Under the pieces are notes generated by a model, which was given only the letters and a program-made list of their open reading frames with translations, was not told the DNA's origin and did not search any database. Both the position numbers and the translations under genes were made by a program. Shown one piece after another: positions 1-64,000 of a stretch of 64,000 bases of DNA (the first letter of the stretch is position 1; every line of letters starts with the position of its first letter). The DNA comes from Ancylobacter crimeensis (GTDB taxonomy: Bacteria; Pseudomonadota; Alphaproteobacteria; Rhizobiales; Xanthobacteraceae): assembly GCF_023016805.1 (NCBI RefSeq), contig NZ_JALKCH010000001.1, forward strand, positions 62,001-126,000, given 5' to 3'.

Positions 1-633
1 GCGCTGCCACTTCTCGGCGCCGCTCACCCGGCCTTCGGTCGGATAGCCGTGCTTGACGGCGTAGAAATAGGAATAGACCGCGAAGCTGAGGCCGATCAGG
101 ACGCCGGGAGCGATCGCAGCCAGAAACAGATCGCCGATCGACGCCTGGTTGGACACGCCATAAATGATGATGGCGATGCTGGGCGGGATGATCAGCGCGA
201 GGCTGCCGGACGACGCGACCAGAGCCGCGGAGAAGCCGGCGTCGTAGTTGCGCTTCTTCATCTCGGGGATCATCACCGAGCCGAGCGCCGCAACGTCCGC
301 TACGCCCGAGCCGGAGATGCCGCCCATGATCACGCCGCTGGCCGAAACCACATGGGCGAGGCTGCCGCGGATGTTGCCGACCAGCGCCAGCGCCAGATTG
401 ATGATGCGCCGGGTAATGCCGCCATGACCCATGAGCGAGCCTGCCAGCATGAAGAGCGGGATGGCCATCAGCGGGAAGGAGTCCACCGAGGTGAACAGCC
501 GCTGGCCGAACAGGGCCATCGGATAGCCCTGATAGAGGATGGCGCCCAGCGACGCCAGGGCGATGCCGAAAGCGACCGGAACGCCCAGGATGAGAAAGAA
601 CGCGAAACCGCCGATGAGAAGAAGTGCGATCAT
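1..633 (-). CDS. dctM: TRAP transporter large permease DctM (partial, N-terminal half)
   Basis: This is the large membrane subunit of a tripartite ATP-independent periplasmic transporter, which drives solute uptake with an ion gradient. The 211 visible codons begin MIALLLIGGFAFFLILG and contain several strongly hydrophobic segments. Family-typical stretches are visible: SVDSFPLMAIPLFMLAGSLM, the Gly/Ser-rich loop SGSGVADVAALGSVMIPEM, and LALIIPPSIAIIIYG. The rest, roughly another 215 residues, lies beyond base 1. The ATG at 633 overlaps the dctQ stop codon as ATGA, so translation is probably coupled. Context suggests the substrate is a C4 sugar acid. The truncation is only the window edge. 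Confidence 0.95.
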   Translation of the reverse strand, partial: MIALLLIGGFAFFLILGVPVAFGIALASLGAILYQGYPMALFGQRLFTSVDSFPLMAIPLFMLAGSLMGHGGITRRIINLALALVGNIRGSLAHVVSASGVIMGGISGSGVADVAALGSVMIPEMKKRNYDAGFSAALVASSGSLALIIPPSIAIIIYGVSNQASIGDLFLAAIAPGVLIGLSFAVYSYFYAVKHGYPTEGRVSGAEKWQR

Positions 634-1127
634 AGCGCGCCCTTTTCGTCGAAGGTGACCTGCTTGCCGGAGACGGCCTGTTTCCACGTCGCGCGCAGCG
701 CGAAGTAAGCCAGCATGGCTCCGCTGAAGGGGATCACCACGTAAACGTAATACATCGGGATACCGAGTGCGGCGCTGCGCTGGTTGAGGCCGAACCTCAT
801 CAGCGAGATGCCGCCGACGAGCAGCGTGACGCCGACGATCGCCACCAGCAAGGTGTTGAACACCGCCAGTGCATGCGACGGCTTTACCGGCAGAAGCGAC
901 ATCAGGAAATCGAGCGCGACGTGCGCCCGCGACTGGAAGGCGGCGGCCATGCCGAGGAAGGTGATCCAGACGAAGATGTAGCGTCCCAGCTCTTCCGACC
1001 AACTCAGCGAGTTCGCCAACGCATAGCGGGCGATCACCTGACCGAAGGTGACCAACATCATGGCGAAGATCAGCGCGCCAATGATCCAGAGAAGAGTAAC
1101 GTGTAGCAGGCGATCAAGATTTTCCAA
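630..1127 (-). CDS. dctQ: TRAP transporter small permease DctQ
   Basis: This is the small four-helix membrane subunit of the TRAP transporter, about 165 aa, the usual size for the family. Hydrophobic segments such as LLWIIGALIFAMMLVTFGQV and a motif SWSEELGRYIFVWITFLGMA (typical of DctQ: E-E-L-x-R-x-x-F-x-W) are visible. I chose the TTG start at 1127 because a perfect AGGAGG lies 7 bases upstream (1135-1140) and it gives a normal DctQ N-terminus (LENLDRLLHV). A longer reading to 1232 adds Arg-rich residues unlike the family. It overlaps dctM by four bases and follows dctP. Confidence 0.93.
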   Translation of the reverse strand: MENLDRLLHVTLLWIIGALIFAMMLVTFGQVIARYALANSLSWSEELGRYIFVWITFLGMAAAFQSRAHVALDFLMSLLPVKPSHALAVFNTLLVAIVGVTLLVGGISLMRFGLNQRSAALGIPMYYVYVVIPFSGAMLAYFALRATWKQAVSGKQVTFDEKGAL

Positions 1128-1253
1128 GCTGGTTCCTCCTTGGGCGGCACGCTGCGACCGGTTTCGCCGGTGGCTTGCGGCCCGGGACGGCAGAGCTTGA
1201 ACCTCCGCCGCCCCGGGCACTGCAGCAGTCAATGCCGGACAGGCCGTTGTTTG

Positions 1254-2258
1254 TTACCGTCCCAGCGTCTTGATGATGCGGTTGTAGAGATCGGGGTTCA
1301 CCTTGGCCGCGAAGGCCTCGTGAGCGCTGATGGCAGCGGCGGCGATCGGCGCCGTGTCGGGATGGCTGACCTGAAGGCCGGCGTCCTGCATCTTCTTCAG
1401 CATCTCGCCGGTCTGTGTGCGCACAGCCTCGTTCTCGGCCTGGGTGGCGGCAGCCCCGGCCTCGACGATGATCGTCTGCTGCTCGGGCGTGAGCTGGTTC
1501 CAGCGCAGATCGCTCATGGTCAGCGTCACGTACTCGTATTTGTGGTTCGTGAACGACAGGAATTTCTGCACTTCGTTGATGCGGCCGCCATAGATGAACG
1601 GGATCGGGTTTTCCTGCGCCTCGATGACGTGCTGCTCGAGGCCGGTATAGACCTCGCTCCAGGCCATCGGGGTCGGGTTCGCACCGATGGCACGCCAGGT
1701 GGTGACCATGGCGGGGATTTCCGGCACGCGGATCTTCAGGCCCTTGAGATCTTCGATACCCGTGATCGGCTTGTTCGCGGTGACCTGACGCGAGCCGCGC
1801 TCCCACCAGTTCAGGATGCGGACATTGGCGTTCTGCTGGACGTTGGCGGCGATTTCCTCGCCGATCGGACCCTGCACGATCTTGTTGAACTCGTCCTGCG
1901 ACTTGAACAGGTAAGGCAGTTCGAGCAATTGGATCGAGGGAGCGAAGTTGCCCAGCACGCCGGCGATCAGGCCGAAGTCCACCGTGCCCATCTGCATGCC
2001 TTCGACGAGGTCGCGGTCACCGCCGAGCGTTGAGTTCGGGTAGATGGTCAGGGTGATCTTGCCGTCCGAGCGCTTTTCGAGCTCTTCCTTGAACTTCTGG
2101 GCGCCGAAGTGCCACAGATCCTGTTCGGACTGGATGTGGCCAAGCTTGAGATTAAGCACATCCTGAGCAAGGGCCGGCGCCGGCGAAGTCGCGACGAGAA
2201 ACGCCGAAACGGCAGAGAACGCTGCCAGCTTCAGCATCTTCACGGTAGTATCGAACAC
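1254..2258 (-). CDS. dctP: TRAP transporter substrate-binding protein DctP
   Basis: This is the periplasmic binding protein of the TRAP system, 334 aa, a normal length. The N-terminus is a Sec signal peptide (about residues 1-31: charged start, hydrophobic core LAAFSAVSAFLVA, then PALA/Q). The mature part shows LKGLKIRVPE, with Arg177 at the position of the carboxylate-binding Arg of DctP proteins, and the family motif EAQENP near residue 213. The start is GTG at 2258 with AGGAGG about 6 bases upstream (2266-2271). It lies between the kinase and dctQ in one operon, so its ligand is probably the C4 sugar acid that the operon degrades (inference). Confidence 0.94.
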   Translation of the reverse strand: MFDTTVKMLKLAAFSAVSAFLVATSPAPALAQDVLNLKLGHIQSEQDLWHFGAQKFKEELEKRSDGKITLTIYPNSTLGGDRDLVEGMQMGTVDFGLIAGVLGNFAPSIQLLELPYLFKSQDEFNKIVQGPIGEEIAANVQQNANVRILNWWERGSRQVTANKPITGIEDLKGLKIRVPEIPAMVTTWRAIGANPTPMAWSEVYTGLEQHVIEAQENPIPFIYGGRINEVQKFLSFTNHKYEYVTLTMSDLRWNQLTPEQQTIIVEAGAAATQAENEAVRTQTGEMLKKMQDAGLQVSHPDTAPIAAAAISAHEAFAAKVNPDLYNRIIKTLGR

Positions 2259-2318
2259 GTCTTATCCTCCTATTGATCTTATGATTTTGCCGCCCTGCGC
2301 CGGGGGTGGGCGGCAGCT

Positions 2319-3590
2319 TCAGGCTGTGGGGGCGTCGCCGCGCAGGACGGCGTCGGCCTCGGCGAAGAAGTTCTCGCCGCCGAAATTTCCGGATTTGAGC
2401 GCCAGCGCCACCGGGCGTCCGCTAGGACGTGCACGCAGGGCGGGAGCGCCCGGCGCGATTTCCGGTCCGATCTCCAGCGACGTCAGGTTGAGGCCTTCCA
2501 CCACCGCGCCCGAGGTCTCGCCGCCGGCGACGACGAGGCGTCCCACGCCAGCCGCGACCAGCGCGCGGGCGATGGCGGCGAAGAGCTGTTCGATGGCTGT
2601 CGCGACCGGCTCGCGGCCATAGGTTTCCTGCGCCGCTCGTACCTTGGCGGGGTCGGCCGAGGAGAACACCAGCGGGCGCTCGGCTTGCGCCATGGCCCAG
2701 TCGGCGATCTGCTGGGGATCGAGCTTGCCGGCGACGGCAGCGTCCGCCGTGATTTCGAACATCGGCAGTTCGTCGGCGCGATGACGCGCGACCTGGCCGC
2801 GGGTGGCGGTCGAGCAGGAACCAGAGAGTACGACGCACGCGCCCTCGACGCCCTGCCAGGTGCTGCCCTTGCCCGAGAGCAGACCCTGCCGGCGGAAATT
2901 CTCGGGCAAGCCCATGGCTATGCCGGAGCCGCCGGTGAGGAGCGGTGCGCCGTTCAGCGCTGCGCCGATCTCCATCAGGTCCGTGTCGGAGAGTGCATCC
3001 ACCACGATCAGCCGCGCGCCTTCCCTGTCGGCGCGGTCGAGCGCCGCCTTGATGGCGTCGGCGCCGTTGCTCACCGCGCCGAAGCCGACATGGCCGACCT
3101 TCATGTCGGTCTGCAGCGCCAGCCAGCGGCGGATATCGGCATCCGTCATGGGGTTGAGCGGATGATGCTCCATGCCACTCTCGTTCAGCAGCCGGTCATG
3201 GACGAAGAGGTGGCCCTGATAGATGGTACGGCCGGCGCCCGGAAAAGCCGGACAAACCACGACCTTGCGCGCGTCGAGCGCTTCGGCGAGAGCCGCCGCC
3301 ACCGGTCCGATATTGCCTTCCGGCGTGCTGTCGAAGGTGGAGCAATACTTGAACAGGAACTGGGTGCAGCCCTGCGCCTTCAGCCATTCCAGCGCCTGCA
3401 GCGACTGGGCTATGGCTTCCTTCGCGGGAATGCTGCGCGACTTGAGCGCCACGACGCCGGCCTCGACCGACGGATCGGCCGCCACGGTGGGCACGCCGGA
3501 GAACTGGGTGACGCGCATGCCCTGCTTGCGCAGGGTGTTGGCCAGGTCGCTGGAGCCGGTAAAATCGTCGCCAATGCAGCCGAGAAGCAT
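2319..3590 (-). CDS. otnK: 3-oxo-tetronate kinase (DUF1537 / four-carbon acid sugar kinase)
   Basis: The 423-aa protein begins MLLGCIGDDFTGSSDLANTL, the signature of the OtnK branch of four-carbon acid sugar kinases, with the substrate-binding GDDFTGSSD at residues 7-15. The C-terminal nucleotide-binding part has VVAGGETSG and LKSGNFGGENFF, both typical of the family. OtnK phosphorylates 3-oxo-tetronate to its 4-phosphate in threonate/erythronate catabolism. The partner decarboxylase (OtnC-type) is not in this window and may lie beyond base 1. The ATG at 3590 is the only start giving the conserved N-terminus. It sits between the GntR regulator and the TRAP genes. The family call is firm; exact substrate stereochemistry is unknown. 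Confidence 0.9.
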   Translation of the reverse strand: MLLGCIGDDFTGSSDLANTLRKQGMRVTQFSGVPTVAADPSVEAGVVALKSRSIPAKEAIAQSLQALEWLKAQGCTQFLFKYCSTFDSTPEGNIGPVAAALAEALDARKVVVCPAFPGAGRTIYQGHLFVHDRLLNESGMEHHPLNPMTDADIRRWLALQTDMKVGHVGFGAVSNGADAIKAALDRADREGARLIVVDALSDTDLMEIGAALNGAPLLTGGSGIAMGLPENFRRQGLLSGKGSTWQGVEGACVVLSGSCSTATRGQVARHRADELPMFEITADAAVAGKLDPQQIADWAMAQAERPLVFSSADPAKVRAAQETYGREPVATAIEQLFAAIARALVAAGVGRLVVAGGETSGAVVEGLNLTSLEIGPEIAPGAPALRARPSGRPVALALKSGNFGGENFFAEADAVLRGDAPTA

Positions 3591-3635
3591 GTTCAGTGCC
3601 TTTGCAGAAGGTTCGGTCCGGATGGGAAGCCCCGA

Positions 3636-4370
3636 TCAGGGAGCGTCCGAAGGCCGTTCGCTGATCGCCCAGTACGTCTGGACCACCGTTTCCAGGTGCT
3701 CCCGCATCGCCGCCTCAGCCCGGTCGGCGTCGCGGTCGCGGATCGCCTCGAAGATTGCGCGGTGCGCTGCAACCGCTTTGCCGAGCGCGTCGGGATGGCT
3801 CAGCGACATGCGGCGCTGCTCTTCCAGCAGTTCCAGAACGACGTGGTAGAGCGCGTCGAGCAGCGGATCCTGCGCGATCAGGCCGATACGCTGATGGAAC
3901 GCGTCGTCAGAGGCAGAGAACGCCGGGATATCTTCGGCACAGCCCTCATTTGCCAGCAGCAGCGCTTCCAGTTCCGCGACGTCCTCGTCCGTCGCCAGCC
4001 GCGCTGCTTCGCGGGCGAGGGCAACCTCGACGAAGATGCGGGTCTTCTGGAACTGGCGGATACCTTCCGGGCGGGCGACCAGCATGCGTGCGGCGCCCGA
4101 GAGGAGCTGCAGCATTTCGCGCGGATCAGGCTCGGTCACGCGCGTCCGGTCGCCGTTCGACACGGAGAGGATTCCGGTTTTGCTCAGCCAAAGCAGGGCT
4201 TCGCGCACGGCGGGACGCCCCACGCCATAATGCGCCATCAGATCGCGTTCGGAAGGAAGGCGGTCGCCGACGGTCAATTTGCCCGACAGCACCCGATCCT
4301 CGATGTCCTTCGCAATCTTGTCAGACAAGCGGTCGCGGCGAAGATGACTGGGCGTCCCGAAGCCGCTCAT
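3636..4370 (-). CDS. GntR-family transcriptional regulator, FCD (FadR) subfamily
   Basis: A 244-aa regulator with an N-terminal winged helix (about residues 15-80, with LPSERDLMAHYGVGRPAVREAL as the recognition region) and a C-terminal all-helical FCD domain. The FCD domain has the metal-ligand pattern DDAFHQRI, then HRAIFEAIRDRD and REHLETVVQ. FCD regulators usually repress sugar-acid or organic-acid operons and release DNA when they bind the substrate. The ATG at 4370 overlaps the stop of the upstream dehydrogenase gene as ATGA, so regulator and enzyme are co-translated. Its likely target is the operon promoter at about 5372-5405, which would make it autoregulatory. In-frame readings further upstream are Arg-rich and not credible. 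Confidence 0.92.
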   Translation of the reverse strand: MSGFGTPSHLRRDRLSDKIAKDIEDRVLSGKLTVGDRLPSERDLMAHYGVGRPAVREALLWLSKTGILSVSNGDRTRVTEPDPREMLQLLSGAARMLVARPEGIRQFQKTRIFVEVALAREAARLATDEDVAELEALLLANEGCAEDIPAFSASDDAFHQRIGLIAQDPLLDALYHVVLELLEEQRRMSLSHPDALGKAVAAHRAIFEAIRDRDADRAEAAMREHLETVVQTYWAISERPSDAP

Positions 4371-5269
4371 GCGCCGAGCTTTCCGGTGATGTCGCGCTTG
4401 GCGGCGACGATGGCGGCGAGGAACGCGTCGCGCCATTTGCGGCGGGTGGGCAGGTCGGCCGGGGGAACCGCCGCGCGCATCTTGGACTCGATGGAGGAGA
4501 CCAGATTGGGGCTCCACTCACGCGGGTCTGCCTGTTCCTTGGCGAGGCCGTAATACATCGGGCCGAGATTGGCACAGTACTCGCCGACACCATTGGCCGC
4601 ATTCAGGTCGATAGTGGCAAAGGGCCCCATGAAGCACCAGCGCAGGCCCAAACCGTCAGCCACGGCGGCGTCGACTTCGGCCGGGGTGCAGATGCCGTCC
4701 TCGACGAGACGGAACGCCTCGCCGAGCAAGGCACTCTGCAGGCGGTTGACGACGAAGCCATTGATCTCGCGGGTGAGGGTGATCGGGCTCTGGCCGAGCG
4801 TGCGCATCAGCTCGCGGGTGACGTTCACCGTCTCGGGAGCGGTCCAGGGCGCCGGGATCAGCTCGACCAGCGGGATCAGGTGCGGCGGGTTGATGGGGTG
4901 GGCCACCAGGCAGCGGGCTGCGTTCTTCAGGCCCTCGGTGAATTGCGAGGCCGGGAAGCCCGAGGTCGAGCTGGCGACGATGGTGGTCGGCGACAGAAGT
5001 GCGTCCATCTCCCGATAGAGCGCCTGCTTGATCGGCAGACGCTCCGGGGCGCTCTCCTGCACATATTCGGCGCCGTTGAGCACGTCGGCCAGGTCGGTTG
5101 CGAGGCGGCAGCGGGCAGCGAAGGCGGGGTCGGCCTGGCTCACGAAGGCGAGCGCCGCCTCGGCCGCCGGCAGGGTGCGGTCGTAAATGGCGACATCATG
5201 CCCCGCGCGGGCGAAGACGAGAGACCAGGACGAGCCCACCACGCCGCAACCGACGATCGCAATCTTCAT
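4367..5269 (-). CDS. 3-hydroxyacyl-CoA-dehydrogenase-fold sugar-acid dehydrogenase (L-gulonate 3-dehydrogenase-like)
   Basis: A 300-aa NAD-dependent dehydrogenase. The Rossmann motif GCGVVG is at residues 7-12. The active-site region reads VASSTSG (about 98-104), then VAHPINPPHLIPLVELIP (His124, with the HPxNPP signature of lambda-crystallin/L-gulonate 3-dehydrogenase and carnitine dehydrogenase) and NGFVVNRLQSALLGEAFRLVEDG (Asn170). The family oxidises a 3-hydroxyl of a hydroxy acid. Here it is the first gene of an operon with a 3-oxo-tetronate kinase and a TRAP transporter, so I infer it oxidises C3 of a tetronate. The ATG at 5269 places the Rossmann strand at the N-terminus. L-carnitine or a longer aldonate remains possible. 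Confidence 0.82.
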   Translation of the reverse strand: MKIAIVGCGVVGSSWSLVFARAGHDVAIYDRTLPAAEAALAFVSQADPAFAARCRLATDLADVLNGAEYVQESAPERLPIKQALYREMDALLSPTTIVASSTSGFPASQFTEGLKNAARCLVAHPINPPHLIPLVELIPAPWTAPETVNVTRELMRTLGQSPITLTREINGFVVNRLQSALLGEAFRLVEDGICTPAEVDAAVADGLGLRWCFMGPFATIDLNAANGVGEYCANLGPMYYGLAKEQADPREWSPNLVSSIESKMRAAVPPADLPTRRKWRDAFLAAIVAAKRDITGKLGA

Positions 5270-5371
5270 GTTCTTACAGCTCTCTAATGCTTCGTAAGGG
5301 CAGGAGGAGTGCATCCGGCCGCCTTCGTTGGCCGGGACCGAGCAACCTTTCTGCCGTAGGGTCAGTGATTA

Positions 5372-5405
5372 TGGTATGACAGGTTGATAGTGTGATCGTC
5401 AACCT
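5372..5405 (-). promoter_or_regulatory. Candidate promoter and GntR-type operator of the tetronate operon
   Basis: Read on the minus strand, TTGACG (5397-5402) looks like a -35 box, with a weak -10-like CATACC about 18 bases further on. The -10 region overlaps TGGTATGACA (5372-5381, plus-strand reading), which resembles the T-GT-N3-AC-A operator of FadR/GntR-FCD regulators. An inverted repeat AGGTTGA-N11-TCAACCT (5381-5405) covers the -35 box. Both placements would let a repressor block the operon that starts at 5269. This comes from pattern reading only. Confidence 0.4.
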
Positions 5406-5741
5406 GGATGTCAAGCGCCGCGCACGCCGCCATCGCCGGGACGGGGGCGGGGCTGCCGCATGCTGTGCGGGTACTGGTTCGAAGGGTTCGGGCGCATTTT
5501 CTTTGATGCATTCAGACGCCGCTGAATGATGGTCGCGCCTCGAATCCCGCGTCGCGTCGTCTGATCACCGGCGCGCAGGGGACGTCTGGCGGGAGTCATC
5601 GCGCTCCAGCGATCCCGTTGGGCAACGAGGCTTCGCAGACGATCTGCTGGTCGCTCTCGTCGAGTCGAACGCGAAAAAGGCGGCCAAGGACGGACTATTC
5701 CCTCGCGCGTCTTCTGCGCCGTGACGATCTCCGGCCGGATA
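5406..5741. other. Intergenic region with no convincing gene
   Basis: This 336-base stretch lies between the tetronate promoter and the 3' end of the injection-system operon. Short open frames on both strands lack ribosome-binding sites and recognisable protein features. I found no clear rho-independent terminator for the minus-strand operon ending at 5742, and no tRNA. Confidence 0.5.
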
Positions 5742-8192
5742 TCAGCCCGGCTCGAAGAAATAGAACCACAGGTTGAGGTCCGCGGCGCGCTGGGGGTCGG
5801 TGAGCGATTTCAGCGTGGCGATCGTCTTCTTCAGGGTCGGGTCGCCTTCGGGGAAGATCGAGAACAGGTTGTTCGGGGTCTGGAAACGCAGCAATTCGCC
5901 ATTGAGATAGCGTCGTCGCCGGAGATTGTCCTCCTTGTTCCAGATGCAGTCGCCGCGCACGGTGATGAAGCCGCGCGTGGAGCCTTCGTCGAAGCCGAAC
6001 TCCCCCTCGATGGGTGCGCGGCCGAACTGGTGCGTGGCGGCGGTTTCGAGGAAGCGACGCACCAGCTTCGAGGGTGTCCAGGTCAGCGACCGGCTGTCGA
6101 TCCTGACGGTGCCGGAGAGATGGACGAGGCTGGTGCCGAAGGCGATTGCGGGCGGCCGTAGGACGTTGGTGCGGGTGCTCCATTCGGCTTGCGCGTGGTA
6201 ACCGGGCGGATAGGGCATCTCGACCGACAGCCGGGCGATCGGCTCATAACCGCGCACGGCGGTGGCGATATCCTCGTTGAACTCGACCGAATAGCCGCGC
6301 ATGAGCTCCTCCGGCTTCACGGTGTCGTTGTTGTCGAGCGCGCGGCCTGAAGCCAGCGCGACCACGCGTAACGGCACGATGAAATCGGTAGCCTGCTGCT
6401 TGAGCAGCGCCGCGCACAGCGTGTCGAGCGCCTCCTGCACGGTCTTGACCCCGGACAAGCCGTCGCAGGCGCCGTCCTGGTAGCTGATGTCGGAGGCGGT
6501 GAGGTTGGCGATTTCCTGGCAGAGCTTGTCGAGCGCGGCCTGCACATCGGTCTGGTCGGCGAGGCCGCTGCAGGCACCGGGCTGATAGCCGATGCCGGAG
6601 GCAAGGGCGAGCTGCGCGCTGTAGCGCAGCGTCGGCGTGTCGGTCTCGCCCGGAGCACCGGCCAGCAGCGTCGCCGTGACGTTCTGGGTCGGCTGGGCGG
6701 GATCGGCGGCGAGCTTCCAGTTCGCGCTGGCGATGCCGTCGGCATCCGACAACACCTCAATGCTGGTCCCGCTCACAGCGCCCCCGGCGCCGGTGCCGGA
6801 GAGTTCGCCGGTCGCGCCCTCCAGCGCGAAGCGCACGCGGGCACCCGCGACCGGAAGCAGGCCGATCCGTATGATGGCGCGCAGCGACGCCGGCAGCGCG
6901 TCGGTGAGGGTGGCGGCGCCCGGCCCGGTCGGCGGACGGATGCTCTGGCCGTCGCCGCCAGCAAAGTCCAGCTCGCGCGCCGAGGCGAGCGGCGCGAACA
7001 GGTGGCGGCAGTCGAGCAGTGAGGTCGCGTCGACCACGCCATCGGCGACGGTGAGCATGCCGAGCCGGGAATAGACGACCAGCGGACCGGCGGGCGGCAG
7101 AGGCACGCCGGTCGGCACGGTGGGATCGAGATCGGCCAGCACATAGCGAGCCGGGGCGATCCAGTAGTCGCCGCGGCGGAAATCGGTACCGCCGAGGGTG
7201 AAGACGAGGCCGTCCAGCGCAATTTCATAAGGCGCGGCCAGCGTCACCAGATCCTGGCTCCACAGCCGCACCCGGCCATTGGCGCCGGCTCCGGCGGCGC
7301 TGGCGAGCACCAGCACGTCGCCTTCCACATCGTCGATGCGCGTCAGCGGGCCGAAGGCGGCGGCGTCATAGGGCGCGCCGTCGGGCAGCAGCTCGGCATA
7401 GCTGCCCTTGGCGAAGACCGGCATGCCGTCGCGCGAGGCGGCGTCCAGCGTCACCCGGTTGCCGCTCACGGCGCTGATGCGGGCGAGTTCGCAGGCGTTG
7501 TTGCGTGAGACCTTCACCTGCAGTCCATCAAGCGCGAAACGGCCGGGTGTCAGCGCGGTGCCGCCATGCACCTCGCAGCGATAGAGCAGGTTCTCGAGCC
7601 GGGAGTAGCCGGCCTTTTCCGTCAGCTTGCAGGGGTCGCTGGAGACCGGTGCGGTGGATTGCGTCACCGTCAGCGTGCCGCCGCTCGGCGCCGCCATGGC
7701 CTCGAAAGCGGCGTTCGGCGCGGAGCAGGTGTCGCCAGCCCCGGCGTCGAGAATACCGATCTCGGCACGGATGATGGTGCGGCCGGCGGTATCGGCATCG
7801 CCCAGCGCCGGATCGCGCAGCTTCGGCTCGTCGACACCGGTGATGTGGTCGACGGTCGCCTTCAGATAGACCAGTCGGCGCCCGGTTCCGCTCACATTCG
7901 GCAGCACCGTCTCGCTGTGGTTCTCGACCTGAAGGCCGTCCACATAGAGGCGGCCCGCGCTCAGGCGGATGGGGCCGCCGGGCGCCGCGGGCGGCAGCAG
8001 GCCGAAGCCGCCGCCGATGCTCGGGGCGGCCTCGGCGCCGAGCGTGTCGATCGTCTCGGTCTCGATCCTCCGCAGCATCGCGTCGCTGGCCTCGCCGAGA
8101 TCGGCGTCGGACAGGACCCGTCCCTGCTGGATGGTGACCTGCCGGACGGAGCGGACCGCGTCGAAGCTGACGCGCGAAAAATCACCCTTCAT
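5742..8192 (-). CDS. eCIS-associated DUF6519-family protein with Ig-like segment and tandem repeats
   Basis: This 816-aa protein is the last gene of the injection-system operon. It opens MKGDFSRVSFDAVRSVRQV followed by IQQGRVLSDADLGEA, the N-terminal signature of DUF6519 proteins found in eCIS and tail-like loci. Residues about 440-530 read like a bacterial Ig-like/invasin domain (VAGARVRFALEGATGELSG, then a DADGIASANWKL motif). Two tandem repeats follow at about 532-565 and 567-600, each with GYQ/SYQ, GAC-x-GL and LC. The C-terminus is beta-rich. A peripheral baseplate, fibre or adhesin-like part is plausible, but no function is established here. Its ATG overlaps the upstream stop (ATGA), and GGAGAAA serves as the ribosome-binding site. 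Confidence 0.8.
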   Translation of the reverse strand: MKGDFSRVSFDAVRSVRQVTIQQGRVLSDADLGEASDAMLRRIETETIDTLGAEAAPSIGGGFGLLPPAAPGGPIRLSAGRLYVDGLQVENHSETVLPNVSGTGRRLVYLKATVDHITGVDEPKLRDPALGDADTAGRTIIRAEIGILDAGAGDTCSAPNAAFEAMAAPSGGTLTVTQSTAPVSSDPCKLTEKAGYSRLENLLYRCEVHGGTALTPGRFALDGLQVKVSRNNACELARISAVSGNRVTLDAASRDGMPVFAKGSYAELLPDGAPYDAAAFGPLTRIDDVEGDVLVLASAAGAGANGRVRLWSQDLVTLAAPYEIALDGLVFTLGGTDFRRGDYWIAPARYVLADLDPTVPTGVPLPPAGPLVVYSRLGMLTVADGVVDATSLLDCRHLFAPLASARELDFAGGDGQSIRPPTGPGAATLTDALPASLRAIIRIGLLPVAGARVRFALEGATGELSGTGAGGAVSGTSIEVLSDADGIASANWKLAADPAQPTQNVTATLLAGAPGETDTPTLRYSAQLALASGIGYQPGACSGLADQTDVQAALDKLCQEIANLTASDISYQDGACDGLSGVKTVQEALDTLCAALLKQQATDFIVPLRVVALASGRALDNNDTVKPEELMRGYSVEFNEDIATAVRGYEPIARLSVEMPYPPGYHAQAEWSTRTNVLRPPAIAFGTSLVHLSGTVRIDSRSLTWTPSKLVRRFLETAATHQFGRAPIEGEFGFDEGSTRGFITVRGDCIWNKEDNLRRRRYLNGELLRFQTPNNLFSIFPEGDPTLKKTIATLKSLTDPQRAADLNLWFYFFEPG

Positions 8193-10495
8193 GGCAGGTT
8201 TCTCCTTGCAGCCTCGGTGCTTGAGCGATCAGCGGAGCGCGCGCCGGCTTCCATGCCGAACGGCACGAAATCGGCGAACAGGTCGGTGAGATTGGCGATG
8301 CGGGTGGAGCCGCCGAGGAAGCCGTAGGCACCCATCTCGGCTTCGTTCTCGCCGCCGAAGCGGATCTCCGTCGGCGAGTCGATGGTCAGCAATGCGAAGC
8401 CGGGACCGGTGGGGTCGGGGTCGAGAAAGGAGGGGCGCAGGGCAAGCCGCATCCGTTCGAGCGCGGCACTGCGCTCGGCCGGCGTGCTGGCGGCATAAGC
8501 GTCCTTCGCCGCGTCCCAGGCGAGGTCCGGCTGGCAGCGGAAGCGGCGCGGCAGCCGGTTGTCGGCGCCGCCGAGATAGGAATAGCGCACGCAGCCCGAC
8601 TGGGTGCGCGCGAGCGTCACATTCGCGCTGAACATGCAGTCCGAGGCGGTGGCCGACTTGGCTGCGATCGGGGCGAAGGCGGTGAGGCGGAAAAGGTCGA
8701 GATCGGCCTGCGGAGCGGCGATGCCGGCGCCAGGGGCGAGGATGCTCTCGCGCGCGGCGATGACGGTGAGTGCGCTGCCGGCCTCGATGGTCCCGAAGAT
8801 GCAGCGATCGAGGCCGAGCGAGACTTGCCCGGTGGTGCCCGGCAGGCGTAGTGCCGGCACCGTCACGCCGTCGAGAAGCGTGCAGTGACGGGCGGTGATG
8901 CTGCGTGCCGCGCCGTCCTCCACCTCCATGCCGCGCAGCAGCAGCAGGCCGTCGAGATGCAGGGCTCCAGGCGGGGTGTCGGGCACCGCGACGGTCTTCA
9001 CCCGCACGCGGCGATCCAGCAGCATACGGCGCATCTTCCGGACGATGAAACCCTGCGGCGCTTCGGGATCGGTCGGGTCGTCGGGCAGGCGCCATTCGGC
9101 GGCCACGATGGTGAGATCGCAACCGGCGGCCAATTCGATCGTGAGATTGCCGATGCCCTGGTCCGCCATGTTCGCGGTAATGACGATGATGCCCCGGCGC
9201 TGGGCATTCGCCGGGTCCTTCCACGCCGCCAGCGCATTGGCGAGGGATGAGTAGCGGTCGCCGGCGTCGGGCGCCCCGGGCTCCACCACGAGAATGCGCG
9301 GGCCGTTCTCCTTCGGCACGCGAAACGGCACCTGCGTGTCGCCGCGCACATTGCGGTCATAGGCTCCGCCGCCCAGCGCGCCGGGCTGGCCGTAGGCTGC
9401 GGCGAGACGGGCGCCGGTGATGGCGGGAAAACCGTTCGCGACATCGGTGTCGCGCACCACCAGCCGTCCGGTCGCCGGGTCGAGGCAGGCCTCGATCCCG
9501 CTCGGCAGGCCGCCGGAAACCGGCGCCGGCTGGGTGTAGGGCGGGTTGGTGAGCGCACCGATGCGCACCTGGCCGGGCGGGATGCGGCGATAATTGGCCT
9601 CGCCGTCATATTGCAGGAAAAGGGTGAAGGCTGCGTATTCCCCGCCGAACCAGACCGAGCCGGACGGCTCCAGCCGTCCCTCTGCAATCGCGTCGAGATC
9701 GCGCTTCAACGGCAGGCGGCGCAGGCGTTCAGGCACCTGATGGGCCTGAGGCGCGCCTTCCTCGGCGTTCTGCTGTGGCATGAAGAGCGGCGACGCCTGT
9801 CCGCCAGGCAGCAGGGCGAAATGTCCGGGATGCGGGGCCCAGGGCAGAAAGGGCAGGGTCGTGGCGAGATCGCCGGGGTCTGCCGCATCGGCATCGGGTG
9901 CCTCGAAAGGCACGGCCTCCAGCCGCCACAGATGAACGCCGACATTGGGGATGTTGTAACGCCCGCCGGCGCGGGCGATGGAGCGCATGTCGGGCGTGCG
10001 CGGGTTGCGGTCGAAGGGCGTGCCGTGGCGGGCGAGCCCGTCGACATCGTTCATGCGGGCCGTGGCGGGCCGGTCAAGCCTGGGCGCGCGCATGGTGGGC
10101 GTAGCGGCGAGGCGGGCGTAATATTCCACCGCCTTTGCCGAATAGAGAGTGACGTCGCGGGCGAGCATTTCGAGCGCCGCCGGTGTGCCCTTGGCGCGGC
10201 GATAGCGCAGCAGGTTGCCGAGAAAGGCCCGCAGGCTGGTGCCCGATCCCATCGGCACCGGTCGCAGGGTAGGAGCTCCGATCAGCGCGCCGATCTCGGC
10301 CAGCAGTTCCTCCGGTGCGGTTTCGACGAACAGGCCGGCGGCGAACGCGTCGAGATCGGCGGCGATGAGGTCGGCGCCGTCTTCCTCCAGCACGTCGAAC
10401 AGGGCACGGCAGGGATAGCCGAGCTCGGCATCGCGGCGCCGGAAATAGGCCGGCAGCAGGGCGTAGAGCGTGCGCGAGGGGGTCATGGCCGGCAT
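8189..10495 (-). CDS. eCIS tail/baseplate protein with P2 gpI-like N-terminus and beta-helix-like C-terminus
   Basis: About 768 aa. Residues about 1-130 (TLYALLPAYFRRRD, then RALFDVLEEDGADLIAADLD and IGALIGAP) resemble the P2 gpI-type tail proteins that attach peripheral parts to the baseplate. The segment GRYNIPNVGVHLWRLEAVPF (about 188-207) recurs in eCIS members of this family as I know them. The C-terminal third has regularly spaced short hydrophobic strands (GALHLDGLLLLRGMEVEDG, ARSITARHCTLLDGV, LSLGLDRCIFGTIEAG) that look like a parallel beta-helix, as in receptor-binding tail proteins. I chose ATG 10495; ATG 10486 (MTPSRTLYALLP) is equally possible, and a TTG at 10510 less so. It overlaps the DUF6519 gene by four bases. 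Confidence 0.82.
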   Translation of the reverse strand: MPAMTPSRTLYALLPAYFRRRDAELGYPCRALFDVLEEDGADLIAADLDAFAAGLFVETAPEELLAEIGALIGAPTLRPVPMGSGTSLRAFLGNLLRYRRAKGTPAALEMLARDVTLYSAKAVEYYARLAATPTMRAPRLDRPATARMNDVDGLARHGTPFDRNPRTPDMRSIARAGGRYNIPNVGVHLWRLEAVPFEAPDADAADPGDLATTLPFLPWAPHPGHFALLPGGQASPLFMPQQNAEEGAPQAHQVPERLRRLPLKRDLDAIAEGRLEPSGSVWFGGEYAAFTLFLQYDGEANYRRIPPGQVRIGALTNPPYTQPAPVSGGLPSGIEACLDPATGRLVVRDTDVANGFPAITGARLAAAYGQPGALGGGAYDRNVRGDTQVPFRVPKENGPRILVVEPGAPDAGDRYSSLANALAAWKDPANAQRRGIIVITANMADQGIGNLTIELAAGCDLTIVAAEWRLPDDPTDPEAPQGFIVRKMRRMLLDRRVRVKTVAVPDTPPGALHLDGLLLLRGMEVEDGAARSITARHCTLLDGVTVPALRLPGTTGQVSLGLDRCIFGTIEAGSALTVIAARESILAPGAGIAAPQADLDLFRLTAFAPIAAKSATASDCMFSANVTLARTQSGCVRYSYLGGADNRLPRRFRCQPDLAWDAAKDAYAASTPAERSAALERMRLALRPSFLDPDPTGPGFALLTIDSPTEIRFGGENEAEMGAYGFLGGSTRIANLTDLFADFVPFGMEAGARSADRSSTEAARRNLP

Positions 10496-10499
10496 CCCG

Positions 10500-13037
10500 T
10501 CATGGTGCAAATCCCGTGACCGTCACGTCGGCGGCGGCTAGGGTGAGATATTCCGCACCCGCTGCCGCAGTCCCCACGATGCGTGCCCCACGCGCACCGA
10601 GAATCTCCGTGTCGGCGGGCTCGGTATCGGACGAGAGATGATCCACCCGCGCCGCGACGACGCCCGGCACGGCCTGCACCACGGCCAGCAGTGTGCTCTT
10701 CGCCAGCGGATGTGCGAAGCTGCGGCGGTCGGGTGCGCAGGCCTCGGCGAGCGCGGCCTTCACCGCGGCCTCGACATCCGCGCGCGGAAAGGCGGGGCCG
10801 CTCTCGAGCGCCAGCGTCGCCCGCGCATGGACCTGCTGCGCCGCGAGCAGGCGGAACGGGCGACCGGGCGGGGAGGCCGCCGCCATGGCAGAGGCGAGAT
10901 TGGCGTAGAGCGTCGAGCCGGGCGCGATGGCGGCTCCCTTAGGTCCCGCGACGGTGACGTGCACCACCTCGCGCTGGCCGACCCAGAGCGGACTCGCCAG
11001 CGCCTTCGCCACCCCGCCATAGGCGCGGGCGAAGGCGGCATAGTCGGCCAGCGAGACGATGCGGCCGAGCGAAACGATGCGCACCGGCGCGTTGAGGCGG
11101 GCCTCCTCGATCGGTTCCGGGTCGACCCCGCCCTCGGCCGGCAGCGGATTGGTGACTCCGGAGAAGCCGAGCACCATGGTCATCGGCAAGGTCAGCCGGC
11201 CAGGCGCGAGGTTGCCCGCCGCTCCCCCGCCGACCCGATAGACCGCGGAGACATTGTTGTCTGCGGTGCGCAGCCGGCCGGCGAAGCGTACCACGCTGCG
11301 TCCGTCCGGCGTGGTTTCCAGCGCATAGGCGGGGCTGGTGTCGGGAAGATCGTAAAGCATGGGTTCGCGCGGGCGCAGAGCGTCATCCACCCGCACGTCG
11401 AGCGCCGGCGCATACCCCGCCACATTCGGCGCCTGCACGAAGGTCAGCCCGGTCTGCCGGAGCGCGAAACCCTGGTTGCGCTTGCGCGCGTCGCCGGAAC
11501 CGAGAATCTCGCCGATCGGCAGGCCGGAGCCGGCCGGGCGCATCGCCGCGGTGGGCGTGCGCGTTTCGCCATGGGTGGCGGCAACCGCATTGCCCAGCAC
11601 CACGAGGTCGCCGGGCGCATAGTGACGGGCGAGTGCCCGGGTGAAGGTGACGACCGGCGTGCCGCCCAGCTCGCCAGTGCTTTCGACGATGGCGGCCTCC
11701 GCCGTCACCATGCCGTCGGAGACGCCCTGCACCACCACCAGCCGCCCGGGCGGCAGATCGGTGGCGGCGGCGAGCTCGATGGAAAAGCCGTTTGCCACCG
11801 GCTGCTGTGTCTCATAGGGCACCGGGGCGAGATGCAGGGCCTCGGTCTCGATGAAGACCGCGGTGGAGCGCACCGCATTGTCGAAAGCACCCACCGGCCG
11901 GTCGAGGGTGAGGCGCGAGACCTTGGCGCTGACCCCGAAAGCCGAACGCGAGACCTCCGCGACGGCGATGATGCGGAACAGCGCCTCGGCGGCAGGCGAC
12001 TTGAGCACCACGTGACGGCCGACCATCGCCTCGGGATAGACGGCGTCCAGGTCGATGATGGAATCGTCATGCGCGCCTGGAATTTCCGGCTCGGGCAGCT
12101 CGATCTTGAAGCTGCGCAGGCTCGCCTTCAGAGCCGGCCATTCCTTGCGGGTGGGCGCGACGTCGTCGCTCTCCAGGATCGGCGTCCGCAGCACACGCTG
12201 GCGCACCAGCCGGTCCAGCATCACGAATGGCGAGGCGTTGTAGCCGAACAGAGAGCCGCGGCGGGAGAAGATCGCGATGCGGGTATCGGCGGCCGCGCCC
12301 AGCACATCGAGCGGAGCGTCGAGGTCGACAGTGATGTGGGCCTGCGGCGGCAGCGGCTGCGTGGTCATCGCCGCGATGCGCGCAAGCTCGAAGGTGGCGG
12401 CACCCGGCGCGTCGCCGATGGTATGGATGAAGCCGATGACATCGCCGATCCGGCCGGCGATGAGGGTTTCGCTTACCCGGATCGAGCCGGTGCCGGCAGC
12501 CGGAGCCAGCAGATGCCAGCGCTTCGCCGGGACCGCGTTCCATGACGGACGCGCTTCCAATTCGTCGGACGTTTCGAACAGCACCGGCGCCTCGTCCGGC
12601 CCCGGCACGGTCTGCACCTTGGAACCGGCATGGATCGGCACCTTCTGCGGCGCATCGGGAAAGTCGCTGAGCGTGAAGGTGAGGGTGGTCGAGGCGGAAA
12701 TGGCGGGACGGGCAGCATACCCGACCTGCGCCGCGAGCCCGCGCACGGACCCGACATCGGTGGCGATGCCGATATAGGCCTCCGTCTGGAAGCGCTCGCG
12801 GTAGAAGCTCAGCACATGCAGGCTCGCCGCCCAGGCGTCGATCAGCGCAATCGCCGGGTCGTCATCCGCGCGGGTTGTGAAGGAGACGAGTTCCGGGCGC
12901 GTGGCGATGGCATCCAGCATGCGCCGCTTGAGCGCCTGGTGGGTACGCGAGGGCGCCACCATGCCGCGGCGGCCGGGCGTTCCCTGACCCGCCGCGCAGG
13001 TGCCCCCGCAGCCGCACTCGCACGTCGCGCCGCTCAT
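10500..13037 (-). CDS. Putative baseplate assembly protein (eCIS baseplate J-like, first copy)
   Basis: 845 aa, matching the large 'putative baseplate assembly protein' family that contains a gpJ-like core. Recognisable parts are DDDPAIALIDAWAASLHVLSFYRERF near residues 58-83 and the C-terminal baseplate-J region, with FSGVTNPLPAEGGVDPEPIEEARLNAP followed by VSLADYAAFARAYGGVAKA. In contractile systems these proteins form the wedge around the spike. The N-terminus is unusual: MSGATCECGCGGTC has four Cys in nine residues and looks able to bind metal or form disulfides. The gene starts four bases before the stop of the next baseplate gene (ATGA) and sits beside a second J-like protein. Confidence 0.88.
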   Translation of the reverse strand: MSGATCECGCGGTCAAGQGTPGRRGMVAPSRTHQALKRRMLDAIATRPELVSFTTRADDDPAIALIDAWAASLHVLSFYRERFQTEAYIGIATDVGSVRGLAAQVGYAARPAISASTTLTFTLSDFPDAPQKVPIHAGSKVQTVPGPDEAPVLFETSDELEARPSWNAVPAKRWHLLAPAAGTGSIRVSETLIAGRIGDVIGFIHTIGDAPGAATFELARIAAMTTQPLPPQAHITVDLDAPLDVLGAAADTRIAIFSRRGSLFGYNASPFVMLDRLVRQRVLRTPILESDDVAPTRKEWPALKASLRSFKIELPEPEIPGAHDDSIIDLDAVYPEAMVGRHVVLKSPAAEALFRIIAVAEVSRSAFGVSAKVSRLTLDRPVGAFDNAVRSTAVFIETEALHLAPVPYETQQPVANGFSIELAAATDLPPGRLVVVQGVSDGMVTAEAAIVESTGELGGTPVVTFTRALARHYAPGDLVVLGNAVAATHGETRTPTAAMRPAGSGLPIGEILGSGDARKRNQGFALRQTGLTFVQAPNVAGYAPALDVRVDDALRPREPMLYDLPDTSPAYALETTPDGRSVVRFAGRLRTADNNVSAVYRVGGGAAGNLAPGRLTLPMTMVLGFSGVTNPLPAEGGVDPEPIEEARLNAPVRIVSLGRIVSLADYAAFARAYGGVAKALASPLWVGQREVVHVTVAGPKGAAIAPGSTLYANLASAMAAASPPGRPFRLLAAQQVHARATLALESGPAFPRADVEAAVKAALAEACAPDRRSFAHPLAKSTLLAVVQAVPGVVAARVDHLSSDTEPADTEILGARGARIVGTAAAGAEYLTLAAADVTVTGFAP

Positions 13038-15472
13038 GCTCCGCCCCTCAGTTCGAGGTCCATTATCCCGTTCTCCGGGACGTTGGGATCGCTATCGAGC
13101 CGGAGGATCTCGAAGTCGGCCGGCACGATGACGCCGCGCGCCAGTTCACCCTGATCGGCCCGCCCACGTCGGCGGAAGGTTTCGGCCGTGACCGAGGCGA
13201 CGCCTGGCACGGCCATCGCCGCCGCGATCAGACGGGAGAGGTGCAGAGGCGAGCCGAACGTGAAATTGTCCGGGTGGAAGAAGGCGAGCGTGCCGTCCGT
13301 CAGCACGCCGGAGCCGAGCCGCTGTTCCAGCCGCTGGCGTACCGTGGCCCGCAGCGCGCCCGGCGCAACGCAGACCGCGAGCTTCACCTCCAGCGGCACG
13401 GGGATCGCATCGCGCAGGAACAGGTCGACGCCGCACAGCCGGAAACGGTCCAGATAAGCGAGGATTCGGGCCCGGAGCCCCGGTGCCGTCTCAATCGAAC
13501 CGCCGCCCACACGATCCAGATAGATGAAGGCGGTGCGCCATGAGCCGGTCCAACGGATCTGCGCGCGGGCGGAAGCGACTTCGGGATGGCGCTCGGCGAC
13601 CTCGACATAGTCGAGCTCGGTGACGGCGCGTTCCTGGACCATGAAAGCGCGCGGCGCTTCGATGCGCGCGCGCTTGAGATCAAGCGGCGCGACCCCGCCG
13701 GCGGCGGTCAGCGGGTTGGTCACGGCGCGAATGCCCGGCACCCGCGTCACCATCTGCGCCAGCACGTCGGCGCCGACATTGCCGTCGAGCGGAGCGCCGA
13801 TGCGGGCGGTGACCTTCATCGACAGGCCGGGCTCCGCGGACTGGCCCATGATGTCGTCGCCGAAACGCAGGCGCAACGAGCCGTCATTCTCGGTCTCGGC
13901 GACGAAATGCCGGTCGAAGCGCTCGCTGGAGAACAGATCGCGCCGCGAAACCCAGGGCTTGAAGCCATCGGAGAGGGTGATCGCGGGCAGGGCGGCGGCC
14001 GGGTCATTGGCGAGCACGGCACTCACCGGAAGGGCAGTCGCAGCGGAGAGGTCGAGCGGGGAGGCGCGACTTACCGGGCCCACCAGCAGAAGAGGATTCC
14101 ACGCCCCGCTTTCCGGCGCTTCCGGTGGGTCGAGCTGGGGGGTAAGGGCGCGCGTCGCGGCGGGGCTGGCAAGGTCGCGCACCGGAAGCGTGAGACCGTG
14201 ATCGGCCAGCACGACATTGCCGCGTGCCTCGGCGCAGATGAAGGGCGCCGCCGCCGCATCGTCCGCCGCCGCATCCGCCGACAGGATGAGGTCGAAGGGC
14301 AGCGCATCGCTCGCTCCCCACTCCACATCGTAGACATCGACCCCTTCCACGGGATCGTTGCGAAGCTTCACCATGGTAAGGCGTACGGCGTGCCGGCGCA
14401 GGCGGCTCGCATCCGCCGGCAGGCCGGTGGTCGGGCTGGCGATCTCGCGGAGCACCAGAAAATCGCCGGCCGCCAGTTCCGCCGCAGATGCGCCGGCCGT
14501 GAACACGCGGCGCAGGCTCGCCGCGGTGGCGCCGTGGGGCAGCAGGCAGCGCTCGTCGGACCATGTGTGGAAGGCGAGCCGAGAGTTCCCCGCGTAGAGC
14601 GTCAGGGCCTGCATCGTCTCGAAGGTGATCGGCGCGAACGGTGCCCGTTCGGCGAAGGCGTCCGGATCGATGGTCGGGCCGCGATCATCGCCGCGTACGG
14701 TCACCGGCGTGCCGGCAGGAAGAATGGCGCCGTCCGGGCCGGCATAGTCGATCTCGATGAAGGTGCGGGCATTGGCGCCTTCATGCACCTCGTAATCGAG
14801 CAGGCGGGCGTGGCGAGCGACCGAGATGCGGCTGCGCGCCCGGAACAGGTCGGTCTCGTTGGCGAGCGCGTCCAGCCGGTAGCTGAAATGGTCGGCGACA
14901 TAGGCCAGCGGCTCGACCAGTGCGACGAGGTGATCGACCGGGGTGTCGTCGGCAAATCCGGGTACCAGTGCTGCGATGCGGTCGAGCATCAGCCGGCGGA
15001 AGCCCTGCCAGTCGCGGCTGCCATAGTCGAGGTCCGGCGCCGGAACGGCCGGATCTACCGGCTCGGCGCGCACCTCCTGGCAGTCGAAGGGGGAAGGGCA
15101 GTCGACCTTGAAGCTGAACGCGACATGCGCGCTCTCCGGGTCGAAGCCCGCAGGCGTCCCACCGCCCGGCGCGACGAGGCTAAGGTGGTAGGTCGAGAAG
15201 TCGGTCGGCTGGCCGGGCTGGAGCGTAATCTCGAGAACGCTCGGATCAGTGGCCGAGACGCCCGCGCCGATGACGTCCGGAGGGGGATAGCGCACGCCTC
15301 CGGTTATCGCGATGTTCGTGCCGTCGAGCGTGGCGAGCCCGTCGGGCTTGACGAAGACCAGCCGCAGCGAGACGCCGCCATTGACCACTTCCAGATAGTC
15401 GATGCCGTTGAGCGGCAGCGGCATGAGCTTTTCCCGGCGCCGGCCGGTGAGACACTGGTAGTGCTCGCTCAT
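13034..15472 (-). CDS. Putative baseplate assembly protein (eCIS baseplate J-like, second copy)
   Basis: 812 aa from the ATG at 15472 (MSEHYQCLTGRRREKLMPL), which has a GGGGGA ribosome-binding site. The longer reading to 15526 adds no conserved residues. The middle (RLMLDRIAALVPGFADD, then VDHLVALVEPLAYVADHFSYRLDALANE) and the late part (AVTNPLTAAGGVAPLDLKRARIEAPRAF, then VTELDYVEVAERHPEVASARA) are typical of wedge proteins with a gpJ core. Together with the neighbouring 845-aa paralogue it probably makes the two-component baseplate wedge, as Afp11/Afp12-like pairs do in the antifeeding prophage. The C-terminal FTFGSPLHLSRLIAAAMAVPGV is another shared motif. Confidence 0.88.
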   Translation of the reverse strand: MSEHYQCLTGRRREKLMPLPLNGIDYLEVVNGGVSLRLVFVKPDGLATLDGTNIAITGGVRYPPPDVIGAGVSATDPSVLEITLQPGQPTDFSTYHLSLVAPGGGTPAGFDPESAHVAFSFKVDCPSPFDCQEVRAEPVDPAVPAPDLDYGSRDWQGFRRLMLDRIAALVPGFADDTPVDHLVALVEPLAYVADHFSYRLDALANETDLFRARSRISVARHARLLDYEVHEGANARTFIEIDYAGPDGAILPAGTPVTVRGDDRGPTIDPDAFAERAPFAPITFETMQALTLYAGNSRLAFHTWSDERCLLPHGATAASLRRVFTAGASAAELAAGDFLVLREIASPTTGLPADASRLRRHAVRLTMVKLRNDPVEGVDVYDVEWGASDALPFDLILSADAAADDAAAAPFICAEARGNVVLADHGLTLPVRDLASPAATRALTPQLDPPEAPESGAWNPLLLVGPVSRASPLDLSAATALPVSAVLANDPAAALPAITLSDGFKPWVSRRDLFSSERFDRHFVAETENDGSLRLRFGDDIMGQSAEPGLSMKVTARIGAPLDGNVGADVLAQMVTRVPGIRAVTNPLTAAGGVAPLDLKRARIEAPRAFMVQERAVTELDYVEVAERHPEVASARAQIRWTGSWRTAFIYLDRVGGGSIETAPGLRARILAYLDRFRLCGVDLFLRDAIPVPLEVKLAVCVAPGALRATVRQRLEQRLGSGVLTDGTLAFFHPDNFTFGSPLHLSRLIAAAMAVPGVASVTAETFRRRGRADQGELARGVIVPADFEILRLDSDPNVPENGIMDLELRGGA

Positions 15473-15532
15473 CGCCGTCCCCCGTGCGCGCTCATGGTCG
15501 TTCCCCGCCTCCGCCCATGCCGCCATCTCCGC

Positions 15533-15895
15533 TCACGGCCGGTCCCGCCGAAACTGGATGCGCTGCGTCTCGCTTTCGCCGAACGGGGCATAGGCGATGG
15601 TCACCTCGAGCGTCGTGTCGGCGGCTTCCACCTCCACTTCGCGCACATCGACGATGCCAGCGAGGTGCTGGGTCAGCGCGCCGTGAACGGCAACCTGCAA
15701 GGCGGCGGCAAGGGTTTCGTTCAGGCCCTCGAACAGCAGCTCGGTGATCGGAGTGCCGAGGTCGGGGCGCATCACCCGCTCGCCGGGGATGGTGAAGAGC
15801 AGCATCTCGATCAGTTCGGTGACGCGCCGTTCGACAGTGGGCACGGCACTGCGGCCGGTGGGAGCGGGGTTGAAGGGAAAGCCGAGCGTGGTCAT
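15533..15895 (-). CDS. GPW/gp25-family baseplate protein
   Basis: 120 aa, the usual size of gp25-like proteins. The typical ERRVTELIEMLLFTIPGERVMRPDLGTP motif occupies about residues 20-47 and is followed by LLFEGLN. T4 gp25 and its relatives start sheath polymerisation from the baseplate wedge. The start is ATG 15895 (MTTLGFPFNP), which overlaps the stop of the PAAR-like gene as ATGA. The frame continues upstream only as Arg/Gly-rich sequence. Sixty bases separate it from the next gene of the operon, one of the few gaps in the locus. The C-terminus (IAYAPFGESETQRIQFRR) is complete. Confidence 0.93.
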   Translation of the reverse strand: MTTLGFPFNPAPTGRSAVPTVERRVTELIEMLLFTIPGERVMRPDLGTPITELLFEGLNETLAAALQVAVHGALTQHLAGIVDVREVEVEAADTTLEVTIAYAPFGESETQRIQFRRDRP

Positions 15896-16227
15896 TGGCC
15901 GATGACCCTCGTCTGGCAGGAGGCGATGACCGGCGGTCCGGCCGGGATCTGGTCCGCCGAGAGGCACAGATGAGGGCCCGGTGCGGTGAGGGCCGGCATC
16001 CCGTTTATGAGCACGCGAGCAGCGCTTGCCATCCATTGCGTGCGCACGCAGGGTTGCGGCTTGCCGCCGGGGGCGAAGGCGCAGCCGGCGAACATGCCCT
16101 GATCCGCCACCGTGGCGACGGGCATGCCCGACACCAGCACGCGGGCATTGGAGCTGATGATCATCATCTGCCCCATGGCGTGGGAGCAGGTGGCGACGGC
16201 GCCGACATGGAGCAGCGGACCCGGCAT
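15892..16227 (-). CDS. PAAR-like spike-tip protein
   Basis: 111 aa with two similar halves. One is LLHVGAVATCSHAMGQ followed by VLVSGMPVATVADQGMFAGCAF, the other VLINGMPALTAPGPHLCL followed by GPPVIASCQTRVIG. The 'V-x-x-GMP' strand repeats resemble PAAR/DUF4280 proteins that cap the spike of type VI and eCIS particles. Five Cys and several His are conserved-looking and could bind a metal at the tip, as known for PAAR proteins. A GAGG site precedes ATG 16227. It lies 7 bases after the gpV-like spike gene and overlaps the gp25 gene, as expected for the spike-tip/wedge module. Confidence 0.85.
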   Translation of the reverse strand: MPGPLLHVGAVATCSHAMGQMMIISSNARVLVSGMPVATVADQGMFAGCAFAPGGKPQPCVRTQWMASAARVLINGMPALTAPGPHLCLSADQIPAGPPVIASCQTRVIGQ

Positions 16228-16234
16228 GGCGGCC

Positions 16235-16744
16235 TCACGTGACGGTCAGCGCGCCGCCATTCACGATGACGGACGGACCGACCATCGAGATGGAGGCACC
16301 CTTGCCGTTGCTGATGATGATGCCGGCTTCCCCGATCGTGATCATCGCGCCCGTCAGGGTCTTGATGAGCACGTTGGCGGCCGGATTGTCGGAGAGCATC
16401 AGCGTGACCTGCCCGACCGTCTGCATCACGATGTTGGGGGTTGCGGGCGTGCCGGCCATGGCGAGCGGCGGCATCTGTCCCGGCGCCTCGTAGAAGCCGC
16501 CGGACCAGATAGGGTAATCGGGGTCGCCGGCCTCGAACTCGATCCACACGCTGGCGCGGATCGGCGGGATGGTGACGAGCCCGCTCTGCAGCGCCGCCAT
16601 CTGGAAGGCCGGCAGCGCCCAGGTCGAGGGGAAGGGGCCGAAGCGGTCGGCAAGCTGGACCTGGATCCGCCCGCGCGATTCCAGGTCCACATTATTGAGC
16701 ACCGTGGCGCGGTACTTGCCGAAATATTGCGGTCCAGCCTTCAT
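16235..16744 (-). CDS. Baseplate assembly protein V (gpV/gp5-like spike)
   Basis: 169 aa starting at ATG 16744 (MKAGPQYFGKYRATVLNNVDL). The N-terminal half (YRATVLNNVDLESRGRIQVQL, then WALPAFQMAALQSGLVTIPPI and ASVWIEFEAGDPDYPIWSGGF) is the OB-fold characteristic of gpV/VgrG-type spike proteins. The C-terminal half has short repeating strands (MITIGEAGIIISNGKGASI) as in the trimeric beta-helix needle. It would form the central spike below the gpD hub and carry the PAAR-like tip. The start overlaps the stop of the hub gene as ATGA. Confidence 0.92.
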   Translation of the reverse strand: MKAGPQYFGKYRATVLNNVDLESRGRIQVQLADRFGPFPSTWALPAFQMAALQSGLVTIPPIRASVWIEFEAGDPDYPIWSGGFYEAPGQMPPLAMAGTPATPNIVMQTVGQVTLMLSDNPAANVLIKTLTGAMITIGEAGIIISNGKGASISMVGPSVIVNGGALTVT

Positions 16745-17865
16745 GTCGGCACCGTCGAGGTTTGAGAGACGAGGCCGTCGCGCGAGATCTGGAAGGACTG
16801 TTTCCAGTTGCCGCGCGACAGGGTGTTGGAGACGCTCTTCACGAACCACATGCCGTCATAGGCCCGTCCTGCGCCGCGCACGCCGACCAGCCCTCCGGCC
16901 TCCAGCGCGCGGCCATAGGCGGCGACGTTGATCGAGCCGGAACCGTTGACGGGATCGGTGCCGCCCCGCCCGGCGATGACATGCTTGAGCACGTCGCCGA
17001 GCCCGAAGCGGCCATTGGGGATCTGCCTTATCTTGGCCGGCACGAAGGGGCGGGCGGCGAGCGGCGGCTTCAGGATTCCGATGTCTGGAACCGGCACGGG
17101 GATTTCCGTGCCCACCACCGGAATGCGCAAGAAGGTGTAGGGCATGATGGCGTTGTTGGCGTCGAAGGACAGCGTCAACCCGTCGACATTGCTTGCGCGG
17201 TCGAAATCGACCGCGAGCGCGGGCTGTGGCGCGCCGACCCGGATCGGCGGGCCGAAATAGGCAAGGCTCGCCCCCGGAGACGGACCCGGCCGCACCGAGA
17301 ATACATAGCCCGCGCTCTTCGCCTGCTGCTCGACATAGGCGAGGTCGGTGCCCTGATGGGTGTCCCAGCCGGAGGTCGGAATCTTGAGGTCGGAGGAGAT
17401 CGGCGGAATCACCAGCGGCACCACGCCGAACACCGCATATTTGGCGAGGATGAGTGCAATCTGCGCCACCACGGGCATGGCGGGGTAGGGAATGCCTGTC
17501 AGCTCGATGAGGTCCATATACGCCGACAGATCTTCTCCGGTGACGGTGAGCTTGGCCGTGCCTGGCTCGGCGGCGGCAACGAGGTCCTGCCGCATGATCG
17601 GTCCGTCCGCCAGCACCTGTGGCAGGCCGTTGACCGTGGCGACGAGGATGACCCGGGTCAATGGGTCGAAATAGCCGCCGGGCAGCAGGTCGGTCGCGAT
17701 CTCGGAGGTCTTCGAAAAGACGAAAGTAAGCTGGAAACCGGACTTGGCGCCGATCGCGCAGGTGGTTTGCGCGCTTTCCAGTGCCTCTATGACGCTGCGC
17801 CGGGCCGGCGCGGGCACGCCGGGGCCGATCTTCAGGGTGAGCGTGACCCCCTTAAGCGTCGCCAT
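16741..17865 (-). CDS. Phage late control gene D-like spike hub protein
   Basis: 374 aa related to gpD/gp27-like hubs, which dock the tube onto the spike. Supporting stretches are SGFQLTFVFSKTSEIATDLL near residues 42-61, LTVTGEDLSAYMDLIELTGI (about 105-124), DTHQGTDLAYVEQQAKSAGY (about 168-187) and the C-terminal YDGMWFVKSVSNTLSRGNWKQSF. A strong AGGAGGTGA precedes ATG 17865. The start overlaps the upstream LysM-like gene by 14 bases, and the end overlaps the spike gene. Order and size match the hub of other eCIS loci. Confidence 0.87.
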   Translation of the reverse strand: MATLKGVTLTLKIGPGVPAPARRSVIEALESAQTTCAIGAKSGFQLTFVFSKTSEIATDLLPGGYFDPLTRVILVATVNGLPQVLADGPIMRQDLVAAAEPGTAKLTVTGEDLSAYMDLIELTGIPYPAMPVVAQIALILAKYAVFGVVPLVIPPISSDLKIPTSGWDTHQGTDLAYVEQQAKSAGYVFSVRPGPSPGASLAYFGPPIRVGAPQPALAVDFDRASNVDGLTLSFDANNAIMPYTFLRIPVVGTEIPVPVPDIGILKPPLAARPFVPAKIRQIPNGRFGLGDVLKHVIAGRGGTDPVNGSGSINVAAYGRALEAGGLVGVRGAGRAYDGMWFVKSVSNTLSRGNWKQSFQISRDGLVSQTSTVPT

Positions 17866-18172
17866 CGCCGCTCACCTCCTGAGGCAATGGCACCATGAGC
17901 CGCGTGCGGCTCTCCTGCGTGGCGTCGGGTGGCCAGAAAACGAGGTTGGCGTCGCAGATGCGCCAGTACTGCTCCGGATCGCCGTAATACTGGTCGCCGA
18001 TCTCGTCGATGCGTCGTTCGCGATCATTGGCGTGGATCGCGAGCACGGCGAGATTTTCCGGGCGCGGCAGCAGGCGGCGTGCGCTGTAGGCGATCTCGCG
18101 CCCGTCCGGCGTGCGGTAGGTGAGGGTGGCGATGCCGAAATAGCGGCTGTTGGGGCTGTAGACGAGCGCCAT
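17852..18172 (-). CDS. LysM-like tail protein (gpX/gp53 type)
   Basis: 106 aa. The central part, LAVLAIHANDRERRIDEIGDQYYGDPEQYWRICDANLV, has the features of the LysM-containing tail protein X / gp53 family, which clamps baseplate or tube parts together (D-x-I-A-x-x-x-Y-G-D, then W-x-I-x-x-x-N). It sits between the CIS tube protein and the gpD hub, which is where eCIS loci usually carry this gene. Its ATG shares one base with the stop of the upstream gene (TGATG), and its stop lies inside the hub gene, so translation is tightly coupled. Confidence 0.85.
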   Translation of the reverse strand: MALVYSPNSRYFGIATLTYRTPDGREIAYSARRLLPRPENLAVLAIHANDRERRIDEIGDQYYGDPEQYWRICDANLVFWPPDATQESRTRLMVPLPQEVSGDGDA

Positions 18173-18813
18173 CAGGGGAGTCCTCTCAAACCGAAGGCCG
18201 ACAGCGTCGCGGGCTGGCGTTTGGCGATCTGTTCGCGGGTGGAGAGCGCAGCCATGGCCAGGCCGGCACCCCGCGTTCCGGGGGCCAGGTCGTCGACCGA
18301 GAGCACACGCAGGGTAAGGCCGATCTTTGCGCGGATCGGACTGAGATTGGCGTCGAAAGCTTCCTCCAGCACGCTCATGTCCTGCACCCGGACCGGCAGC
18401 ACCCGGCGCGGGCCGAACACGAACAGCACGAGCGAAGAGGGCAGCGGAAGGATCTCTATGGTCCCGCTCGCCGCCAGCCGCTCCGCTGCCTGGATGTCGG
18501 CCGAGCGCGGGACGATGATCGTCTCGATGGCCGCAAGTTCAGGCTGTATGCCGTTCGCCACCGTGTCGGGATTGTTGCGCGGATGTTCGAGCTGGTCGGC
18601 CGCGTCGATCTCGGCGTCGAGCTTGATGGTCTCCACCGGCGGACCCTTGAGGCGGGTGGCCTCCAGCCGGTCGCCGCTATCGGTCGTGGTGCCGCGTGGG
18701 GTGAGGGTGCGCGACAGGGTGTCGGGATTGTATTGCAGGCTAATCACGCGCTGGACCGCGGTGCCCGCCGCATCCAGCAAAATGAGACCGGCGCGCAGCA
18801 CCTGAACCGCCAT
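18172..18813 (-). CDS. CIS tube protein (Afp7-like)
   Basis: 213 aa from ATG 18813 (MAVQVLRAGLILLD), with GAGG 5 bases upstream. The motif VISLQYNPDTLSRTL near residues 23-37 is the hallmark of contractile-injection-system tube/adaptor proteins of the Afp7 type, and RVLPVRVQDMSVLEEAFDANLSPIRAKIGLTLRV later fits the same family. In characterised particles this protein joins the inner tube to the spike hub. The neighbours (LysM-like protein, gpD hub) agree. It begins four bases after the stop of the DUF4157 gene, so the large protein and this structural protein are co-transcribed. Confidence 0.9.
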   Translation of the reverse strand: MAVQVLRAGLILLDAAGTAVQRVISLQYNPDTLSRTLTPRGTTTDSGDRLEATRLKGPPVETIKLDAEIDAADQLEHPRNNPDTVANGIQPELAAIETIIVPRSADIQAAERLAASGTIEILPLPSSLVLFVFGPRRVLPVRVQDMSVLEEAFDANLSPIRAKIGLTLRVLSVDDLAPGTRGAGLAMAALSTREQIAKRQPATLSAFGLRGLP

Positions 18814-18817
18814 CGCC

Positions 18818-21800
18818 TCAAGCCCCCAGCGCGCGTTTGGCGTCATTGGCGACGCGCTTGATCATGGGCACCGGGTCGAGGTTTTTCGGCTCGATGGAGA
18901 TGTCGTCGAAGGAGGGCCACTTTACCCCCGTCTCGGTGGAATAGCCGAGCTTGGCGAGGGTGAGTTTCATTTGTTGGGCAGCATCGTAGCTGTATTTCTT
19001 CACTGAATAGTCGAAGTTTTTCTCCGCTGCCCCGCCGAGCGCCTCGATATGGGCGTAGAGCTTCACATCCATTTCGAGGGTCAGCCCGCCGTGAAGCTCC
19101 ACCCGGCCCTCGAACGAGAAATTGCCGTTGGCATATTCAGCCACGATCGGAACCGCGGTGGTGAGCTTCACCAGGAAACCGGGCTCGATGCGGATGCCGC
19201 CATGCACCTTGGCCCCGATGCCGCCAAGCACCGCGATGCCAAGCCCAGCCTCGAGGATGCCGGCAAGGCCGATATGGCCGGGCACCTCGAAGGTGCTGGT
19301 GAATTTGAGGCGGGCGTTCTTGTCCTCCTCGAAGGGGTCGAACGAGCCTTCGATCACCGTATTGACGATCTGGCCCGGGCCGATGCCGTAGGTGAACTTC
19401 ACGCCTGCCCCGAGATGGACCATCGGATCGGCGAGGCCGGGGAACGGTCCGGGAATGATGAAATCGAAATTGAGCTTGATGAGATCGCGCTCGGCACCCT
19501 TTCCCGGAAACAGAACCACCGGGCGCGTCAGCTCGATCTTGCCGAGCACGGTGATCTTGCCGTCCGGCGCGAGCTTGACGCCGATGGTCGGGCGGATGGA
19601 TTCGTTGAAGCTGAACGCGATCTGTCCCTCGCCCGAGATCACATTCTCCGGGCTGACGTTGAGGATCAGGTAGCCTTCGAATTTCGAGGTCTTTACCCCC
19701 AGCTTGCCGGTGCCGGAGAACTTGCCCTCGCCTTCGCCCTTGCGGGTGTAGGTTACGTCGAGATCGCCGGAGAAGGTCGTGCCGGCGCGGACATATTTCA
19801 CCGGCACCTTGGTGCTGCCGGTCAACGTCTCGCCGTCATACGTCACGTCGATCGACACCCGGTCGACCAGCTTGATCGGCTTCTCCCAGTCCAGAGTGCC
19901 GCTATAGACCATGCGGCCGCCCACATAATTGGCGCGGATCGAGAGGTCCTTGCCGGAGCCGACATCGAAGGTGATGCCGCCGCCGGCATAGAAGCGCGTC
20001 GCCTGCGCATTCGAGGTGAAGCCGAGCGTGACCTGCGCCTGCTTGGTGCGCGGAATGCGCGAAGTGCTGGCGGTGACTTCGCCGCGCCAGCCTTCCGACA
20101 GGCTGTAGCGCACCTTGCCCGAGGCGTTGTCGATGCCGGGAATGTTCTGGCCTTTGAGCGTGCCGGTGGCGACGAAATTCGTGCCTTCCAGTCCGGCTTC
20201 GGCCTCGCCAAGCAGATAGGGCTTGCCGGCCGGCCCGATCTCGAAGCCGAAATTGCCGGCCGGCTTGAAGATCGGTGCAAGGGCGATGCTGAGATCGGCG
20301 CGCGTGACGCGCAGCCCGTTGAAGGGCGGCTGGAAATTTTCCGGACCGAGATTGCCGACGAGGCCGAAACTGTCGCCGTCGAGCTTGACCGAAAGCGTCT
20401 TCAGGAAACGCAGCGAGGGCGTGATGGTGCCTTCCGCCACCAGCTGGTTCTTCTCGCCGATGCCGAATTTCGTGAATTTGCCGGGGCTGAGATAGGGGAA
20501 GACGAAATTGTAGTCCGATTTGTCCGGGAAGCTGAGCTTGCGCGCCGCCCGGGTGGTGGCCGCGGTTGCCGGCGCCGCCGCGGGGTCGTCCGGCGGGGGG
20601 AGTGTCCCGGCCGGTGCAGGAGCGCCGCTCGATTCCACCGCATTGATGGTGAGCATCTCGCCCGTCTTCGGCACCACGGCGGAGAGCCGGGCGGGATTGA
20701 TCGCGGCGGAAATGGTCTCTGTCTTCGCGCCCGCAGCCGAGGTGCGGTTGTAGGTGAGTAGGTTGAGGGTGGGGATCAGCGCGCGGGCAAGGTCGTTGGA
20801 GCCATTATTGGCAATCTCGGTCTTGCCCTTGCCGATATGGATGGTCGCCGCGGAGCCACCCGCCTGCAGATCGGTCTCCACCCCCTCCATCTTCGTGGTG
20901 GGTGATCCTTTCAGGCTGCCGCCCTTCAGCAGTTCCTCGATACGGCGCAGCCCGTCCTTGGCGCCCGTGTCGGGATAGACGATTTCGCCGAAGCTGATGC
21001 GGATGGTCTTGATGCTGGGATCGGCCACCGCAGCGAGCACCGCATTCGCCGTTTCCACGATCTTGGTGTTGAGCGCGGAACCCGCCTTCTGGTTCTCCGC
21101 GGCATTGAGAAGCTGCATGTTCTCGGCGATCGACTGGCCCTGCACCTGTTTCTCGACCATGTGGTCGACATTGGCGTCGGTCGCCGAACTGCCGGTGCCC
21201 GTCAGATAGCCGAGTGCAAAGCGGGCCGCGACCTTGTCGATATGGGCGCCATAGGTCGCCTCCGCCTTGCCGGCATCGGTAAGGCGCCACTGCTGCAGCT
21301 TCTTGCCAAGGCTCCTCAGGTCGGCATAGCCGTATCTGGAGAGCCATGCGCCCGTATAGAAGCCGGTATCGAAACCCGTTTCCTTGACCAGCTTGCCCAC
21401 CTTGCTGGCCGTGGCGGGTGCGACGTAGACGAGGCTCTTCTCCTGTCCGCGCTTCTTTGTCAGCGCGTTGATGCTGTCCGCCGGCCCCTTAGGATTGTCC
21501 GAGGCGAAGGTCGCGATCTCGACGGCGAGCTGGCGGTCCTTCTCGCTGGACTGACCCAGCGCCGCGGAGGTGACGTTGGGGATGGCCGCGAGTTTTGCGA
21601 GCAGTTCCGGGCTGTTCACCACCGGGCCGGGATCTGTGGGGCCTGCGCCGCCTTCCTCGATGCGGGAGAGGTGCGGCACGGACAATTGGGTGAGGGCGGG
21701 AAGGGAGCGCCCGGTGGTCACCGCATCCGCTGCGCGGTTGGCTTCGTGCTCCAGCGTCGGACGATCTCCGCTTTCGAAGCCGTCCAGCGCCCGGCGCTGC

Positions 21801-22204
21801 AGGCCGGCCTGCTGCACGGTGTGGGCCAGCTCATGCGCCAGCAGATGCCGGCCGGCTGGCGTCTCCGGCTGGTAGCGGCCGGTGCCGAACACGATGTGAT
21901 CGCCCACCGCATAGGCGGCGGCATGGACGCTGCGGGCGGAATCGTGGGCGCGAGCGTCGTCATGGATCCGCACGGTGGAAAAGTCGCGCCCGAAGCGGTT
22001 CTCCATGTCCGAGCGCACGTCCGGCGCCAGCGCGTTGCCTCCGCTCGCCAGTGTCGGCTGCACGTGGTCGAGCGGGCCCAAAGTGCCGGTGGCGCTGCGC
22101 TGGAGGAAGGGCACGTGACCCTCGCCGCGCGGGCTGACACGAAGCCCGTCGCTGCGGGCGCGCTCGGCTACGGCGTGACCGGCGACGGCATGGCGCGCGC
22201 TCAT
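18818..22204 (-). CDS. eCIS-core (DUF4157) metalloprotease-like protein with giant beta-rich C-terminus; candidate cargo
   Basis: 1128 aa from ATG 22204 (MSARHAVAGHAVAE), which overlaps the preceding stop as ATGA. Residues about 60-160 form a DUF4157 'eCIS core' domain: MENRFGRDFSTVRIHDDARA, then AYAVGDHIVFGTGRY and HLLAHELAHTVQQ. HELAH at 124-128 fits a zinc HExxH motif, and EHEANRAAD (152-160) could supply a third ligand. Residues about 170-520 are unassigned. A Pro/Ala linker (about 520-556) leads to a long series of amphipathic beta-strand pairs (about 560-1080), then a helical tail. DUF4157 marks many eCIS-associated proteins, often loaded effectors. Cargo is my leading reading; a structural or measuring role is not excluded. 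Confidence 0.8.
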   Translation of the reverse strand: MSARHAVAGHAVAERARSDGLRVSPRGEGHVPFLQRSATGTLGPLDHVQPTLASGGNALAPDVRSDMENRFGRDFSTVRIHDDARAHDSARSVHAAAYAVGDHIVFGTGRYQPETPAGRHLLAHELAHTVQQAGLQRRALDGFESGDRPTLEHEANRAADAVTTGRSLPALTQLSVPHLSRIEEGGAGPTDPGPVVNSPELLAKLAAIPNVTSAALGQSSEKDRQLAVEIATFASDNPKGPADSINALTKKRGQEKSLVYVAPATASKVGKLVKETGFDTGFYTGAWLSRYGYADLRSLGKKLQQWRLTDAGKAEATYGAHIDKVAARFALGYLTGTGSSATDANVDHMVEKQVQGQSIAENMQLLNAAENQKAGSALNTKIVETANAVLAAVADPSIKTIRISFGEIVYPDTGAKDGLRRIEELLKGGSLKGSPTTKMEGVETDLQAGGSAATIHIGKGKTEIANNGSNDLARALIPTLNLLTYNRTSAAGAKTETISAAINPARLSAVVPKTGEMLTINAVESSGAPAPAGTLPPPDDPAAAPATAATTRAARKLSFPDKSDYNFVFPYLSPGKFTKFGIGEKNQLVAEGTITPSLRFLKTLSVKLDGDSFGLVGNLGPENFQPPFNGLRVTRADLSIALAPIFKPAGNFGFEIGPAGKPYLLGEAEAGLEGTNFVATGTLKGQNIPGIDNASGKVRYSLSEGWRGEVTASTSRIPRTKQAQVTLGFTSNAQATRFYAGGGITFDVGSGKDLSIRANYVGGRMVYSGTLDWEKPIKLVDRVSIDVTYDGETLTGSTKVPVKYVRAGTTFSGDLDVTYTRKGEGEGKFSGTGKLGVKTSKFEGYLILNVSPENVISGEGQIAFSFNESIRPTIGVKLAPDGKITVLGKIELTRPVVLFPGKGAERDLIKLNFDFIIPGPFPGLADPMVHLGAGVKFTYGIGPGQIVNTVIEGSFDPFEEDKNARLKFTSTFEVPGHIGLAGILEAGLGIAVLGGIGAKVHGGIRIEPGFLVKLTTAVPIVAEYANGNFSFEGRVELHGGLTLEMDVKLYAHIEALGGAAEKNFDYSVKKYSYDAAQQMKLTLAKLGYSTETGVKWPSFDDISIEPKNLDPVPMIKRVANDAKRALGA

Positions 22205-22497
22205 CGCGATCCTCCCTTTTCCGGAGTGCCGATCTCGCCGGCCTTGCCGATCTGGTCGACGATGGCACGAGCCAGCGCAGCGCCCGCCTGTTCGATCCGC
22301 GCCGGAGCGGGCAATGCGCCGCCATCGCGGCGCATGCGGGCAAGGTTGCCACTGTCGCGTGCCGCGGTTGCGATCTCCGGCGCAAGGCGGGCGATCTCCC
22401 GCTCCATCGCGTCCACCAGCCGGCGCGCATCGCGGCTGCCGAGGCCGGTGACCGCGACCTTGTCGATGACGAGGTGGATGCGGGGCGGCGCGCTCAT
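22201..22497 (-). CDS. Small conserved eCIS-type protein of unknown function
   Basis: 98 aa (MSAPPRIHLVIDKVAVTGLG, then DARRLVDAMEREIARLA). The N-terminus predicts a beta-strand followed by an amphipathic helix; the rest is Ala/Gly/Arg-rich. I recognise no enzymatic motif. Similar small proteins sit next to the AAA+ ATPase and the DUF4157 gene in other eCIS loci as far as I recall, so it could be an assembly factor or cargo adaptor (inference). It overlaps the ATPase gene upstream and the DUF4157 gene downstream by four bases each, so it is very unlikely to be a spurious frame. Confidence 0.7.
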   Translation of the reverse strand: MSAPPRIHLVIDKVAVTGLGSRDARRLVDAMEREIARLAPEIATAARDSGNLARMRRDGGALPAPARIEQAGAALARAIVDQIGKAGEIGTPEKGGSR

Positions 22498-24332
22498 GCA
22501 AAGCCCCCGATTTCCAGTTCCGCGACCGGGCGCTCCAGTTTGCGGAACTCGCTCCGCAGAGCGGCCGCCACATGCCGCCGCCCGATCACCTCGCCGTCCT
22601 CCGCGGCCAGGAAGGCGGCGTTCAGCGCGACATTGCGTATTGCCCCGCCGGTGAGCGCAAAGCGCGCCATATCCTCCACGGCCAACCCGTCCATCGGCGC
22701 GGCGGCGGGAAAGGCGCGGCGCCACAATTCGACACGCTCGGCGTGGTCCGGCGGGGGGAAATCAAGCACGAAGCGGAACCGGCGCAGAAACGCTTCGTCG
22801 ATCGCGGATTTGAGGTTGGTGGTGAGGATGGCGACACCGCGAAACGCCTCCAGCCGCTGCAGCAGATAGCCGGTTTCGGCGTTGGCGTAGCGATCATTGG
22901 CTTCGGCGCCGGGACTGCGGCGGCCGAGCAGTCCATCGACCTCGTTCACCACCAGCATGGCACCGCCGCGTTCCAGCTCGTCGAACAGCCGGCCGACCTG
23001 CTTGGGCGTCTCGCCCACCCATTTCGACTGGAGCTGGCTGAAATCGGCTACCACCATAGGTAGCGCGAGTGCTTCGGCGACGACCTCTGCGGCGAGCGTC
23101 TTGCCGGTTCCGCTCGGGCCGGCGAACAGCGCGATCATGCCATGCCCGCGGGTGCCGCCGAGCCGGTCGAAACCCCAGTCGCCGAATACCGTTGCCGCGT
23201 GCCGCACCTGCCGCACCAGCGACATCAGGTCTTCGCGCAGGGGTTCCGGCACCACGAGGTCCGCGAAGGAGGCGCGTGGTTCGACGATGCGGGCGAGCGC
23301 GCCGGGCTCGGGCCAGGCGGCCCTTGCCGCAGCGGACCAGAACAGCCGACCCGCTTCCGCCGTGCTCGACGCGCGCTCCACTGCCTCGCGCACCGAAATG
23401 GCGGCGCGCGCAATGGCGGGGGCATCAAGGTCGAACTGCGCGGCGGCACGCTCGACGGAGCCGTTGAGCTTCGTTGCCGCGCCGGGACCCAGCGCCTCCT
23501 TCCACCGCGCCACCGCCTCCTGTCGTGGAAAGCCGCGCGTCGCGAGGCGGTGGGTCGGGCGGCGCAGGCCGGACGGCGCGCGATCCCCGGCAAGGACCGC
23601 CGGCACCGGCAGGCCGTCGAGAAAGGCGGCGAGGGTTTCCTGCTGATGAAAGTCGGCCGGCGTCTCCGCGATCAGCGCGAGCGGGTGCAGGGCGCAGTCC
23701 CGGGTGACGAGGCGCTGCAGGTCGAGAATGGCTTCCGAGCGCGCCGCGAGGCGCGCGGGCTCGATGCGGAACGGGCGCAGGCCGAGTGCGGCGAGCGCCG
23801 TGGCGATGCGCGGCAGGCCGAGCCGCCAGGGTGCAACTAGAACGGGCGGATCTGCAGCGAGATTCATTATGCCGAGTCCATCGGCCATCCCTTCGAGCTC
23901 GGCGGCTTCCGGTGCCTCCGGTGTCGGAACCGGAAGCAGAACCGGCTCCAGCACCTCGTCGAGCACGACCAGTCCCGCCATGGCATCGGTCACCGGCTCA
24001 GTGAGACGAAAGCGCGTGGCCGCGAGCGTCGCCCGGTTCTCGGCGCGCAGGATGCGCCAGCGCCGCAGGCTGCCTGCATGGGAGAAGGCACCGGCCTCGG
24101 CTGCGCCGAGCGCGGCCTCGAACAGCCAGACCGGAATGCCCGGCGCGGCATCCTCGGGCGTCACCGCCGCAGTCAAGCGGGTTAGGTCGATCTCATGCTC
24201 GACCGCGAAGGCAAGACGGATCACGCCGGTTTCGAACGGTGTCAGTCCGAAAGCGTCCGCCAGCCGGATAAGGGCGGCAGGAGGCTCGGCGCCGGCGCGT
24301 TCTCGCAGTGCGGCGAGGAGGAGGGGGTCCAT
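22494..24332 (-). CDS. eCIS AAA+ ATPase (Afp15/Pvc15-like) with altered Walker B
   Basis: 612 aa. The C-terminal third is an AAA+ module: Walker A GPSGTGKT at 405-412 (Lys411), the pore-like region QLQSKWVGETPKQVGRLF, a Walker B-equivalent AMLVVNEVDGLLGRR, sensor 1 VAILTTNLKS and the arginine-finger region IDEAFLRRFRF. The N-terminal about 370 residues are helical with repeated Ala/Leu stretches, as in eCIS ATPases. In Afp/PVC this ATPase acts in particle assembly. The oddity is Asn463 where Walker B normally has the Mg-coordinating Asp; the catalytic Glu464 is kept. Its ATG shares a base with the upstream stop (TGATG). Confidence 0.93.
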   Translation of the reverse strand: MDPLLLAALRERAGAEPPAALIRLADAFGLTPFETGVIRLAFAVEHEIDLTRLTAAVTPEDAAPGIPVWLFEAALGAAEAGAFSHAGSLRRWRILRAENRATLAATRFRLTEPVTDAMAGLVVLDEVLEPVLLPVPTPEAPEAAELEGMADGLGIMNLAADPPVLVAPWRLGLPRIATALAALGLRPFRIEPARLAARSEAILDLQRLVTRDCALHPLALIAETPADFHQQETLAAFLDGLPVPAVLAGDRAPSGLRRPTHRLATRGFPRQEAVARWKEALGPGAATKLNGSVERAAAQFDLDAPAIARAAISVREAVERASSTAEAGRLFWSAAARAAWPEPGALARIVEPRASFADLVVPEPLREDLMSLVRQVRHAATVFGDWGFDRLGGTRGHGMIALFAGPSGTGKTLAAEVVAEALALPMVVADFSQLQSKWVGETPKQVGRLFDELERGGAMLVVNEVDGLLGRRSPGAEANDRYANAETGYLLQRLEAFRGVAILTTNLKSAIDEAFLRRFRFVLDFPPPDHAERVELWRRAFPAAAPMDGLAVEDMARFALTGGAIRNVALNAAFLAAEDGEVIGRRHVAAALRSEFRKLERPVAELEIGGFA

Positions 24333-25615
24333 CAGAGCACCACCTGCGGTTGGAGGCCCTGCGCCCCCGGCGAAGGCTCGCTGATGACGCCGTCGATCGA
24401 GACGCGCAGCAGATAGCTGCCGCGCGGTACCTGCTCGACGGTGAAGGCCGGAGTTGCGAAGCTGTCCGGCACTCCCGCTCCGGCTGCGGGCGGCACGAAC
24501 AGGCTGGTTATTTCGTCCCCGCTGGTAGCGTGGGTGAGGTGCAGCACGACCTGCTGGCCGCGTTCTGCCGCGGGCGACAGCGTGACGCCCACCGTGCCGG
24601 AGACGCGTGTCGGATCCGCCGGCAGGGGCACGACGTCGACCAGCGGCGCGGAGGCCTGCGGCCGCACTAGGACCGACACGCTGCTGGCGCCGATCTTGAT
24701 GACCCGGCCATTGACGCTCGCACTGCGCGAGATCTCGATGAGATGCGGGCCGGTCGTAGTCGTGTCCGGCAGGCGCAGCACGGGTTCGCCGGGACGGCTC
24801 GCCGCGGCGTCGAAGGTGAGCGGCGTGCCGTCGAGGCGCGCCGCCAGACCGTCGCCGAACAGGCCGACGCCTTCGACCAGCAGGCTCGCACCGGGCACGA
24901 TGGAGACACGCCTGCCATTCGCGACCGCTGTGATGCGCTCGATGGACAGACGCGAAAGCGGGACGAGGGAGAGGCCTGCGTCACTCACCGGCGGCGCTTC
25001 CAGGCTTGCGCGCTCGTCCTCCAGGAAGACGGTGGTGACCAGATAACCGGCCGAGGGCCGGTAAGGTGCCTGCGTCGCCGTCCAGATCTTGGTCATGGCG
25101 TCGATGTCCAGCGATTGCTGGGTGACGGTGACCTGCTCGACCTGATCGGCCAGCGCTTCGCCGGCAAGAATCTTGCGTTTGGGGTTGGCGTCGCTTGCCA
25201 GCTTGCCGAGCGCGAAGCGGATGAGCGGGCGGGGCACGATGGCGGCCTGATGCAGCGCGTGCATCGCTACGCCGAGGCCGAATTCGCGATCGATGTCGGT
25301 GCCGTGGGCGCTGAGCAGATAATGCAGATCGAGCACCAGCGGATTGCTGTTGCGGCGCCGGCCGCGGGAATCGCGCACCGGCTCGCACGCATTGCGCCAG
25401 GCCGGATTGGGGGTAACGTGGTGGAGGAACAGGTTGACGCCGGTCGGCTCGACCACGGTGCCGCCCGCGGCTGGTGGCGGGGCCGGGCGCGGTGGTGGGC
25501 CGAGCGTGGCACCGAAGGACGGGAAGCTCAACGCCTGTGCTGCCCGCACCACCGCATCTTCGATGATGAAGCGCAGGATCTCGCTGGTCGCGGCGATCGC
25601 GAGCGCGGCGGTCAT
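24332..25615 (-). CDS. Pvc16/DUF4255-family tail terminator protein with C-terminal IPT-like domain
   Basis: 427 aa from ATG 25615 (MTAALAIAATSEILRFIIED). The N-terminal about 200 residues match the Pvc16 N-domain (DUF4255): VNLFLHHVTPNPAWRN, SNPLVLDLHYLLSAHGTD and LGVAMHALHQAAIV are typical. Afp16/Pvc16 caps the sheath-tube and sets its end. The C-terminal half (ITAVANGRRVSIVPGASLLVEGVGL, then LDGTPLTFDAA and LIEISRSASVNGRVIKIG) reads as one or two Ig/IPT-like beta domains. The start overlaps the Pro-rich gene as ATGA; the end overlaps the ATPase start. Confidence 0.88.
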   Translation of the reverse strand: MTAALAIAATSEILRFIIEDAVVRAAQALSFPSFGATLGPPPRPAPPPAAGGTVVEPTGVNLFLHHVTPNPAWRNACEPVRDSRGRRRNSNPLVLDLHYLLSAHGTDIDREFGLGVAMHALHQAAIVPRPLIRFALGKLASDANPKRKILAGEALADQVEQVTVTQQSLDIDAMTKIWTATQAPYRPSAGYLVTTVFLEDERASLEAPPVSDAGLSLVPLSRLSIERITAVANGRRVSIVPGASLLVEGVGLFGDGLAARLDGTPLTFDAAASRPGEPVLRLPDTTTTGPHLIEISRSASVNGRVIKIGASSVSVLVRPQASAPLVDVVPLPADPTRVSGTVGVTLSPAAERGQQVVLHLTHATSGDEITSLFVPPAAGAGVPDSFATPAFTVEQVPRGSYLLRVSIDGVISEPSPGAQGLQPQVVL

Positions 25616-26397
25616 GAGCCGCCTCCGGAGCGCCGGGCCAGATAATCCGCCAATGGCGGCGCTGCATGCTCGCGCCGCTGCTCCAGTGCCGGACGGATAG
25701 GGGCGACGGGCTCGGGTCGGGTCAGGCGGATGTCGAGCACGCCGATTGAGATGGTGATCTCGGGCGCGGCCTCCGCCGGAGTGGAGATGGTGTACTGTTC
25801 TGTCGGAGCACTGGCACGGCGGGGTTCGACAACGAAACGGGGCGGCCACGGCGCATCCTCATGCGGCGTTTCCCGGCCCGCCGGCGGAGATGGCTGCGGG
25901 GCTGTCTCCAGCGCGTCGAAGGTGTGGTCGTCAGGACGCGGCTTTCCGGTCTGCCGGGGCGGCGGCGGGGAGGGCGGTGCATCCGGCTGCGCTTCCGCCC
26001 GTGCCGGGCGCTCCCGGACGGTCGGCACCTCCATCCGCTCGATCCGGTGCAGATGGCGTTCCACCACATGCTCGGTGGTCGTCTCGCGGCGCTCCACCTG
26101 CACGATGCGCTCGACCGGGTGCTCCAGATCCGGCGCGGGCGGTGTCACCGGCGTCGGCTGCGGGGCGCGCTGCGGCGCAGGCTCCGTGGCGTTCTCCATC
26201 GGGAGCGACGCGGACGAACGGGCCATCGGCTGCATGGCGGGGGAGGGTGGAGACGGCGAAACCTCGTTCTCCGCCTCGATCTCGCCGAACCCGCCTTCGC
26301 CGCGATCTTCGGCCTCGAAACGGAAGCGTGGGCGCGGGCGCAGTTCCGGTGTCGCGCCCCGCGCCTGCGCCACCAGCCGCTCCAGATAGCCGCTCAT
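25612..26397 (-). CDS. Pro-rich eCIS protein with conserved ends, function unknown
   Basis: 261 aa from ATG 26397. The ends look conserved: MSGYLERLVAQARG at the start, and EITISIGVLDIRL followed by PPLADYLARRSGG at the end. The centre is low-complexity, rich in Pro, Ala, Glu and Arg (PAPQRAPQPTPVTPPAPD, PPSPPPPRQTGKPRPDD), with a charged stretch VERIVQVERRETTTEHVVERH. eCIS loci commonly carry such a disordered protein beside Pvc16. Its role is not established; a scaffold, measuring or linker function would fit the tether-like architecture (inference). It overlaps both neighbours by four bases. Confidence 0.72.
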   Translation of the reverse strand: MSGYLERLVAQARGATPELRPRPRFRFEAEDRGEGGFGEIEAENEVSPSPPSPAMQPMARSSASLPMENATEPAPQRAPQPTPVTPPAPDLEHPVERIVQVERRETTTEHVVERHLHRIERMEVPTVRERPARAEAQPDAPPSPPPPRQTGKPRPDDHTFDALETAPQPSPPAGRETPHEDAPWPPRFVVEPRRASAPTEQYTISTPAEAAPEITISIGVLDIRLTRPEPVAPIRPALEQRREHAAPPLADYLARRSGGGS

Positions 26398-27086
26398 GCC
26401 CTTGCCCGCTCCACATAGCGCCGGCGTCGGGATTCCGGCATGGCGAGCACGTCCTGTTCGCGCCATCCATAGGCGCGGGCCAGGTGATGGACGTCCTCCT
26501 CCAGTCGCGCCACGGCCGTCGCGATCTCGCGCCAGAGCAGACCGGCGAGATCGAGAGCCGGCGTCATGGCCGTACCGCAGGTCGGGCAAGCGGCATCCAG
26601 CACGATGGAGCCCAGCGGGTCGGCCTCCTCGAAGGCCGCGGAAACGAGGGCCTGTAGCGCGGGATCGTCGCCGCGCGCGCGGCCGCGCGGCTCGATGAGG
26701 CAGGCCTCGATCAGCGCCGGCAGCGGGTCGCGGCGCCGGGCGGCGGCCTCGATCTCCCCCATGGTCGGCAGACGAAACGCCAGCAGGACGCCCTCATGCT
26801 CGATCTCCACCCGATCCGGCGAGAGCGCGGCTTCGAAAGCGCGGCTGTCGAGCTCGAATTCCGCGCATTCGCCGCAGCCGGGGCAATCGGCGACGCAGGG
26901 CATCTGAGTGCCGAACAGGCGCCGGCGCAGAGCGAGCAGGCGTCGGGTACGCGTACCGGGCGTCTCGTCCGTCACGCTTGCGTCAGGACTGTCGAAGGTG
27001 AGCAGGGCATGGGTGCGTGCGACCGGGCGGGCCGTCGCCGCGGCGTCGAACAGATCGACCAGCTGCTTGGGTTCGAAGCGGGGCAT
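26394..27086 (-). CDS. T4 gp26-like baseplate/hub assembly protein with zinc-ribbon-like Cys motifs
   Basis: 230 aa from ATG 27086, with a GGAG/GAGG site upstream. The middle (LLAFRLPTMGEIEAAARRRDPLPALIEACL) resembles the T4 gp26-related baseplate family, in which a chaperone-like protein helps build the hub. Two Cys pairs, CPGCGEC near residue 68 and CPTCGT near 167, suggest a zinc ribbon. The C-terminus (LLWREIATAVARLEEDVHHLARAYGWREQDVLAM) is characteristic: HxLAxxYGW with 'DVLAM' recurs in related loci. It follows the tube gene after an 80-base gap and overlaps the Pro-rich gene. Confidence 0.8.
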   Translation of the reverse strand: MPRFEPKQLVDLFDAAATARPVARTHALLTFDSPDASVTDETPGTRTRRLLALRRRLFGTQMPCVADCPGCGECAEFELDSRAFEAALSPDRVEIEHEGVLLAFRLPTMGEIEAAARRRDPLPALIEACLIEPRGRARGDDPALQALVSAAFEEADPLGSIVLDAACPTCGTAMTPALDLAGLLWREIATAVARLEEDVHHLARAYGWREQDVLAMPESRRRRYVERARA

Positions 27087-27166
27087 TCCTCGGGTCTCCG
27101 CGGCTTGCCTCGCGCGAGCCGGAGCCGGCGCAGGCTTTCGGCTGTCAGGCGTGAATGGGGGCGCCT

Positions 27167-27697
27167 TCAGCTCTTGGGCGGTTCGTCGAAGGTCGGCTCT
27201 GCTTCGACCTGCAGGTCGTAGTCACGTTCCCAGCCTTCGTTCTCGAGCTTCATCTTGGCGATCGCGATGGCGTTCGCATTCGCGTCGAGATCGGGCATGG
27301 GCTGATATTCGCTGACCCAGCAGCGATAGATATTGTAACGGATCACCGGCTGCCCGGCTTCGTTCAGCAAGTCGAGCTGGATGTTCTTGCGGAAATCCGC
27401 GAGCGAGGACTCCGCCCCGAGGCCGGCATTGAGGTTCCAGACCTTGTTGGCCCAGCGCTCGAATTCCTCGTCCGTGGAAAGCCCGCGTTCCAACGTGATC
27501 GCATCGTATTCGGTGCGTCCCGGCGTCTTGCGGCTGCTGTTGGAATCGCCGCCTTCGCGGTGCTTCACCACTTCGGTGGTACGCTTGAGCGTGGAAACCT
27601 TGGAAACCGCGGCGACCACCTTATTGTCCCACCGGACGACGAACTTGAAGTTCTTGTAAGGGTCGAAACGGTGCGGATTGTTCTTGAACAGCGCCAT
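27167..27697 (-). CDS. eCIS inner tube protein (T4 gp19/Afp1-like)
   Basis: 176 aa. NPHRFDPYKNFKFVVRWD at the N-terminus, followed by VAAVSKVSTLKRTTEVVKHREGG and DAITLERGLSTDEEFERWANKVW, is the classic tube-protein pattern of contractile systems. The C-terminal CWVSEYQPMPDLDANANAIAIAKMKLENEGWERD also matches. These subunits stack as hexamers inside the sheath and form the channel that is ejected. AAGGGGG precedes ATG 27697, and only 15 bases separate it from the sheath stop. No second inner-tube paralogue is visible nearby, although many eCIS loci have two or three. Confidence 0.95.
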   Translation of the reverse strand: MALFKNNPHRFDPYKNFKFVVRWDNKVVAAVSKVSTLKRTTEVVKHREGGDSNSSRKTPGRTEYDAITLERGLSTDEEFERWANKVWNLNAGLGAESSLADFRKNIQLDLLNEAGQPVIRYNIYRCWVSEYQPMPDLDANANAIAIAKMKLENEGWERDYDLQVEAEPTFDEPPKS

Positions 27698-27712
27698 CGG
27701 TCCGGCCCCCTT

Positions 27713-29764
27713 CTAGCGCTGCGCCTGACCGGCGAGCTGTTGCAGCGTGACGAAGACGAACTCGGTCGGCTTGAGTGGGGCGAAGCCGATGACGACATTT
27801 ACCGTGCCGAGATTGATGTCGGCCTGCGTCGTGGTCTCGGCATCGCACTTCACCAGATAGGCGTCGCGTGCAGAGCGGCCCTGGAACGCGTTCTGCCGGA
27901 ACATGCCCTGCATGAAAGCGCCGACATTCATGCGGATCTGGCCCCAGAGCGGCTCGTCATTCGGCTCGAAGGTTACCCAGGTGAGCCCACGGCGCAGACT
28001 CTCCAGGATGTAGAGCGCGGTGCGGCGCACGGGGATGTATTTCCACTCGCTCGCCTCGTCGTCCGAACCGGCGAGCGTGCGCGCGCCGAAGGCGACCGAG
28101 CCATAGACCGGGAACTTGCGGAAGCAGTTCACCCCCGCCGGATTGAGCAGGCCGTGCTCGTCGTCGTTCATGATCACCGCTGGCGCGTAGACGCCCGAAA
28201 TGGCGGTGTCGATCCCGGCAGGCGCCTTCCACACCCCGCGATTGGCATCCGTGCGGGCGATGACGCCGGCCATGGCGCCTGAGGGAGGAAAGGCGCGAAG
28301 CATGCCCGGATTGAGCGGATCGGCCAGCTTCAGCCGTGGGAAATAGGCCGCAGCATGCGTGGTGCGTACGCTGAAGCCGGTGGTCTTCCATGCCTGAGCC
28401 TGGAACACGTCCTTCACATTGGGCGGCGTGTCGATCAGCAGGAAGGCGCGCCTGTCTTCGCACACCGCGCGCGCGGCGTCATAGATCGAGGCGTAGTCGG
28501 AATAGAACGCCTCGTCCGGGCTGGAAGCCTTCGCGCGCACGGCATCCGGGATGCAGACGAGGTTGAAGATGTCGACCTTCCGCAACTCTTCGATGCCGGC
28601 GAGCATGGAGGCCTGTGTCGGCGGCCCGCTGCCATCGGTGCCGGGTGCGATGCCTGCGTCGTCGGTCTGGGAAAGGCCTGCCTGATATTTCCGTCCGAGC
28701 CGGTAGCGCGAGACATTCCGGGCCGGCGTGTCGAGCTGATAGAGCGTCAGCAGCTTGTCGCCGGCGGCCGGTTTGCTGCCCTCGCTCAGCGAGATGATGC
28801 CGTCGGGTGCCGGATGTTCGACGATGCGGCCATTGGCGGCGGTGGTCTGGAAGGTGAGCACCTTGGTGCGCAGCCGGAGCACCTGTCCGAACGGGGCGCC
28901 GAAATCCAGAACCTGCGCCTCGATGGCGACGCCGGTGTTGAGCTGAGACAGCTTCTGGTTCACCACCTGCTCGATCGCCTTGCCGAGGCCGAGATGGGTA
29001 CGGGGGATTTCGTCGTTCTGCTTGAACAGGTCGAGTTCGGTTTCGCCGAGCAGGTCCACGGACGAGCCGTCGGGCAGTATCTTCTGCAATTGGACCTTGA
29101 TCGAATAGTCCTCGGCCGCTTTCTTGCTGGTGGAGGCGAAGAAGTCCGGCGCCTGCTTGATCTTCAGTACCGTGCCGGTGGTGAGCGGCGCCTCGACATT
29201 TGCGGCGAAATCGACGGAGACGAGGTTCGAGCCGAGATCGGGATCGTTCACGATCGCCTTGCCGTAGCGCAGGCTTGAAGCGTCGGTCGAAAGGTCCGAG
29301 AAGCTCTCGCGAACTCCGGTTGCACCATGGGTGGCGGTGAGCGTGAAGGTCTTCGCGGTGACGGCATCCGCACCGGTGGTGGAGGGCGGCGCCTCGATGT
29401 CGAGGAAGATGTCGTTGCCCGAGACGCCGGAACTCAGCGCAGTGACGGCGAGCGCGGCGGCGGTACTGTTCTTCGCGCTGGTCTTGGAAAAGGCGGCCCC
29501 CTCGCGCGGCACCCGCACGATCACCGCCTCGCCGCCGCCGTTCTGGAAGAAGTGCAGCACGCCGTAGGACAGTTCGCTGTCGGAGGCGAGGCCGCCATGG
29601 CTGCGTTCGAAGTCGGGGAAACTGAAGATGCGGATCGGCCGGTCATCGATGCCGTTGCGGGTCGGGCCGACAAAGGCGGTGACCGCGGTCGGCACGCCGG
29701 CGATGGATCTGACGCCGCTTGAAATCTCGCGCGTATATACGCCCGGATAGGTTCCGCGGAGCAT
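27713..29764 (-). CDS. eCIS contractile sheath protein
   Basis: 683 aa, the first gene of the operon. The start MLRGTYPGVYTREISSGVRSIAGVPTAVTAFVG is typical of tail-sheath proteins (P-G-V-Y, then G-V-x-T-x-x-x-A-F-V-G). The conserved C-terminal handshake region includes VNCFRKFPVYGSVAFGARTLA, then EWKYIPVRRTALYILESLRRGLTWVTFEPND, ending near LKPTEFVFVTLQQLAGQ. The extra middle part (about residues 130-330) is the variable surface domain. AGGGGGA precedes ATG 29764. The long 5' region in front is probably where the whole system is controlled. Confidence 0.96.
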   Translation of the reverse strand: MLRGTYPGVYTREISSGVRSIAGVPTAVTAFVGPTRNGIDDRPIRIFSFPDFERSHGGLASDSELSYGVLHFFQNGGGEAVIVRVPREGAAFSKTSAKNSTAAALAVTALSSGVSGNDIFLDIEAPPSTTGADAVTAKTFTLTATHGATGVRESFSDLSTDASSLRYGKAIVNDPDLGSNLVSVDFAANVEAPLTTGTVLKIKQAPDFFASTSKKAAEDYSIKVQLQKILPDGSSVDLLGETELDLFKQNDEIPRTHLGLGKAIEQVVNQKLSQLNTGVAIEAQVLDFGAPFGQVLRLRTKVLTFQTTAANGRIVEHPAPDGIISLSEGSKPAAGDKLLTLYQLDTPARNVSRYRLGRKYQAGLSQTDDAGIAPGTDGSGPPTQASMLAGIEELRKVDIFNLVCIPDAVRAKASSPDEAFYSDYASIYDAARAVCEDRRAFLLIDTPPNVKDVFQAQAWKTTGFSVRTTHAAAYFPRLKLADPLNPGMLRAFPPSGAMAGVIARTDANRGVWKAPAGIDTAISGVYAPAVIMNDDEHGLLNPAGVNCFRKFPVYGSVAFGARTLAGSDDEASEWKYIPVRRTALYILESLRRGLTWVTFEPNDEPLWGQIRMNVGAFMQGMFRQNAFQGRSARDAYLVKCDAETTTQADINLGTVNVVIGFAPLKPTEFVFVTLQQLAGQAQR

Positions 29765-30181
29765 GCCGTCCCCCTCTCACACGGCTCCATCTGCGCGGTG
29801 ACGAGGTCACGCCGACATGGCGCAGCTGCCTCCGGTTTCAGCCGGAGCACGACGTCGGGCGAGACGGAGATCGATTGTCTGGCGATAGGCTCGAAAATCG
29901 AGATACGCACAATGACAGCATGACGGGAAAGTTCTTCCGCAAACTGTCTACTTCAGAAAGCCTGAAAAAAGGCTTGCTGCCAGGAAAATTACTTATGTTC
30001 AACTGCCCACACAGTGAACGTTCAGATGTGAGCATAAAATTAACGGGCTGTAAACCCTCAAATCCTGATTGAACTTGCTGCGCAAGGTTGGAATCCCGTC
30101 GTGTGGACCATATTCCAGCCGATTGCTATGGCCCGCCTGCCGGGGCTCGACAGCGCTAAAGGCCTCCTTGTGACGCGCTTG
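29765..30181 (-). promoter_or_regulatory. Upstream region of the injection-system operon, AT-rich core
   Basis: No convincing gene lies in these 417 bases. The part from about 29900 to 30080 is clearly richer in A and T than the flanking genes. It contains a short inverted repeat AAGCCT-GAAAAA-AGGCTT (29958-29975) that lacks a T-run and so is not a typical terminator. The operon promoter should be here, but I cannot place a confident -35/-10 pair. The far end also holds the 3' flank of the amine oxidase gene. Confidence 0.45.
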
Positions 30182-31435
30182 TCAGGTCGGGCGAGGCATG
30201 GCGCGCGTTCCGCTGGCGATCACTTCTTCCGCGGTGCGCACGCCGCTCTCATAGGCGCCGTGAGCGGTCGAGAAGTCGGTCGGGTGTGTCGCTTCGCCAG
30301 CGAAGAACAGGCGGTCTTCGAACGGGCGAGCCAGAGCGAGGCGGGCGGCGGCATGGCCGGGCAAGGCGTGGCTGTAACCGCCGCCAATACTCGCCGTCCC
30401 TGCCCAGTCGGAAGCGATCAGAGGGCGCAACTGGCGGCGGATATCTTCTCCGAACAGAGCGGCGAGTTCGTCGACCGCATGGGCGATAGCCGCGTCGCGG
30501 CCGCGCTCCTGCACCGCGCGCGCGCCGGCACCGCCGAGAAAGCACTCGATCACCGGGCGGCCCAGCGGACGAATGTAATAGGCGCCCGTCGCCGGGTCGC
30601 GCGGATTGCCCAGTACGTGGCTTTCCGGGGCGAACGCGCCGTCTTCGGTGATGTGGAAGAACAGCTTCTCATTCGTGCCGAGCGGCAGCCGGCCGGCGGC
30701 GTCCCGCCAGGGGTCGAGCGCCGGCGGCAGGCGTAGGCCGCTTCCGGCCAGCACATGGGTCGAAACCGTGAGGATCGCCTGGCGGGTGCGCAAGGTACCG
30801 GCGGTGGTTTCCAGCGTGACCCCGGGTCCGTGGAGGCCGATGGCCTCGACCGTGATGCCGGGTCGCAGATTCGTTTCCCGCGGCAGGCAATCCGCAACCA
30901 GCGTTCCATAGCCGGCGGGAAGGCGCCAATTCATGTAGGTCGAGGCAGTATCATACGCAGCGTAATCGCGGGCGGAAATCCGCTCCAGCTCATCCCCGCT
31001 GATATAGCCGCTCAGCGCCTGCAGATAGGCATTCCAGGGGCCCGAAGGCGGCAGCAGGTCGGACGCGCAGTCGCTCGCCGGGGGTTGGGTCGCGATCTGC
31101 TCGCTCCACGCGTCGAAGGCGGCATGCGCCTCCTCCTGCTCCGCGGCGGAGAAGCCGAGATCGCGATATTGCCGGTCCCACGCCGTCGGCCGCCGGTCGA
31201 CCGTGAAGCCGCGGGCCTCGGCGATCCGTGTCCACGGATTGCGGTCGCCGGAATGCAGCCAGCCGCAGCCGAGATCGAGCGGCTGCCCAGCCGCTTCAGA
31301 GGTCCAGGCTCGGCCGCCGATACGGGGCAAGGCCTCGATCATCAGCGGCGTGAACCCCTCGCGGACCAGGCGCATGGCGGCGCCGATGCCTGCCGCCCCG
31401 GCTCCGATGATGACGATGTCGAATACGTCACTCAT
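30182..31435 (-). CDS. FAD-dependent amine oxidase (flavin monoamine oxidase family)
   Basis: 417 aa. The N-terminal Rossmann motif (IVIIGAGAAGIGAAMRLV) is followed by the GG-doublet region PRIGGRAWTSE. The C-terminal FAD-contact motif is FFAGEATHPTDFSTAHGAY, typical of monoamine/polyamine oxidases and their relatives. Such enzymes oxidise primary or secondary amines to imines with release of H2O2. The substrate cannot be read from the sequence. There is no signal peptide, so it is probably cytoplasmic. A LysR regulator is divergently transcribed 123 bases away and is its likely controller. It is separate from the injection-system operon, which starts 417 bases downstream on the same strand. 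Confidence 0.9.
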   Translation of the reverse strand: MSDVFDIVIIGAGAAGIGAAMRLVREGFTPLMIEALPRIGGRAWTSEAAGQPLDLGCGWLHSGDRNPWTRIAEARGFTVDRRPTAWDRQYRDLGFSAAEQEEAHAAFDAWSEQIATQPPASDCASDLLPPSGPWNAYLQALSGYISGDELERISARDYAAYDTASTYMNWRLPAGYGTLVADCLPRETNLRPGITVEAIGLHGPGVTLETTAGTLRTRQAILTVSTHVLAGSGLRLPPALDPWRDAAGRLPLGTNEKLFFHITEDGAFAPESHVLGNPRDPATGAYYIRPLGRPVIECFLGGAGARAVQERGRDAAIAHAVDELAALFGEDIRRQLRPLIASDWAGTASIGGGYSHALPGHAAARLALARPFEDRLFFAGEATHPTDFSTAHGAYESGVRTAEEVIASGTRAMPRPT

Positions 31436-31534
31436 GCTGCATCACCCATGCTGCCGTCTGCTCCTCGTCGCCAGGCGCGGGCAGGGCGCCAGCATAATGC
31501 GGGAGAATGGGTGAATTGGTTGTTGTCGATGGCA

Positions 31535-31563
31535 TGCAATGATGCTCATGCTTCATGAATGCA
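31535..31563. promoter_or_regulatory. Imperfect palindrome at the LysR start codon (candidate operator)
   Basis: TGCAATGATG (31535-31544) and CATGAATGCA (31554-31563) form an imperfect inverted repeat with a 9-base spacer, matching at eight of ten arm positions. It sits in the divergent region between the amine oxidase and the LysR gene and covers the proposed ATG at 31559. LysR regulators often bind such dyads to autoregulate and control the divergent gene. Confidence 0.35.
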
Positions 31564-32452
31564 ACGCGAAGACCTCGTCGACCTCAATGCCTTCCTGACC
31601 GTCGCCGAGGAAGCGAGCTTCACCCGCGCGGCGGCGAAGCTCGGCACCTCGCAATCGGCGCTGAGCCACACGATCCGCCGCCTCGAAACGCGGCTGGGGG
31701 TGAGGCTGCTCACGCGCACCACGCGCAGCGTCGCGCCGACGCAGGCGGGCGAGCGCTTGCTGGCCACGCTTCGTCCGGCGCTGGAAAGCATCGGCGACGA
31801 ACTCGCCTCGCTGGGCGAGCTGCGCGAGAAACCGGCGGGCGTCATCCGCATCACGGCGTCGGAGCATGCCGCCTGCTCGGTGCTCTGGCCGGCGCTGGAA
31901 CGGATACTGCCCAACTACCCGGACATTCATGTCGAGCTGGACCTCAATTCCGGCTTCACCGATATCGTGGCAGAGCGTTTCGATGCCGGAGTACGGCTCG
32001 GGGAGGCGTTGGCGAAGGACATGATCGCGGTGCGCATCGGGCCGGAGCTGCGCATGGCGGTGGTCGGCGCGCCGGCTTATTTCGCCGATCGCGCACACCC
32101 GCTCACCCCGCACGACCTTTCTCAGCATCGCTGCATCAATATGCGCCTGCGTAGTTCGGGCGGCTTCTATGCGTGGGAGCTGGAGAAGGATGGCCACGCG
32201 CTGCGGGTCCGCGTCGAGGGGCAGGTAGCGTTCAACAGCGTCGAGATGATCGTGACGGCCGCGTTGTCCGGTGCCGGACTCGGCTTCGTCATGGAGAACA
32301 TGGTTACGGAGCATCTGGCGGACGGGCGTCTTGTCCGCGTGCTGGACGACTGGTGTCCGTCTTTCGCTGGCTACCATCTCTATTATCCAAGCCGCCGCCA
32401 GCCTTCGGCGGCCTTTACAGTGCTGGTCGAGGCGTTGCGCTTTCGCGGCTGA
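31559..32452 (+). CDS. LysR-family transcriptional regulator
   Basis: 297 aa, a standard length. The N-terminal winged helix (LVDLNAFLTVAEEASFTRAA, then LGTSQSALSHTIRRLETRLGVRLLTRTTRSVAPTQAG) is canonical. The rest is a periplasmic-binding-like effector domain with VIRITASEHAACSVLWPALERIL and the family-typical DAGVRLGEALAKDMIAVRIGP. It diverges from the amine oxidase gene and probably regulates it (inference). The ATG at 31559 has no obvious ribosome-binding site, but no nearby alternative keeps the domain intact. Six bases separate its stop from the convergent phosphopantetheinyl transferase. Confidence 0.93.
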   Translation: MQREDLVDLNAFLTVAEEASFTRAAAKLGTSQSALSHTIRRLETRLGVRLLTRTTRSVAPTQAGERLLATLRPALESIGDELASLGELREKPAGVIRITASEHAACSVLWPALERILPNYPDIHVELDLNSGFTDIVAERFDAGVRLGEALAKDMIAVRIGPELRMAVVGAPAYFADRAHPLTPHDLSQHRCINMRLRSSGGFYAWELEKDGHALRVRVEGQVAFNSVEMIVTAALSGAGLGFVMENMVTEHLADGRLVRVLDDWCPSFAGYHLYYPSRRQPSAAFTVLVEALRFRG

Positions 32453-32458
32453 CGAGCC

Positions 32459-33181
32459 TCAGTCCGCTCTGAAATGCCGAATGACGGGGGGCGTTTCCGT
32501 CGCTGCCACCGCCAGCGCCGCGATGAGGGGACCGGTGCTGATGTCGATGAGATCGAACGCGGTGCCGCCCCATGCCAGCCCGCTCGGAATGGAGCCTCGC
32601 CAAGGCCCATCCTGTTCGAACGGCACGATGATCCGGTCGGGCGGGATGGTCAGGCCTTCGCCGGAAAGCTTGAGCACGGCTTCCTTGCGGGTCCAGCCGC
32701 GCAGGAAGAGGATTTGCCGTTCATCCTCCGGCAGGGTGAGGACCCAAGCCGCCTCTTCGGCCGTGAAGATCAACCCGATCATGCCGAGCAGGTCGTCAAG
32801 CGTTGCGCGGCCCTCGGCGTCGATGCCGATGCGGTTCCTCCTCGTCACCGCAAGCAGTGCGGCGGAGGTGCAATGGGTGAGGTTGAAGGCGAGAGGAATG
32901 TTCGTAGCAAGACCCGGCTTGCCATGGTCGCCAACCACCAGCGGGACCGCGGATGGGGCCCGATCGAGATAGCCGGCCAGCACGCGCCGCATGAAGCTGC
33001 GGCAATGGATGAAGCGGCGGCGATCCTTTTCGAAATGGAAGCGGCCGGCCCGGGTGCGCTCCGTCGCATCAAGCGTCGCATCGTCGGGCGGCGACAGGTC
33101 GTCGAGGCCCAGGGTCCAGACATGGACCTCGTCGCTCGTCAGGTCTGCGGGCGTGGAGCGGGTGGCGCAGGGAAACGTCAT
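32459..33181 (-). CDS. 4'-phosphopantetheinyl transferase (Sfp type)
   Basis: 240 aa. It transfers 4'-phosphopantetheine from CoA to a carrier-protein Ser. The two signature motifs are present: RIGIDAEG (Asp121, Glu123, Mg ligands) and FLRGWTRKEAVLKLSGEGL (Trp163, Lys166-Glu167, Lys171). The CoA-contact region RRRFIHCRSFMRRVLAGYL is also typical. The length is that of Sfp/Gsp enzymes for NRPS/PKS carriers rather than AcpS. No carrier protein or NRPS/PKS gene is nearby, so the partner is elsewhere. I chose ATG 33181 because the upstream extension is Arg-rich and unlike the family. Confidence 0.92.
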   Translation of the reverse strand: MTFPCATRSTPADLTSDEVHVWTLGLDDLSPPDDATLDATERTRAGRFHFEKDRRRFIHCRSFMRRVLAGYLDRAPSAVPLVVGDHGKPGLATNIPLAFNLTHCTSAALLAVTRRNRIGIDAEGRATLDDLLGMIGLIFTAEEAAWVLTLPEDERQILFLRGWTRKEAVLKLSGEGLTIPPDRIIVPFEQDGPWRGSIPSGLAWGGTAFDLIDISTGPLIAALAVAATETPPVIRHFRAD

Positions 33182-33233
33182 GCCGGAACGATAGCGCGCC
33201 GCCCATCCGGCGTTAAGGCCGTCGCGGGAATGG

Positions 33234-33255
33234 GGGACCGGCAGGGGCCGGTCCC
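33234..33255 (-). terminator. Hairpin downstream of the DUF3830 gene
   Basis: A perfect 9-bp stem GGGACCGGC/GCCGGTCCC with a 4-base loop lies 12 bases beyond the DUF3830 stop. No clear T-run follows on the minus strand, so it is a possible terminator or mRNA-stability hairpin rather than a textbook rho-independent site. Confidence 0.45.
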
Positions 33256-33267
33256 GCTTCCTCGCTG

Positions 33268-33681
33268 TCAGGCGAGCTCGAACGTGATGTCCTGCTGGCC
33301 TTCGAGCAGGGTCTTGCGGCCGAGCGCGTAGATGTTCTCCAGCCCCTCGGTGAGGGTCAGGAAATGGTTGCCCGAAAGCGCGCCGGCCTTCGAGGCGAAG
33401 GCGACATTGCCATAGGCGAGGAGCAGCTCCGTCTCGGATACGCCGCCCGGATAGAGCACGACCTGCCCCGGCGAGGGGTAGCAGGTGTTGTTCTCGAAAC
33501 TGACCCCGAAATCGAGGTCGCCGAGAGGCACCCACACGCCTTCGCCGCTCCAGCGCACGTGGATGATCTTGCTCACGAACGGCATGCGCGCGCGGAAGGC
33601 GGCGACGGTCTTCGGCGCGGCCTTCTCCTCGAAATGGCCGAAGAAGGTATAGGGGCCGGCCGTCACTTTCACGCGGGTCAT
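33268..33681 (-). CDS. DUF3830 family protein
   Basis: 137 aa from ATG 33681 (MTRVKVTAGPYTFFGHFEEKAAPKT). It resembles DUF3830, a small cyclophilin-like beta-barrel family: KTVAAFRARMPF, IHVRWSGEGVWVPLGDLDFG and a GQVVLYPGGVSETELLLAYG loop. The biochemical role is unknown to me. It follows the allantoate-amidohydrolase-like gene after 22 bases on the same strand, so it probably belongs to the ureide/purine unit with puuD. Family members elsewhere often lie near amidohydrolases, which fits an accessory role (inference). Confidence 0.82.
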   Translation of the reverse strand: MTRVKVTAGPYTFFGHFEEKAAPKTVAAFRARMPFVSKIIHVRWSGEGVWVPLGDLDFGVSFENNTCYPSPGQVVLYPGGVSETELLLAYGNVAFASKAGALSGNHFLTLTEGLENIYALGRKTLLEGQQDITFELA

Positions 33682-33703
33682 TGTGCAGTCTCCGATCAGA
33701 GGG

Positions 33704-34951
33704 TCAGATGGCGAAATGGTCGATGAAGTCGGCGAGCACGCGCACGCCGGCCTCGATGTCATCCGGCGCGGCATATTCGGCCGGGTTGTGGCTGATGCCG
33801 CCGCGGCAACGCACGAACAGCATGGCGAAGGGAATGCGTCCTGCGAAAGCCATGGCGTCGTGCCCGGCGCCACTCGGCATGCGTCGCTCCGGCAGGCCCA
33901 GGCGGGCCATGGAAGCGGCAAGCCGCTGCTGCAACCCGTCGTCGCACTGCGCCGCCGGTGCTTCATAGCCGATCTCGACGCTGGCGGAGACGCCGCGTGC
34001 GGCGGCGATCACCAGGATCTCCCGACCAATGGCCGCAACGGCCTCGGCGCGTACGGCATCGTCCGGCGCCCTCACGTCCAGCGTGAACGACACCCGGCCG
34101 GGAACGGTGTTCGGCGCGGCGTGGTTGATGTCCAGCCGGCCGACCGTCGCGACGAGGTCGGGCGCCGAGCGGCCGAGCCGCTCCACGGCCAGCATCATCT
34201 CGGCACTGGCGGCGAGAGCGTCGCGGCGGATGGGCATGGGCACGGTTCCCGCATGGCCGCTCTCGCCGGTGACGGTGACGCGGCCGCGATTGGCGCCGTT
34301 GATGGCGGTGACCACGGCGAGGGGCAGGTCTTCCCGTTCGAGGACCGGCCCCTGCTCGATGTGCAGCTCTACATAGCCGAGCGTTGTTGCCGGATCGCGC
34401 GCCTCGGATGCGATGGCGGTCGGGTCGCAACCGAAGGCGATCAACGCCTCGCGGCGGGAAATGCCTTCGCCATCGCGCTCCTCCAGAATGGCCGGATCGA
34501 ACCGCCCGGCCAGAGCCCGCGAGCCGCCCAGTGCGCTGGCAAAGCGCACGCCTTCCTCGTCGCCGAACGCCACCACCTCGATGGCGAAAGGCAGGTGGCG
34601 CCCGGCGTCATGGAGGCGGCGCACCACTTCGATCGCAGCGACGACGCCGAGATTGCCGTCGAACCGTCCGGCATTGGCCACCGTGTCGATATGCGAGGCG
34701 AGGATGAGCGTCCTCGCCTCCGGCATGGTTCCCGCGTAGCGGCCCACGACATTGCCAGTGGAATCGAGCCGGACATCCATGCCCGCATGCTGCATCCAGT
34801 CAGCGACGCAGGTTGTGGCACGACGATGGGCCGGACCGAGATAGAGCCGGGTCAATCCGACGGGCGTGTCGCTGATGGCGGCGAGGGCATCGAGTCGCTG
34901 GTCGACGGTCAGCCCGTCGCCGTTGATATGGCTATCGGCGCGCGTCGTCAT
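33704..34951 (-). CDS. Zn-dependent amidohydrolase, probable allantoate amidohydrolase (M20 family)
   Basis: 415 aa of the M20 hydantoinase/carbamoylase group. Metal ligands are visible: SHIDTVANAGRFDGNLGV (His, then Asp), FGDEEGVRF (Glu), LHIEQGPVLE (His) and the C-terminal RGGISHNPAEY (His). NAPNTVPG-type residues (INHAAPNTVPGRVSFTLDVR) are typical of allantoate amidohydrolases and N-carbamoyl-L-amino-acid hydrolases. Lying directly after puuD (ATGA overlap) in a purine-degradation island, allantoate is the likeliest substrate, giving ureidoglycine/ureidoglycolate and ammonia. A ureidoglycolate or beta-ureidopropionate hydrolase is possible. I chose ATG 34951; earlier in-frame sequence overlaps puuD without conservation. 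Confidence 0.85.
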   Translation of the reverse strand: MTTRADSHINGDGLTVDQRLDALAAISDTPVGLTRLYLGPAHRRATTCVADWMQHAGMDVRLDSTGNVVGRYAGTMPEARTLILASHIDTVANAGRFDGNLGVVAAIEVVRRLHDAGRHLPFAIEVVAFGDEEGVRFASALGGSRALAGRFDPAILEERDGEGISRREALIAFGCDPTAIASEARDPATTLGYVELHIEQGPVLEREDLPLAVVTAINGANRGRVTVTGESGHAGTVPMPIRRDALAASAEMMLAVERLGRSAPDLVATVGRLDINHAAPNTVPGRVSFTLDVRAPDDAVRAEAVAAIGREILVIAAARGVSASVEIGYEAPAAQCDDGLQQRLAASMARLGLPERRMPSGAGHDAMAFAGRIPFAMLFVRCRGGISHNPAEYAAPDDIEAGVRVLADFIDHFAI

Positions 34952-36165
34952 TTCGCCGAGGCCCACTGCACCAGTGCATGACGCTCCTCGGGGGTGATCT
35001 CCGAGATATTGTTCGGCGGCATGGCGTTGGTCTCTCCCGCATAGAGCACGATGCGCGGCTTCCAGAGCGCGATATGCTCCGGCGTGTCCAGCAGCACGCC
35101 CTTCGGCGCGACGTTTATCCCCGGCCAGGCCGGTGTTTCCGCGTGGCACATGGCGCAGCGGCCCTGCACGATGGCGACGACATCCTCCGGCGCCTGCGGG
35201 GCGCCTTCGAGGGCCGCGCTCTCGGGCAGGGTATCGAGGCCAAGCTGCTCGCGGGCCGCCGGGGCGGTGAGTGCGGAGATGACGATGGCGGCGGCGACGC
35301 ACACGGCGGCAACGCCCCATGTCCACCACGGATCGCCCTTGCCGGCGTGCCGGACATTGTAGAACACCCGCACCAGAGCGCCGGCGACCAACACCAGTCC
35401 GACGATCACGAAGGCGTAGGGCGAGGTGTAGACCAGCGCGAAGTGGTTGGACAGCATCAGGAACAGGACGGGCAAGGTCAGGTAGTTGTTGTGGGTCGAA
35501 CGGGTCTTGGCCTGCTTGCCATAGGCCGGGTTGGGCACCCGCCCGGCGATCAGCTCCGCCACCACCTTGCGCTGATTGGGGATGATGTTGAGAAAGACGT
35601 TGCCCACCATCATCGTGCCCATAAGCGCGCCGGTGTGAATCATCGCGCCGCGGCCGGAAAACACCTGCTGGTAGAACCAGGCCATGAAGACGACGAAGGC
35701 GAAGCCCACGGCGGCGAGGGCCATTTCGTGTTTCGCCAGAGGCGAGCGCACCAGCCCGTCATAGACCAGCCAGCCGACGATCAGCGAGCCGATGCCGATG
35801 CCGGTCGCCTGCAGGGGGGTGAGCGCGCGTACCGCGGGGTCGACCAGATAGAGGTCGGCACCGAGATAATAGATCCAGCCCAGCAGGAAGATGCCGGACA
35901 GCCACGTGCTGTAGGCCTGCCATTTGTGCCAGATCAGGTGATCCGGCATCTGCGCCGGCGCAACCAGATATTTGCGCACCTGATAGAAGCCGCCGCCATG
36001 CACCTCCCAGGCCTCGCCGCCCTTGCCGGCGGGGATCTCCGGTATGCTGCGCAGCGCGGCATCCAGATGCATGAAATAGAAGGACGAGCCGATCCACGCG
36101 ATGCCGGCCGTGATGTGCGTCCAGCGCGTGATCAGGGACACCCATTCGATGACGACGCTTTCCAT
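34948..36165 (-). CDS. puuD: Urate hydroxylase PuuD (membrane protein with C-terminal cytochrome c)
   Basis: 405 aa. About eight hydrophobic segments fill residues 1-300, beginning with WVSLITRWTHITAGIAWIGSSFYFMHLD, characteristic of PuuD. The C-terminal about 100 residues are a periplasmic cytochrome c with the heme motif CAMCH and a distal Met region (NAMPPNNISEITPEERHALVQW). PuuD converts urate to 5-hydroxyisourate and passes electrons to the respiratory chain, so no H2O2 is formed, unlike soluble uricase. It is divergent from uraH/puuE, which carry out the next steps, and co-transcribed with the amidohydrolase gene. Confidence 0.95.
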   Translation of the reverse strand: MESVVIEWVSLITRWTHITAGIAWIGSSFYFMHLDAALRSIPEIPAGKGGEAWEVHGGGFYQVRKYLVAPAQMPDHLIWHKWQAYSTWLSGIFLLGWIYYLGADLYLVDPAVRALTPLQATGIGIGSLIVGWLVYDGLVRSPLAKHEMALAAVGFAFVVFMAWFYQQVFSGRGAMIHTGALMGTMMVGNVFLNIIPNQRKVVAELIAGRVPNPAYGKQAKTRSTHNNYLTLPVLFLMLSNHFALVYTSPYAFVIVGLVLVAGALVRVFYNVRHAGKGDPWWTWGVAAVCVAAAIVISALTAPAAREQLGLDTLPESAALEGAPQAPEDVVAIVQGRCAMCHAETPAWPGINVAPKGVLLDTPEHIALWKPRIVLYAGETNAMPPNNISEITPEERHALVQWASAK

Positions 36166-36446
36166 GGCCGAACCTCCCTCGATCGTTCATGGCAGGAATA
36201 GCCCAATGCCGGCTTCCCGATAGCGCCGGAAAGCGATGAGCACTTTCAAGCAATTTCAGAAAATCGGCTCCGCTCCCTTGAATAGGGCGCAGGCCCGTTT
36301 TCGTTCGCGCCCCGGCTCTGCCGGACGACAGACAAGCAAGGCGAGGGCCGCGCGCGATGAGAAAGACTTTCCGCGATCGGTTGAAAACGCCGCGCGGCTC
36401 AGGCGCTATGATCCCGGACGGTACAATGCGAAGTGGATTCCGCCCC

Positions 36447-36797
36447 ATGGGACGACTTACGACACATGTTCTCGACACCACGCGCGGCACGCCTGCCGCC
36501 GGGGTGAGGATCGAGCTCCAGCGCGCAGCCGGTGACGGCTTCTCGACCCTCGTCGAGGCATGCACCAATGCCGACGGGCGCTGCGACGCACCGCTGCTGG
36601 CGGGCGACGACATGCAGCCGGGTTCCTATCAGTTGCTGTTCCACGTCGGTGCCTATTTCCGGGCAGGGCAGGGGGAGGGCGCCTCGCCCTTCCTCGACAT
36701 CGTGCCGATCCGCTTCGCTATTTCCGATGCGGGCGGCCACTATCACGTCCCCCTCGTGGTGACGCCCTGGAGCTATTCGACCTATCGCGGGAGCTGA
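36447..36797 (+). CDS. uraH: 5-hydroxyisourate hydrolase (transthyretin-like)
   Basis: 116 aa from ATG 36447 ([19 protein letters not shown]). The N-terminal LTTHVLDT (active-site His7), the middle FHVGAYF with [12 protein letters not shown], and the C-terminal [18 protein letters not shown] with the terminal YRGS are all diagnostic for HIU hydrolase. It hydrolyses 5-hydroxyisourate, the product of PuuD, to OHCU. Earlier in-frame Met codons (36426, 36357) would add a basic leader not seen in the family; they lack good ribosome-binding sites, although the chosen start's AGTGGA is also weak. It is followed four bases later by the allantoinase/OHCU decarboxylase gene. Confidence 0.95.
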
Positions 36798-36801
36798 ACC
36801 G

Positions 36802-38238
36802 ATGACCAATGACGCTTATCCGCACGGTTCCGCCTATCCGCGCGACATGCTCGGCTATGGCCGTACCCCGCCCTTTGCCGATTGGCCGGGCGGCGCCCGC
36901 GTCGCGGTACAGTTCGTGATCAATTACGAGGAGGGCGGCGAGAACAATATCCTGCACGGTGATGCCGCCTCCGAGGCCTTCCTCTCCGAGATCGTGGGCG
37001 CCGCGCCCTGGCCGGGCGAGCGTCACATGAACATGGAGTCGATCTACGAATACGGTTCCCGCGCCGGCTTCTGGCGGCTGCATCGCATGTTCACCGAACG
37101 CGACATGCCGGTCACCGTCTATGGCGTCGCCACCGCCATGCTGCGCAATCCGGAAGCCGTGGCGGCGATGAAGGAGGCGGGGTGGGAGATCGCCACCCAC
37201 GGGCTGAAGTGGATCGACTACCGCTCGATTCCTGCCGAGACCGAGGCCGCCCACATCGCGGAGGCGGTGCGGATCCATGCCGAGGTCGCCGGGGAACGTC
37301 CGCTCGGGCTCTATCAGGGCCGCTCCTCGATCAACACGCTCCGTCTCGGCATGGAGGAGGGCGGCTTCCTCTATCTCGCCGACGCCTATGCCGACGACCT
37401 GCCCTATTGGCTGGAGGGCCCGCGCGGGCCGCAGCTCGTCGTTCCCTATACGCTCGACGCCAACGACATGCGTTTTGCGACCCCGCAGGGCTTCAATTCC
37501 GGCGACCAGTTCTTCGCCTATCTGAAGGACAGCTTCGACACGCTGTATGCCGAGGGCGGCGTCGCTCCGAAGATGCTCTCCGTCGGACTGCATTGCCGGC
37601 TTGTCGGCCGGCCGGGGCGGGCGGCGGCGCTGGCCCGGTTTCTTGATTATGTCCGCTCGCACGACAAGGTGTGGGTCCCGACCCGCCTCGATATCGCGCG
37701 CCACTGGATCCGCCGACACCCCCCGGCGAGCGGATGGAAGCCGAATGCCCTTACCCGGACGTTATTCGTTGAGCGCTTCGGCGGCGTTTATGAGCATTCG
37801 TCCTGGATCGCCGAGGCGGCTTTTGATGCCGGCCTCACGGCAAGTGCCGACAGCGCCGAAGGTCTCGCCAGCGCGATGGCGGCCGCGGTTGCGCGGGGCG
37901 CCGCCCAGCAGAAGCGCGCGCTGATCCTCGCCCACCCCGATCTCGCTGGCCGCCTGGCGCTGGCGGGCGAGCTGACCGCGGAATCGACCGGCGAGCAGGC
38001 TGGCGCCGGACTCGACCGGCTCTCCCCGGATGAGCTTTCCCGCTTCACCACACTGAACCATGCCTATCGGAACCGGTTCGGATTCCCCTTCATCATGGCG
38101 GTGAAAGGCAAGACCAAAGCCGACATCCTCGCCGCCTTCGAGCGTCGGCTGGAGAACGACGCGATCACCGAGGAAGCGACGGCGCTGGCCGAGATCGACC
38201 GCATCGTCCTGCTGCGGCTACGCGACATCCTCGCCTGA
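36802..38238 (+). CDS. puuE: Bifunctional allantoinase PuuE / OHCU decarboxylase UraD
   Basis: 478 aa, a fusion of two enzymes. Residues about 1-305 are a PuuE-type allantoinase of the polysaccharide-deacetylase fold (VAVQFVINYEEGGENNILHG, GWEIATHGLKWIDY, LYQGRSSINT). Residues about 315-478 are OHCU decarboxylase (LFVERFGGVYEHSSWIAE with the catalytic-type His, then HPDLAGRL and FTTLNHAYRNRFGFPFIMAVKG). The UraD part turns OHCU into S-allantoin, which the PuuE part opens to allantoate, so one polypeptide does consecutive steps. It is co-transcribed with uraH and ends at a strong hairpin at 38259-38291. Confidence 0.95.
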   Translation: MTNDAYPHGSAYPRDMLGYGRTPPFADWPGGARVAVQFVINYEEGGENNILHGDAASEAFLSEIVGAAPWPGERHMNMESIYEYGSRAGFWRLHRMFTERDMPVTVYGVATAMLRNPEAVAAMKEAGWEIATHGLKWIDYRSIPAETEAAHIAEAVRIHAEVAGERPLGLYQGRSSINTLRLGMEEGGFLYLADAYADDLPYWLEGPRGPQLVVPYTLDANDMRFATPQGFNSGDQFFAYLKDSFDTLYAEGGVAPKMLSVGLHCRLVGRPGRAAALARFLDYVRSHDKVWVPTRLDIARHWIRRHPPASGWKPNALTRTLFVERFGGVYEHSSWIAEAAFDAGLTASADSAEGLASAMAAAVARGAAQQKRALILAHPDLAGRLALAGELTAESTGEQAGAGLDRLSPDELSRFTTLNHAYRNRFGFPFIMAVKGKTKADILAAFERRLENDAITEEATALAEIDRIVLLRLRDILA

Positions 38239-38258
38239 ACGGCCGGCACCGGAAACAG

Positions 38259-38291
38259 AAAAGCCGCCATCCGGCCGGATGGCGGCTTTTT
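38259..38291. terminator. Bidirectional rho-independent terminator between puuE and the guanine deaminase gene
   Basis: A 14-bp perfect stem (AAAAGCCGCCATCC / GGATGGCGGCTTTT) with a GGCC loop. It is flanked by T-runs in both orientations, so it can end the plus-strand puuE transcript and the minus-strand guanine deaminase transcript that converge here. Confidence 0.93.
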
Positions 38292-38310
38292 CGTTCAGGA
38301 GGCGGCAGGC

Positions 38311-39618
38311 TCAGTTGAGAGGGCGGGCCGGCTTCATCGGGCGGCCGGCGACATAGGTCTGGGCGATGGAGCGGTCGTCGCCGAGGATCTGCAACAGGAA
38401 CAGTTCCTCCGACAGCGTCTCGAGGCGCTCGGCACGCAGCGCCATGTCCGGCGTGGCGCTGGAATCGAGCACCACGAGGTCGGCATCGCAGCCGGGACGG
38501 ATCGAGCCGATCCGGTCCTCCATGCTGAGCGCCACGGCATTGCCGCGGGTCGCCCAGTGGAGGGCGGCGAGCGGCGTGAGCTGCTGGCCGCGAAGCTGGA
38601 GGACCTTGTAGCCTTCGTTCAAGGTCTGAAGCTGCGAATAGCTGGTGCCCCCGCCGACATCGGTCGCGATGCCCGAAACGATCCCCGCCGCACGCAGCCC
38701 GTCGGCGTCGAACAGGCCGGAGCCGAGGAACAGGTTGGAGGTCGGGCAGAAGATCGCCCGTGTCCCGGTCTCGGCCATGCGCGCGATCTCACGCTCGCGC
38801 AGATGGATGCAGTGCCCCATGAGGGTATGTTGCCCGAGCAGGCCGTAATGCTCATAGACATCGAGATAATCACGCGCCTTCGGATAGAGTTGGAGCGTGT
38901 AATCGATCTCGGCGAGGTTCTCGCTGAGGTGGCTCTGCACGTGCATCGAGGGATATTCGCTGGCGAGCGCGCCGGCGGCTTCCATCTGCTCGGGCGTGGA
39001 AGTGATGGCAAAGCGCGGGGTGATGGCGAAGCGCAGTCGGCCATTGCCATGCCAGCGGGAGATGAGCGCCTTTGAATCGTCATAGCCGGATTGCGCGGTG
39101 TCCAGCACGCCTTCCGGCGCGTTGCGGTCCATCATCACCTTGCCGGCGATCAGCGACATGCCGCGTACATCCGCCGCCTCGAAAAGCGCCTGGGTGCTGC
39201 CGCGATGAGACGACGAGAAGGCGCAGGCCGTGGTCGTGCCGTGCGCGACGAGTTGGTCCAGAAAGGCGCCGGCCATGCGGGTGGCATGGTCGATGTCGGC
39301 ATAGCGCGCTTCTTCGGGGAAAGTGTAGCGGTTCAGCCAGTCCAGCAACTGGGTACCCCAGCTTGCGATCACCTGGACCTGCGGAAAGTGGATGTGCGGG
39401 TCGATGAAGCCCGGCACGATGAGGTGCGGGCGGTGGTCGATCTCGATCGCGCCTTTGATGATGTCCTGCCGGCGCAGCTCATCATGGCTGCCGACGGCCT
39501 CAATGATGCCGTCGGCGACGAGGATCGCGCCGTCCTCGATATAGCGGTGGTTGTCCTCGGTCTCAGCCGGATCGGCGTGGAAGGTGAGGATGCGGCCGCG
39601 CAAAAGGGTTCGGGTCAT
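38311..39618 (-). CDS. guaD: Guanine deaminase
   Basis: 435 aa from ATG 39618 (MTRTLLRGRILTFHADP). The amidohydrolase metal motif PGFIDPHIHFPQVQVI is typical of guanine deaminases. GTTTACAFSSSH, the guanine-deaminase stretch SLIAGKVMMDRNAPE, HVQSHLSENLAEI and GHCIHLREREI supply the other ligands and substrate contacts, and DVGGGTSYSQLQTL is also diagnostic. It deaminates guanine to xanthine, the substrate of the co-transcribed xanthine dehydrogenase. It begins 13 bases after the xdhC stop. An in-frame start at 39642 would overlap xdhC and seems less likely. Confidence 0.94.
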   Translation of the reverse strand: MTRTLLRGRILTFHADPAETEDNHRYIEDGAILVADGIIEAVGSHDELRRQDIIKGAIEIDHRPHLIVPGFIDPHIHFPQVQVIASWGTQLLDWLNRYTFPEEARYADIDHATRMAGAFLDQLVAHGTTTACAFSSSHRGSTQALFEAADVRGMSLIAGKVMMDRNAPEGVLDTAQSGYDDSKALISRWHGNGRLRFAITPRFAITSTPEQMEAAGALASEYPSMHVQSHLSENLAEIDYTLQLYPKARDYLDVYEHYGLLGQHTLMGHCIHLREREIARMAETGTRAIFCPTSNLFLGSGLFDADGLRAAGIVSGIATDVGGGTSYSQLQTLNEGYKVLQLRGQQLTPLAALHWATRGNAVALSMEDRIGSIRPGCDADLVVLDSSATPDMALRAERLETLSEELFLLQILGDDRSIAQTYVAGRPMKPARPLN

Positions 39619-39631
39619 GTCGCTCTGAGGC

Positions 39632-40408
39632 TCAATCGGCAAGGCAGATGGTGGCGGCCGTCCCGGCCTCCACGGCGGCTGACGGCTGTGCTGGGCTTCT
39701 GGTCAGCAGCGCCGACAGGATCTCGGCGCAGGCGAAGGCGGCGATCACCTCCGGCCGCTTGTCGCGGGGACAACCGGCACCGACCGGGCAGACAAGCGGC
39801 TTCGTGTCGACGCCCTCCAGTGCGGCATAGCGCAGGAAGGTCGCGCGCTTGGTGCGGCTGCCGATCATTCCGACATAGGCCGCATCGCCGCGCCGCAGCA
39901 CCTCGACCGCCAGCAGGAAGTCTAGCGCGTGATCGTGGGTCAGGATGACATAGGCGGCGCCGGGCGGTGCGCTGCGCACCTCCGATTCCGGCAGCACGGC
40001 GAGTGTCGTTGCAATATCGGGCGCGGCAAGCGCCAGCTCGGCGGCGCGCTGGTCAATGAGGCGCGGTGAGAGCGGCAGCGGGCGCAGCGCGGTGGCGAGG
40101 GCGCGGCCGACATGCCCGGCACCGAAGATCAGCACCGGCGGGCCGGGCTCGGGTGGGGTGGGCGGCGCCCGGTCGAGGCCGAGCTCGACCCGTCCGCCGC
40201 AGCACTGGCCGATCTCCGGGCCCAGCGGAATGTCCATCCGCGCGGTGGCCTCGCCACGCGCGAGCATCTGCCGGGCGCGGTCGATCGCCATATATTCGAG
40301 ATGGCCGCCGCCGATGGTACCGCTCACGCTGTCGCGGCCGACGAACATTTCGGCGCCTTCTTCGCGCGGGGTCGAGCCGCGCGCCCGCGTGATGCGCACC
40401 CGGATCAT
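39632..40408 (-). CDS. xdhC: Xanthine dehydrogenase accessory protein XdhC
   Basis: 258 aa from ATG 40408 (MIRVRITRARGSTPREEGAEMFV). The N-terminal RGSTPREEGA with SGTIGGGHLEY is the XdhC signature, and a Rossmann-like LIFGAGHVGRALATAL occupies the middle. XdhC binds molybdenum cofactor, promotes its sulfuration and inserts it into XdhB. A Cys-containing QCCGGRVEL motif near residue 69 is typical. Its start overlaps the xdhB stop as ATGA. An earlier in-frame extension to 40714 would overlap xdhB extensively and is not conserved. Confidence 0.94.
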   Translation of the reverse strand: MIRVRITRARGSTPREEGAEMFVGRDSVSGTIGGGHLEYMAIDRARQMLARGEATARMDIPLGPEIGQCCGGRVELGLDRAPPTPPEPGPPVLIFGAGHVGRALATALRPLPLSPRLIDQRAAELALAAPDIATTLAVLPESEVRSAPPGAAYVILTHDHALDFLLAVEVLRRGDAAYVGMIGSRTKRATFLRYAALEGVDTKPLVCPVGAGCPRDKRPEVIAAFACAEILSALLTRSPAQPSAAVEAGTAATICLAD

Positions 40409-42735
40409 GCCGCGCTCTCCCGCTTCAGCCGCTCGACCGCCATCAGCACACGCTCGGGCGTCGCCGGGGCATCGAGCAGCGGGGCCTGCCGGTAGTTCGC
40501 GACCGAGGCAACCGCCATGCCGAGCGCCTCGAACACCGCGATGCCCAGCATGAAGGGCGGTTCGCCGACCGCCTTCGACCGCTTGATGGTGCGCTCGCGG
40601 TTCACCGACCATTCGGCGAGGTTGACGTTGAAGACCTTCGGCCGGTCGGAGGCCAGCGGGATCTTGTAGGTGGAGGGGGCATGGGTGCGCAGCCGTCCCT
40701 TGTCGTCCCACCACAATTCCTCGCTGGTCAGCCAGCCCATACCTTGGATGAAGGCGCCCTCGACCTGGCCCTTGTCGATGGCCGGGTTCAGCGAGCGCCC
40801 GACATCGTGCAGCGCGTCGACCCGCTCCACCGTGTACTCGCCGGTGAGGGTATCGACCGACACCTCGGCACAGGCCGCGCCGTAGGCGAAGTAGTAGAAC
40901 GGCCGGCCGCGTCCTTCCGCCCGGTTCCAGTGGATCTTCGGCGTGGCATAGAAGCCGGCGGCCGAGAGCTGCACGCGGGCGAAATAGGCCTCGCGGATCA
41001 CCTGCTCGAAGGGAATGGCTTCGCCGCGAACCATCACCCGGTTGCGGGCAAAGGTGATTTCATCCGCCGTTGCATCCCGGCTTTCACAGAGGAAGCGAAC
41101 GAGCCGCGCCTTGATCTGGTTGCAGGCGTCCAGCGCCGCCATGCCGTTTAGGTCGGTGCCGGAGGACGCGGCGGTGGCGGAGGTGTTGGGCACCTTCTCG
41201 GTCGTGGTCTTGGTGATCTTGATCCGGTCGAGATCGACCTGAAACGCTTCGGCCACCACCTGCGCGACCTTGGTGTGCAGCCCCTGTCCCATCTCGCAGC
41301 CGCCGTGATTGAGATGGATCGAGCCGTCCGAATAGACATGCACCAGCGCGCCGGCCTGGTTGTAGTGGGTCGCGGTGAAGCTGATGCCGAACTTCACCGG
41401 CGTGAGGGCGATGCCGCGCCGGACGATGCCGCCCTTTGCATTGAAGTCGAGCACGGCCTGCCGGCGGCGGGCATAGTCGGCGCTCGCCTCCAGTTCCTCG
41501 AAGATGCGCGGCAGGATCTGGTCTTCGACGGGCTGGTGATAGGGCGTGAGCTGGCCGTTGCGGTAGAGGTTCGCCTTGCGCACGGCGAGCGTGTCCTGGC
41601 CGGTCGCGTATGCGATCTCCTCGATGATGCGCTCCGCGACGATCACGCCCTGCGGACCGCCGAAGCCGCGGAAGGCGGTGTTGCTCACCGTATGGGTGCG
41701 CCAGGGATGCGAGCGCAGCTCGACATGCGGGTAGAAATAGGCGTTGTCGGCGTGAAACAGCGCGCGGTCGGTGACCGGGCCGGAGAGGTCGGCGGAGAAG
41801 CCGCAGCGGGCATGCCAGTCGCCGGTCACGGCGCAGATATGTCCTGCTTCGTCGAAGCCGACCTCGTAATCGACGACGAAATCGTGCCGCTTGCCGGTGG
41901 CGATCATGTCCTCGTCGCGGTCGGGGCGCAGCTTCACCGCGCGCCCCAGCTTGCGCGCCGCGATCGCGGCGACGCAGGCGAAGAGATTCATCTGGGTCTC
42001 TTTACCGCCAAAACCGCCGCCCATGCGGCGCACATTCACCACCACAGCATTGGAACGTGTGCCGAGCGCATGGGCGACCATGTGCTGGACCTCGCTGGGG
42101 TGCTGGGTCGAAACGAAAAGCGTCATCTCGTCATCCTCACCGGGAATGGCGAGGGCGATCTGGCCTTCGAGGTAGAAATGGTCTTGCCCGCCGATGGAGA
42201 AGCGCCCGGCGATACGGTGCGGAGCGGCGTCCATCGCTGTCTCGGGCGTGCCGCGGCGCAGCTTGAGCGGTTCGGTCACATAGTCCATGCCGGCATCGCG
42301 CGCAGCGAGCGGGTCGAGATGATGGGGGAGCGCCTCATATTCCACTTCGGCCAGCGTCGCCGCCTTGCGGGCCTGAAGGCGGGTTTCGGCGATCACGGCG
42401 AACAATGGCTGGCCGTGGAACAGGACCTGCTCTTCCACGAAGATCGGGTCGTCATGCTTGCCGGTGGGGCTGACATCATTGTGGCCGGGCACGTCCGCGC
42501 TTGTCAGCACCGCCACGACCCCTGGCGCGGCGCGCACCTTACCGAGGTTCATCGACCGAATACGGCCATGGGCGACCTTCGACAGGCCGAGCGCGGCGTG
42601 CAGCGTGCCGGTCGGCTCGGTGATGTCATCGGTATAATTCGCCCGCCCGCTCACATGCTTGATCGCGGAATCATGGGCGATGCTCTGGTGGGCGCTGCCG
42701 AGGGCCGTTTCGGGGATGATGGCGTCGTGCTTCAT
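40405..42735 (-). CDS. xdhB: Xanthine dehydrogenase molybdopterin-binding subunit XdhB
   Basis: 776 aa from ATG 42735, with GGGAG about 10 bases upstream; a GTG at 42756 overlapping the xdhA stop is an alternative. It has the molybdenum hydroxylase layout: VSGRANYTDDI at the N-terminus, GGQDHFYLEGQIALAIP with the active-site Gln region, RRMGGGFGGKETQ contacting the cofactor, and the C-terminal VGEPPFMLGIAVFEAL, where the catalytic Glu of 'GEPP' lies. It oxidises hypoxanthine and xanthine to urate in complex with XdhA. Confidence 0.95.
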   Translation of the reverse strand: MKHDAIIPETALGSAHQSIAHDSAIKHVSGRANYTDDITEPTGTLHAALGLSKVAHGRIRSMNLGKVRAAPGVVAVLTSADVPGHNDVSPTGKHDDPIFVEEQVLFHGQPLFAVIAETRLQARKAATLAEVEYEALPHHLDPLAARDAGMDYVTEPLKLRRGTPETAMDAAPHRIAGRFSIGGQDHFYLEGQIALAIPGEDDEMTLFVSTQHPSEVQHMVAHALGTRSNAVVVNVRRMGGGFGGKETQMNLFACVAAIAARKLGRAVKLRPDRDEDMIATGKRHDFVVDYEVGFDEAGHICAVTGDWHARCGFSADLSGPVTDRALFHADNAYFYPHVELRSHPWRTHTVSNTAFRGFGGPQGVIVAERIIEEIAYATGQDTLAVRKANLYRNGQLTPYHQPVEDQILPRIFEELEASADYARRRQAVLDFNAKGGIVRRGIALTPVKFGISFTATHYNQAGALVHVYSDGSIHLNHGGCEMGQGLHTKVAQVVAEAFQVDLDRIKITKTTTEKVPNTSATAASSGTDLNGMAALDACNQIKARLVRFLCESRDATADEITFARNRVMVRGEAIPFEQVIREAYFARVQLSAAGFYATPKIHWNRAEGRGRPFYYFAYGAACAEVSVDTLTGEYTVERVDALHDVGRSLNPAIDKGQVEGAFIQGMGWLTSEELWWDDKGRLRTHAPSTYKIPLASDRPKVFNVNLAEWSVNRERTIKRSKAVGEPPFMLGIAVFEALGMAVASVANYRQAPLLDAPATPERVLMAVERLKRESAA

Positions 42736-42752
42736 CTCAGGGCTCCCTGTCT

Positions 42753-44204
42753 TCACGCGCCCACGGCGCGGGCGATGCGTACCGGCTCGGTCGTGCCGGA
42801 CTGTTCGAGCCAGAACCGGCGGAAGAGGTTCGCCGCGACCACGCGGCGGTAATCCGAACTGCCGCGCCAGTCGCTCAGCGGGGCGAAGTCGTCCTGCACG
42901 GCTTGTGCGGCGGCTTCGAAGCTCTCTCTCGCAAATGGCTGGCCAACCAGCGCAGCCTCCGCCGCGCTCGCGCGATGCGGGGTGCCCGCCATGCCGCCGA
43001 AGGCGATGCGGGCCTCCTCGATATGGCTATCCCGCTCGCGCACCGCAAAGCCGGCGGAGACAGCCGAGATGTCGGCATGAGCGCGCTTGGACACCTTGTA
43101 GGCCGCGACCCGCACGCCTTCATGGTGCGGGATCAGGATCGTCTCGACGAATTCGCCGGGCTGGCGGTCCTGCTTGCCGTAGGCGATGAAGAAATCCTCG
43201 AGCGGAATGATACGCCGGTCGGCTCCCTTGCGCAGCACGATGCGGGCGCCGAGCGCGATGAGGAAGGGCGGCATTTCGCCGATGGGCGAGCCATTGGCGA
43301 TGTTGCCGCCGATGGTCCCGGCGTTGCGCACCTGCCAGCCGCCGATCCGCAGCAGATAGGGTTCGGCTTCCGGCAGATGCCGGCGCGCCACGGGGATGAA
43401 CTCGGAATAGGTGACGCCGGCTCCTATGCGGATGCCTTCGGCATCCACCGCTATGTCCTTCATCAGGTGGCCGATGAAGATGCCGGGGCTGATGTCGCGC
43501 AGGTGCTTGGTGATCCAGAGCCCGACATCGGTCGCGCCCGCCACGATGACCGCCTTCGGATGGGCGAGCAGCGCCTCGGCGAGGGCGTCGACATCCGCCG
43601 GCACGATGGCGCGCTCGGTGCCGCGGCTCACATCGGCGCCGTGGCCGATCAGTGCAGTGAGGTGGGTAGTGACGGTAGAGCGCTCGACATTCAGCCAGTC
43701 CTGCGCCTGCCCGCCGGCCCGCGCCGCGGCGAGCGCCGCCTGCACGATCGGCTCATAGCCGGTGCAGCGGCAGAGGTTCCCCTGGAGCGCGGTCTCGATG
43801 TCGAGAACGCTCGGATCGGGATTGCCCATCCACAGCCCGTAAAGCGCCATGACGAAACCCGGCGTGCAGAAACCGCACTGGCTGCCGTGCTGCTCGACCA
43901 TCGCCTGCTGAACGGGGTGAAGCCGGCCGTTCCGCCCGGCGAGATGCTCCACCGTGACGACGTGGCAGCCATGGCAGGAGGCGATGAGGCGGATGCAGGC
44001 ATTGATCGGCTCATAGATCAGCGTGCCGTTCAGCAGCCGGCCGACGAGGACGGTGCAGGCTCCGCAATCGCCTTCCGCGCAGCCTTCCTTGGTGCCGCGC
44101 AGCCGGCGCTCCAGCCGCAGGAAATCGAGCAGCGTATCGCCCGGTCCGGCGCAGGCGAGGCGGATCTCGTCACCGTTCAGCAGGAAGCGGATATCCCCGG
44201 CCAT
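42753..44204 (-). CDS. xdhA: Xanthine dehydrogenase small subunit XdhA (2Fe-2S/FAD)
   Basis: 483 aa from ATG 44204 (MAGDIRFLLNGDEI), with GGGAGAG 6 bases upstream; ATG 44222 adds six residues and lacks this site. The N-terminal domain holds one [2Fe-2S] cluster (Cys42, Cys47, Cys50, Cys70) and a second domain holds another (CGFC at 110-113, CRC at 145-147). Residues about 190-360 are the FAD-binding part (GATDVGLWITKHL, GGNIANGSPIGEMPPFLIAL), followed by a CO-dehydrogenase flavoprotein C-terminal domain. It passes electrons from the molybdenum subunit to NAD. It is the first gene of xdhABC-guaD, divergent from a LysR regulator. Confidence 0.95.
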   Translation of the reverse strand: MAGDIRFLLNGDEIRLACAGPGDTLLDFLRLERRLRGTKEGCAEGDCGACTVLVGRLLNGTLIYEPINACIRLIASCHGCHVVTVEHLAGRNGRLHPVQQAMVEQHGSQCGFCTPGFVMALYGLWMGNPDPSVLDIETALQGNLCRCTGYEPIVQAALAAARAGGQAQDWLNVERSTVTTHLTALIGHGADVSRGTERAIVPADVDALAEALLAHPKAVIVAGATDVGLWITKHLRDISPGIFIGHLMKDIAVDAEGIRIGAGVTYSEFIPVARRHLPEAEPYLLRIGGWQVRNAGTIGGNIANGSPIGEMPPFLIALGARIVLRKGADRRIIPLEDFFIAYGKQDRQPGEFVETILIPHHEGVRVAAYKVSKRAHADISAVSAGFAVRERDSHIEEARIAFGGMAGTPHRASAAEAALVGQPFARESFEAAAQAVQDDFAPLSDWRGSSDYRRVVAANLFRRFWLEQSGTTEPVRIARAVGA

Positions 44205-44277
44205 TGCGTCTCTCCCGTTCATCCGGATTAGAATGCCAAAAAACGGGGCGGTGTAACCCGCTTCGGAGAGGGAACAG

Positions 44278-44297
44278 TTTCAACGGTTTCGTTGAAA
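44278..44297. promoter_or_regulatory. Perfect palindrome between xdhA and the LysR gene (candidate operator)
   Basis: TTTCAACG-GTTT-CGTTGAAA is a perfect 8-bp inverted repeat with a 4-base spacer, 12 bases before the LysR GTG start. It contains the T-N11-A form of LysR boxes. It probably serves the adjacent regulator for autorepression and control of the divergent xdh operon. Confidence 0.55.
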
Positions 44298-44309
44298 ATC
44301 GAGGCGGCC

Positions 44310-45203
44310 GTGTCCTATCTGGAAAGTCTGCGTGTGTTTGTCCGCGTCGTGGCGCGTGGGTCCATCTCGGCCGGCGGCCGCGACCTGCGCCTCACGCCGG
44401 CGGCGGCATCCAACCGAATCAAGGATCTGGAAGCCCGCTACGGGGTGCGGCTGCTCAACCGCACCACCCGCAAGCTGGCCCCGACCGAGATCGGTGCCGT
44501 GCTTTATGAAAATGCGCGCAAGGTGATCGCCGCGCTGGACGAGACCGAGGCCACCATCGCCTCCTATGCCGGAACGCCTCAGGGCGTGCTGCGGGTTGTT
44601 GCTCCGCTCGGGCTCGGACGGCGGCTGATCGCGCCGCTGGTGCTGCGATTTTGTGACGAGCACCCGGAAATCCAGATCCGGCTGCGGCTTTCCGACCGGG
44701 TGGTGAACATCGTGGAGGAGGGCGTCGATGTCGCCTTCTTCCTCGGGCAGCTGGAGGATTCGGCGCTGAGCTGGCGCAAGATCGCCGATTGCGGGCGCGT
44801 GCTGGTCGCGTCCCCGGCCTATATCGCGCAGCACGGCACGCCGGCCTCGCCGGACGATCTGGCGGACCACAACTGCCTGCTGCTCCGCTTTCCCCGCTCG
44901 CCCGAATATTTCTGGATGCTGCAGACGCCGGACGGTCCGCGCAAGATGACCGTGTCGGGCCGCTTCGATGTCGACGATGGCGACGTGCTGACCCGCTGGG
45001 CGCTCGACGGCGCCGGCATCGCCAATCGGCCGCGCTATGAAGTGCGCGAGCATCTGGAAGCCGGGCGGCTGGTCGAGGTTCTGCCCGAGAATGCGCCGAT
45101 CGGCGCGCAGTTCGGGTGCCTCACGCCGCACCGCGAGTTTCAGGACCCCAAGGTGCGGCTGTTCATCGACTTTGCGGTGAAATCGCTGAAGGGCGTCTTC
45201 TGA
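44310..45203 (+). CDS. LysR-family regulator, probable xdh/purine regulator
   Basis: 297 aa from GTG 44310 (MSYLESLRVFVRVVARGSISAGG), with GAGG 5 bases upstream. An in-frame TTG at 44292 would put the start inside the palindrome, so GTG is preferred. The HTH (LTPAAASNRIKDLEARYGVRLLNRTTRKLAPTEIG) and the effector domain (VLRVVAPLGLGRRLIAPLV, GVDVAFFLGQLEDSALSWRKIADCGRVLVASPAYI) are standard for the small LysR group. It diverges from xdhABC-guaD and sits among purine genes, so it probably senses a purine or ureide (inference). It ends at the hairpin at 45218. Confidence 0.92.
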   Translation: MSYLESLRVFVRVVARGSISAGGRDLRLTPAAASNRIKDLEARYGVRLLNRTTRKLAPTEIGAVLYENARKVIAALDETEATIASYAGTPQGVLRVVAPLGLGRRLIAPLVLRFCDEHPEIQIRLRLSDRVVNIVEEGVDVAFFLGQLEDSALSWRKIADCGRVLVASPAYIAQHGTPASPDDLADHNCLLLRFPRSPEYFWMLQTPDGPRKMTVSGRFDVDDGDVLTRWALDGAGIANRPRYEVREHLEAGRLVEVLPENAPIGAQFGCLTPHREFQDPKVRLFIDFAVKSLKGVF

Positions 45204-45217
45204 GGTAGAGGAACGCA

Positions 45218-45244
45218 AAAGCCCGGTCGCGGGGACCGGGCTTT
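45218..45244. terminator. Hairpin terminator between the LysR gene and the NCS2 permease gene
   Basis: An 11-bp perfect stem AAAGCCCGGTC/GACCGGGCTTT with a GCGGG loop lies 14 bases past the LysR stop. The converging permease gene ends at 45267 on the other strand, so it can serve both directions. The T-runs are short (three to four). Confidence 0.8.
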
Positions 45245-45266
45245 CCGGGCGCGAAGCGGCAGGCGC

Positions 45267-46571
45267 TCACCCTTCGGGGTAGAGCACGAAGCGCGCGATG
45301 AAGAGGGCGGCCACCAGCCAGGTCGCCGCATGCACCTCGCGGGCGCGGCCGGTGAGCAGCTTGAGCACGGCGTAGCTCACGAAGCCGAAGGCGAGGCCGT
45401 TGGCGATGGAGTAGGTGAACGGCATGGTGATCGCCGTCAGCACCGCCGGCACGGTCTCCGTCGGGTCGTCCCAATGCACCTCGGCCAACTCCCGCAGCAT
45501 CAGCGCGGCGACATAGAGCAGCGCCGGGGCGGTCGCCTGCACCGGAACCGAGCCGGCCAGCGGGGCGAGGAAGGTGGCGAGCAGGAACAGCACCGCGACG
45601 GTGAGGGCGGTGAGGCCGGTGCGCCCGCCCGCCTGCACGCCGGACGCGCTTTCGATATAGGCGGTGGTGGAGGAGGTGCCGAGCAGCGAGCCGGCGACGA
45701 TGGCGGTCGAGTCCGCCATCAGGGCGCGGCTGAGGCCGGGATTGGTGTGGGTGGGCCCCTTCACCAGCAGGCCGGCGCGCTTGGCGACGCCGATCAGTGT
45801 GCCCGTGGCGTCGAACACCTCGACCAGCACCATGACCAGCACCACATGGAGCAACCCGCCCTTCAGGGCGCCGAGCAGGTCGAGCTGCAGGAAGGTCGGG
45901 GCGATGGAGGGCGGCATGGAGGCGATGCCGCCGAAATGGCTGACGCCGGTGAGGATCGCCGCCACCGTGGTGACGAGGATGCCGATGAGGATGGCGCCCG
46001 GCACCTTCAGCACGTCGAGCGCGGCGATGACGAAGAACCCGCCGATGCTGAGCAGCGCGCCCGTCGAGGTGAGATCGCCCAGCGTCACGAAGGTCGCGGG
46101 GCTCGCCACGACGAGTCCGGCGCCCTTCATCGCGATGATGGCAAGGAACAGGCCGATACCGGCGGCGATGGCGCTGCGCATCGAGGAGGGGATGCCGTCG
46201 ATGAGCCAGCGGCGGATGCCGGTCAGCGACAGCACCAGGAAGATGAGGCCCGAGATCAGCACCGCGCCGAGCGCCTGCTGCCACGTATAGCCGAGCTTGG
46301 CGACCACGGTGAAGGCGAAGAAAGCGTTCAGCCCCATGCCAGGCGCCATGGCGATGGGCCAGTTGGCCCACAGGGCCATGGTCGCCGAGCCGATGGCGGC
46401 GGCAAGGCAGGTCGCCACGAACACGGCATTGGCGTCCATGCCGGTCGTCGACAGGATGTTCGGATTGACGAAGATGATGTAGGCCATCGTCAGGAAGGTG
46501 GTGCATCCGGCGATGACCTCCGTCCGAACATTCGATTTCAGTTCGCCCAGCCTGAACAGGCGCTCGAGCAT
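45267..46571 (-). CDS. NCS2-family purine permease (AzgA-type)
   Basis: 434 aa with about 12-14 hydrophobic segments. The N-terminal part NVRTEVIAGCTTFLTMAYIIFVNP and the motif MAPGMGLNAFFAFTVV are characteristic of the AzgA/PbuG adenine-guanine-hypoxanthine transporters. VFDATGTLIGVAKRAGL and GTSSTTAYIESASGVQAGGRTGLTAL complete the family signature. It takes up purine bases with protons and supplies the guaD/xdh enzymes nearby. CGGGAGGAT precedes ATG 46571. I searched the leader (46572-46690) for a purine riboswitch and did not see one. Confidence 0.93.
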   Translation of the reverse strand: MLERLFRLGELKSNVRTEVIAGCTTFLTMAYIIFVNPNILSTTGMDANAVFVATCLAAAIGSATMALWANWPIAMAPGMGLNAFFAFTVVAKLGYTWQQALGAVLISGLIFLVLSLTGIRRWLIDGIPSSMRSAIAAGIGLFLAIIAMKGAGLVVASPATFVTLGDLTSTGALLSIGGFFVIAALDVLKVPGAILIGILVTTVAAILTGVSHFGGIASMPPSIAPTFLQLDLLGALKGGLLHVVLVMVLVEVFDATGTLIGVAKRAGLLVKGPTHTNPGLSRALMADSTAIVAGSLLGTSSTTAYIESASGVQAGGRTGLTALTVAVLFLLATFLAPLAGSVPVQATAPALLYVAALMLRELAEVHWDDPTETVPAVLTAITMPFTYSIANGLAFGFVSYAVLKLLTGRAREVHAATWLVAALFIARFVLYPEG

Positions 46572-46695
46572 GGTATCCTCCCGTAGGTCTTCTTATTGCA
46601 TCCGGCTTTTGCCTGGTGCTTGATGATAGACACGGGAGGCGGGGCGGTACCTTCGCGACTTCCTGAGACAGTTTCCAGAGTTTCGGAACAATCGA

Positions 46696-46720
46696 ACCGG
46701 GGCGGAGATGCGGCCCCGGT
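46696..46720 (-). terminator. Hairpin downstream of dadA
   Basis: A perfect 8-bp stem ACCGGGGC/GCCCCGGT with a 9-base loop lies 7 bases after the dadA stop. On the minus strand it is followed by TTCGATTGTTCC, a weak T-rich tail, so moderate evidence for a terminator of the dadX-dadA transcript. Confidence 0.6.
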
Positions 46721-46726
46721 CCATTC

Positions 46727-47980
46727 TCAATGATAGCGCGACAGCGCGAGGTCGCCGGACTCGATCTCGGGTTTGCGCCCGCTCATCAGGTCGGCCAGAA
46801 GCTGGCTGGAGCCGCAGGACATCGTCCAGCCCAGCGTGCCGTGGCCGGCATTCAGCCAGAGATTGGCGTAGCGGGTCGGACCGATCACCGGCGTGCCGTC
46901 CGGCGTCATCGGGCGCATGCCGGTCCAGAAGGTGGCGCGGCTCTGGTCGCCGGCGCCGCCGAACAGGTCTTCCACCGAATGTTCCAGCGTTCCCCGGCGG
47001 GCGGGTGGCAGGTCGGTGTTGAAGCCGGCGATCTCCGCCATGCCGCCGACGCGGATGCGGCTGCCGAGCCGGGTGATGGCGACCTTGTAGGTCTCGTCCA
47101 TGATCGTGGAAACCGGCGCGCGGGCCTCGTCCACGATCGGCACCGTGATCGAATAACCCTTCACCGGATAGACCGGCACGTCGAGCCCTAGCGGCGCGAG
47201 CATTGCGGGGGTGAAGCTGCCCATCGCCACGACGAAGGCCTCGGCCGTCACCGGACCGGTCGCGGTCTCGACTGCCGTGACCTTCCCGGCTTCCATCTGC
47301 AGGCGGCGGATCTCGACGCCATAGCGGAAGGTAACGCCCATCTCCGCGCAGAGCGTCGCCAGCGCATTGGTGAACATGAAGCAGTCGCCGGTCTCGTCAT
47401 GCGGCAGCCGCAGGCCGCCGATGATCTTTCCGGCGTTCGGCGCGAGGCCGGGCTCGGCGGCGACGCAGCCGGCGCGGTCCAGGACCTCATAGGGCACGCC
47501 GTCCTTCTTCAGCACCTCGACATCCTTGCCGATGCCGTCGAGCTGCTTCTGGGTGCGGAACACCTGAAGGGTGCCCTGGGCGCGCTGGTCATAGGCGATG
47601 TTGGTGCGCTGGCGCAGCGCGATGAGGCAGTCGCGGCTGTATTCGGCGAGGCGCACCATGCGGCCCTTGTTCACCGCGTAGCGGGCGCTGGTGCAGTTGG
47701 CGAGCATCGCCATCATCCATTTCCAGGTGGCGGCATGCGCCGTGGGCCGGACGATGAGGGGAGCGTGCTTCATGAAGAGCCACTTCACCGCCTTCTGCGG
47801 AATGCCCGGCGCCGCCCAGGGCGAGGCATAGCCGGGCGAGATTTCGCCGGCATTGGCGAAGCTGGTTTCCAGCGCCGGTCCCGGCTGGCGATCCAGCACG
47901 GTGACCTCGTGTCCCGCCTTCGCCAGATAATAGGCCGACGTCACACCGATGACGCCGGCACCGAGAACGACGATCCTCAT
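46727..47980 (-). CDS. dadA: D-amino acid dehydrogenase small subunit
   Basis: 417 aa. [31 protein letters not shown] (Rossmann), then [21 protein letters not shown] and the C-terminal [43 protein letters not shown], are the DadA signatures. This FAD enzyme oxidises D-alanine and other D-amino acids to 2-oxo acids and passes electrons to the respiratory chain. Upstream on the same strand is an alanine racemase, and an Lrp-type regulator is divergent, the common dad arrangement for using L-alanine as carbon and nitrogen source. It starts 44 bases after the racemase stop, so the two are probably co-transcribed. Confidence 0.96.
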
Positions 47981-48024
47981 AATGGTCCTCTGGAAGTTCC
48001 GGTTTCTGGTTGTTCGAAAAAGAC

Positions 48025-49143
48025 TCAGCGGTAGTCGCGGTGGTAGCGCCGCCCGAGGCGGGTCAGGATTTCATAGGAAATCGTGCCGGCCGCCGCCGCG
48101 ACATCCTCAAGCGTCTGGTTCGGCCCGATGATCTCGACGAGGCTGCCGAGCTTCAGCGTGCCGTCCGGCAGATCGGTGATGTCGATGGTGATGCTGTCCA
48201 TCGACACCCGGCCGACGATGGGAAGCCTCATGCCGGCGTAAAACGCCGCGCCGCGATCGCCGAGGTGGCGCGGTAGCCCGTCGGCATAGCCGGCGGCGAG
48301 GGTGGCGAGCCGGCGTTCGCTCGTGGTGACATGGGCGCCGCCATAGCCGACCTTCGCGCCGGCCGGGACCGTGCGGGTCTGCACCACCGGCACGTCGAGG
48401 CGGACCGCGGGTGCCATCGGGTTCGGCACGCCAGCGGTCGGCGCACCGCCATAGAGCGCGACGCCGGGGCGGGCGAGGGTGCCTCGGAACGCTTCGCCGA
48501 GAAACACCCCGCCGGAATTGGCGAAGCACAGATCGATGCCCGGAAACGCCGCGGCGGCGCGGGCCATCGCGTCGAGCTGCTCGGCGTTCTGCGCATTGTC
48601 GGGCTCGTCCGCGCTGGCGAGGTGGCTCATCACATAGAGGATGTTCAGTCCGGCAAGACGCTCCGGCTCGGCGGCCAGCGCGTCGGCATCGACGGGCGCG
48701 AGGCCGAGACGGGACATGCCGGTGTCGAACTGCAGCAGGGCCGGAAGCTGCGTGCCGCGCGCGGTCGCGAGCGCCGACCAGTTGGCGACCTGCTCCAGCG
48801 AATTGAGCACCGGCACGATGCCGGCGTCCGCGCAACGCTCCTCGGCGCCCGGCTGGAGCCCGTTCAGCACATAAAGGCGGGCGTCCTCGGCGAGGAGAGG
48901 GCGCAGCTCCAGCGCTTCCCGCAGATGGGCGACGAAGAAATCGCGGCATCCCGCCCGATAGAGCGCGGGCGCGACGCGGGCCGCGCCGAGGCTGTAGGCA
49001 TCCGCCTTCACCACGGCGGCGGCGCGCGCGGGGGCAAGCCGTTGCTGAAGCGCGCGGTAATTCGCGGCGATGGCACCAAGGTCGATGGTCAGGACACCGG
49101 ACGCAGCGTCGACGACGGGCCGGTCGGAAGGATCACCAAACAT
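48025..49143 (-). CDS. dadX: Alanine racemase, catabolic DadX type
   Basis: 372 aa. The PLP-binding Lys46 lies in [11 protein letters not shown]; most racemases read KADAYGLG, so Ser replaces the usual Gly. The second catalytic region [25 protein letters not shown] holds the Tyr, and [14 protein letters not shown] is the standard C-terminal motif. It interconverts L- and D-alanine. Being in one unit with dadA and next to lrp, it is better read as the catabolic racemase; a second housekeeping alr may exist elsewhere. The gene reads from ATG 49143. Confidence 0.93.
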
Positions 49144-49272
49144 GCGCGCGCTCCATGCGTGACAGGCACCACTGTACCGCAGGGTCTGCGCAAGAGCCGG
49201 TCGATCTTCGCTCGAAAATTCTATTGTTGCCGCTAGAATGAAAGAATCAGCGAGAAAACGAATGATCCTGCC
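49144..49272. promoter_or_regulatory. Divergent control region between dadX and lrp
   Basis: This 129-base gap must hold the promoters for the dadX-dadA unit (minus) and the lrp gene (plus). An AT-richer core (about 49217-49262, including CTATTGTTGCCGCTAGAATG) is the likely Lrp-binding part. Lrp-type DNA sites are degenerate, so I cannot mark one precisely. Confidence 0.5.
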
Positions 49273-49749
49273 ATGAGCGCCCTCGACGCGATCGACCGCA
49301 ACATCCTGCGCCTGCTGCGCATCAATGCGCGGATCAGCAATGCGCGGCTGGCGGAGGAGGTCGGCCTGTCACCGTCGGCCTGCCTGCGCCGTATCCGGCT
49401 GCTGGAGCACAGCGGCGTGATCCTCGGCTACACGGCACTGCTGGATCACAGCGCGCGCGACGCCGGCATGGCGGTGATCGTCAACATCACGCTGGAACGG
49501 CAGACCGAGGACTATCTCAGCCGCTTCGAAGCGGCAGTGCGGCGGCACCCGGAAATCCAGGAGTGTTATCTCATGACCGGCGGGTCGGATTACCTGCTGC
49601 GGGTCGAGGCCGAGAATGCCGCCGATTTCGAGCGCATCCACACCGAGATCCTGTCGACCCTGCCCGGCGTGCTGCGCATCCATTCCAGCTTCTCGATCCG
49701 CAACGTGCTCGGGCGCCGGCGGCGGGCCATGGCGGCGGCCGGACTGTGA
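49273..49749 (+). CDS. Lrp/AsnC-family regulator of the dad genes
   Basis: 158 aa. The HTH (LDAIDRNILRLLRINARISNARLAEEVGLSPSACLRRIRLLEHSGVI) and the following RAM/effector domain (AVIVNITLERQTEDYLSRFEAAVRRHPEIQECYLMTGGSDYLLRVEA) are complete and typical. It sits back-to-back with dadX-dadA, so I infer it is the alanine-responsive activator, like DadR/BkdR-type regulators. The stop precedes the convergent mrpG gene by 10 bases. Confidence 0.92.
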   Translation: MSALDAIDRNILRLLRINARISNARLAEEVGLSPSACLRRIRLLEHSGVILGYTALLDHSARDAGMAVIVNITLERQTEDYLSRFEAAVRRHPEIQECYLMTGGSDYLLRVEAENAADFERIHTEILSTLPGVLRIHSSFSIRNVLGRRRRAMAAAGL

Positions 49750-49759
49750 GCGGGGCGGG

Positions 49760-50143
49760 TCAGCCCTGTTCGTCCGCGTCGGGATCGGGCTCGGGGTCCG
49801 GCTTGCCGCTCGCGCCGGGGCGGCCCTCGATCCGGTCGCGATAGAGCGAGGCGCGGCCCAGCATCATCAGCGTCACCGGCGTGGTGATGGTGAGGAAGAC
49901 GGCGATCAGGATCTCATGCACCGAAAGCCGGCCGCGTAGCGCGGTGAACGCGACGACCGAGGCGACGAGGATGGTGCCCCCGCCCACCGTGGCGCCCAGC
50001 GAAGGCGCGTGGCCGCGCGAATAGAAGTCCGGCAGGCGGATGAGACCGAACGAGCCCACCAGGGTGATGAGCGCGCCGGCCACCACCAGCACGCCGACCA
50101 GAACGGCAACCCAGCCCGGAAGGCCGAACAGCAGCGGGCTCAT
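49760..50143 (-). CDS. mrpG: Mrp Na+/H+ antiporter subunit G
   Basis: 127 aa from ATG 50143 (MSPLLFGLPGWVAVLVGVLV). Three hydrophobic segments and the motif FGLIRLPDFYSRGHAPSLGATVG (usually LPD-x-x-x-R-x-H-A-x-S) identify MrpG/MnhG/PhaG. The C-terminal tail is acidic and Pro-rich. It is the last gene of the mrp operon; its start overlaps the mrpF stop as ATGA. MrpG is needed for the function or assembly of the multi-subunit antiporter in the inner membrane. Confidence 0.93.
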   Translation of the reverse strand: MSPLLFGLPGWVAVLVGVLVVAGALITLVGSFGLIRLPDFYSRGHAPSLGATVGGGTILVASVVAFTALRGRLSVHEILIAVFLTITTPVTLMMLGRASLYRDRIEGRPGASGKPDPEPDPDADEQG

Positions 50144-50424
50144 TCGATCACCTCGCCGCGCATGAGGAACTTGGCGAGCGCCACGGTGCTGACGAAGCCG
50201 AGCATGCCGACGATGAGGGCCGCCTCGAAATAGAGCGTCGAGGCGCGGCGAATGCCGAACACCACCAGCAGCAGCATGGCGTTCACATAGAAGGTGTCGA
50301 GCCCGAGAATGCGGTCCTGCGCCCGCGGGCCGCGGATGAGGCGGTACATGGCAAAGGCCATCGCCAGCGCCAGCACGATCTGCGAGCCGATGAGGCACAG
50401 GCGGAGAAAATCCATCGCGCTCAT
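50140..50424 (-). CDS. mrpF: Mrp antiporter subunit F
   Basis: 94 aa with three hydrophobic segments. The motif YRLIRGPRAQDRILGLDTFYVNAML is diagnostic for MrpF/MnhF (GP-x-x-x-DR-x-x-x-x-D). The usual length is about 90 residues. The ATG at 50424 overlaps the mrpE stop; the Met at 50415 is an alternative start three residues later. It forms part of the Mrp complex core with MrpC and MrpG. Confidence 0.93.
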   Translation of the reverse strand: MSAMDFLRLCLIGSQIVLALAMAFAMYRLIRGPRAQDRILGLDTFYVNAMLLLVVFGIRRASTLYFEAALIVGMLGFVSTVALAKFLMRGEVIE

Positions 50425-50909
50425 TGGAAGATCTCCATCAGCAGCCGCTCATAGCGGTTCTTGATGAGGTCGCGCCACTCCTCCTCCTCCACGAGGTCCA
50501 GCACGTGGATGAGCAATTCGCTGCGTGCCGGATCGTGGTTCAGCCAGAGCGTGCCGGGCGTTGCGGTGAGGATGATGGCGAGCACGGCGAGACCATACTG
50601 GTCCCTCAGGTCGAGCGGAACCGTCATCAGGCCGGAGGACCGGTCCTTGCGGCCGAAGCCGAGGATGATCTTGCCGACCGCGATGTTCGAGCGGATCACG
50701 TCGATCGCCACCCGGAAGGCCAGCAGCAGCATCGCCCGCCCGGCCCGGATATGCGCGGGGGGAGGATCGAGCCGCGCCATCGCCCAGCACGCTCCCCACG
50801 CAACGATGGCGCCGAGCACGATCTGGCCGGGCGAAAGGCTCTGGTTCAGCAGCAGCCACATCACCCACAGGGCGAGGAACATGCGGGGGAAGGGGAGCAC
50901 GCGCCTCAT
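50421..50909 (-). CDS. mrpE: Mrp antiporter subunit E
   Basis: 162 aa from ATG 50909 (MRRVLPFPRMFLALWVMWLLLNQSLSPGQIVLG). The N-terminal hydrophobic pair and the soluble-side motif LAIILTATPGTLWLNHDPARSELLIHVLD (T-P-G-T, then L-x-I-H-x-L-D) fit MrpE/MnhE, which is required for full antiport. The final part is acidic (LVEEEEWRDLIKNRYERLL), as in other members. It overlaps mrpD and mrpF by four bases each. Confidence 0.93.
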   Translation of the reverse strand: MRRVLPFPRMFLALWVMWLLLNQSLSPGQIVLGAIVAWGACWAMARLDPPPAHIRAGRAMLLLAFRVAIDVIRSNIAVGKIILGFGRKDRSSGLMTVPLDLRDQYGLAVLAIILTATPGTLWLNHDPARSELLIHVLDLVEEEEWRDLIKNRYERLLMEIFQ

Positions 50910-52537
50910 GGTTCGGTGCCCCCCGGCAGGGTCGCGGGCGCCGGCTGGCCGCCGAGCACGTCGCGCGCATATTCCTGCGGCCAGTAGAGCACCTGTGCCG
51001 TCACATCCATGTATTCCATGACCGGCCCGCCGAACACGGTGAGCCCGGCGCACAGGAAGAGGAACAGCAGCACGGGTGCGAGTTCGGCGGCCCGCACCGG
51101 CGGGATCTCGCTCTCCTGCGGCGCCCAGAGCGCCCGGATGCCGGTGCGGGTCATGGCGACGAGCACGGCGAGGCCCGACAGCATCAGCAGGAAGACATAG
51201 AGCCAGTGAACCGCCGAGACGCCGCCCGCCTCGTTGATCACGGCCGAGAGGATCGCGAATTTCGCGATGAAGCCGGACAACGGCGGCAGCCCGGCGAACA
51301 GCACCGTGCAGGCGAGGAAGGCGCCGCCCAGAACGGCGATGGTGCCCGGAATAGCGATGCCGACCTCGGCATCCTCGTCCTCGATATCTTCTTCAGGGTC
51401 GCCGAAAACCTCCATCGTCACCGCGAGCACGTCGGCGCCCGCGTCGCGGCCGCGCTCGATCAGTTCGATCAGCAGGAAGAAGGCGGCAGCCGCCAGCGTG
51501 GAGCTGACGAGGTAGAACAGCGCCCCGGAAATCACCGCGCTGTTGCCGGTGCCGATCGCGGCCAGAAGGGTGCCCGAAGAAATGATCACGCAATAGCCGG
51601 CGAGCCTCGGCATGGACTGCGAGGCCAACGCCCCGATGCCGCCGAAAGCGATGGTGGCGAGCCCACCATAGAGCAGCCATTCAGCCCCGAAGCCCGCGGA
51701 GGCGCCCGACTCCTCGCCGAAGAAGAGCAGCGACAGCCGGAGCACGGTATAGATGCCGAGCTTGCTCATGATCGCGAACAGCGCCGCGACCGGCGCGCAG
51801 GCGGCGGAATAGGTGGTCGGCAGCCAGAAGCCCAGCGGCCACATGCCGGCCTTCACGAGGAAGGCGAGCCCCAGCACCGCCGCCCCGCCTTCCAGCAGCA
51901 TGCGGTCATGGGGTTCCAGCGTCGGGATCACGCGCGCAAGGTCCGCCATGTTGAGCGTGCCGCTGACGCCGTAGATCAGCGCCACGCCGACAAGGAAGAG
52001 CGAGGAGGCGACGAGGTTGATCGGGATGTAGTGCAGGCTGGCGCGGACGCGCACCGTGCCCGAGCCGTGCAGCAGGAGCGCATAGGAGGCGGCCAGCAGA
52101 ACCTCGAAGAACACAAACAGGTTGAACAGGTCGCCGGTCAGGAAGGCGCCGTTGAGGCCTGCCACCTGCATGAGATAGAGCGTGTGGAAGCGAGGGCCCA
52201 TCTTGTGCCAGCGCGCCAGCGCGAAGATGAGGCAGCCGAAGCCCAGCACCGCATTGAGCAGCAGCATCAGCGCCGAGAGACGGTCGACCACCAGCACGAT
52301 GCCGAAGGGCGCCGGCCAGTTGCCGAGCGGGTAGACGATCACCGGCGGGTCGCCTTCCGCGGTCGGCACCAGCGTCATGGCGACCAGCGCGATGGCGACC
52401 CCGAGAAGGATCGTCAGCGTGGTGACACTCAGCGCCGCCTTGGCGCCGCGGCGTTTTTCGCTGAACAGCAGCAGAAAGGCACCCACCGCCAGCGGCAGCA
52501 GGACGGGAATGGCGGCGAGATGGGCGAGCGGGCTCAT
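50906..52537 (-). CDS. mrpD: Mrp antiporter subunit D (ND2/4-like)
   Basis: 543 aa with about 14 hydrophobic segments, homologous to proton-channel subunits of respiratory complex I. Indicative parts are the lysine-bearing FLVKAGMWPLGFWLPTTYSAACAPVAALFAIMSKLGIYTVLRL and SGSLLGLF-like LIYGVSGTLNMADLARV. The ATG 52537 has GGAGGAG upstream; GTG 52543 is less likely. MrpD and MrpA carry ion translocation. An acidic insert (DPEEDIEDEDAEVG near residue 390) interrupts the C-terminal helices. Confidence 0.95.
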   Translation of the reverse strand: MSPLAHLAAIPVLLPLAVGAFLLLFSEKRRGAKAALSVTTLTILLGVAIALVAMTLVPTAEGDPPVIVYPLGNWPAPFGIVLVVDRLSALMLLLNAVLGFGCLIFALARWHKMGPRFHTLYLMQVAGLNGAFLTGDLFNLFVFFEVLLAASYALLLHGSGTVRVRASLHYIPINLVASSLFLVGVALIYGVSGTLNMADLARVIPTLEPHDRMLLEGGAAVLGLAFLVKAGMWPLGFWLPTTYSAACAPVAALFAIMSKLGIYTVLRLSLLFFGEESGASAGFGAEWLLYGGLATIAFGGIGALASQSMPRLAGYCVIISSGTLLAAIGTGNSAVISGALFYLVSSTLAAAAFFLLIELIERGRDAGADVLAVTMEVFGDPEEDIEDEDAEVGIAIPGTIAVLGGAFLACTVLFAGLPPLSGFIAKFAILSAVINEAGGVSAVHWLYVFLLMLSGLAVLVAMTRTGIRALWAPQESEIPPVRAAELAPVLLFLFLCAGLTVFGGPVMEYMDVTAQVLYWPQEYARDVLGGQPAPATLPGGTEP

Positions 52538-52539
52538 GC

Positions 52540-52878
52540 TCACTCCTCCCGCCCGTCGACATGGTCGGTGCCGGTGAGGCCGCGCGCGGCAAGCAGCACC
52601 ACGAGATAGAGCGCCGTCATGGCGAAGCCGATGACGATGGCGGTGAGCACCAGTGCCTGCGGCATGGGGTCGGCGAAGCCGGCGGGGTCGCCCACCGTGC
52701 CGGGCTTCAGGATCGGCGGCATGCCGATGCGCACGCGGCCCATCACGAAGATGAACAGGTTCACGCCGTATGAGATCAGCGAAAGCCCGATGATGACCTG
52801 ATAGGTGCGCGGCCGCAGCACCAGCCAGACGCCGGAGCCCGCCAGAATGCCGATGCCGATGGCGAGGATCAGTTCCAT
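52540..52878 (-). CDS. mrpC: Mrp antiporter subunit C (NuoK-like)
   Basis: 112 aa, three hydrophobic segments, from ATG 52878 (MELILAIGIGILAGSGVWLVL). RPRTYQVIIGLSLISYGVNLFIFVMG and the following D-P-M-P-Q-A-LVLTAIVIGFAMTAL motif are typical of MrpC/NuoK. Its start shares bases with the mrpA stop (TAATG), and its stop is two bases before the mrpD start. Confidence 0.95.
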   Translation of the reverse strand: MELILAIGIGILAGSGVWLVLRPRTYQVIIGLSLISYGVNLFIFVMGRVRIGMPPILKPGTVGDPAGFADPMPQALVLTAIVIGFAMTALYLVVLLAARGLTGTDHVDGREE

Positions 52879-55832
52879 TACAGACCCCCCGCCGTGGTGC
52901 GCGACTCGCGCCGCGTCTCGACCATGGGAGAGGCTTCGCGGGGGGCTTCCTCGCGCCGGCTGCGCAGCGACTGGTGCGCCAGCGCGATGAGGATCAGCAC
53001 CGTCGCCCCGACCACGAGGGCGAAGACGCCGAGATCGAACAGCAAGGCCGTCGCGAGCGGAATCTTCCCGATCACCGGCAGCGCCAGATATTGGTGATGG
53101 GAGGTGAGGAAGGGGAAGCCGAAGGCCCAGGCGCCGATGCCGGTGCCGACCGACAGCAGCAGGCCGACGCCCATCCAGCGCAGCGGCAGCACGCGCAGAT
53201 GATCCTCCACCCAGCGGGTGCCGCTGGCGATGTACTGCATCACGAAGGCGATGGAGAGCGTCACGCCGGCTGCGAAGCCGCCGCCCGGCAGGTCGTGCCC
53301 GCGCATGAAGAGATAGACCGCCAGCACGCATACCACCGGGAACATCCAGTGCATGATGATGCGCGGCACGAACAGATAGTCCGACAGCGTGTCGCCGACC
53401 TTCCGCTCCGGTTCGGCCTCGTCATAGGCGTTCTGCAGCCGCTGCTGTTCGGGGGTGTCGATCGTCTCCTGCGCCGGGCGGAAACGACGCAGCAGGGCGA
53501 ACACGGTGAGCGCGACGATGCACAGCACCGCGATCTCGCCCTGCGTGTCGAAGCCGCGGAAATCCACGAGGATGACGTTGACGATGTTGGTGCCGCCGCC
53601 TTCCGTGTAGGCGCGCTCGACGAAGAAGCGCGACACGCTTTCCGGCAGGGGGCGCGTCATGACGAGATAGGACAGGGTGGACAGCCCCACGCCCACCAGC
53701 ACGGCAAGGGCGAGGTCCAGCCGGCGCCGCACCGCGACGTTGAGCGGGGTGTGCTCGCCTTCCTGCGGCTCCATCCGCTTGGGCAGCCAGCGCAGGCCGA
53801 GCAGCAGCAGCACGGTCGTCACCACCTCGACGAGCAACTGCGTGACGGCGAGGTCGGGTGCGGACATCCACACGAAGGTGATGCAGGTGATGAGCCCGAC
53901 GGCACCGACGAGAACCAGCGCCGCGAAGCGGTGGTATTTCGCCTTGTAGGCGGCCGCCAGCGAACAGGTGGCACCCACTGCCCATACCAGCGCGAAGGCG
54001 GGGTCGATGGGCGTCAGCGGCATGGGACCGGCCGGCACCCAGCCATGAAGCGCGAAGGGGAGGAAGCCGCCGAGCAGCGTCAGCGCGATCATGCTGCGCA
54101 ATTGCGGCTGCAGGCGCCGTGTGCCGAACCAGCGCTCAAGCGCCCGCGCCCAGCGCCAGGACACGGTCACCAGCACATTCTCGAAGATGCGCTGGCCTTT
54201 CAGCCGGCGCATCAGCGGCGGGCCCTCGATTCCGCTGTCGAGATAGTTGCGCAACCGCGCGTAGAGCAGCACGCCGCCGATGATGGCGACGACGCTCATG
54301 GCCAGGGCGAGGTTGAAGCCGTGCCACAGGGAGAGGCTGTAGGCGGGCAGGTCGGTGTCGATCGCCGCCCTCGCCGCGCTCGCGAGCATCGGCCCGATGG
54401 TGAAGCTGGGCGCCACCCCGACGACGATGCAGATCAGGACCAGCACCTCGATGGGAAAGCGCATCCAGTGCGGGGGCTCGTGTGGCGTGTGCGGGAGGTC
54501 GGTCGGCGGCGGACCGAAAAAGGCACCAAGGATGAAGCGCAGCGAATAGGCGACGGAGAAAATGCCGGCCAGCGTCGCGAAATAGGGCAGGGAGTCGTCC
54601 AGCAGCGAGCCCGTATGGTCCGCCGCGGCTTCGGCGAAGAACATTTCCTTGGACAGGAAGCCGTTGAGCAGTGGCACGCCCGCCATGGCGGCGGCGGCCA
54701 CCATGGCAAGCCGGGCGGTCACCGGCATGAAGGGGTAGAGCCCGCTCAGCTTGCGCAGATCGCGCGTGCCGGTCTCGTGGTCGATGATGCCCGCCGCCAT
54801 GAACAGCGAGGCCTTGAAGGTGGCGTGGTTGATGGTGTGGAAGATCGCCGCCACCGCCGCCAGCGGGCTGCCCAGCCCCAGCAGCAGGGTGATGAGGCCG
54901 AGATGGCTGATGGTGGAATAGGCCAGCAGCCCCTTCAGATCCTGCTGGAAGATCGCCGCGAAAGCCCCGATCACCAGCGTGGCGAGGCCGACCGGCACCA
55001 CGATGTAGAACCACACATCCGTGCCCGCCAGTGCCGGCCAGAGCCGGGTCAGCAGGAAGACGCCGGCCTTCACCATGGTGGCGGAATGCAGATAGGCCGA
55101 CACCGGCGTCGGCGCGGCCATGGCGTGCGGCAGCCAGAAATGGAACGGAAACTGCGCGCTCTTGGTGAAGGCGCCGATCAGGATGAGGATCAGCGCCGGC
55201 ACATAGAGCGGGTCCTCCGCGATCATCTTGCCGGAGGCCAGCACGACGTCGAGGTCGTAGCTGCCGACGATATGGCCGAGCAGCATCACCCCCACGAACA
55301 GGCATAGCCCGCCGGTGGCCGTGACGGTGAGGGCCATGCGCGCGCCATCGCGGGCGGCGGCGTTCTGGTGCCAGTAGCCGATCAGCAGGAAGGAGAAGAG
55401 GCTCGTCAGCTCCCAGAAGAACACGATCTGGATGAGGTTGCCCGACAGCACCACGCCCGCCATCGCGCCCATGAAGGCCAGCAGGAAGGAGAAGAAGCGC
55501 GGCACCGGGTCTTCCTCGGCCATGTAGTAGCGCGCATAGAGCGCCACCAGCATGCCGATGCCGTAAACCATCACCGCAAAAAGCCAGCTCAACCCGTCGA
55601 GCCGTAACGAGAATTCCAGCCCGAGGCTTGGCAGCCACGGCACGTGGAGCGTCACCGCGCCGACCGAGGCCTTGCTGTAGAGCAGCGCGACGATGAGCGT
55701 GCCGAGAAAGCCGACGAGACCCGCCAGCAGGGCGGCCGCATTGCGCGCATGGGTGGGAAGGAAAGCCGCGACGAGGCTTCCGCCGAAGGGGAGGACGAGG
55801 ACGAGCAGCAAAAGATGCATGCTGGTCAGCAT
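52878..55832 (-). CDS. mrpA: Mrp antiporter fused subunits A and B
   Basis: 984 aa, the first gene of the operon. Residues about 1-750 are MrpA: ND5-like helices with LDGLSWLFAVMVYGIGMLVALYARYYM, WELTSLFSFLLIGYW, HFWLPHAMAAPTPVSAYLHSATMVKAG and ISHLGLITLLLGLG, followed by an NDH-6-like part. The last about 200 residues (IIMHWMFPVVCVLAVYLFMRGHDLPGGGFAAGVTLSIAFVMQYIA) are MrpB-like, so A and B are one polypeptide, a known fusion in alphaproteobacteria. It exchanges Na+ (or K+) for H+, supporting salt and alkali tolerance. ATG 55832 lies 103 bases from the divergent HTH gene. Confidence 0.95.
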   Translation of the reverse strand: MLTSMHLLLLVLVLPFGGSLVAAFLPTHARNAAALLAGLVGFLGTLIVALLYSKASVGAVTLHVPWLPSLGLEFSLRLDGLSWLFAVMVYGIGMLVALYARYYMAEEDPVPRFFSFLLAFMGAMAGVVLSGNLIQIVFFWELTSLFSFLLIGYWHQNAAARDGARMALTVTATGGLCLFVGVMLLGHIVGSYDLDVVLASGKMIAEDPLYVPALILILIGAFTKSAQFPFHFWLPHAMAAPTPVSAYLHSATMVKAGVFLLTRLWPALAGTDVWFYIVVPVGLATLVIGAFAAIFQQDLKGLLAYSTISHLGLITLLLGLGSPLAAVAAIFHTINHATFKASLFMAAGIIDHETGTRDLRKLSGLYPFMPVTARLAMVAAAAMAGVPLLNGFLSKEMFFAEAAADHTGSLLDDSLPYFATLAGIFSVAYSLRFILGAFFGPPPTDLPHTPHEPPHWMRFPIEVLVLICIVVGVAPSFTIGPMLASAARAAIDTDLPAYSLSLWHGFNLALAMSVVAIIGGVLLYARLRNYLDSGIEGPPLMRRLKGQRIFENVLVTVSWRWARALERWFGTRRLQPQLRSMIALTLLGGFLPFALHGWVPAGPMPLTPIDPAFALVWAVGATCSLAAAYKAKYHRFAALVLVGAVGLITCITFVWMSAPDLAVTQLLVEVVTTVLLLLGLRWLPKRMEPQEGEHTPLNVAVRRRLDLALAVLVGVGLSTLSYLVMTRPLPESVSRFFVERAYTEGGGTNIVNVILVDFRGFDTQGEIAVLCIVALTVFALLRRFRPAQETIDTPEQQRLQNAYDEAEPERKVGDTLSDYLFVPRIIMHWMFPVVCVLAVYLFMRGHDLPGGGFAAGVTLSIAFVMQYIASGTRWVEDHLRVLPLRWMGVGLLLSVGTGIGAWAFGFPFLTSHHQYLALPVIGKIPLATALLFDLGVFALVVGATVLILIALAHQSLRSRREEAPREASPMVETRRESRTTAGGL

Positions 55833-55935
55833 GTTGGGCTGAGCGCTCCCTTGGAATCGGCCGATTCAACGTCCGGATTGATTGAAGTCACCCATTATGG
55901 TTGACTTGTGGCCAAAGGAGCAAGGCCAAATCGCC

Positions 55936-56223
55936 ATGGTTTTTTCAATGGAGCGGTCATCCCCGTGCCTTTCACCGGCCCAATGCCGCGCTGCCCGTGG
56001 CTTCCTGGACTGGACGCAGGACGAGCTGGCCGCGGCGGCGGGCGTTTCCCGCAGCACCATCCGCGATTTCGAGGTCGGGCGCCATGCCCTGCATCGGGCC
56101 ACCGAAGCCGTTCTGGTGCGCACCTTCGAAGGCGCCGGCATCTGCCTCCTGCCCGATGACGGTGCGGGCTGCGGGGTGCGGCTGCGGCCGGTCGACGACG
56201 CGGGTTCGCCGGACGCCAAATGA
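55936..56223 (+). CDS. Small XRE-type HTH protein
   Basis: 95 aa if started at ATG 55936 (MVFSMERSSPCLSPAQCRAARG). The HTH LSPAQCRAARGFLDWTQDELAAAAGVSRSTIRDFEVGRHALHRATEAVL is a Cro/CI-type domain; the C-terminus (FEGAGICLLPDDGAGCGVRL) matches small single-domain regulators common in alphaproteobacteria. It is divergent from mrpA and followed by the hydrolase gene 35 bases later on the same strand. Whether it regulates either is unknown. AGGAG at 55916-55920 is rather distant (15 bases); an alternative start near 55948 would drop the first four residues. Confidence 0.8.
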   Translation: MVFSMERSSPCLSPAQCRAARGFLDWTQDELAAAAGVSRSTIRDFEVGRHALHRATEAVLVRTFEGAGICLLPDDGAGCGVRLRPVDDAGSPDAK

Positions 56224-56258
56224 TAGCTTAGAGCATTGTCTTGTCAGGAGAAGTCCGG

Positions 56259-57215
56259 GTGGATTCCGTGGGGCGGGAGCCGTGTTCGGGCACGCCGGTG
56301 CGCTTCGCGGCGGGCGACGGGACACCGTTGGGAGGCTTTCTCTGGCGGCATGCGGCGGCGGATCGCGTGTGCCCGATCGCGGTCATCGCGCCGGCGACCT
56401 CGGTGAGATGCCGCTATTACGCGCGTTTCGCGAGCTTCCTGTCCGAGGCCGGTTTCGATGTGCTGACCTTCGATTATCGCGGCATCGGCGAGTCGCGGCC
56501 GATCAATTTGCGTGGATTCAAAGCGGGTTGGGTCGATTGGGGAGCGCATGACGTCGAGGCCGCGCTGGATTTCGCGATGCGGCTTTCGCCGGGCGCCCCG
56601 CTTGATATCGTCGCCCATTCCATCGGCGGGGTGGCCCTGGGTCTGGCGCCGTCCGCCGCCAGGGCGCGCCGGATTCTCACCGTCGGCTCGCAATTCGCCC
56701 ATTGGCGCGATTATGCGCCGGCGCAACGGCGCGCCATGGTGCTGCGCTGGCATGTGCTGATGCCGCTTCTGGCGCGGCTCTGCGGCTATGTCCCCGCCAG
56801 ACGGCTTGGCTGGATGGAGGATACGCCGGCCGGCGTGGCGCGCGACTGGAGCTGCATGGGACCCTGCTTCGAGGAATCCGTCTCGCCCGGCCCGCTTGGA
56901 AAAATCGATATCCTGCAACGCTTTGCAGCCATTCATGCGCCGATCCTGGCAATCGGGCTCGACGATGATCCCTTCGGTACGGTGCCGGCCATCGAGCGCC
57001 TGCTCGCCTATTTCCCGGCCGGCGCCCGGACCCATCTGCGACTCGCCCCGGGCGATCTCGGCGTGGAAGAGATCGGCCATTTCGCTGCCTTCCACGACCG
57101 TTTCCGTTCCTCGCTCTGGCCGCTGATGCGCGATTGGCTGCTTGCGGGCACGCTGGCCGGCGCTCATCCGGGCCGGATCCTCCCCCTGCCGGATCAGGTG
57201 GCCGAGAAGCGATAG
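56259..57215 (+). CDS. Alpha/beta-hydrolase family protein
   Basis: 318 aa from GTG 56259, with AGGAG about 8 bases before it. LTFDYRGIGESRP and the nucleophile-elbow-like IVAHSIGGVALG (G-x-S-x-G type, here H-S-I-G-G) suggest a serine hydrolase, and a late His (EEIGHFAAFHDRF) could complete the triad. RFAAGDGTPLGGFLWR and AVIAPATSVRCRYYARFASFLSEAGFDVLTFDYRG match a group of poorly characterised predicted hydrolases. The substrate is unknown. Its end overlaps the convergent aldose-epimerase gene by 22 bases, so no terminator lies between them. Confidence 0.85.
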   Translation: MDSVGREPCSGTPVRFAAGDGTPLGGFLWRHAAADRVCPIAVIAPATSVRCRYYARFASFLSEAGFDVLTFDYRGIGESRPINLRGFKAGWVDWGAHDVEAALDFAMRLSPGAPLDIVAHSIGGVALGLAPSAARARRILTVGSQFAHWRDYAPAQRRAMVLRWHVLMPLLARLCGYVPARRLGWMEDTPAGVARDWSCMGPCFEESVSPGPLGKIDILQRFAAIHAPILAIGLDDDPFGTVPAIERLLAYFPAGARTHLRLAPGDLGVEEIGHFAAFHDRFRSSLWPLMRDWLLAGTLAGAHPGRILPLPDQVAEKR

Positions 57216-58285
57216 ACGGACGTGTGACTGTACCGTCTTCCGGTGTCCAGTCGGGCCGATGGGAAGGACGGTCGGTGCGGTGAGTCCGGCCAGAACTGCG
57301 GTTCGAGGCAGAACGCGGCCGACTGCCGGTAAAGCCGGCCGAACTTGCCGGCGACGGTTTCGTCGAGAAAGTTGCCGGAGTAGAATTGCACCCCCGGCTG
57401 GTCGGTCAATATCTCCATCACCCGCCCCGACCCCGGGTGCTCGACCCGGGCCGCGAGCCGGGGAGTCGGGACGGGGGCATCGGCGAGGCAATAATTGTGA
57501 TCATAGCCGCGCCCCAGCCGGATCTGCTCGTCCGCCTCGTGGATCCGTTCCCCGATCGGGTGGGGGCTGCGGAAATCGAAGGGCGTGCCGGCGACCGGGG
57601 CCGGGCCGTCGAGCGGGATGGCGCCGGCATCGACCGGCAGGTAGCTCTCGGCCGGGATGGTCAGCACGTGGTCGAGCACGGTGCCGCCCGTCTCCACGCC
57701 GGCGAGGTTGAAGAAGCCGTGATGCGTCAGGTTCACCAGCGTCGGCGCGTCGGTGACCGCCTCGAAGGTCAGCGTCAGTTCCTGCGGGCCGGTGAGCCGG
57801 TAGGTGAGGGCGACCTCCAGCGTGCCGGGGAAGCCTTCGTCGCCGTCCGGGCTGGTGAGCGCCAGCGTCACCGAGGCGGCGTCGGCCGCGACGACGCGCC
57901 AGTTGCGCCGGTCGAAGCCCTGCACGCCGCCATGCAGCGTGTTCGCGCCGTCATTGCAGGCGAGCGGGTAGGTGGCGCCGTCCAGCGTGAAGGCGCCGCC
58001 GGCGATGCGGTTGGCGTAGCGCCCGATGGTGGCACCGAAGAAGCTGCGCGTGGCGAGATAGGGCGCCAGCGTGTCGTGTCCCAGCACGATGTCAGCGGTG
58101 CGTCCGTTGCGGTCCGGCACATGCAGCGCCTGTATCGTCGCCCCATAGGTGAGGATCGCGACCTCGAAGCCGTTGGCGCCGGCGAGGCGGATGCGCTCCA
58201 CCTCCGTGCCGTCGGGCAGGTGGCCGAACACCTCGCGCGAGGCGGGTGCGGCAGCGGCGAGCAGCACGGCGGGCGGCAGCGTCAT
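57194..58285 (-). CDS. galM: Aldose 1-epimerase (galactose mutarotase)
   Basis: 363 aa from ATG 58285 (MTLPPAVLLAAAAPAS), with GGAGG 7-8 bases upstream. Family motifs are all present: GATIQALHVPDRNG, FFGATIGRYANRIAGGAFTLDG, NDGANTLHGG with the substrate His, VNLTHHGFFNLAG with a second His, and the C-terminal catalytic Glu region FCLEPQFWPDSPH. It interconverts alpha and beta sugar anomers. The N-terminus has a short hydrophobic stretch, too weak to call an export signal. The frame runs open far upstream, but those residues are not family-like. Confidence 0.94.
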   Translation of the reverse strand: MTLPPAVLLAAAAPASREVFGHLPDGTEVERIRLAGANGFEVAILTYGATIQALHVPDRNGRTADIVLGHDTLAPYLATRSFFGATIGRYANRIAGGAFTLDGATYPLACNDGANTLHGGVQGFDRRNWRVVAADAASVTLALTSPDGDEGFPGTLEVALTYRLTGPQELTLTFEAVTDAPTLVNLTHHGFFNLAGVETGGTVLDHVLTIPAESYLPVDAGAIPLDGPAPVAGTPFDFRSPHPIGERIHEADEQIRLGRGYDHNYCLADAPVPTPRLAARVEHPGSGRVMEILTDQPGVQFYSGNFLDETVAGKFGRLYRQSAAFCLEPQFWPDSPHRPSFPSARLDTGRRYSHTSVYRFSAT

Positions 58286-58381
58286 GGAAGGCCTCCGGCG
58301 AAAAGCCCCTCCGGCATAGCCGGGCAAAGCGGCTCGCGCCAGAGCGCGGCGGGTCATGAGTGCCTGTCCAAGGGTAATATC

Positions 58382-58399
58382 TGGAATAATTAAAATCCA
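58382..58399. promoter_or_regulatory. AT-rich imperfect palindrome upstream of hmuT
   Basis: TGGAATAATTAAAATCCA stands out in GC-rich surroundings 121 bases before hmuT. The outer arms TGGA/TCCA are palindromic. It could be an iron-responsive operator or part of the promoter, but it does not match the Irr or RirA consensus well, so this is tentative. Confidence 0.25.
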
Positions 58400-58519
58400 A
58401 TTTCCTTGCCGCGCAGTAATCCCCGCACAAGACCGCGACGGCGGGCCGAACTGCTTGACCTTTCCGGCCGGAGGGTTCAGCAGAATGCGGGGCGAGCGTT
58501 GACGGGCAAGGAAAAGACG

Positions 58520-59533
58520 ATGCGATCCGGCAGAGCCTTTCTTGTGGCCTCTCTTGTTCTCCTTCTCACCGATGCATCCTTTTCGCTTCGTGCCGAAGAG
58601 CCGAAGCCGGCCCTGGCGCAAAGCGAGGTCCTGCCGGCGGCGGAGACCGCGCACATCGTGGCGATCGGCGGCGCGGTGACGGAGATTCTCTACGCCCTCG
58701 GCCTTGGCGAGCGCATCGTGGCGGTCGATACCTCCAGCACCTATCCCCCGCAGGCGCTCGGCACCAAGCCGAATGTCGGCTATATGCGGGCTCTCTCCCC
58801 GGAAGGCGTGCTCGCCGTCGGCCCCAGCATCATCCTCGCGCAGGAGGGCTCCGGGCCGCCCGACGCCGTCACCGTGCTGAAGAGCGCCTCGGTTCCCTTC
58901 GAGACCGTGCCGGATGCGCGCACGCCCGAGCAGGTGGTCGCCAATATCCGCCATCTCGCCGCCCTTGCCGGGGTGAAGGCGCGCGGCGAGGAGCTGGCGC
59001 AGGCGGTGGAACGCGATTTCGCGACGCTGGCCGCGTTCCGCGCGCGGATCGCGAGCCCGCGCAGCGCGGCCTTCATCCTCTCCGCCAGCGGTGCCGCCCC
59101 GGTGGCGGGCGGACGCAACACCAGCGCCGACGCGCTGTTCGCGCTGGCCGGCGTCACCAACGCGCTTTCCACGATGAGCGGCTACAAGCCGGCGGTGGAC
59201 GAGGCGCTGATGGCGGCGGAGCCTTATGCGCTGATCGTGATGGACAACCGCAATCACGGCCTGACGAACGAGGCGCTTGCCGCCATGCCCGCCTTTGCCG
59301 GAACCACGGCTGCCAAGGCGGGGCGCATCCACCGGGTGGACGGCGCCTATATGCTCGGCTTCGGCCCGCGCACCCCGCAGGCGGCGCGCGATCTGATGGC
59401 GATGGTCTATCCCGAGCTGAACCTGCCGGCGCTGCCGGCGCATGCCTGGACTGCGGGCAGCCGTGCCGAGCCGGATTCCGAGCCCCCCGCAGCGCCCGCC
59501 GCCGCGCCGGCCGGCAGCGGCCAACCGGGATGA
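58520..59533 (+). CDS. hmuT: Hemin ABC transporter periplasmic binding protein HmuT
   Basis: 337 aa from ATG 58520 (AAGGAAAAG upstream). An N-terminal signal peptide (MRSGRAFLVASLVLLLTDASFSLRA) precedes the binding domain. IVAIGGAVTEILYALGLGERIVAVDTSSTYP is a hallmark of HmuT-type proteins, as are VGYMRALSPEGVLAVGPS and the later LSTMSGYKPAVDEALMAAEPYALIVMD, where the heme-binding Tyr of HmuT/ShuT lies nearby. It carries heme from the outer-membrane receptor to HmuUV. The stop overlaps the hmuU start (ATGA). The C-terminal tail is Pro/Ala-rich. Confidence 0.95.
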   Translation: MRSGRAFLVASLVLLLTDASFSLRAEEPKPALAQSEVLPAAETAHIVAIGGAVTEILYALGLGERIVAVDTSSTYPPQALGTKPNVGYMRALSPEGVLAVGPSIILAQEGSGPPDAVTVLKSASVPFETVPDARTPEQVVANIRHLAALAGVKARGEELAQAVERDFATLAAFRARIASPRSAAFILSASGAAPVAGGRNTSADALFALAGVTNALSTMSGYKPAVDEALMAAEPYALIVMDNRNHGLTNEALAAMPAFAGTTAAKAGRIHRVDGAYMLGFGPRTPQAARDLMAMVYPELNLPALPAHAWTAGSRAEPDSEPPAAPAAAPAGSGQPG

Positions 59534-60633
59534 GCCTGGCGCTGATGCAGCCCGCCGGCGTGAAAGAGGTTCAGGCGCGCGGCGTCCGGCGCGGCGCGCT
59601 CGGGCTTGCCGTCTGCGCCGTCCTGCTCGTCCTCGCCATGCTGGCCTCGCTCGCCATCGGCCCGGTCACCATCGCGCCCGCACGGGTGATGGAGGTGCTG
59701 CTGGCCGCGCTTCAGGGCGAACGCGCCGCGGGCGTGCGCGAGGCGATCGTGGTGCTGGACATCCGCCTGCCGCGCACGCTGCTCGGCTTGCTGGTGGGCA
59801 TGGCGCTGGCGCTGGGCGGGGCGCTCATGCAGGGCATCTTCCGCAATCCGCTGGCCGATCCCGGCCTCATCGGCGTGTCGAACGGCGCCGCCTTCGCCGC
59901 CGTCGGCTGGATCGTGCTCGGCCACCATGCGGTGGATGCGCTGCCGGCCGGGCTCGCCGCGCTGGCCGGCACCGCCGGACTGCCGTTCGCGGCCTTCATC
60001 GGCGCGCTGCTGGCGACCGTGGCGCTCTATCTGATCGCGACGCGCGACGGGCGCACCTCGGTCGCCACCATGCTGTTCGCCGGCATCGCCATCGGCGCGC
60101 TGTCGGGGGCGGGGACGGGGGTGATGGTGTTCCTCGCCTCGGACCAGCAATTGCGCGACTTCACCTTCTGGTCCTTCGGCAGCCTCGGCGGCTCGACCTT
60201 CGCCAAGGTGTGGGCGGCGGCGCCCTTCGTCGTCCTGCTGCTGCTGGCTGCCCTGCCGCTCGCCCGCGCGCTGGACGCGATCGCGCTGGGCGAGGCGGAG
60301 GCCTTCCACGTGGGCGTGAACGTGCAGCGCACCAAGCGCATCGCCATCGCCGCGGTGGCGGCGGCGGTGGGTGCGGCGGTGGCGATGGCGGGCGTCATCG
60401 GCTTCATCGGGCTGGTGGTGCCCCATCTGGTGCGGCTCGCGCTCGGGCCGGGCCATCGGGTGCTGCTGCCGGCCAGCGCGCTGCTCGGCGGGGCGCTGCT
60501 GCTGGGCGCCGATGTGGTGGCGCGCACGCTGGTGAGCCCGGCGGAACTGCCGCTCGGCGTGGTGACGGCGATGATGGGCGCGCCCTTCTTCCTCGGCCTG
60601 CTGCTGCGCCGCCGCGCGGCGTTGGGCGGGTAG
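59530..60633 (+). CDS. hmuU: Hemin ABC transporter permease HmuU
   Basis: 367 aa with about ten hydrophobic segments of the FecCD/BtuC permease type. VVLDIRLPRTLLGLLVGMALALGGALMQGIFRNPLADPGLIGVSNGAAFAAVGW (positions about 75-130) is the family signature, and FGSLGGSTFAKVW and GVIGFIGLVVPHLVRL complete it. It forms the membrane channel for heme import. The ATG overlaps the hmuT stop, so translation is coupled, and hmuV starts six bases after its end. Confidence 0.95.
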   Translation: MSLALMQPAGVKEVQARGVRRGALGLAVCAVLLVLAMLASLAIGPVTIAPARVMEVLLAALQGERAAGVREAIVVLDIRLPRTLLGLLVGMALALGGALMQGIFRNPLADPGLIGVSNGAAFAAVGWIVLGHHAVDALPAGLAALAGTAGLPFAAFIGALLATVALYLIATRDGRTSVATMLFAGIAIGALSGAGTGVMVFLASDQQLRDFTFWSFGSLGGSTFAKVWAAAPFVVLLLLAALPLARALDAIALGEAEAFHVGVNVQRTKRIAIAAVAAAVGAAVAMAGVIGFIGLVVPHLVRLALGPGHRVLLPASALLGGALLLGADVVARTLVSPAELPLGVVTAMMGAPFFLGLLLRRRAALGG

Positions 60634-60639
60634 GCGCCC

Positions 60640-61449
60640 ATGCCCCACCTCCTGAACAGCTATCGTGCCGAGAACATCACGCTGCGGGCCGGCGGCCGGC
60701 TTCTGCTGGACGGCGCAGGCGTCACCGTCGCTCCGGGCCGGGTGAGCGTGCTGATCGGGCCGAACGGCGCGGGCAAGTCGACTTTGCTCAAGGTTCTGTC
60801 CGGCGAACTGCGGCCCTCGGGCGGGCAGGTGCGGCTGGGCGAGGAGGCCGTCTCCCGGCTCGGGCCGGCGCTGCTGGCGCGCCGGCGCGCGGTGCTGCCG
60901 CAAAGCGTGGAGGTGGCGTTTCCCTTCACCGTTGCCGAGGTGGTGGCGATCGGTCGTCCGGCGGGGCGCGGCGGTCATGAGGCGGTGTCGCGCGCGCTCG
61001 GCCGGGTCGAGATGGCGGAGCGCGCCGGCGAGGCCTATCAGCGGCTTTCGGGCGGCGAGAAGCAGCGCGTCCAGCTCGCCCGCACACTCGTGCAACTGGA
61101 AGCGGGGGCGGAGCGGGGCGGCGGACCGGGCTATCTCCTGCTCGACGAGCCGACTGCGAGCCTCGACCTCGCCCAGCAGATGCTGGTGCTGCGGCTGATG
61201 CGCACCCTCGCCGCGGAGGGCGTCGGCGTGCTGGCGGTGCTGCACGACCTCAACCTCGCGGTGCTCGCGGCGGACGAGATCGTCGCGCTGGAGGCGGGGC
61301 GCGTGGTGGCGCGGGGCACCCCGCACGAGGTGATGACCGATGCCCGCATCGGCGCGCTCTACAAGGTGCCCGCCCGCATCGGCTGGGCCCCCGAAGCGCT
61401 GCCCTTCCTGCTGCCGCACGGGCTTGTGGGGGACGGCGCGAAGCGATGA
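60640..61449 (+). CDS. hmuV: Hemin ABC transporter ATP-binding protein HmuV
   Basis: 269 aa. Walker A VLIGPNGAGKSTLLKVLSGE (near residues 38-57), the Q-loop region AVLPQSVEVAFPFTVAEVVAIG, the ABC signature RLSGGEKQRVQLARTL, Walker B YLLLDEPTASLD and a switch His in LAVLHDLNLAVLA are all present. It powers heme uptake with HmuTU in the inner membrane. hmuS (hemin-degrading factor), which often precedes these genes, is not in the window; a HemO-type oxygenase on the other strand probably takes its place. Confidence 0.95.
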   Translation: MPHLLNSYRAENITLRAGGRLLLDGAGVTVAPGRVSVLIGPNGAGKSTLLKVLSGELRPSGGQVRLGEEAVSRLGPALLARRRAVLPQSVEVAFPFTVAEVVAIGRPAGRGGHEAVSRALGRVEMAERAGEAYQRLSGGEKQRVQLARTLVQLEAGAERGGGPGYLLLDEPTASLDLAQQMLVLRLMRTLAAEGVGVLAVLHDLNLAVLAADEIVALEAGRVVARGTPHEVMTDARIGALYKVPARIGWAPEALPFLLPHGLVGDGAKR

Positions 61450-61790
61450 TGAGGGCAGTGCGCGGCGCTTGGGAGTTCCTGCGTCGACATGCCGGTCGCA
61501 CGCGCATGACGGGTCCGCATCGTCGTTCTCATTCCGCGCCGTCATGTCCGCCAGGCCCTCCGCCTCTTTGACGTGGGGAGTCATCCCCGTGCCGGCGTGG
61601 GATGAGAGGGTGGAACGAGGATGGGAGAGCGTCCTCGCAGCCCTCATATCGTCATCGCAAGCGGAAGCCGGCCGATCCCGGCTCTGCGCCGCGCTCCGGC
61701 CGCGATGGCGGGTGGGGTGTGCATTCCGGGAGGACAGCCGGGGCGTGGAGGCGCGGCCGATGCCAGAACCGGAGCGGCGCCCGGGGAATG
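61450..61790. other. Intergenic region with a REP-like palindrome
   Basis: No credible gene lies here; short open frames on both strands lack ribosome sites and family features. At 61581-61605, TCATCCC-N11-GGGATGA forms a palindrome resembling the dispersed 'GTCATCCC...GGGATGA' elements common between genes in alphaproteobacteria. It may be a repeat-type element or a weak terminator for hmuV. Confidence 0.45.
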
Positions 61791-61794
61791 AAAA

Positions 61795-61815
61795 CGCCCG
61801 GCGCAGAGCCGGGCG
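61795..61815 (-). terminator. Rho-independent terminator of the heme oxygenase gene
   Basis: An 8-bp stem CGCCCGGC/GCCGGGCG with a 5-base loop, followed on the minus strand by TTTT (61791-61794), lies 28 bases beyond the heme oxygenase stop codon. Confidence 0.8.
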
Positions 61816-61843
61816 GGATCGGTCGGCGTCGACGAATGTCGGC

Positions 61844-62431
61844 TCAGCGCGCGGCGCATTCCTCGTTGACCAGCTTCAGCACATGGTCGAAGGCGGTGGT
61901 GGCGGCGGCTTCGGCGCGGGTGTCCTCGTCCGGCGACAGGTCCACGGAGTCGAGCCCGGCGACGAAACGGCGCCAGTGCAGGCCGCGGCCTTCGGCGTGA
62001 CCGGCGAGGTGGCGGGCGCCGAAATCGTCGGAAAGGCCGATCTTCGCGGCCTCCTTGGCGAGGAAGGCGGCGCCCATGTTGGAGCCCTCCACCACATAGA
62101 GCCAGCCCAGTGCTTCGGGCAGCGGCAGGGCAGGGCCGTCGGTCGCTTCCGGCAGCGTCAGACCCAGATCGGCGAAGTCCCGCGTCAGCGCCTCTAGGCG
62201 GGAGCGCTCGGCGAGCGTCGGCAGGAAGGGCTGCAGGGCCGGATCGGCATAAAGCGCCTCGACATGGCGGTGCAGACGGTACTGGAAGCGGAGGAACCGG
62301 GCGTAATTCTCGCGCGCCGCGAAGGGTTGTGCGGCCATCACGGCGCTGTCGACGCGTTCATGGGCCGCATGGGTGGCGGCACGGAAGCGCTTGGCGCGGC
62401 TCGGCGCGAGAGTGTCGGCGGCAACGGTCAT
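61844..62431 (-). CDS. hemO: Biliverdin-producing heme oxygenase (HemO/BphO type)
   Basis: 195 aa, the size of bacterial HemO. The proximal heme ligand is probably His24 in ATHAAHERVDSA (A-H-E-x-[VL]-D motif). RFLRFQYRLHRHVEAL and the distal region WLYVVEGSNMGAAFL (usual: YV-x-EGS-x-LG) are the other signature elements. It opens heme to biliverdin, CO and iron with electrons from a reductase. The gene is followed by a terminator and neighbours a hemin receptor (62538) and hmuTUV, so it probably serves iron scavenging. A role in supplying biliverdin to a bacteriophytochrome is possible, but none is seen here. Confidence 0.92.
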   Translation of the reverse strand: MTVAADTLAPSRAKRFRAATHAAHERVDSAVMAAQPFAARENYARFLRFQYRLHRHVEALYADPALQPFLPTLAERSRLEALTRDFADLGLTLPEATDGPALPLPEALGWLYVVEGSNMGAAFLAKEAAKIGLSDDFGARHLAGHAEGRGLHWRRFVAGLDSVDLSPDEDTRAEAAATTAFDHVLKLVNEECAAR

Positions 62432-62537
62432 GGTCGGTCTCTCGGATCGGATCGGCGTCGCACCGCCGGACGGGATTCCGCAGAGGAATACCCGGCCGCC
62501 GGCGCTCTGTCACTTCATCGCCGCGGTTGCAGCGCTA

Positions 62538-64000
62538 TCACTTGGTGATGAGCGGGGCGGCGCTGGCCACCTCGCCGCCGCCGAAGCGCACGGTGAGGCC
62601 GGCCTTCACGGTCAGGCCCGCGCTCGGCAGGAAGTTCTGGTACTGGGTGTACTGCTCGTCCAGAAGGTTCTCCACCGAGAAGCGGAGCAGCGTGCTCTCG
62701 TTGAACTGGTAGCCGGCATAGAGGCTGACGATGTTGAAGCTTGGGGTCGGGTCGTAGACCGAGCTGTCCGGCAGGTCGGAGGCCTTCATCGCGGCGACCG
62801 CGGTCCAGCGCGCGGCGATGGTCAGCTTCTCGTCGAGGAAGCGGAAGCCGAGGGTGGTCGAGATCTGGTCCGGCGGAATGGTGGAGAGCGGCTGGCCGAC
62901 ATTCTCGCCCGCGGTCACCTTGCCGTCGGTGGTCTGGCCGGCGAGGCCGAGGAACCAGGTGCGGGCGTCGTAGCTGCCCTCGAACTCGAAACCGCGCAGG
63001 CGGGCTTCGTCGACGTTCTGGTACTGCGCCAGCGAATAGCTGTTATAGGCGTAGCAGCGGCCGCGCATCGAGTAGATGCAGGCCGGATCGCCGAAGGTCA
63101 TCAGCTCGATATAGTCGTCGACATCGTTCTGATAGTAGTTCGCCTTGATGCGCAGCTTGTCGCCGGCAACGAACAGGCCGTCCTTCTTGATGTTGACGCC
63201 GATTTCCTTGTTCTTGCCGACTTCCGGCTTGAGGTTCGGGTTCGGCACGAAGGAGAACGGCGTGAGGCCGCCGGTGAAGAAGGCGGGATGCGCGCCGGAG
63301 ACGAGCGCCTCGGTGACCGACGGGGCGCGATAGCCTTCCGCATAGGTGGCATAGACCGTCAGCCAGTCCCACGGGGTGACGCCGACCGTGAACTTGGGCG
63401 AGAAGCGGTCGCCCGAGGTGCCGGAGCTGTTGTCGGAGCTCAAGGAATAGGCGTCGTAGCGCAGGGCGGCGATGGTCTCCAGCCAGGTCGAGTAGTTCGA
63501 CTTGAGCTGCACGAAGGCGCCACCGACGCCGCGCTCGCCCGAGGGGTTGTAGCCCGCGCCGAAGCCGTAATTGTCGGTGTTGTCGACGTCGTCGTGGAAG
63601 TAGTCGCCGCCATAGGTCACGGCGTGTGCCCACGAGCCGGTGGTGAAGCGCGAGGTGTTGTTGGCGTCGAAGCCGACGGTGTCGATCTGGAAGTTGCGCG
63701 GATCGCCGACCTTGCCGGTGATGGCATTCGAGCTGCCGAAGGTCTTCACCTGATCCTGGTCGACCCGGTTCCAGTAGACGCTGGAGCGCCAGTCGAACAG
63801 GTTGTCGTCGGGGTTCGAATAGTTCCACGCCACGCTGGCGGTCGTGTTCTGCACATCGGTCGAATATTGCGTCGAGGTGGCGGTCGCCTCGCTCGCCGTG
63901 GTGTAGCTGCTGTCATAGTTCATGAACGACAGCTTCACTTCGTGGAAGTCCGCCGGGCGCACGGTCACCTTGGCGATTCCGGTCCAGTCGTCATGGGCGG
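62538..64000 (-). CDS. hmuR: TonB-dependent heme/hemoglobin receptor (partial, C-terminal part)
   Basis: 487 codons are visible; the frame stays open to the window edge, so the plug domain and N-terminus lie beyond 64000. The visible part is the beta-barrel, with alternating strands and hallmark stretches: GVTPWDWLTVYATYAEGYRAPSVTEAL, NPNLKPEVGKNKEIGVNIKKDG and the final SVENLLDEQYTQY. These are features of hemoglobin/heme receptor TonB proteins. CIYSMRGRCYAYNSYS (two Cys) sits in an extracellular loop region. The barrel strand ends GLTVRFG, followed by a further dozen residues ending in Lys, unusual for the family. Neighbouring hmuTUV and hemO support heme as ligand. Confidence 0.9.
   Translation of the reverse strand, partial: AHDDWTGIAKVTVRPADFHEVKLSFMNYDSSYTTASEATATSTQYSTDVQNTTASVAWNYSNPDDNLFDWRSSVYWNRVDQDQVKTFGSSNAITGKVGDPRNFQIDTVGFDANNTSRFTTGSWAHAVTYGGDYFHDDVDNTDNYGFGAGYNPSGERGVGGAFVQLKSNYSTWLETIAALRYDAYSLSSDNSSGTSGDRFSPKFTVGVTPWDWLTVYATYAEGYRAPSVTEALVSGAHPAFFTGGLTPFSFVPNPNLKPEVGKNKEIGVNIKKDGLFVAGDKLRIKANYYQNDVDDYIELMTFGDPACIYSMRGRCYAYNSYSLAQYQNVDEARLRGFEFEGSYDARTWFLGLAGQTTDGKVTAGENVGQPLSTIPPDQISTTLGFRFLDEKLTIAARWTAVAAMKASDLPDSSVYDPTPSFNIVSLYAGYQFNESTLLRFSVENLLDEQYTQYQNFLPSAGLTVKAGLTVRFGGGEVASAAPLITK

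Follow-up and report, generated by a model that had tools for sequence, protein, structure and literature searches.

A predicted complete extracellular contractile injection system with a DUF4157 candidate cargo and a probable tail fibre in Ancylobacter crimeensis

A cluster of 18 genes in the window, a stretch of 64,000 nucleotides from Ancylobacter crimeensis (contig NZ_JALKCH010000001.1, positions 62,001 to 126,000), very probably encodes a complete extracellular contractile injection system (eCIS), in which the AAA ATPase g06, perhaps together with the small protein g07, would load the DUF4157 protein g08, the fibre protein g18 would select the target, and contraction would release g08. 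The eCIS is a syringe-like, protein-injecting particle of virus-tail descent and is known in many soil and water bacteria. The sequence supports the view that the sheath, tube, cap, ATPase, spike, tip, wedge and DUF6519 proteins are intact and encoded in the order common to other eCIS loci.

The 18 genes form collinear open frames on the minus strand, running from 29764 to 5742, and all of them are intact upon inspection of the open reading frames. Neighbouring frames overlap by 1 or 4 bases at 10 of the 17 junctions. Longer overlaps of 29, 14 and 11 bases are found after g08, g10 and g16 respectively, and gaps of 15, 80, 7 and 108 bases after g01, g02, g12 and g14 respectively. The start codon of g17 as drawn is TTG. 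The initial annotation, which described an intact 18-gene operon in one direction joined mostly by ATGA or TGATG overlaps, is borne out in both respects. The genes are as follows.

27713..29764, minus strand: g01, contractile sheath, 683 aa (above the Pfam cut-offs of Phage_sheath_1C and Phage_sheath_1)
27167..27697, minus strand: g02, inner tube, 176 aa (Pfam Phage_T4_gp19, E 1.2e-43; solved 7adz chain, E 3.3e-14)
26394..27086, minus strand: g03, probable baseplate or assembly protein (T4_baseplate below cut-off; same position in relatives)
25612..26397, minus strand: g04, proline-rich protein, 261 aa (no family match in Pfam or NCBIfam)
24332..25615, minus strand: g05, Pvc16-type cap or terminator (Pfam Pvc16_N, E 1.6e-34)
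22494..24332, minus strand: g06, AAA ATPase, 612 aa, Pvc15-like by place and family (Pfam AAA over cut-off)
22201..22497, minus strand: g07, small protein of 98 aa encoded where the ATPase and cargo genes meet (counterpart alignment and leave-out profile test)
18818..22204, minus strand: g08, DUF4157 putative cargo, 1128 aa (Pfam eCIS_core, E 1.6e-30)
18172..18846, minus strand: g09, CIS tube-initiator-like protein (CIS_tube below cut-off; conserved position)
17852..18172, minus strand: g10, LysM-like protein, 106 aa (homologues at the equivalent place in relatives; no Pfam match)
16741..17865, minus strand: g11, spike hub, 374 aa (position and homologues; 53% identity to a Streptomyces plasmid protein)
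16235..16744, minus strand: g12, spike (Pfam Phage_base_V)
15892..16227, minus strand: g13, PAAR-like tip (DUF4280 over cut-off, PAAR_motif below)
15533..15895, minus strand: g14, gp25-like baseplate wedge (Pfam GPW_gp25)
13034..15424, minus strand: g15, baseplate wedge (NCBIfam TIGR02243, E 6e-62; solved match 9gtp chain)
10500..13037, minus strand: g16, baseplate wedge (Pfam Baseplate_J; solved match 9gtp chain)
8189..10510, minus strand: g17, gpI/Tail_P2_I-like protein (TIGR02242 at E 2.7e-4, which falls short of its cut-off; nothing in Pfam at E 0.1)
5742..8192, minus strand: g18, DUF6519 (eBAP5-type) probable tail fibre (Pfam DUF6519, E 2.3e-16)

Curated cut-offs of Pfam and NCBIfam are exceeded by 11 of the 18 genes. 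The Pfam families above the cut-off are those of the sheath and tube, Pvc16_N, AAA, eCIS_core, Phage_base_V, DUF4280, GPW_gp25, Baseplate_J and DUF6519, and the NCBIfam family is TIGR02243, while the matches to CIS_tube, T4_baseplate and TIGR02242 fall short of the cut-off. The hub g11 and the LysM-like protein g10 match no family of Pfam or NCBIfam, and their identities are deduced from their positions and from homologues in other eCIS loci; g11 has no credible match among solved structures either. The parts that had been listed at first are all present, 11 genes of the cluster being above the cut-off and the rest being recognised through weaker matches or through position and homologues. A tail fibre, which is absent from that list, is probably also present as g18. 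In the whole genome, g01 is the one sheath gene found by a PF04984 search, and g08 is the one eCIS_core gene.

The relationships of the sheath were analysed with a tree of the C-terminal sheath parts in 26 rows (the window, 19 other eCIS and six phages drawn from 481 phage records with a sheath match), rooted at the midpoint. The window sheath groups with those of a Rhizobium MAG, a Rhodobacterales MAG and the Streptomyces NBC_00299 plasmid (support 100/98), and this group is nested in an 18-row eCIS set that contains no phage row (90/93). The Mitsuaria and Haloferax eCIS rows and two Streptomyces phage rows lie outside the 18-row set in a basal order that the tree leaves unresolved, and the phage rows form a single group with a support of just 75/38. 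The window sheath is accordingly placed with eCIS sheaths; a position inside a phage clade, which would have refuted the initial annotation, is not seen. Among solved structures, the best match of the sheath is a chain of 8bky (220 bits); CIS sheaths head the list of 17 matches, at the bottom of which stands the pyocin sheath. The best solved matches of the sheath and the wedges, 8bky and 9gtp, presumably belong to the Streptomyces coelicolor CIS, and chains of Afp, PVC and other CIS are also found among the solved sheath and tube matches. The best match with 8bky suggests that the cluster belongs to lineage II.

The cluster lies between ordinary metabolic operons, as first noted: on one side are genes for a TRAP transporter, an OtnK-like kinase and a 3-hydroxyacyl-CoA dehydrogenase, and on the other are genes for an amine oxidase, a LysR protein and purine degradation. 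The left junction is a sharp break of synteny at window positions 5284-5439 in all five genus relatives compared, which were chosen from nine other genomes with dehydrogenase genes 83-87% identical. For one of these relatives, L035, the DNA past the break corresponds to several dispersed sites of the Ancylobacter crimeensis genome. On the right side, stretches around the amine oxidase gene, taken from seven of the ten other genomes that have this gene, match the window in that gene only, plus the LysR gene in five of the seven. On these results, a clean insertion site was considered and rejected. A tblastx comparison of the flanks gave many short matches, which were dismissed as noise. The organisms whose DNA resembles the flanks point to an alphaproteobacterial genome. 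The GC and GC3 contents of the cluster are close to those of its flanks, so that there is no compositional sign of transfer.

Of 296 genomes that represent the family, 12 have an eCIS_core match. In the genus, a close relative of the ATPase is present in 5 of 30 genomes, the same five carrying eCIS_core; the other four of these five are distant (39-42%), which indicates a patchy presence. Seven plasmid records with such clusters were examined. Among the 17 other loci compared, several of which are incomplete and one of which is the Streptomyces plasmid, 15 have those genes that could be detected in collinear order; the exceptions are G022, in which the DUF4157 gene follows the fibre gene, and G235, in which the two wedge matches cross. 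The nearest relatives are the eCIS of the Rhodobacterales MAG (L003) and the Rhizobium MAG (L002), to which the tblastn matches of g04 are confined among the loci of other organisms compared. Counterparts of g01-g16 are all present in L003, with best-segment identities of 40-84% (above 55% for 12 of the 16); g08 is at 62% over nearly its full length. Its contig ends before g18, and that of L002 ends within g08; neither locus has a credible match to the window flanks.

Two regions of the cluster are much less widely matched. Beyond its core, g08 is covered at 0.02 or less in 14 of the 17 loci, the core itself being matched in 13 of those 14, and the proteins in the DUF4157 slot of relatives differ widely in length. 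It is matched beyond the core in three loci, namely the Rhodobacterales MAG, the Rhizobium MAG (up to the contig end) and the Streptomyces plasmid. The position of g18 is reached in 8 of the 17 loci, the other nine stretches ending earlier. In five of these eight, only the N-terminal half of g18 is matched (0.72-1.00 of this half and at most 0.01 of the rest), in Paracoccus one third of the N-terminal half is matched in a gene cut by the stretch, and in G022 just 0.15 of the second half is matched. The chassis thus persists, while the cargo and the tip of the fibre vary; the exception is the Streptomyces plasmid cassette, in which both are kept.

This cassette, in Streptomyces sp. NBC_00299 (NZ_CP108040.1), is plasmid-borne and belongs to another phylum. 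Its 18 annotated genes, among them a small gene, the DUF4157 gene and the DUF6519 gene, follow the order of the window cluster, and it is the only relative that matches across the full g08 and g18. The part of g08 beyond the core is covered at 0.99, and g18 is matched over its whole length at 38% identity, with 0.99 of its C-terminal half covered. Best-segment identities are 30% for g08, 43% for the sheath and 53% for the hub; the counterparts of g04 and g07 are recognised by position only, with no sequence match. In the sheath tree the cassette lies close to the window, and the cargo and tip may be held in common through descent of the whole cassette. One cargo/tip pair in common is too few for a claim that the two are linked.

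The DUF4157 protein g08 is most likely the cargo. It consists of an eCIS core (59-134), an HNH-like motif (about 346-372) and an amphipathic beta part (about 556-1060), and it carries HELAH (HExxH) near its N terminus, as is characteristic of eCIS-associated DUF4157 effectors. The residues V-D-H, E-K-Q, G-x-S, N-x-Q-L-L and N-Q are invariant in an alignment of g08 with three homologues, and this motif resembles that of an HNH nuclease. Pfam HNH is matched by the three homologues below the cut-off (E 0.021, 0.035 and 0.28) and is not matched by g08 itself. A PDB search with a profile of the motif region returned no nuclease; its sole match, Alba (E 0.048), is taken as chance, as are the matches, at E 0.014 and 0.043, of the beta-part profile to a subunit of NADH-quinone oxidoreductase. 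The beta alternation of residues 556-1060 is strong (z 9.3 at 180 degrees, relative to 100 shuffles), residues 1-200 and 201-540 give z values of -0.6 to 0.6 at 160-180 degrees, and residues 201-540 give a modest signal at 140 degrees (z 2.8). Structure predictions are of low confidence (mean pLDDT 35.7 for g08, from three sequences, and 37.4 for the middle part), and these low-confidence models of g08 have helices at the motif, not a beta-beta-alpha fold. DUF4157 is described as a mark of eCIS cargo (PMC8213781, PMC11297309), and 983 of 1130 predicted DUF4157 cargo proteins are reported to have no further annotated domain (PMC11297309). In the literature searched, no DUF4157 cargo that combines an HNH-like motif with a beta module is described; one paper on PAAR proteins mentions HNH and DUF4157 in separate contexts.

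A protein encoded by a Cereibacter plasmid has the beta part in common with g08 at 24-25% identity. Its gene belongs to a cluster that includes baseplate genes and lies two genes past that for an ATPase. The Cereibacter protein has neither the eCIS core nor the HNH-like segment, and its terminal part weakly matches Endonuclea_NS_2 (E 0.017, below the cut-off). The different nuclease matches of the g08 family and the Cereibacter protein weakly suggest that one beta module is joined to different nucleases. In two partly overlapping samples, one of 397 genomes from the order and one of 398 from the phylum, g08 beyond its core is matched only in the Ancylobacter crimeensis genome, and no relatives of g08 or g16 are found in viral contigs. 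No candidate immunity gene is found between g07 and g09. Because no such candidate lies beside g08, a sister bacterium is a less likely target than a different type of cell or, as in Streptomyces, the producing cell itself.

The fibre candidate g18 matches DUF6519 with 59.9 bits against a cut-off of 22.4, which gives it the N-terminal anchor of eBAP5. DUF6519 is described as eBAP5, an eCIS fibre anchor domain that is used with a Tail_P2_I adaptor and is correlated with Actinobacteriota (PMC12923769, 2026). The domain, the place after g17, a putative Tail_P2_I-like protein with its TIGR02242 match below the cut-off, and the more constant N-terminal part fit g18 to an eBAP5 fibre, and g18 is probably the targeting fibre, an assignment that draws on one domain and on what this one article (PMC12923769) describes. 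There is no credible match to g18 among solved structures.

The small protein g07 aligns with 10 counterparts at the ATPase/cargo junction at 16-51% identity to g07, while tblastn with g07 alone matches only the two nearest loci. When each sequence and its close kin were removed before the search, the leave-out profile ranked the right frame first in 10 of the 11 loci, with E values from 5e-14 to a marginal 1.1e-3; the Streptomyces counterpart was missed. The next-best background matches reach E 0.003. A profile of all 11 sequences is positive in three of seven further loci (L029, L044 and L049; E 3e-4 to 9e-18) and gives no match in L048, L060, L004 and L034, so that the family is present in 13 of the 18 loci tested. 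No match over the cut-off is obtained for g07 in Pfam, NCBIfam or PHROGs, and g07 thus represents a small family that has no name in these collections. A role of g07 as a cargo-specific immunity protein was considered and is unlikely, because its counterparts accompany differing cargo. One counterpart is found in a Paracoccus cluster that has no annotated or matched DUF4157 gene. From its position, g07 can be guessed to be a loading adaptor.

The core sheath and tube homology is common to the window cluster and to Afp, PVC, MAC, AlgoCIS and tCIS, but the window cluster differs from these in having one sheath gene, one gp19-type tube gene and a different fibre class. The CIS of Streptomyces davawensis belongs to a group that is described from distant phyla, Proteobacteria among them, and that has a long DUF4157 gene and conserved synteny as its marks (PMC11126660); the window cluster resembles it in these traits. 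The DUF4157 protein Tme of the Streptomyces davawensis CIS is described as having endonuclease activity and as encoded just upstream of the baseplate genes (PMC11126660). Tme has more than 2000 aa, coiled coils and a C-terminal EndA-like nuclease according to that source, whereas g08 has 1128 aa, with the HNH-like motif in its central part and a terminal part rich in beta pattern. The type IId CIS of Streptomyces coelicolor, as far as it is described in PMC10066040 and PMC10020575, has no conventional fibre gene, Sco4242 being proposed as a putative one, whereas the window cluster has the DUF6519 protein.

An origin of the cluster as a prophage tail, left by a decayed or a satellite phage, is highly improbable. 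Every tail part is phage-derived, the sheath and tube match tail families of PHROGs, and phage sheaths are detectably related (481 phage records), but the six phage sheaths of the tree lie outside the group of the window sheath, and Pvc16_N and eCIS_core are present. A Pfam scan of 32 flanking open reading frames found no head, packaging or lysis family; 29 of these frames match other families and three match none at the limits used. Two of these three sit opposite better frames. Terminase_6N is matched once in the genome, on a contig other than that of the cluster. The initial annotation, which took the cluster for an eCIS rather than a prophage tail and noted that phage head, packaging and lysis genes are lacking nearby, therefore agrees with the flank scan, the sheath tree and the two marker families. 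Genes of the T6SS type and of the phage type exist in this genome separately from the eCIS cluster, the TssK gene being on another contig (C19). No TssJLM or TssK family is found among the window frames scanned, which does not fit a T6SS. No head or packaging genes lie beside the tail genes, which does not fit a contractile-tailed prophage. Genes for the sheath, tube, spike, baseplate and AAA ATPase are clustered at the locus together with the Pvc16_N and DUF4157 markers, and no capsid or T6SS genes are found among the frames scanned, as is typical of eCIS.

A system that is anchored in the membrane or stays in the cytoplasm and acts on the producer or on touching cells, as do the Streptomyces CIS and the haloarchaeal T6SS-like CIS, instead of a released particle, is somewhat unlikely. 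It would agree with the best solved sheath relatives, 8bky and 8bl4, which are presumably Streptomyces CIS, with the Streptomyces origin of the sole relative that matches the whole of g08 and g18, and with the lack of an immunity candidate adjoining g08. The presence of the DUF6519 fibre-type protein argues against it, and no clear membrane-anchor gene is recognised in the cassette, despite hydrophobic peaks in g11 (136-154, 2.16) and g08 (978-996, 1.94) and lower peaks in two other proteins, g06 and g16. It is rather improbable that the cluster is intact but silent, or that g08 is a structural, tape-measure-like part rather than toxic cargo. No sigma-70-type promoter is found upstream of the sheath gene; positions 29900-30110 are richer in AT, and a single transcript would be expected to begin there. 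Pfam recognises no classical (Afp14-like) tape-measure gene among the cluster genes; moreover, g08 lies directly before the tube-initiator-like gene, near the place that Tme is described as occupying in its own cluster (PMC11126660). All 18 frames are open, however, and the GC3 content fits that of the flanks, which argues against a silent cluster. The great variation in protein length of the DUF4157 slot among relatives, and a beta pattern that differs from the helical tape-measure proteins of published systems as these are described, argue against a structural g08.

A complete eCIS is the preferred reading. The ATPase g06, perhaps with g07, would load g08 into the tube, and the fibre g18, held by the gpI-like protein g17, would select the target membrane. 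Contraction of the sheath would then drive the tube and spike across this membrane, releasing g08. The least certain step is the last one, in which g08 would act as a nuclease effector through its HNH-type motif and its amphipathic beta part may help in passage through the tube or in crossing of, or insertion into, a membrane. A broader reading is rather doubtful, namely that g08 represents a modular cargo class in which one beta module for tube or membrane passage is combined with interchangeable nucleases (HNH-like in g08 and DNA/RNA non-specific-like in Cereibacter), that g07 is a general, as yet unnamed loading adaptor of the lineage, and that the shared fibre tip means that the same target is attacked from two phyla.

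The chassis and its gene order are already known, similar loci and published related systems being available. The large cargo with a nuclease-like motif and the targeting fibre make this cluster a useful new example, and systems with a DUF6519 fibre are described as a subtype previously missed (PMC12923769). With one cargo gene, one fibre gene and the only eCIS found in the genome, the operon offers a clean test case, and the match of the cargo and fibre tip with the Streptomyces plasmid gives a testable claim on target choice.

The intergenic region ahead of the sheath gene (window 29900-30110) has a GC content of 0.46, compared with 0.68 for the cassette, and is likely a promoter region. A sigma-70-type match is not detected in this region. 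A tRNA-Ser (gga) is called at window 23908-23989 on the minus strand, entirely within the ATPase gene, and this call is probably spurious.

The following features of other loci are related to the cargo slot or to g07, the 98-aa protein at the ATPase/cargo junction.

L060 (Cereibacter azotoformans plasmid p2), 14401-18210: protein with the beta part and a weak endonuclease match, in a baseplate-gene cluster
L029 (Novosphingobium pSA1), 27516-34769 and 34766-36127: two eCIS_core proteins, 2417 aa and 453 aa
L049, 11670-12500, minus strand: g07-like frame

The Cereibacter protein is without DUF4157 and contains the same beta part as the cargo protein g08, joined to a weak match to DNA/RNA non-specific endonuclease. 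The two Novosphingobium proteins occupy the cargo slot, and the smaller one shows an additional OmpA match, below the cut-off. The g07-like frame is flanked by two eCIS_core genes and is not located immediately after the ATPase gene.

The sheaths of Streptomyces phages GiJojo and BRock score 137-139 bits against the eCIS sheath of the window, higher than those of the other four phages compared.

L062, 478-2418, and L063, 334-2277: sheath genes of GiJojo and BRock

Two further features lie in the same genome as the cassette, the first of them near it.

Window 34948-46571: purine degradation cluster (urate oxidase, HIUase, OHCU decarboxylase, xanthine dehydrogenase with XdhC, permease)
Contig C19 (L071), 243585-244850: T6SS TssK gene

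Because the genome carries this TssK gene besides the eCIS, two contractile systems may coexist in it.
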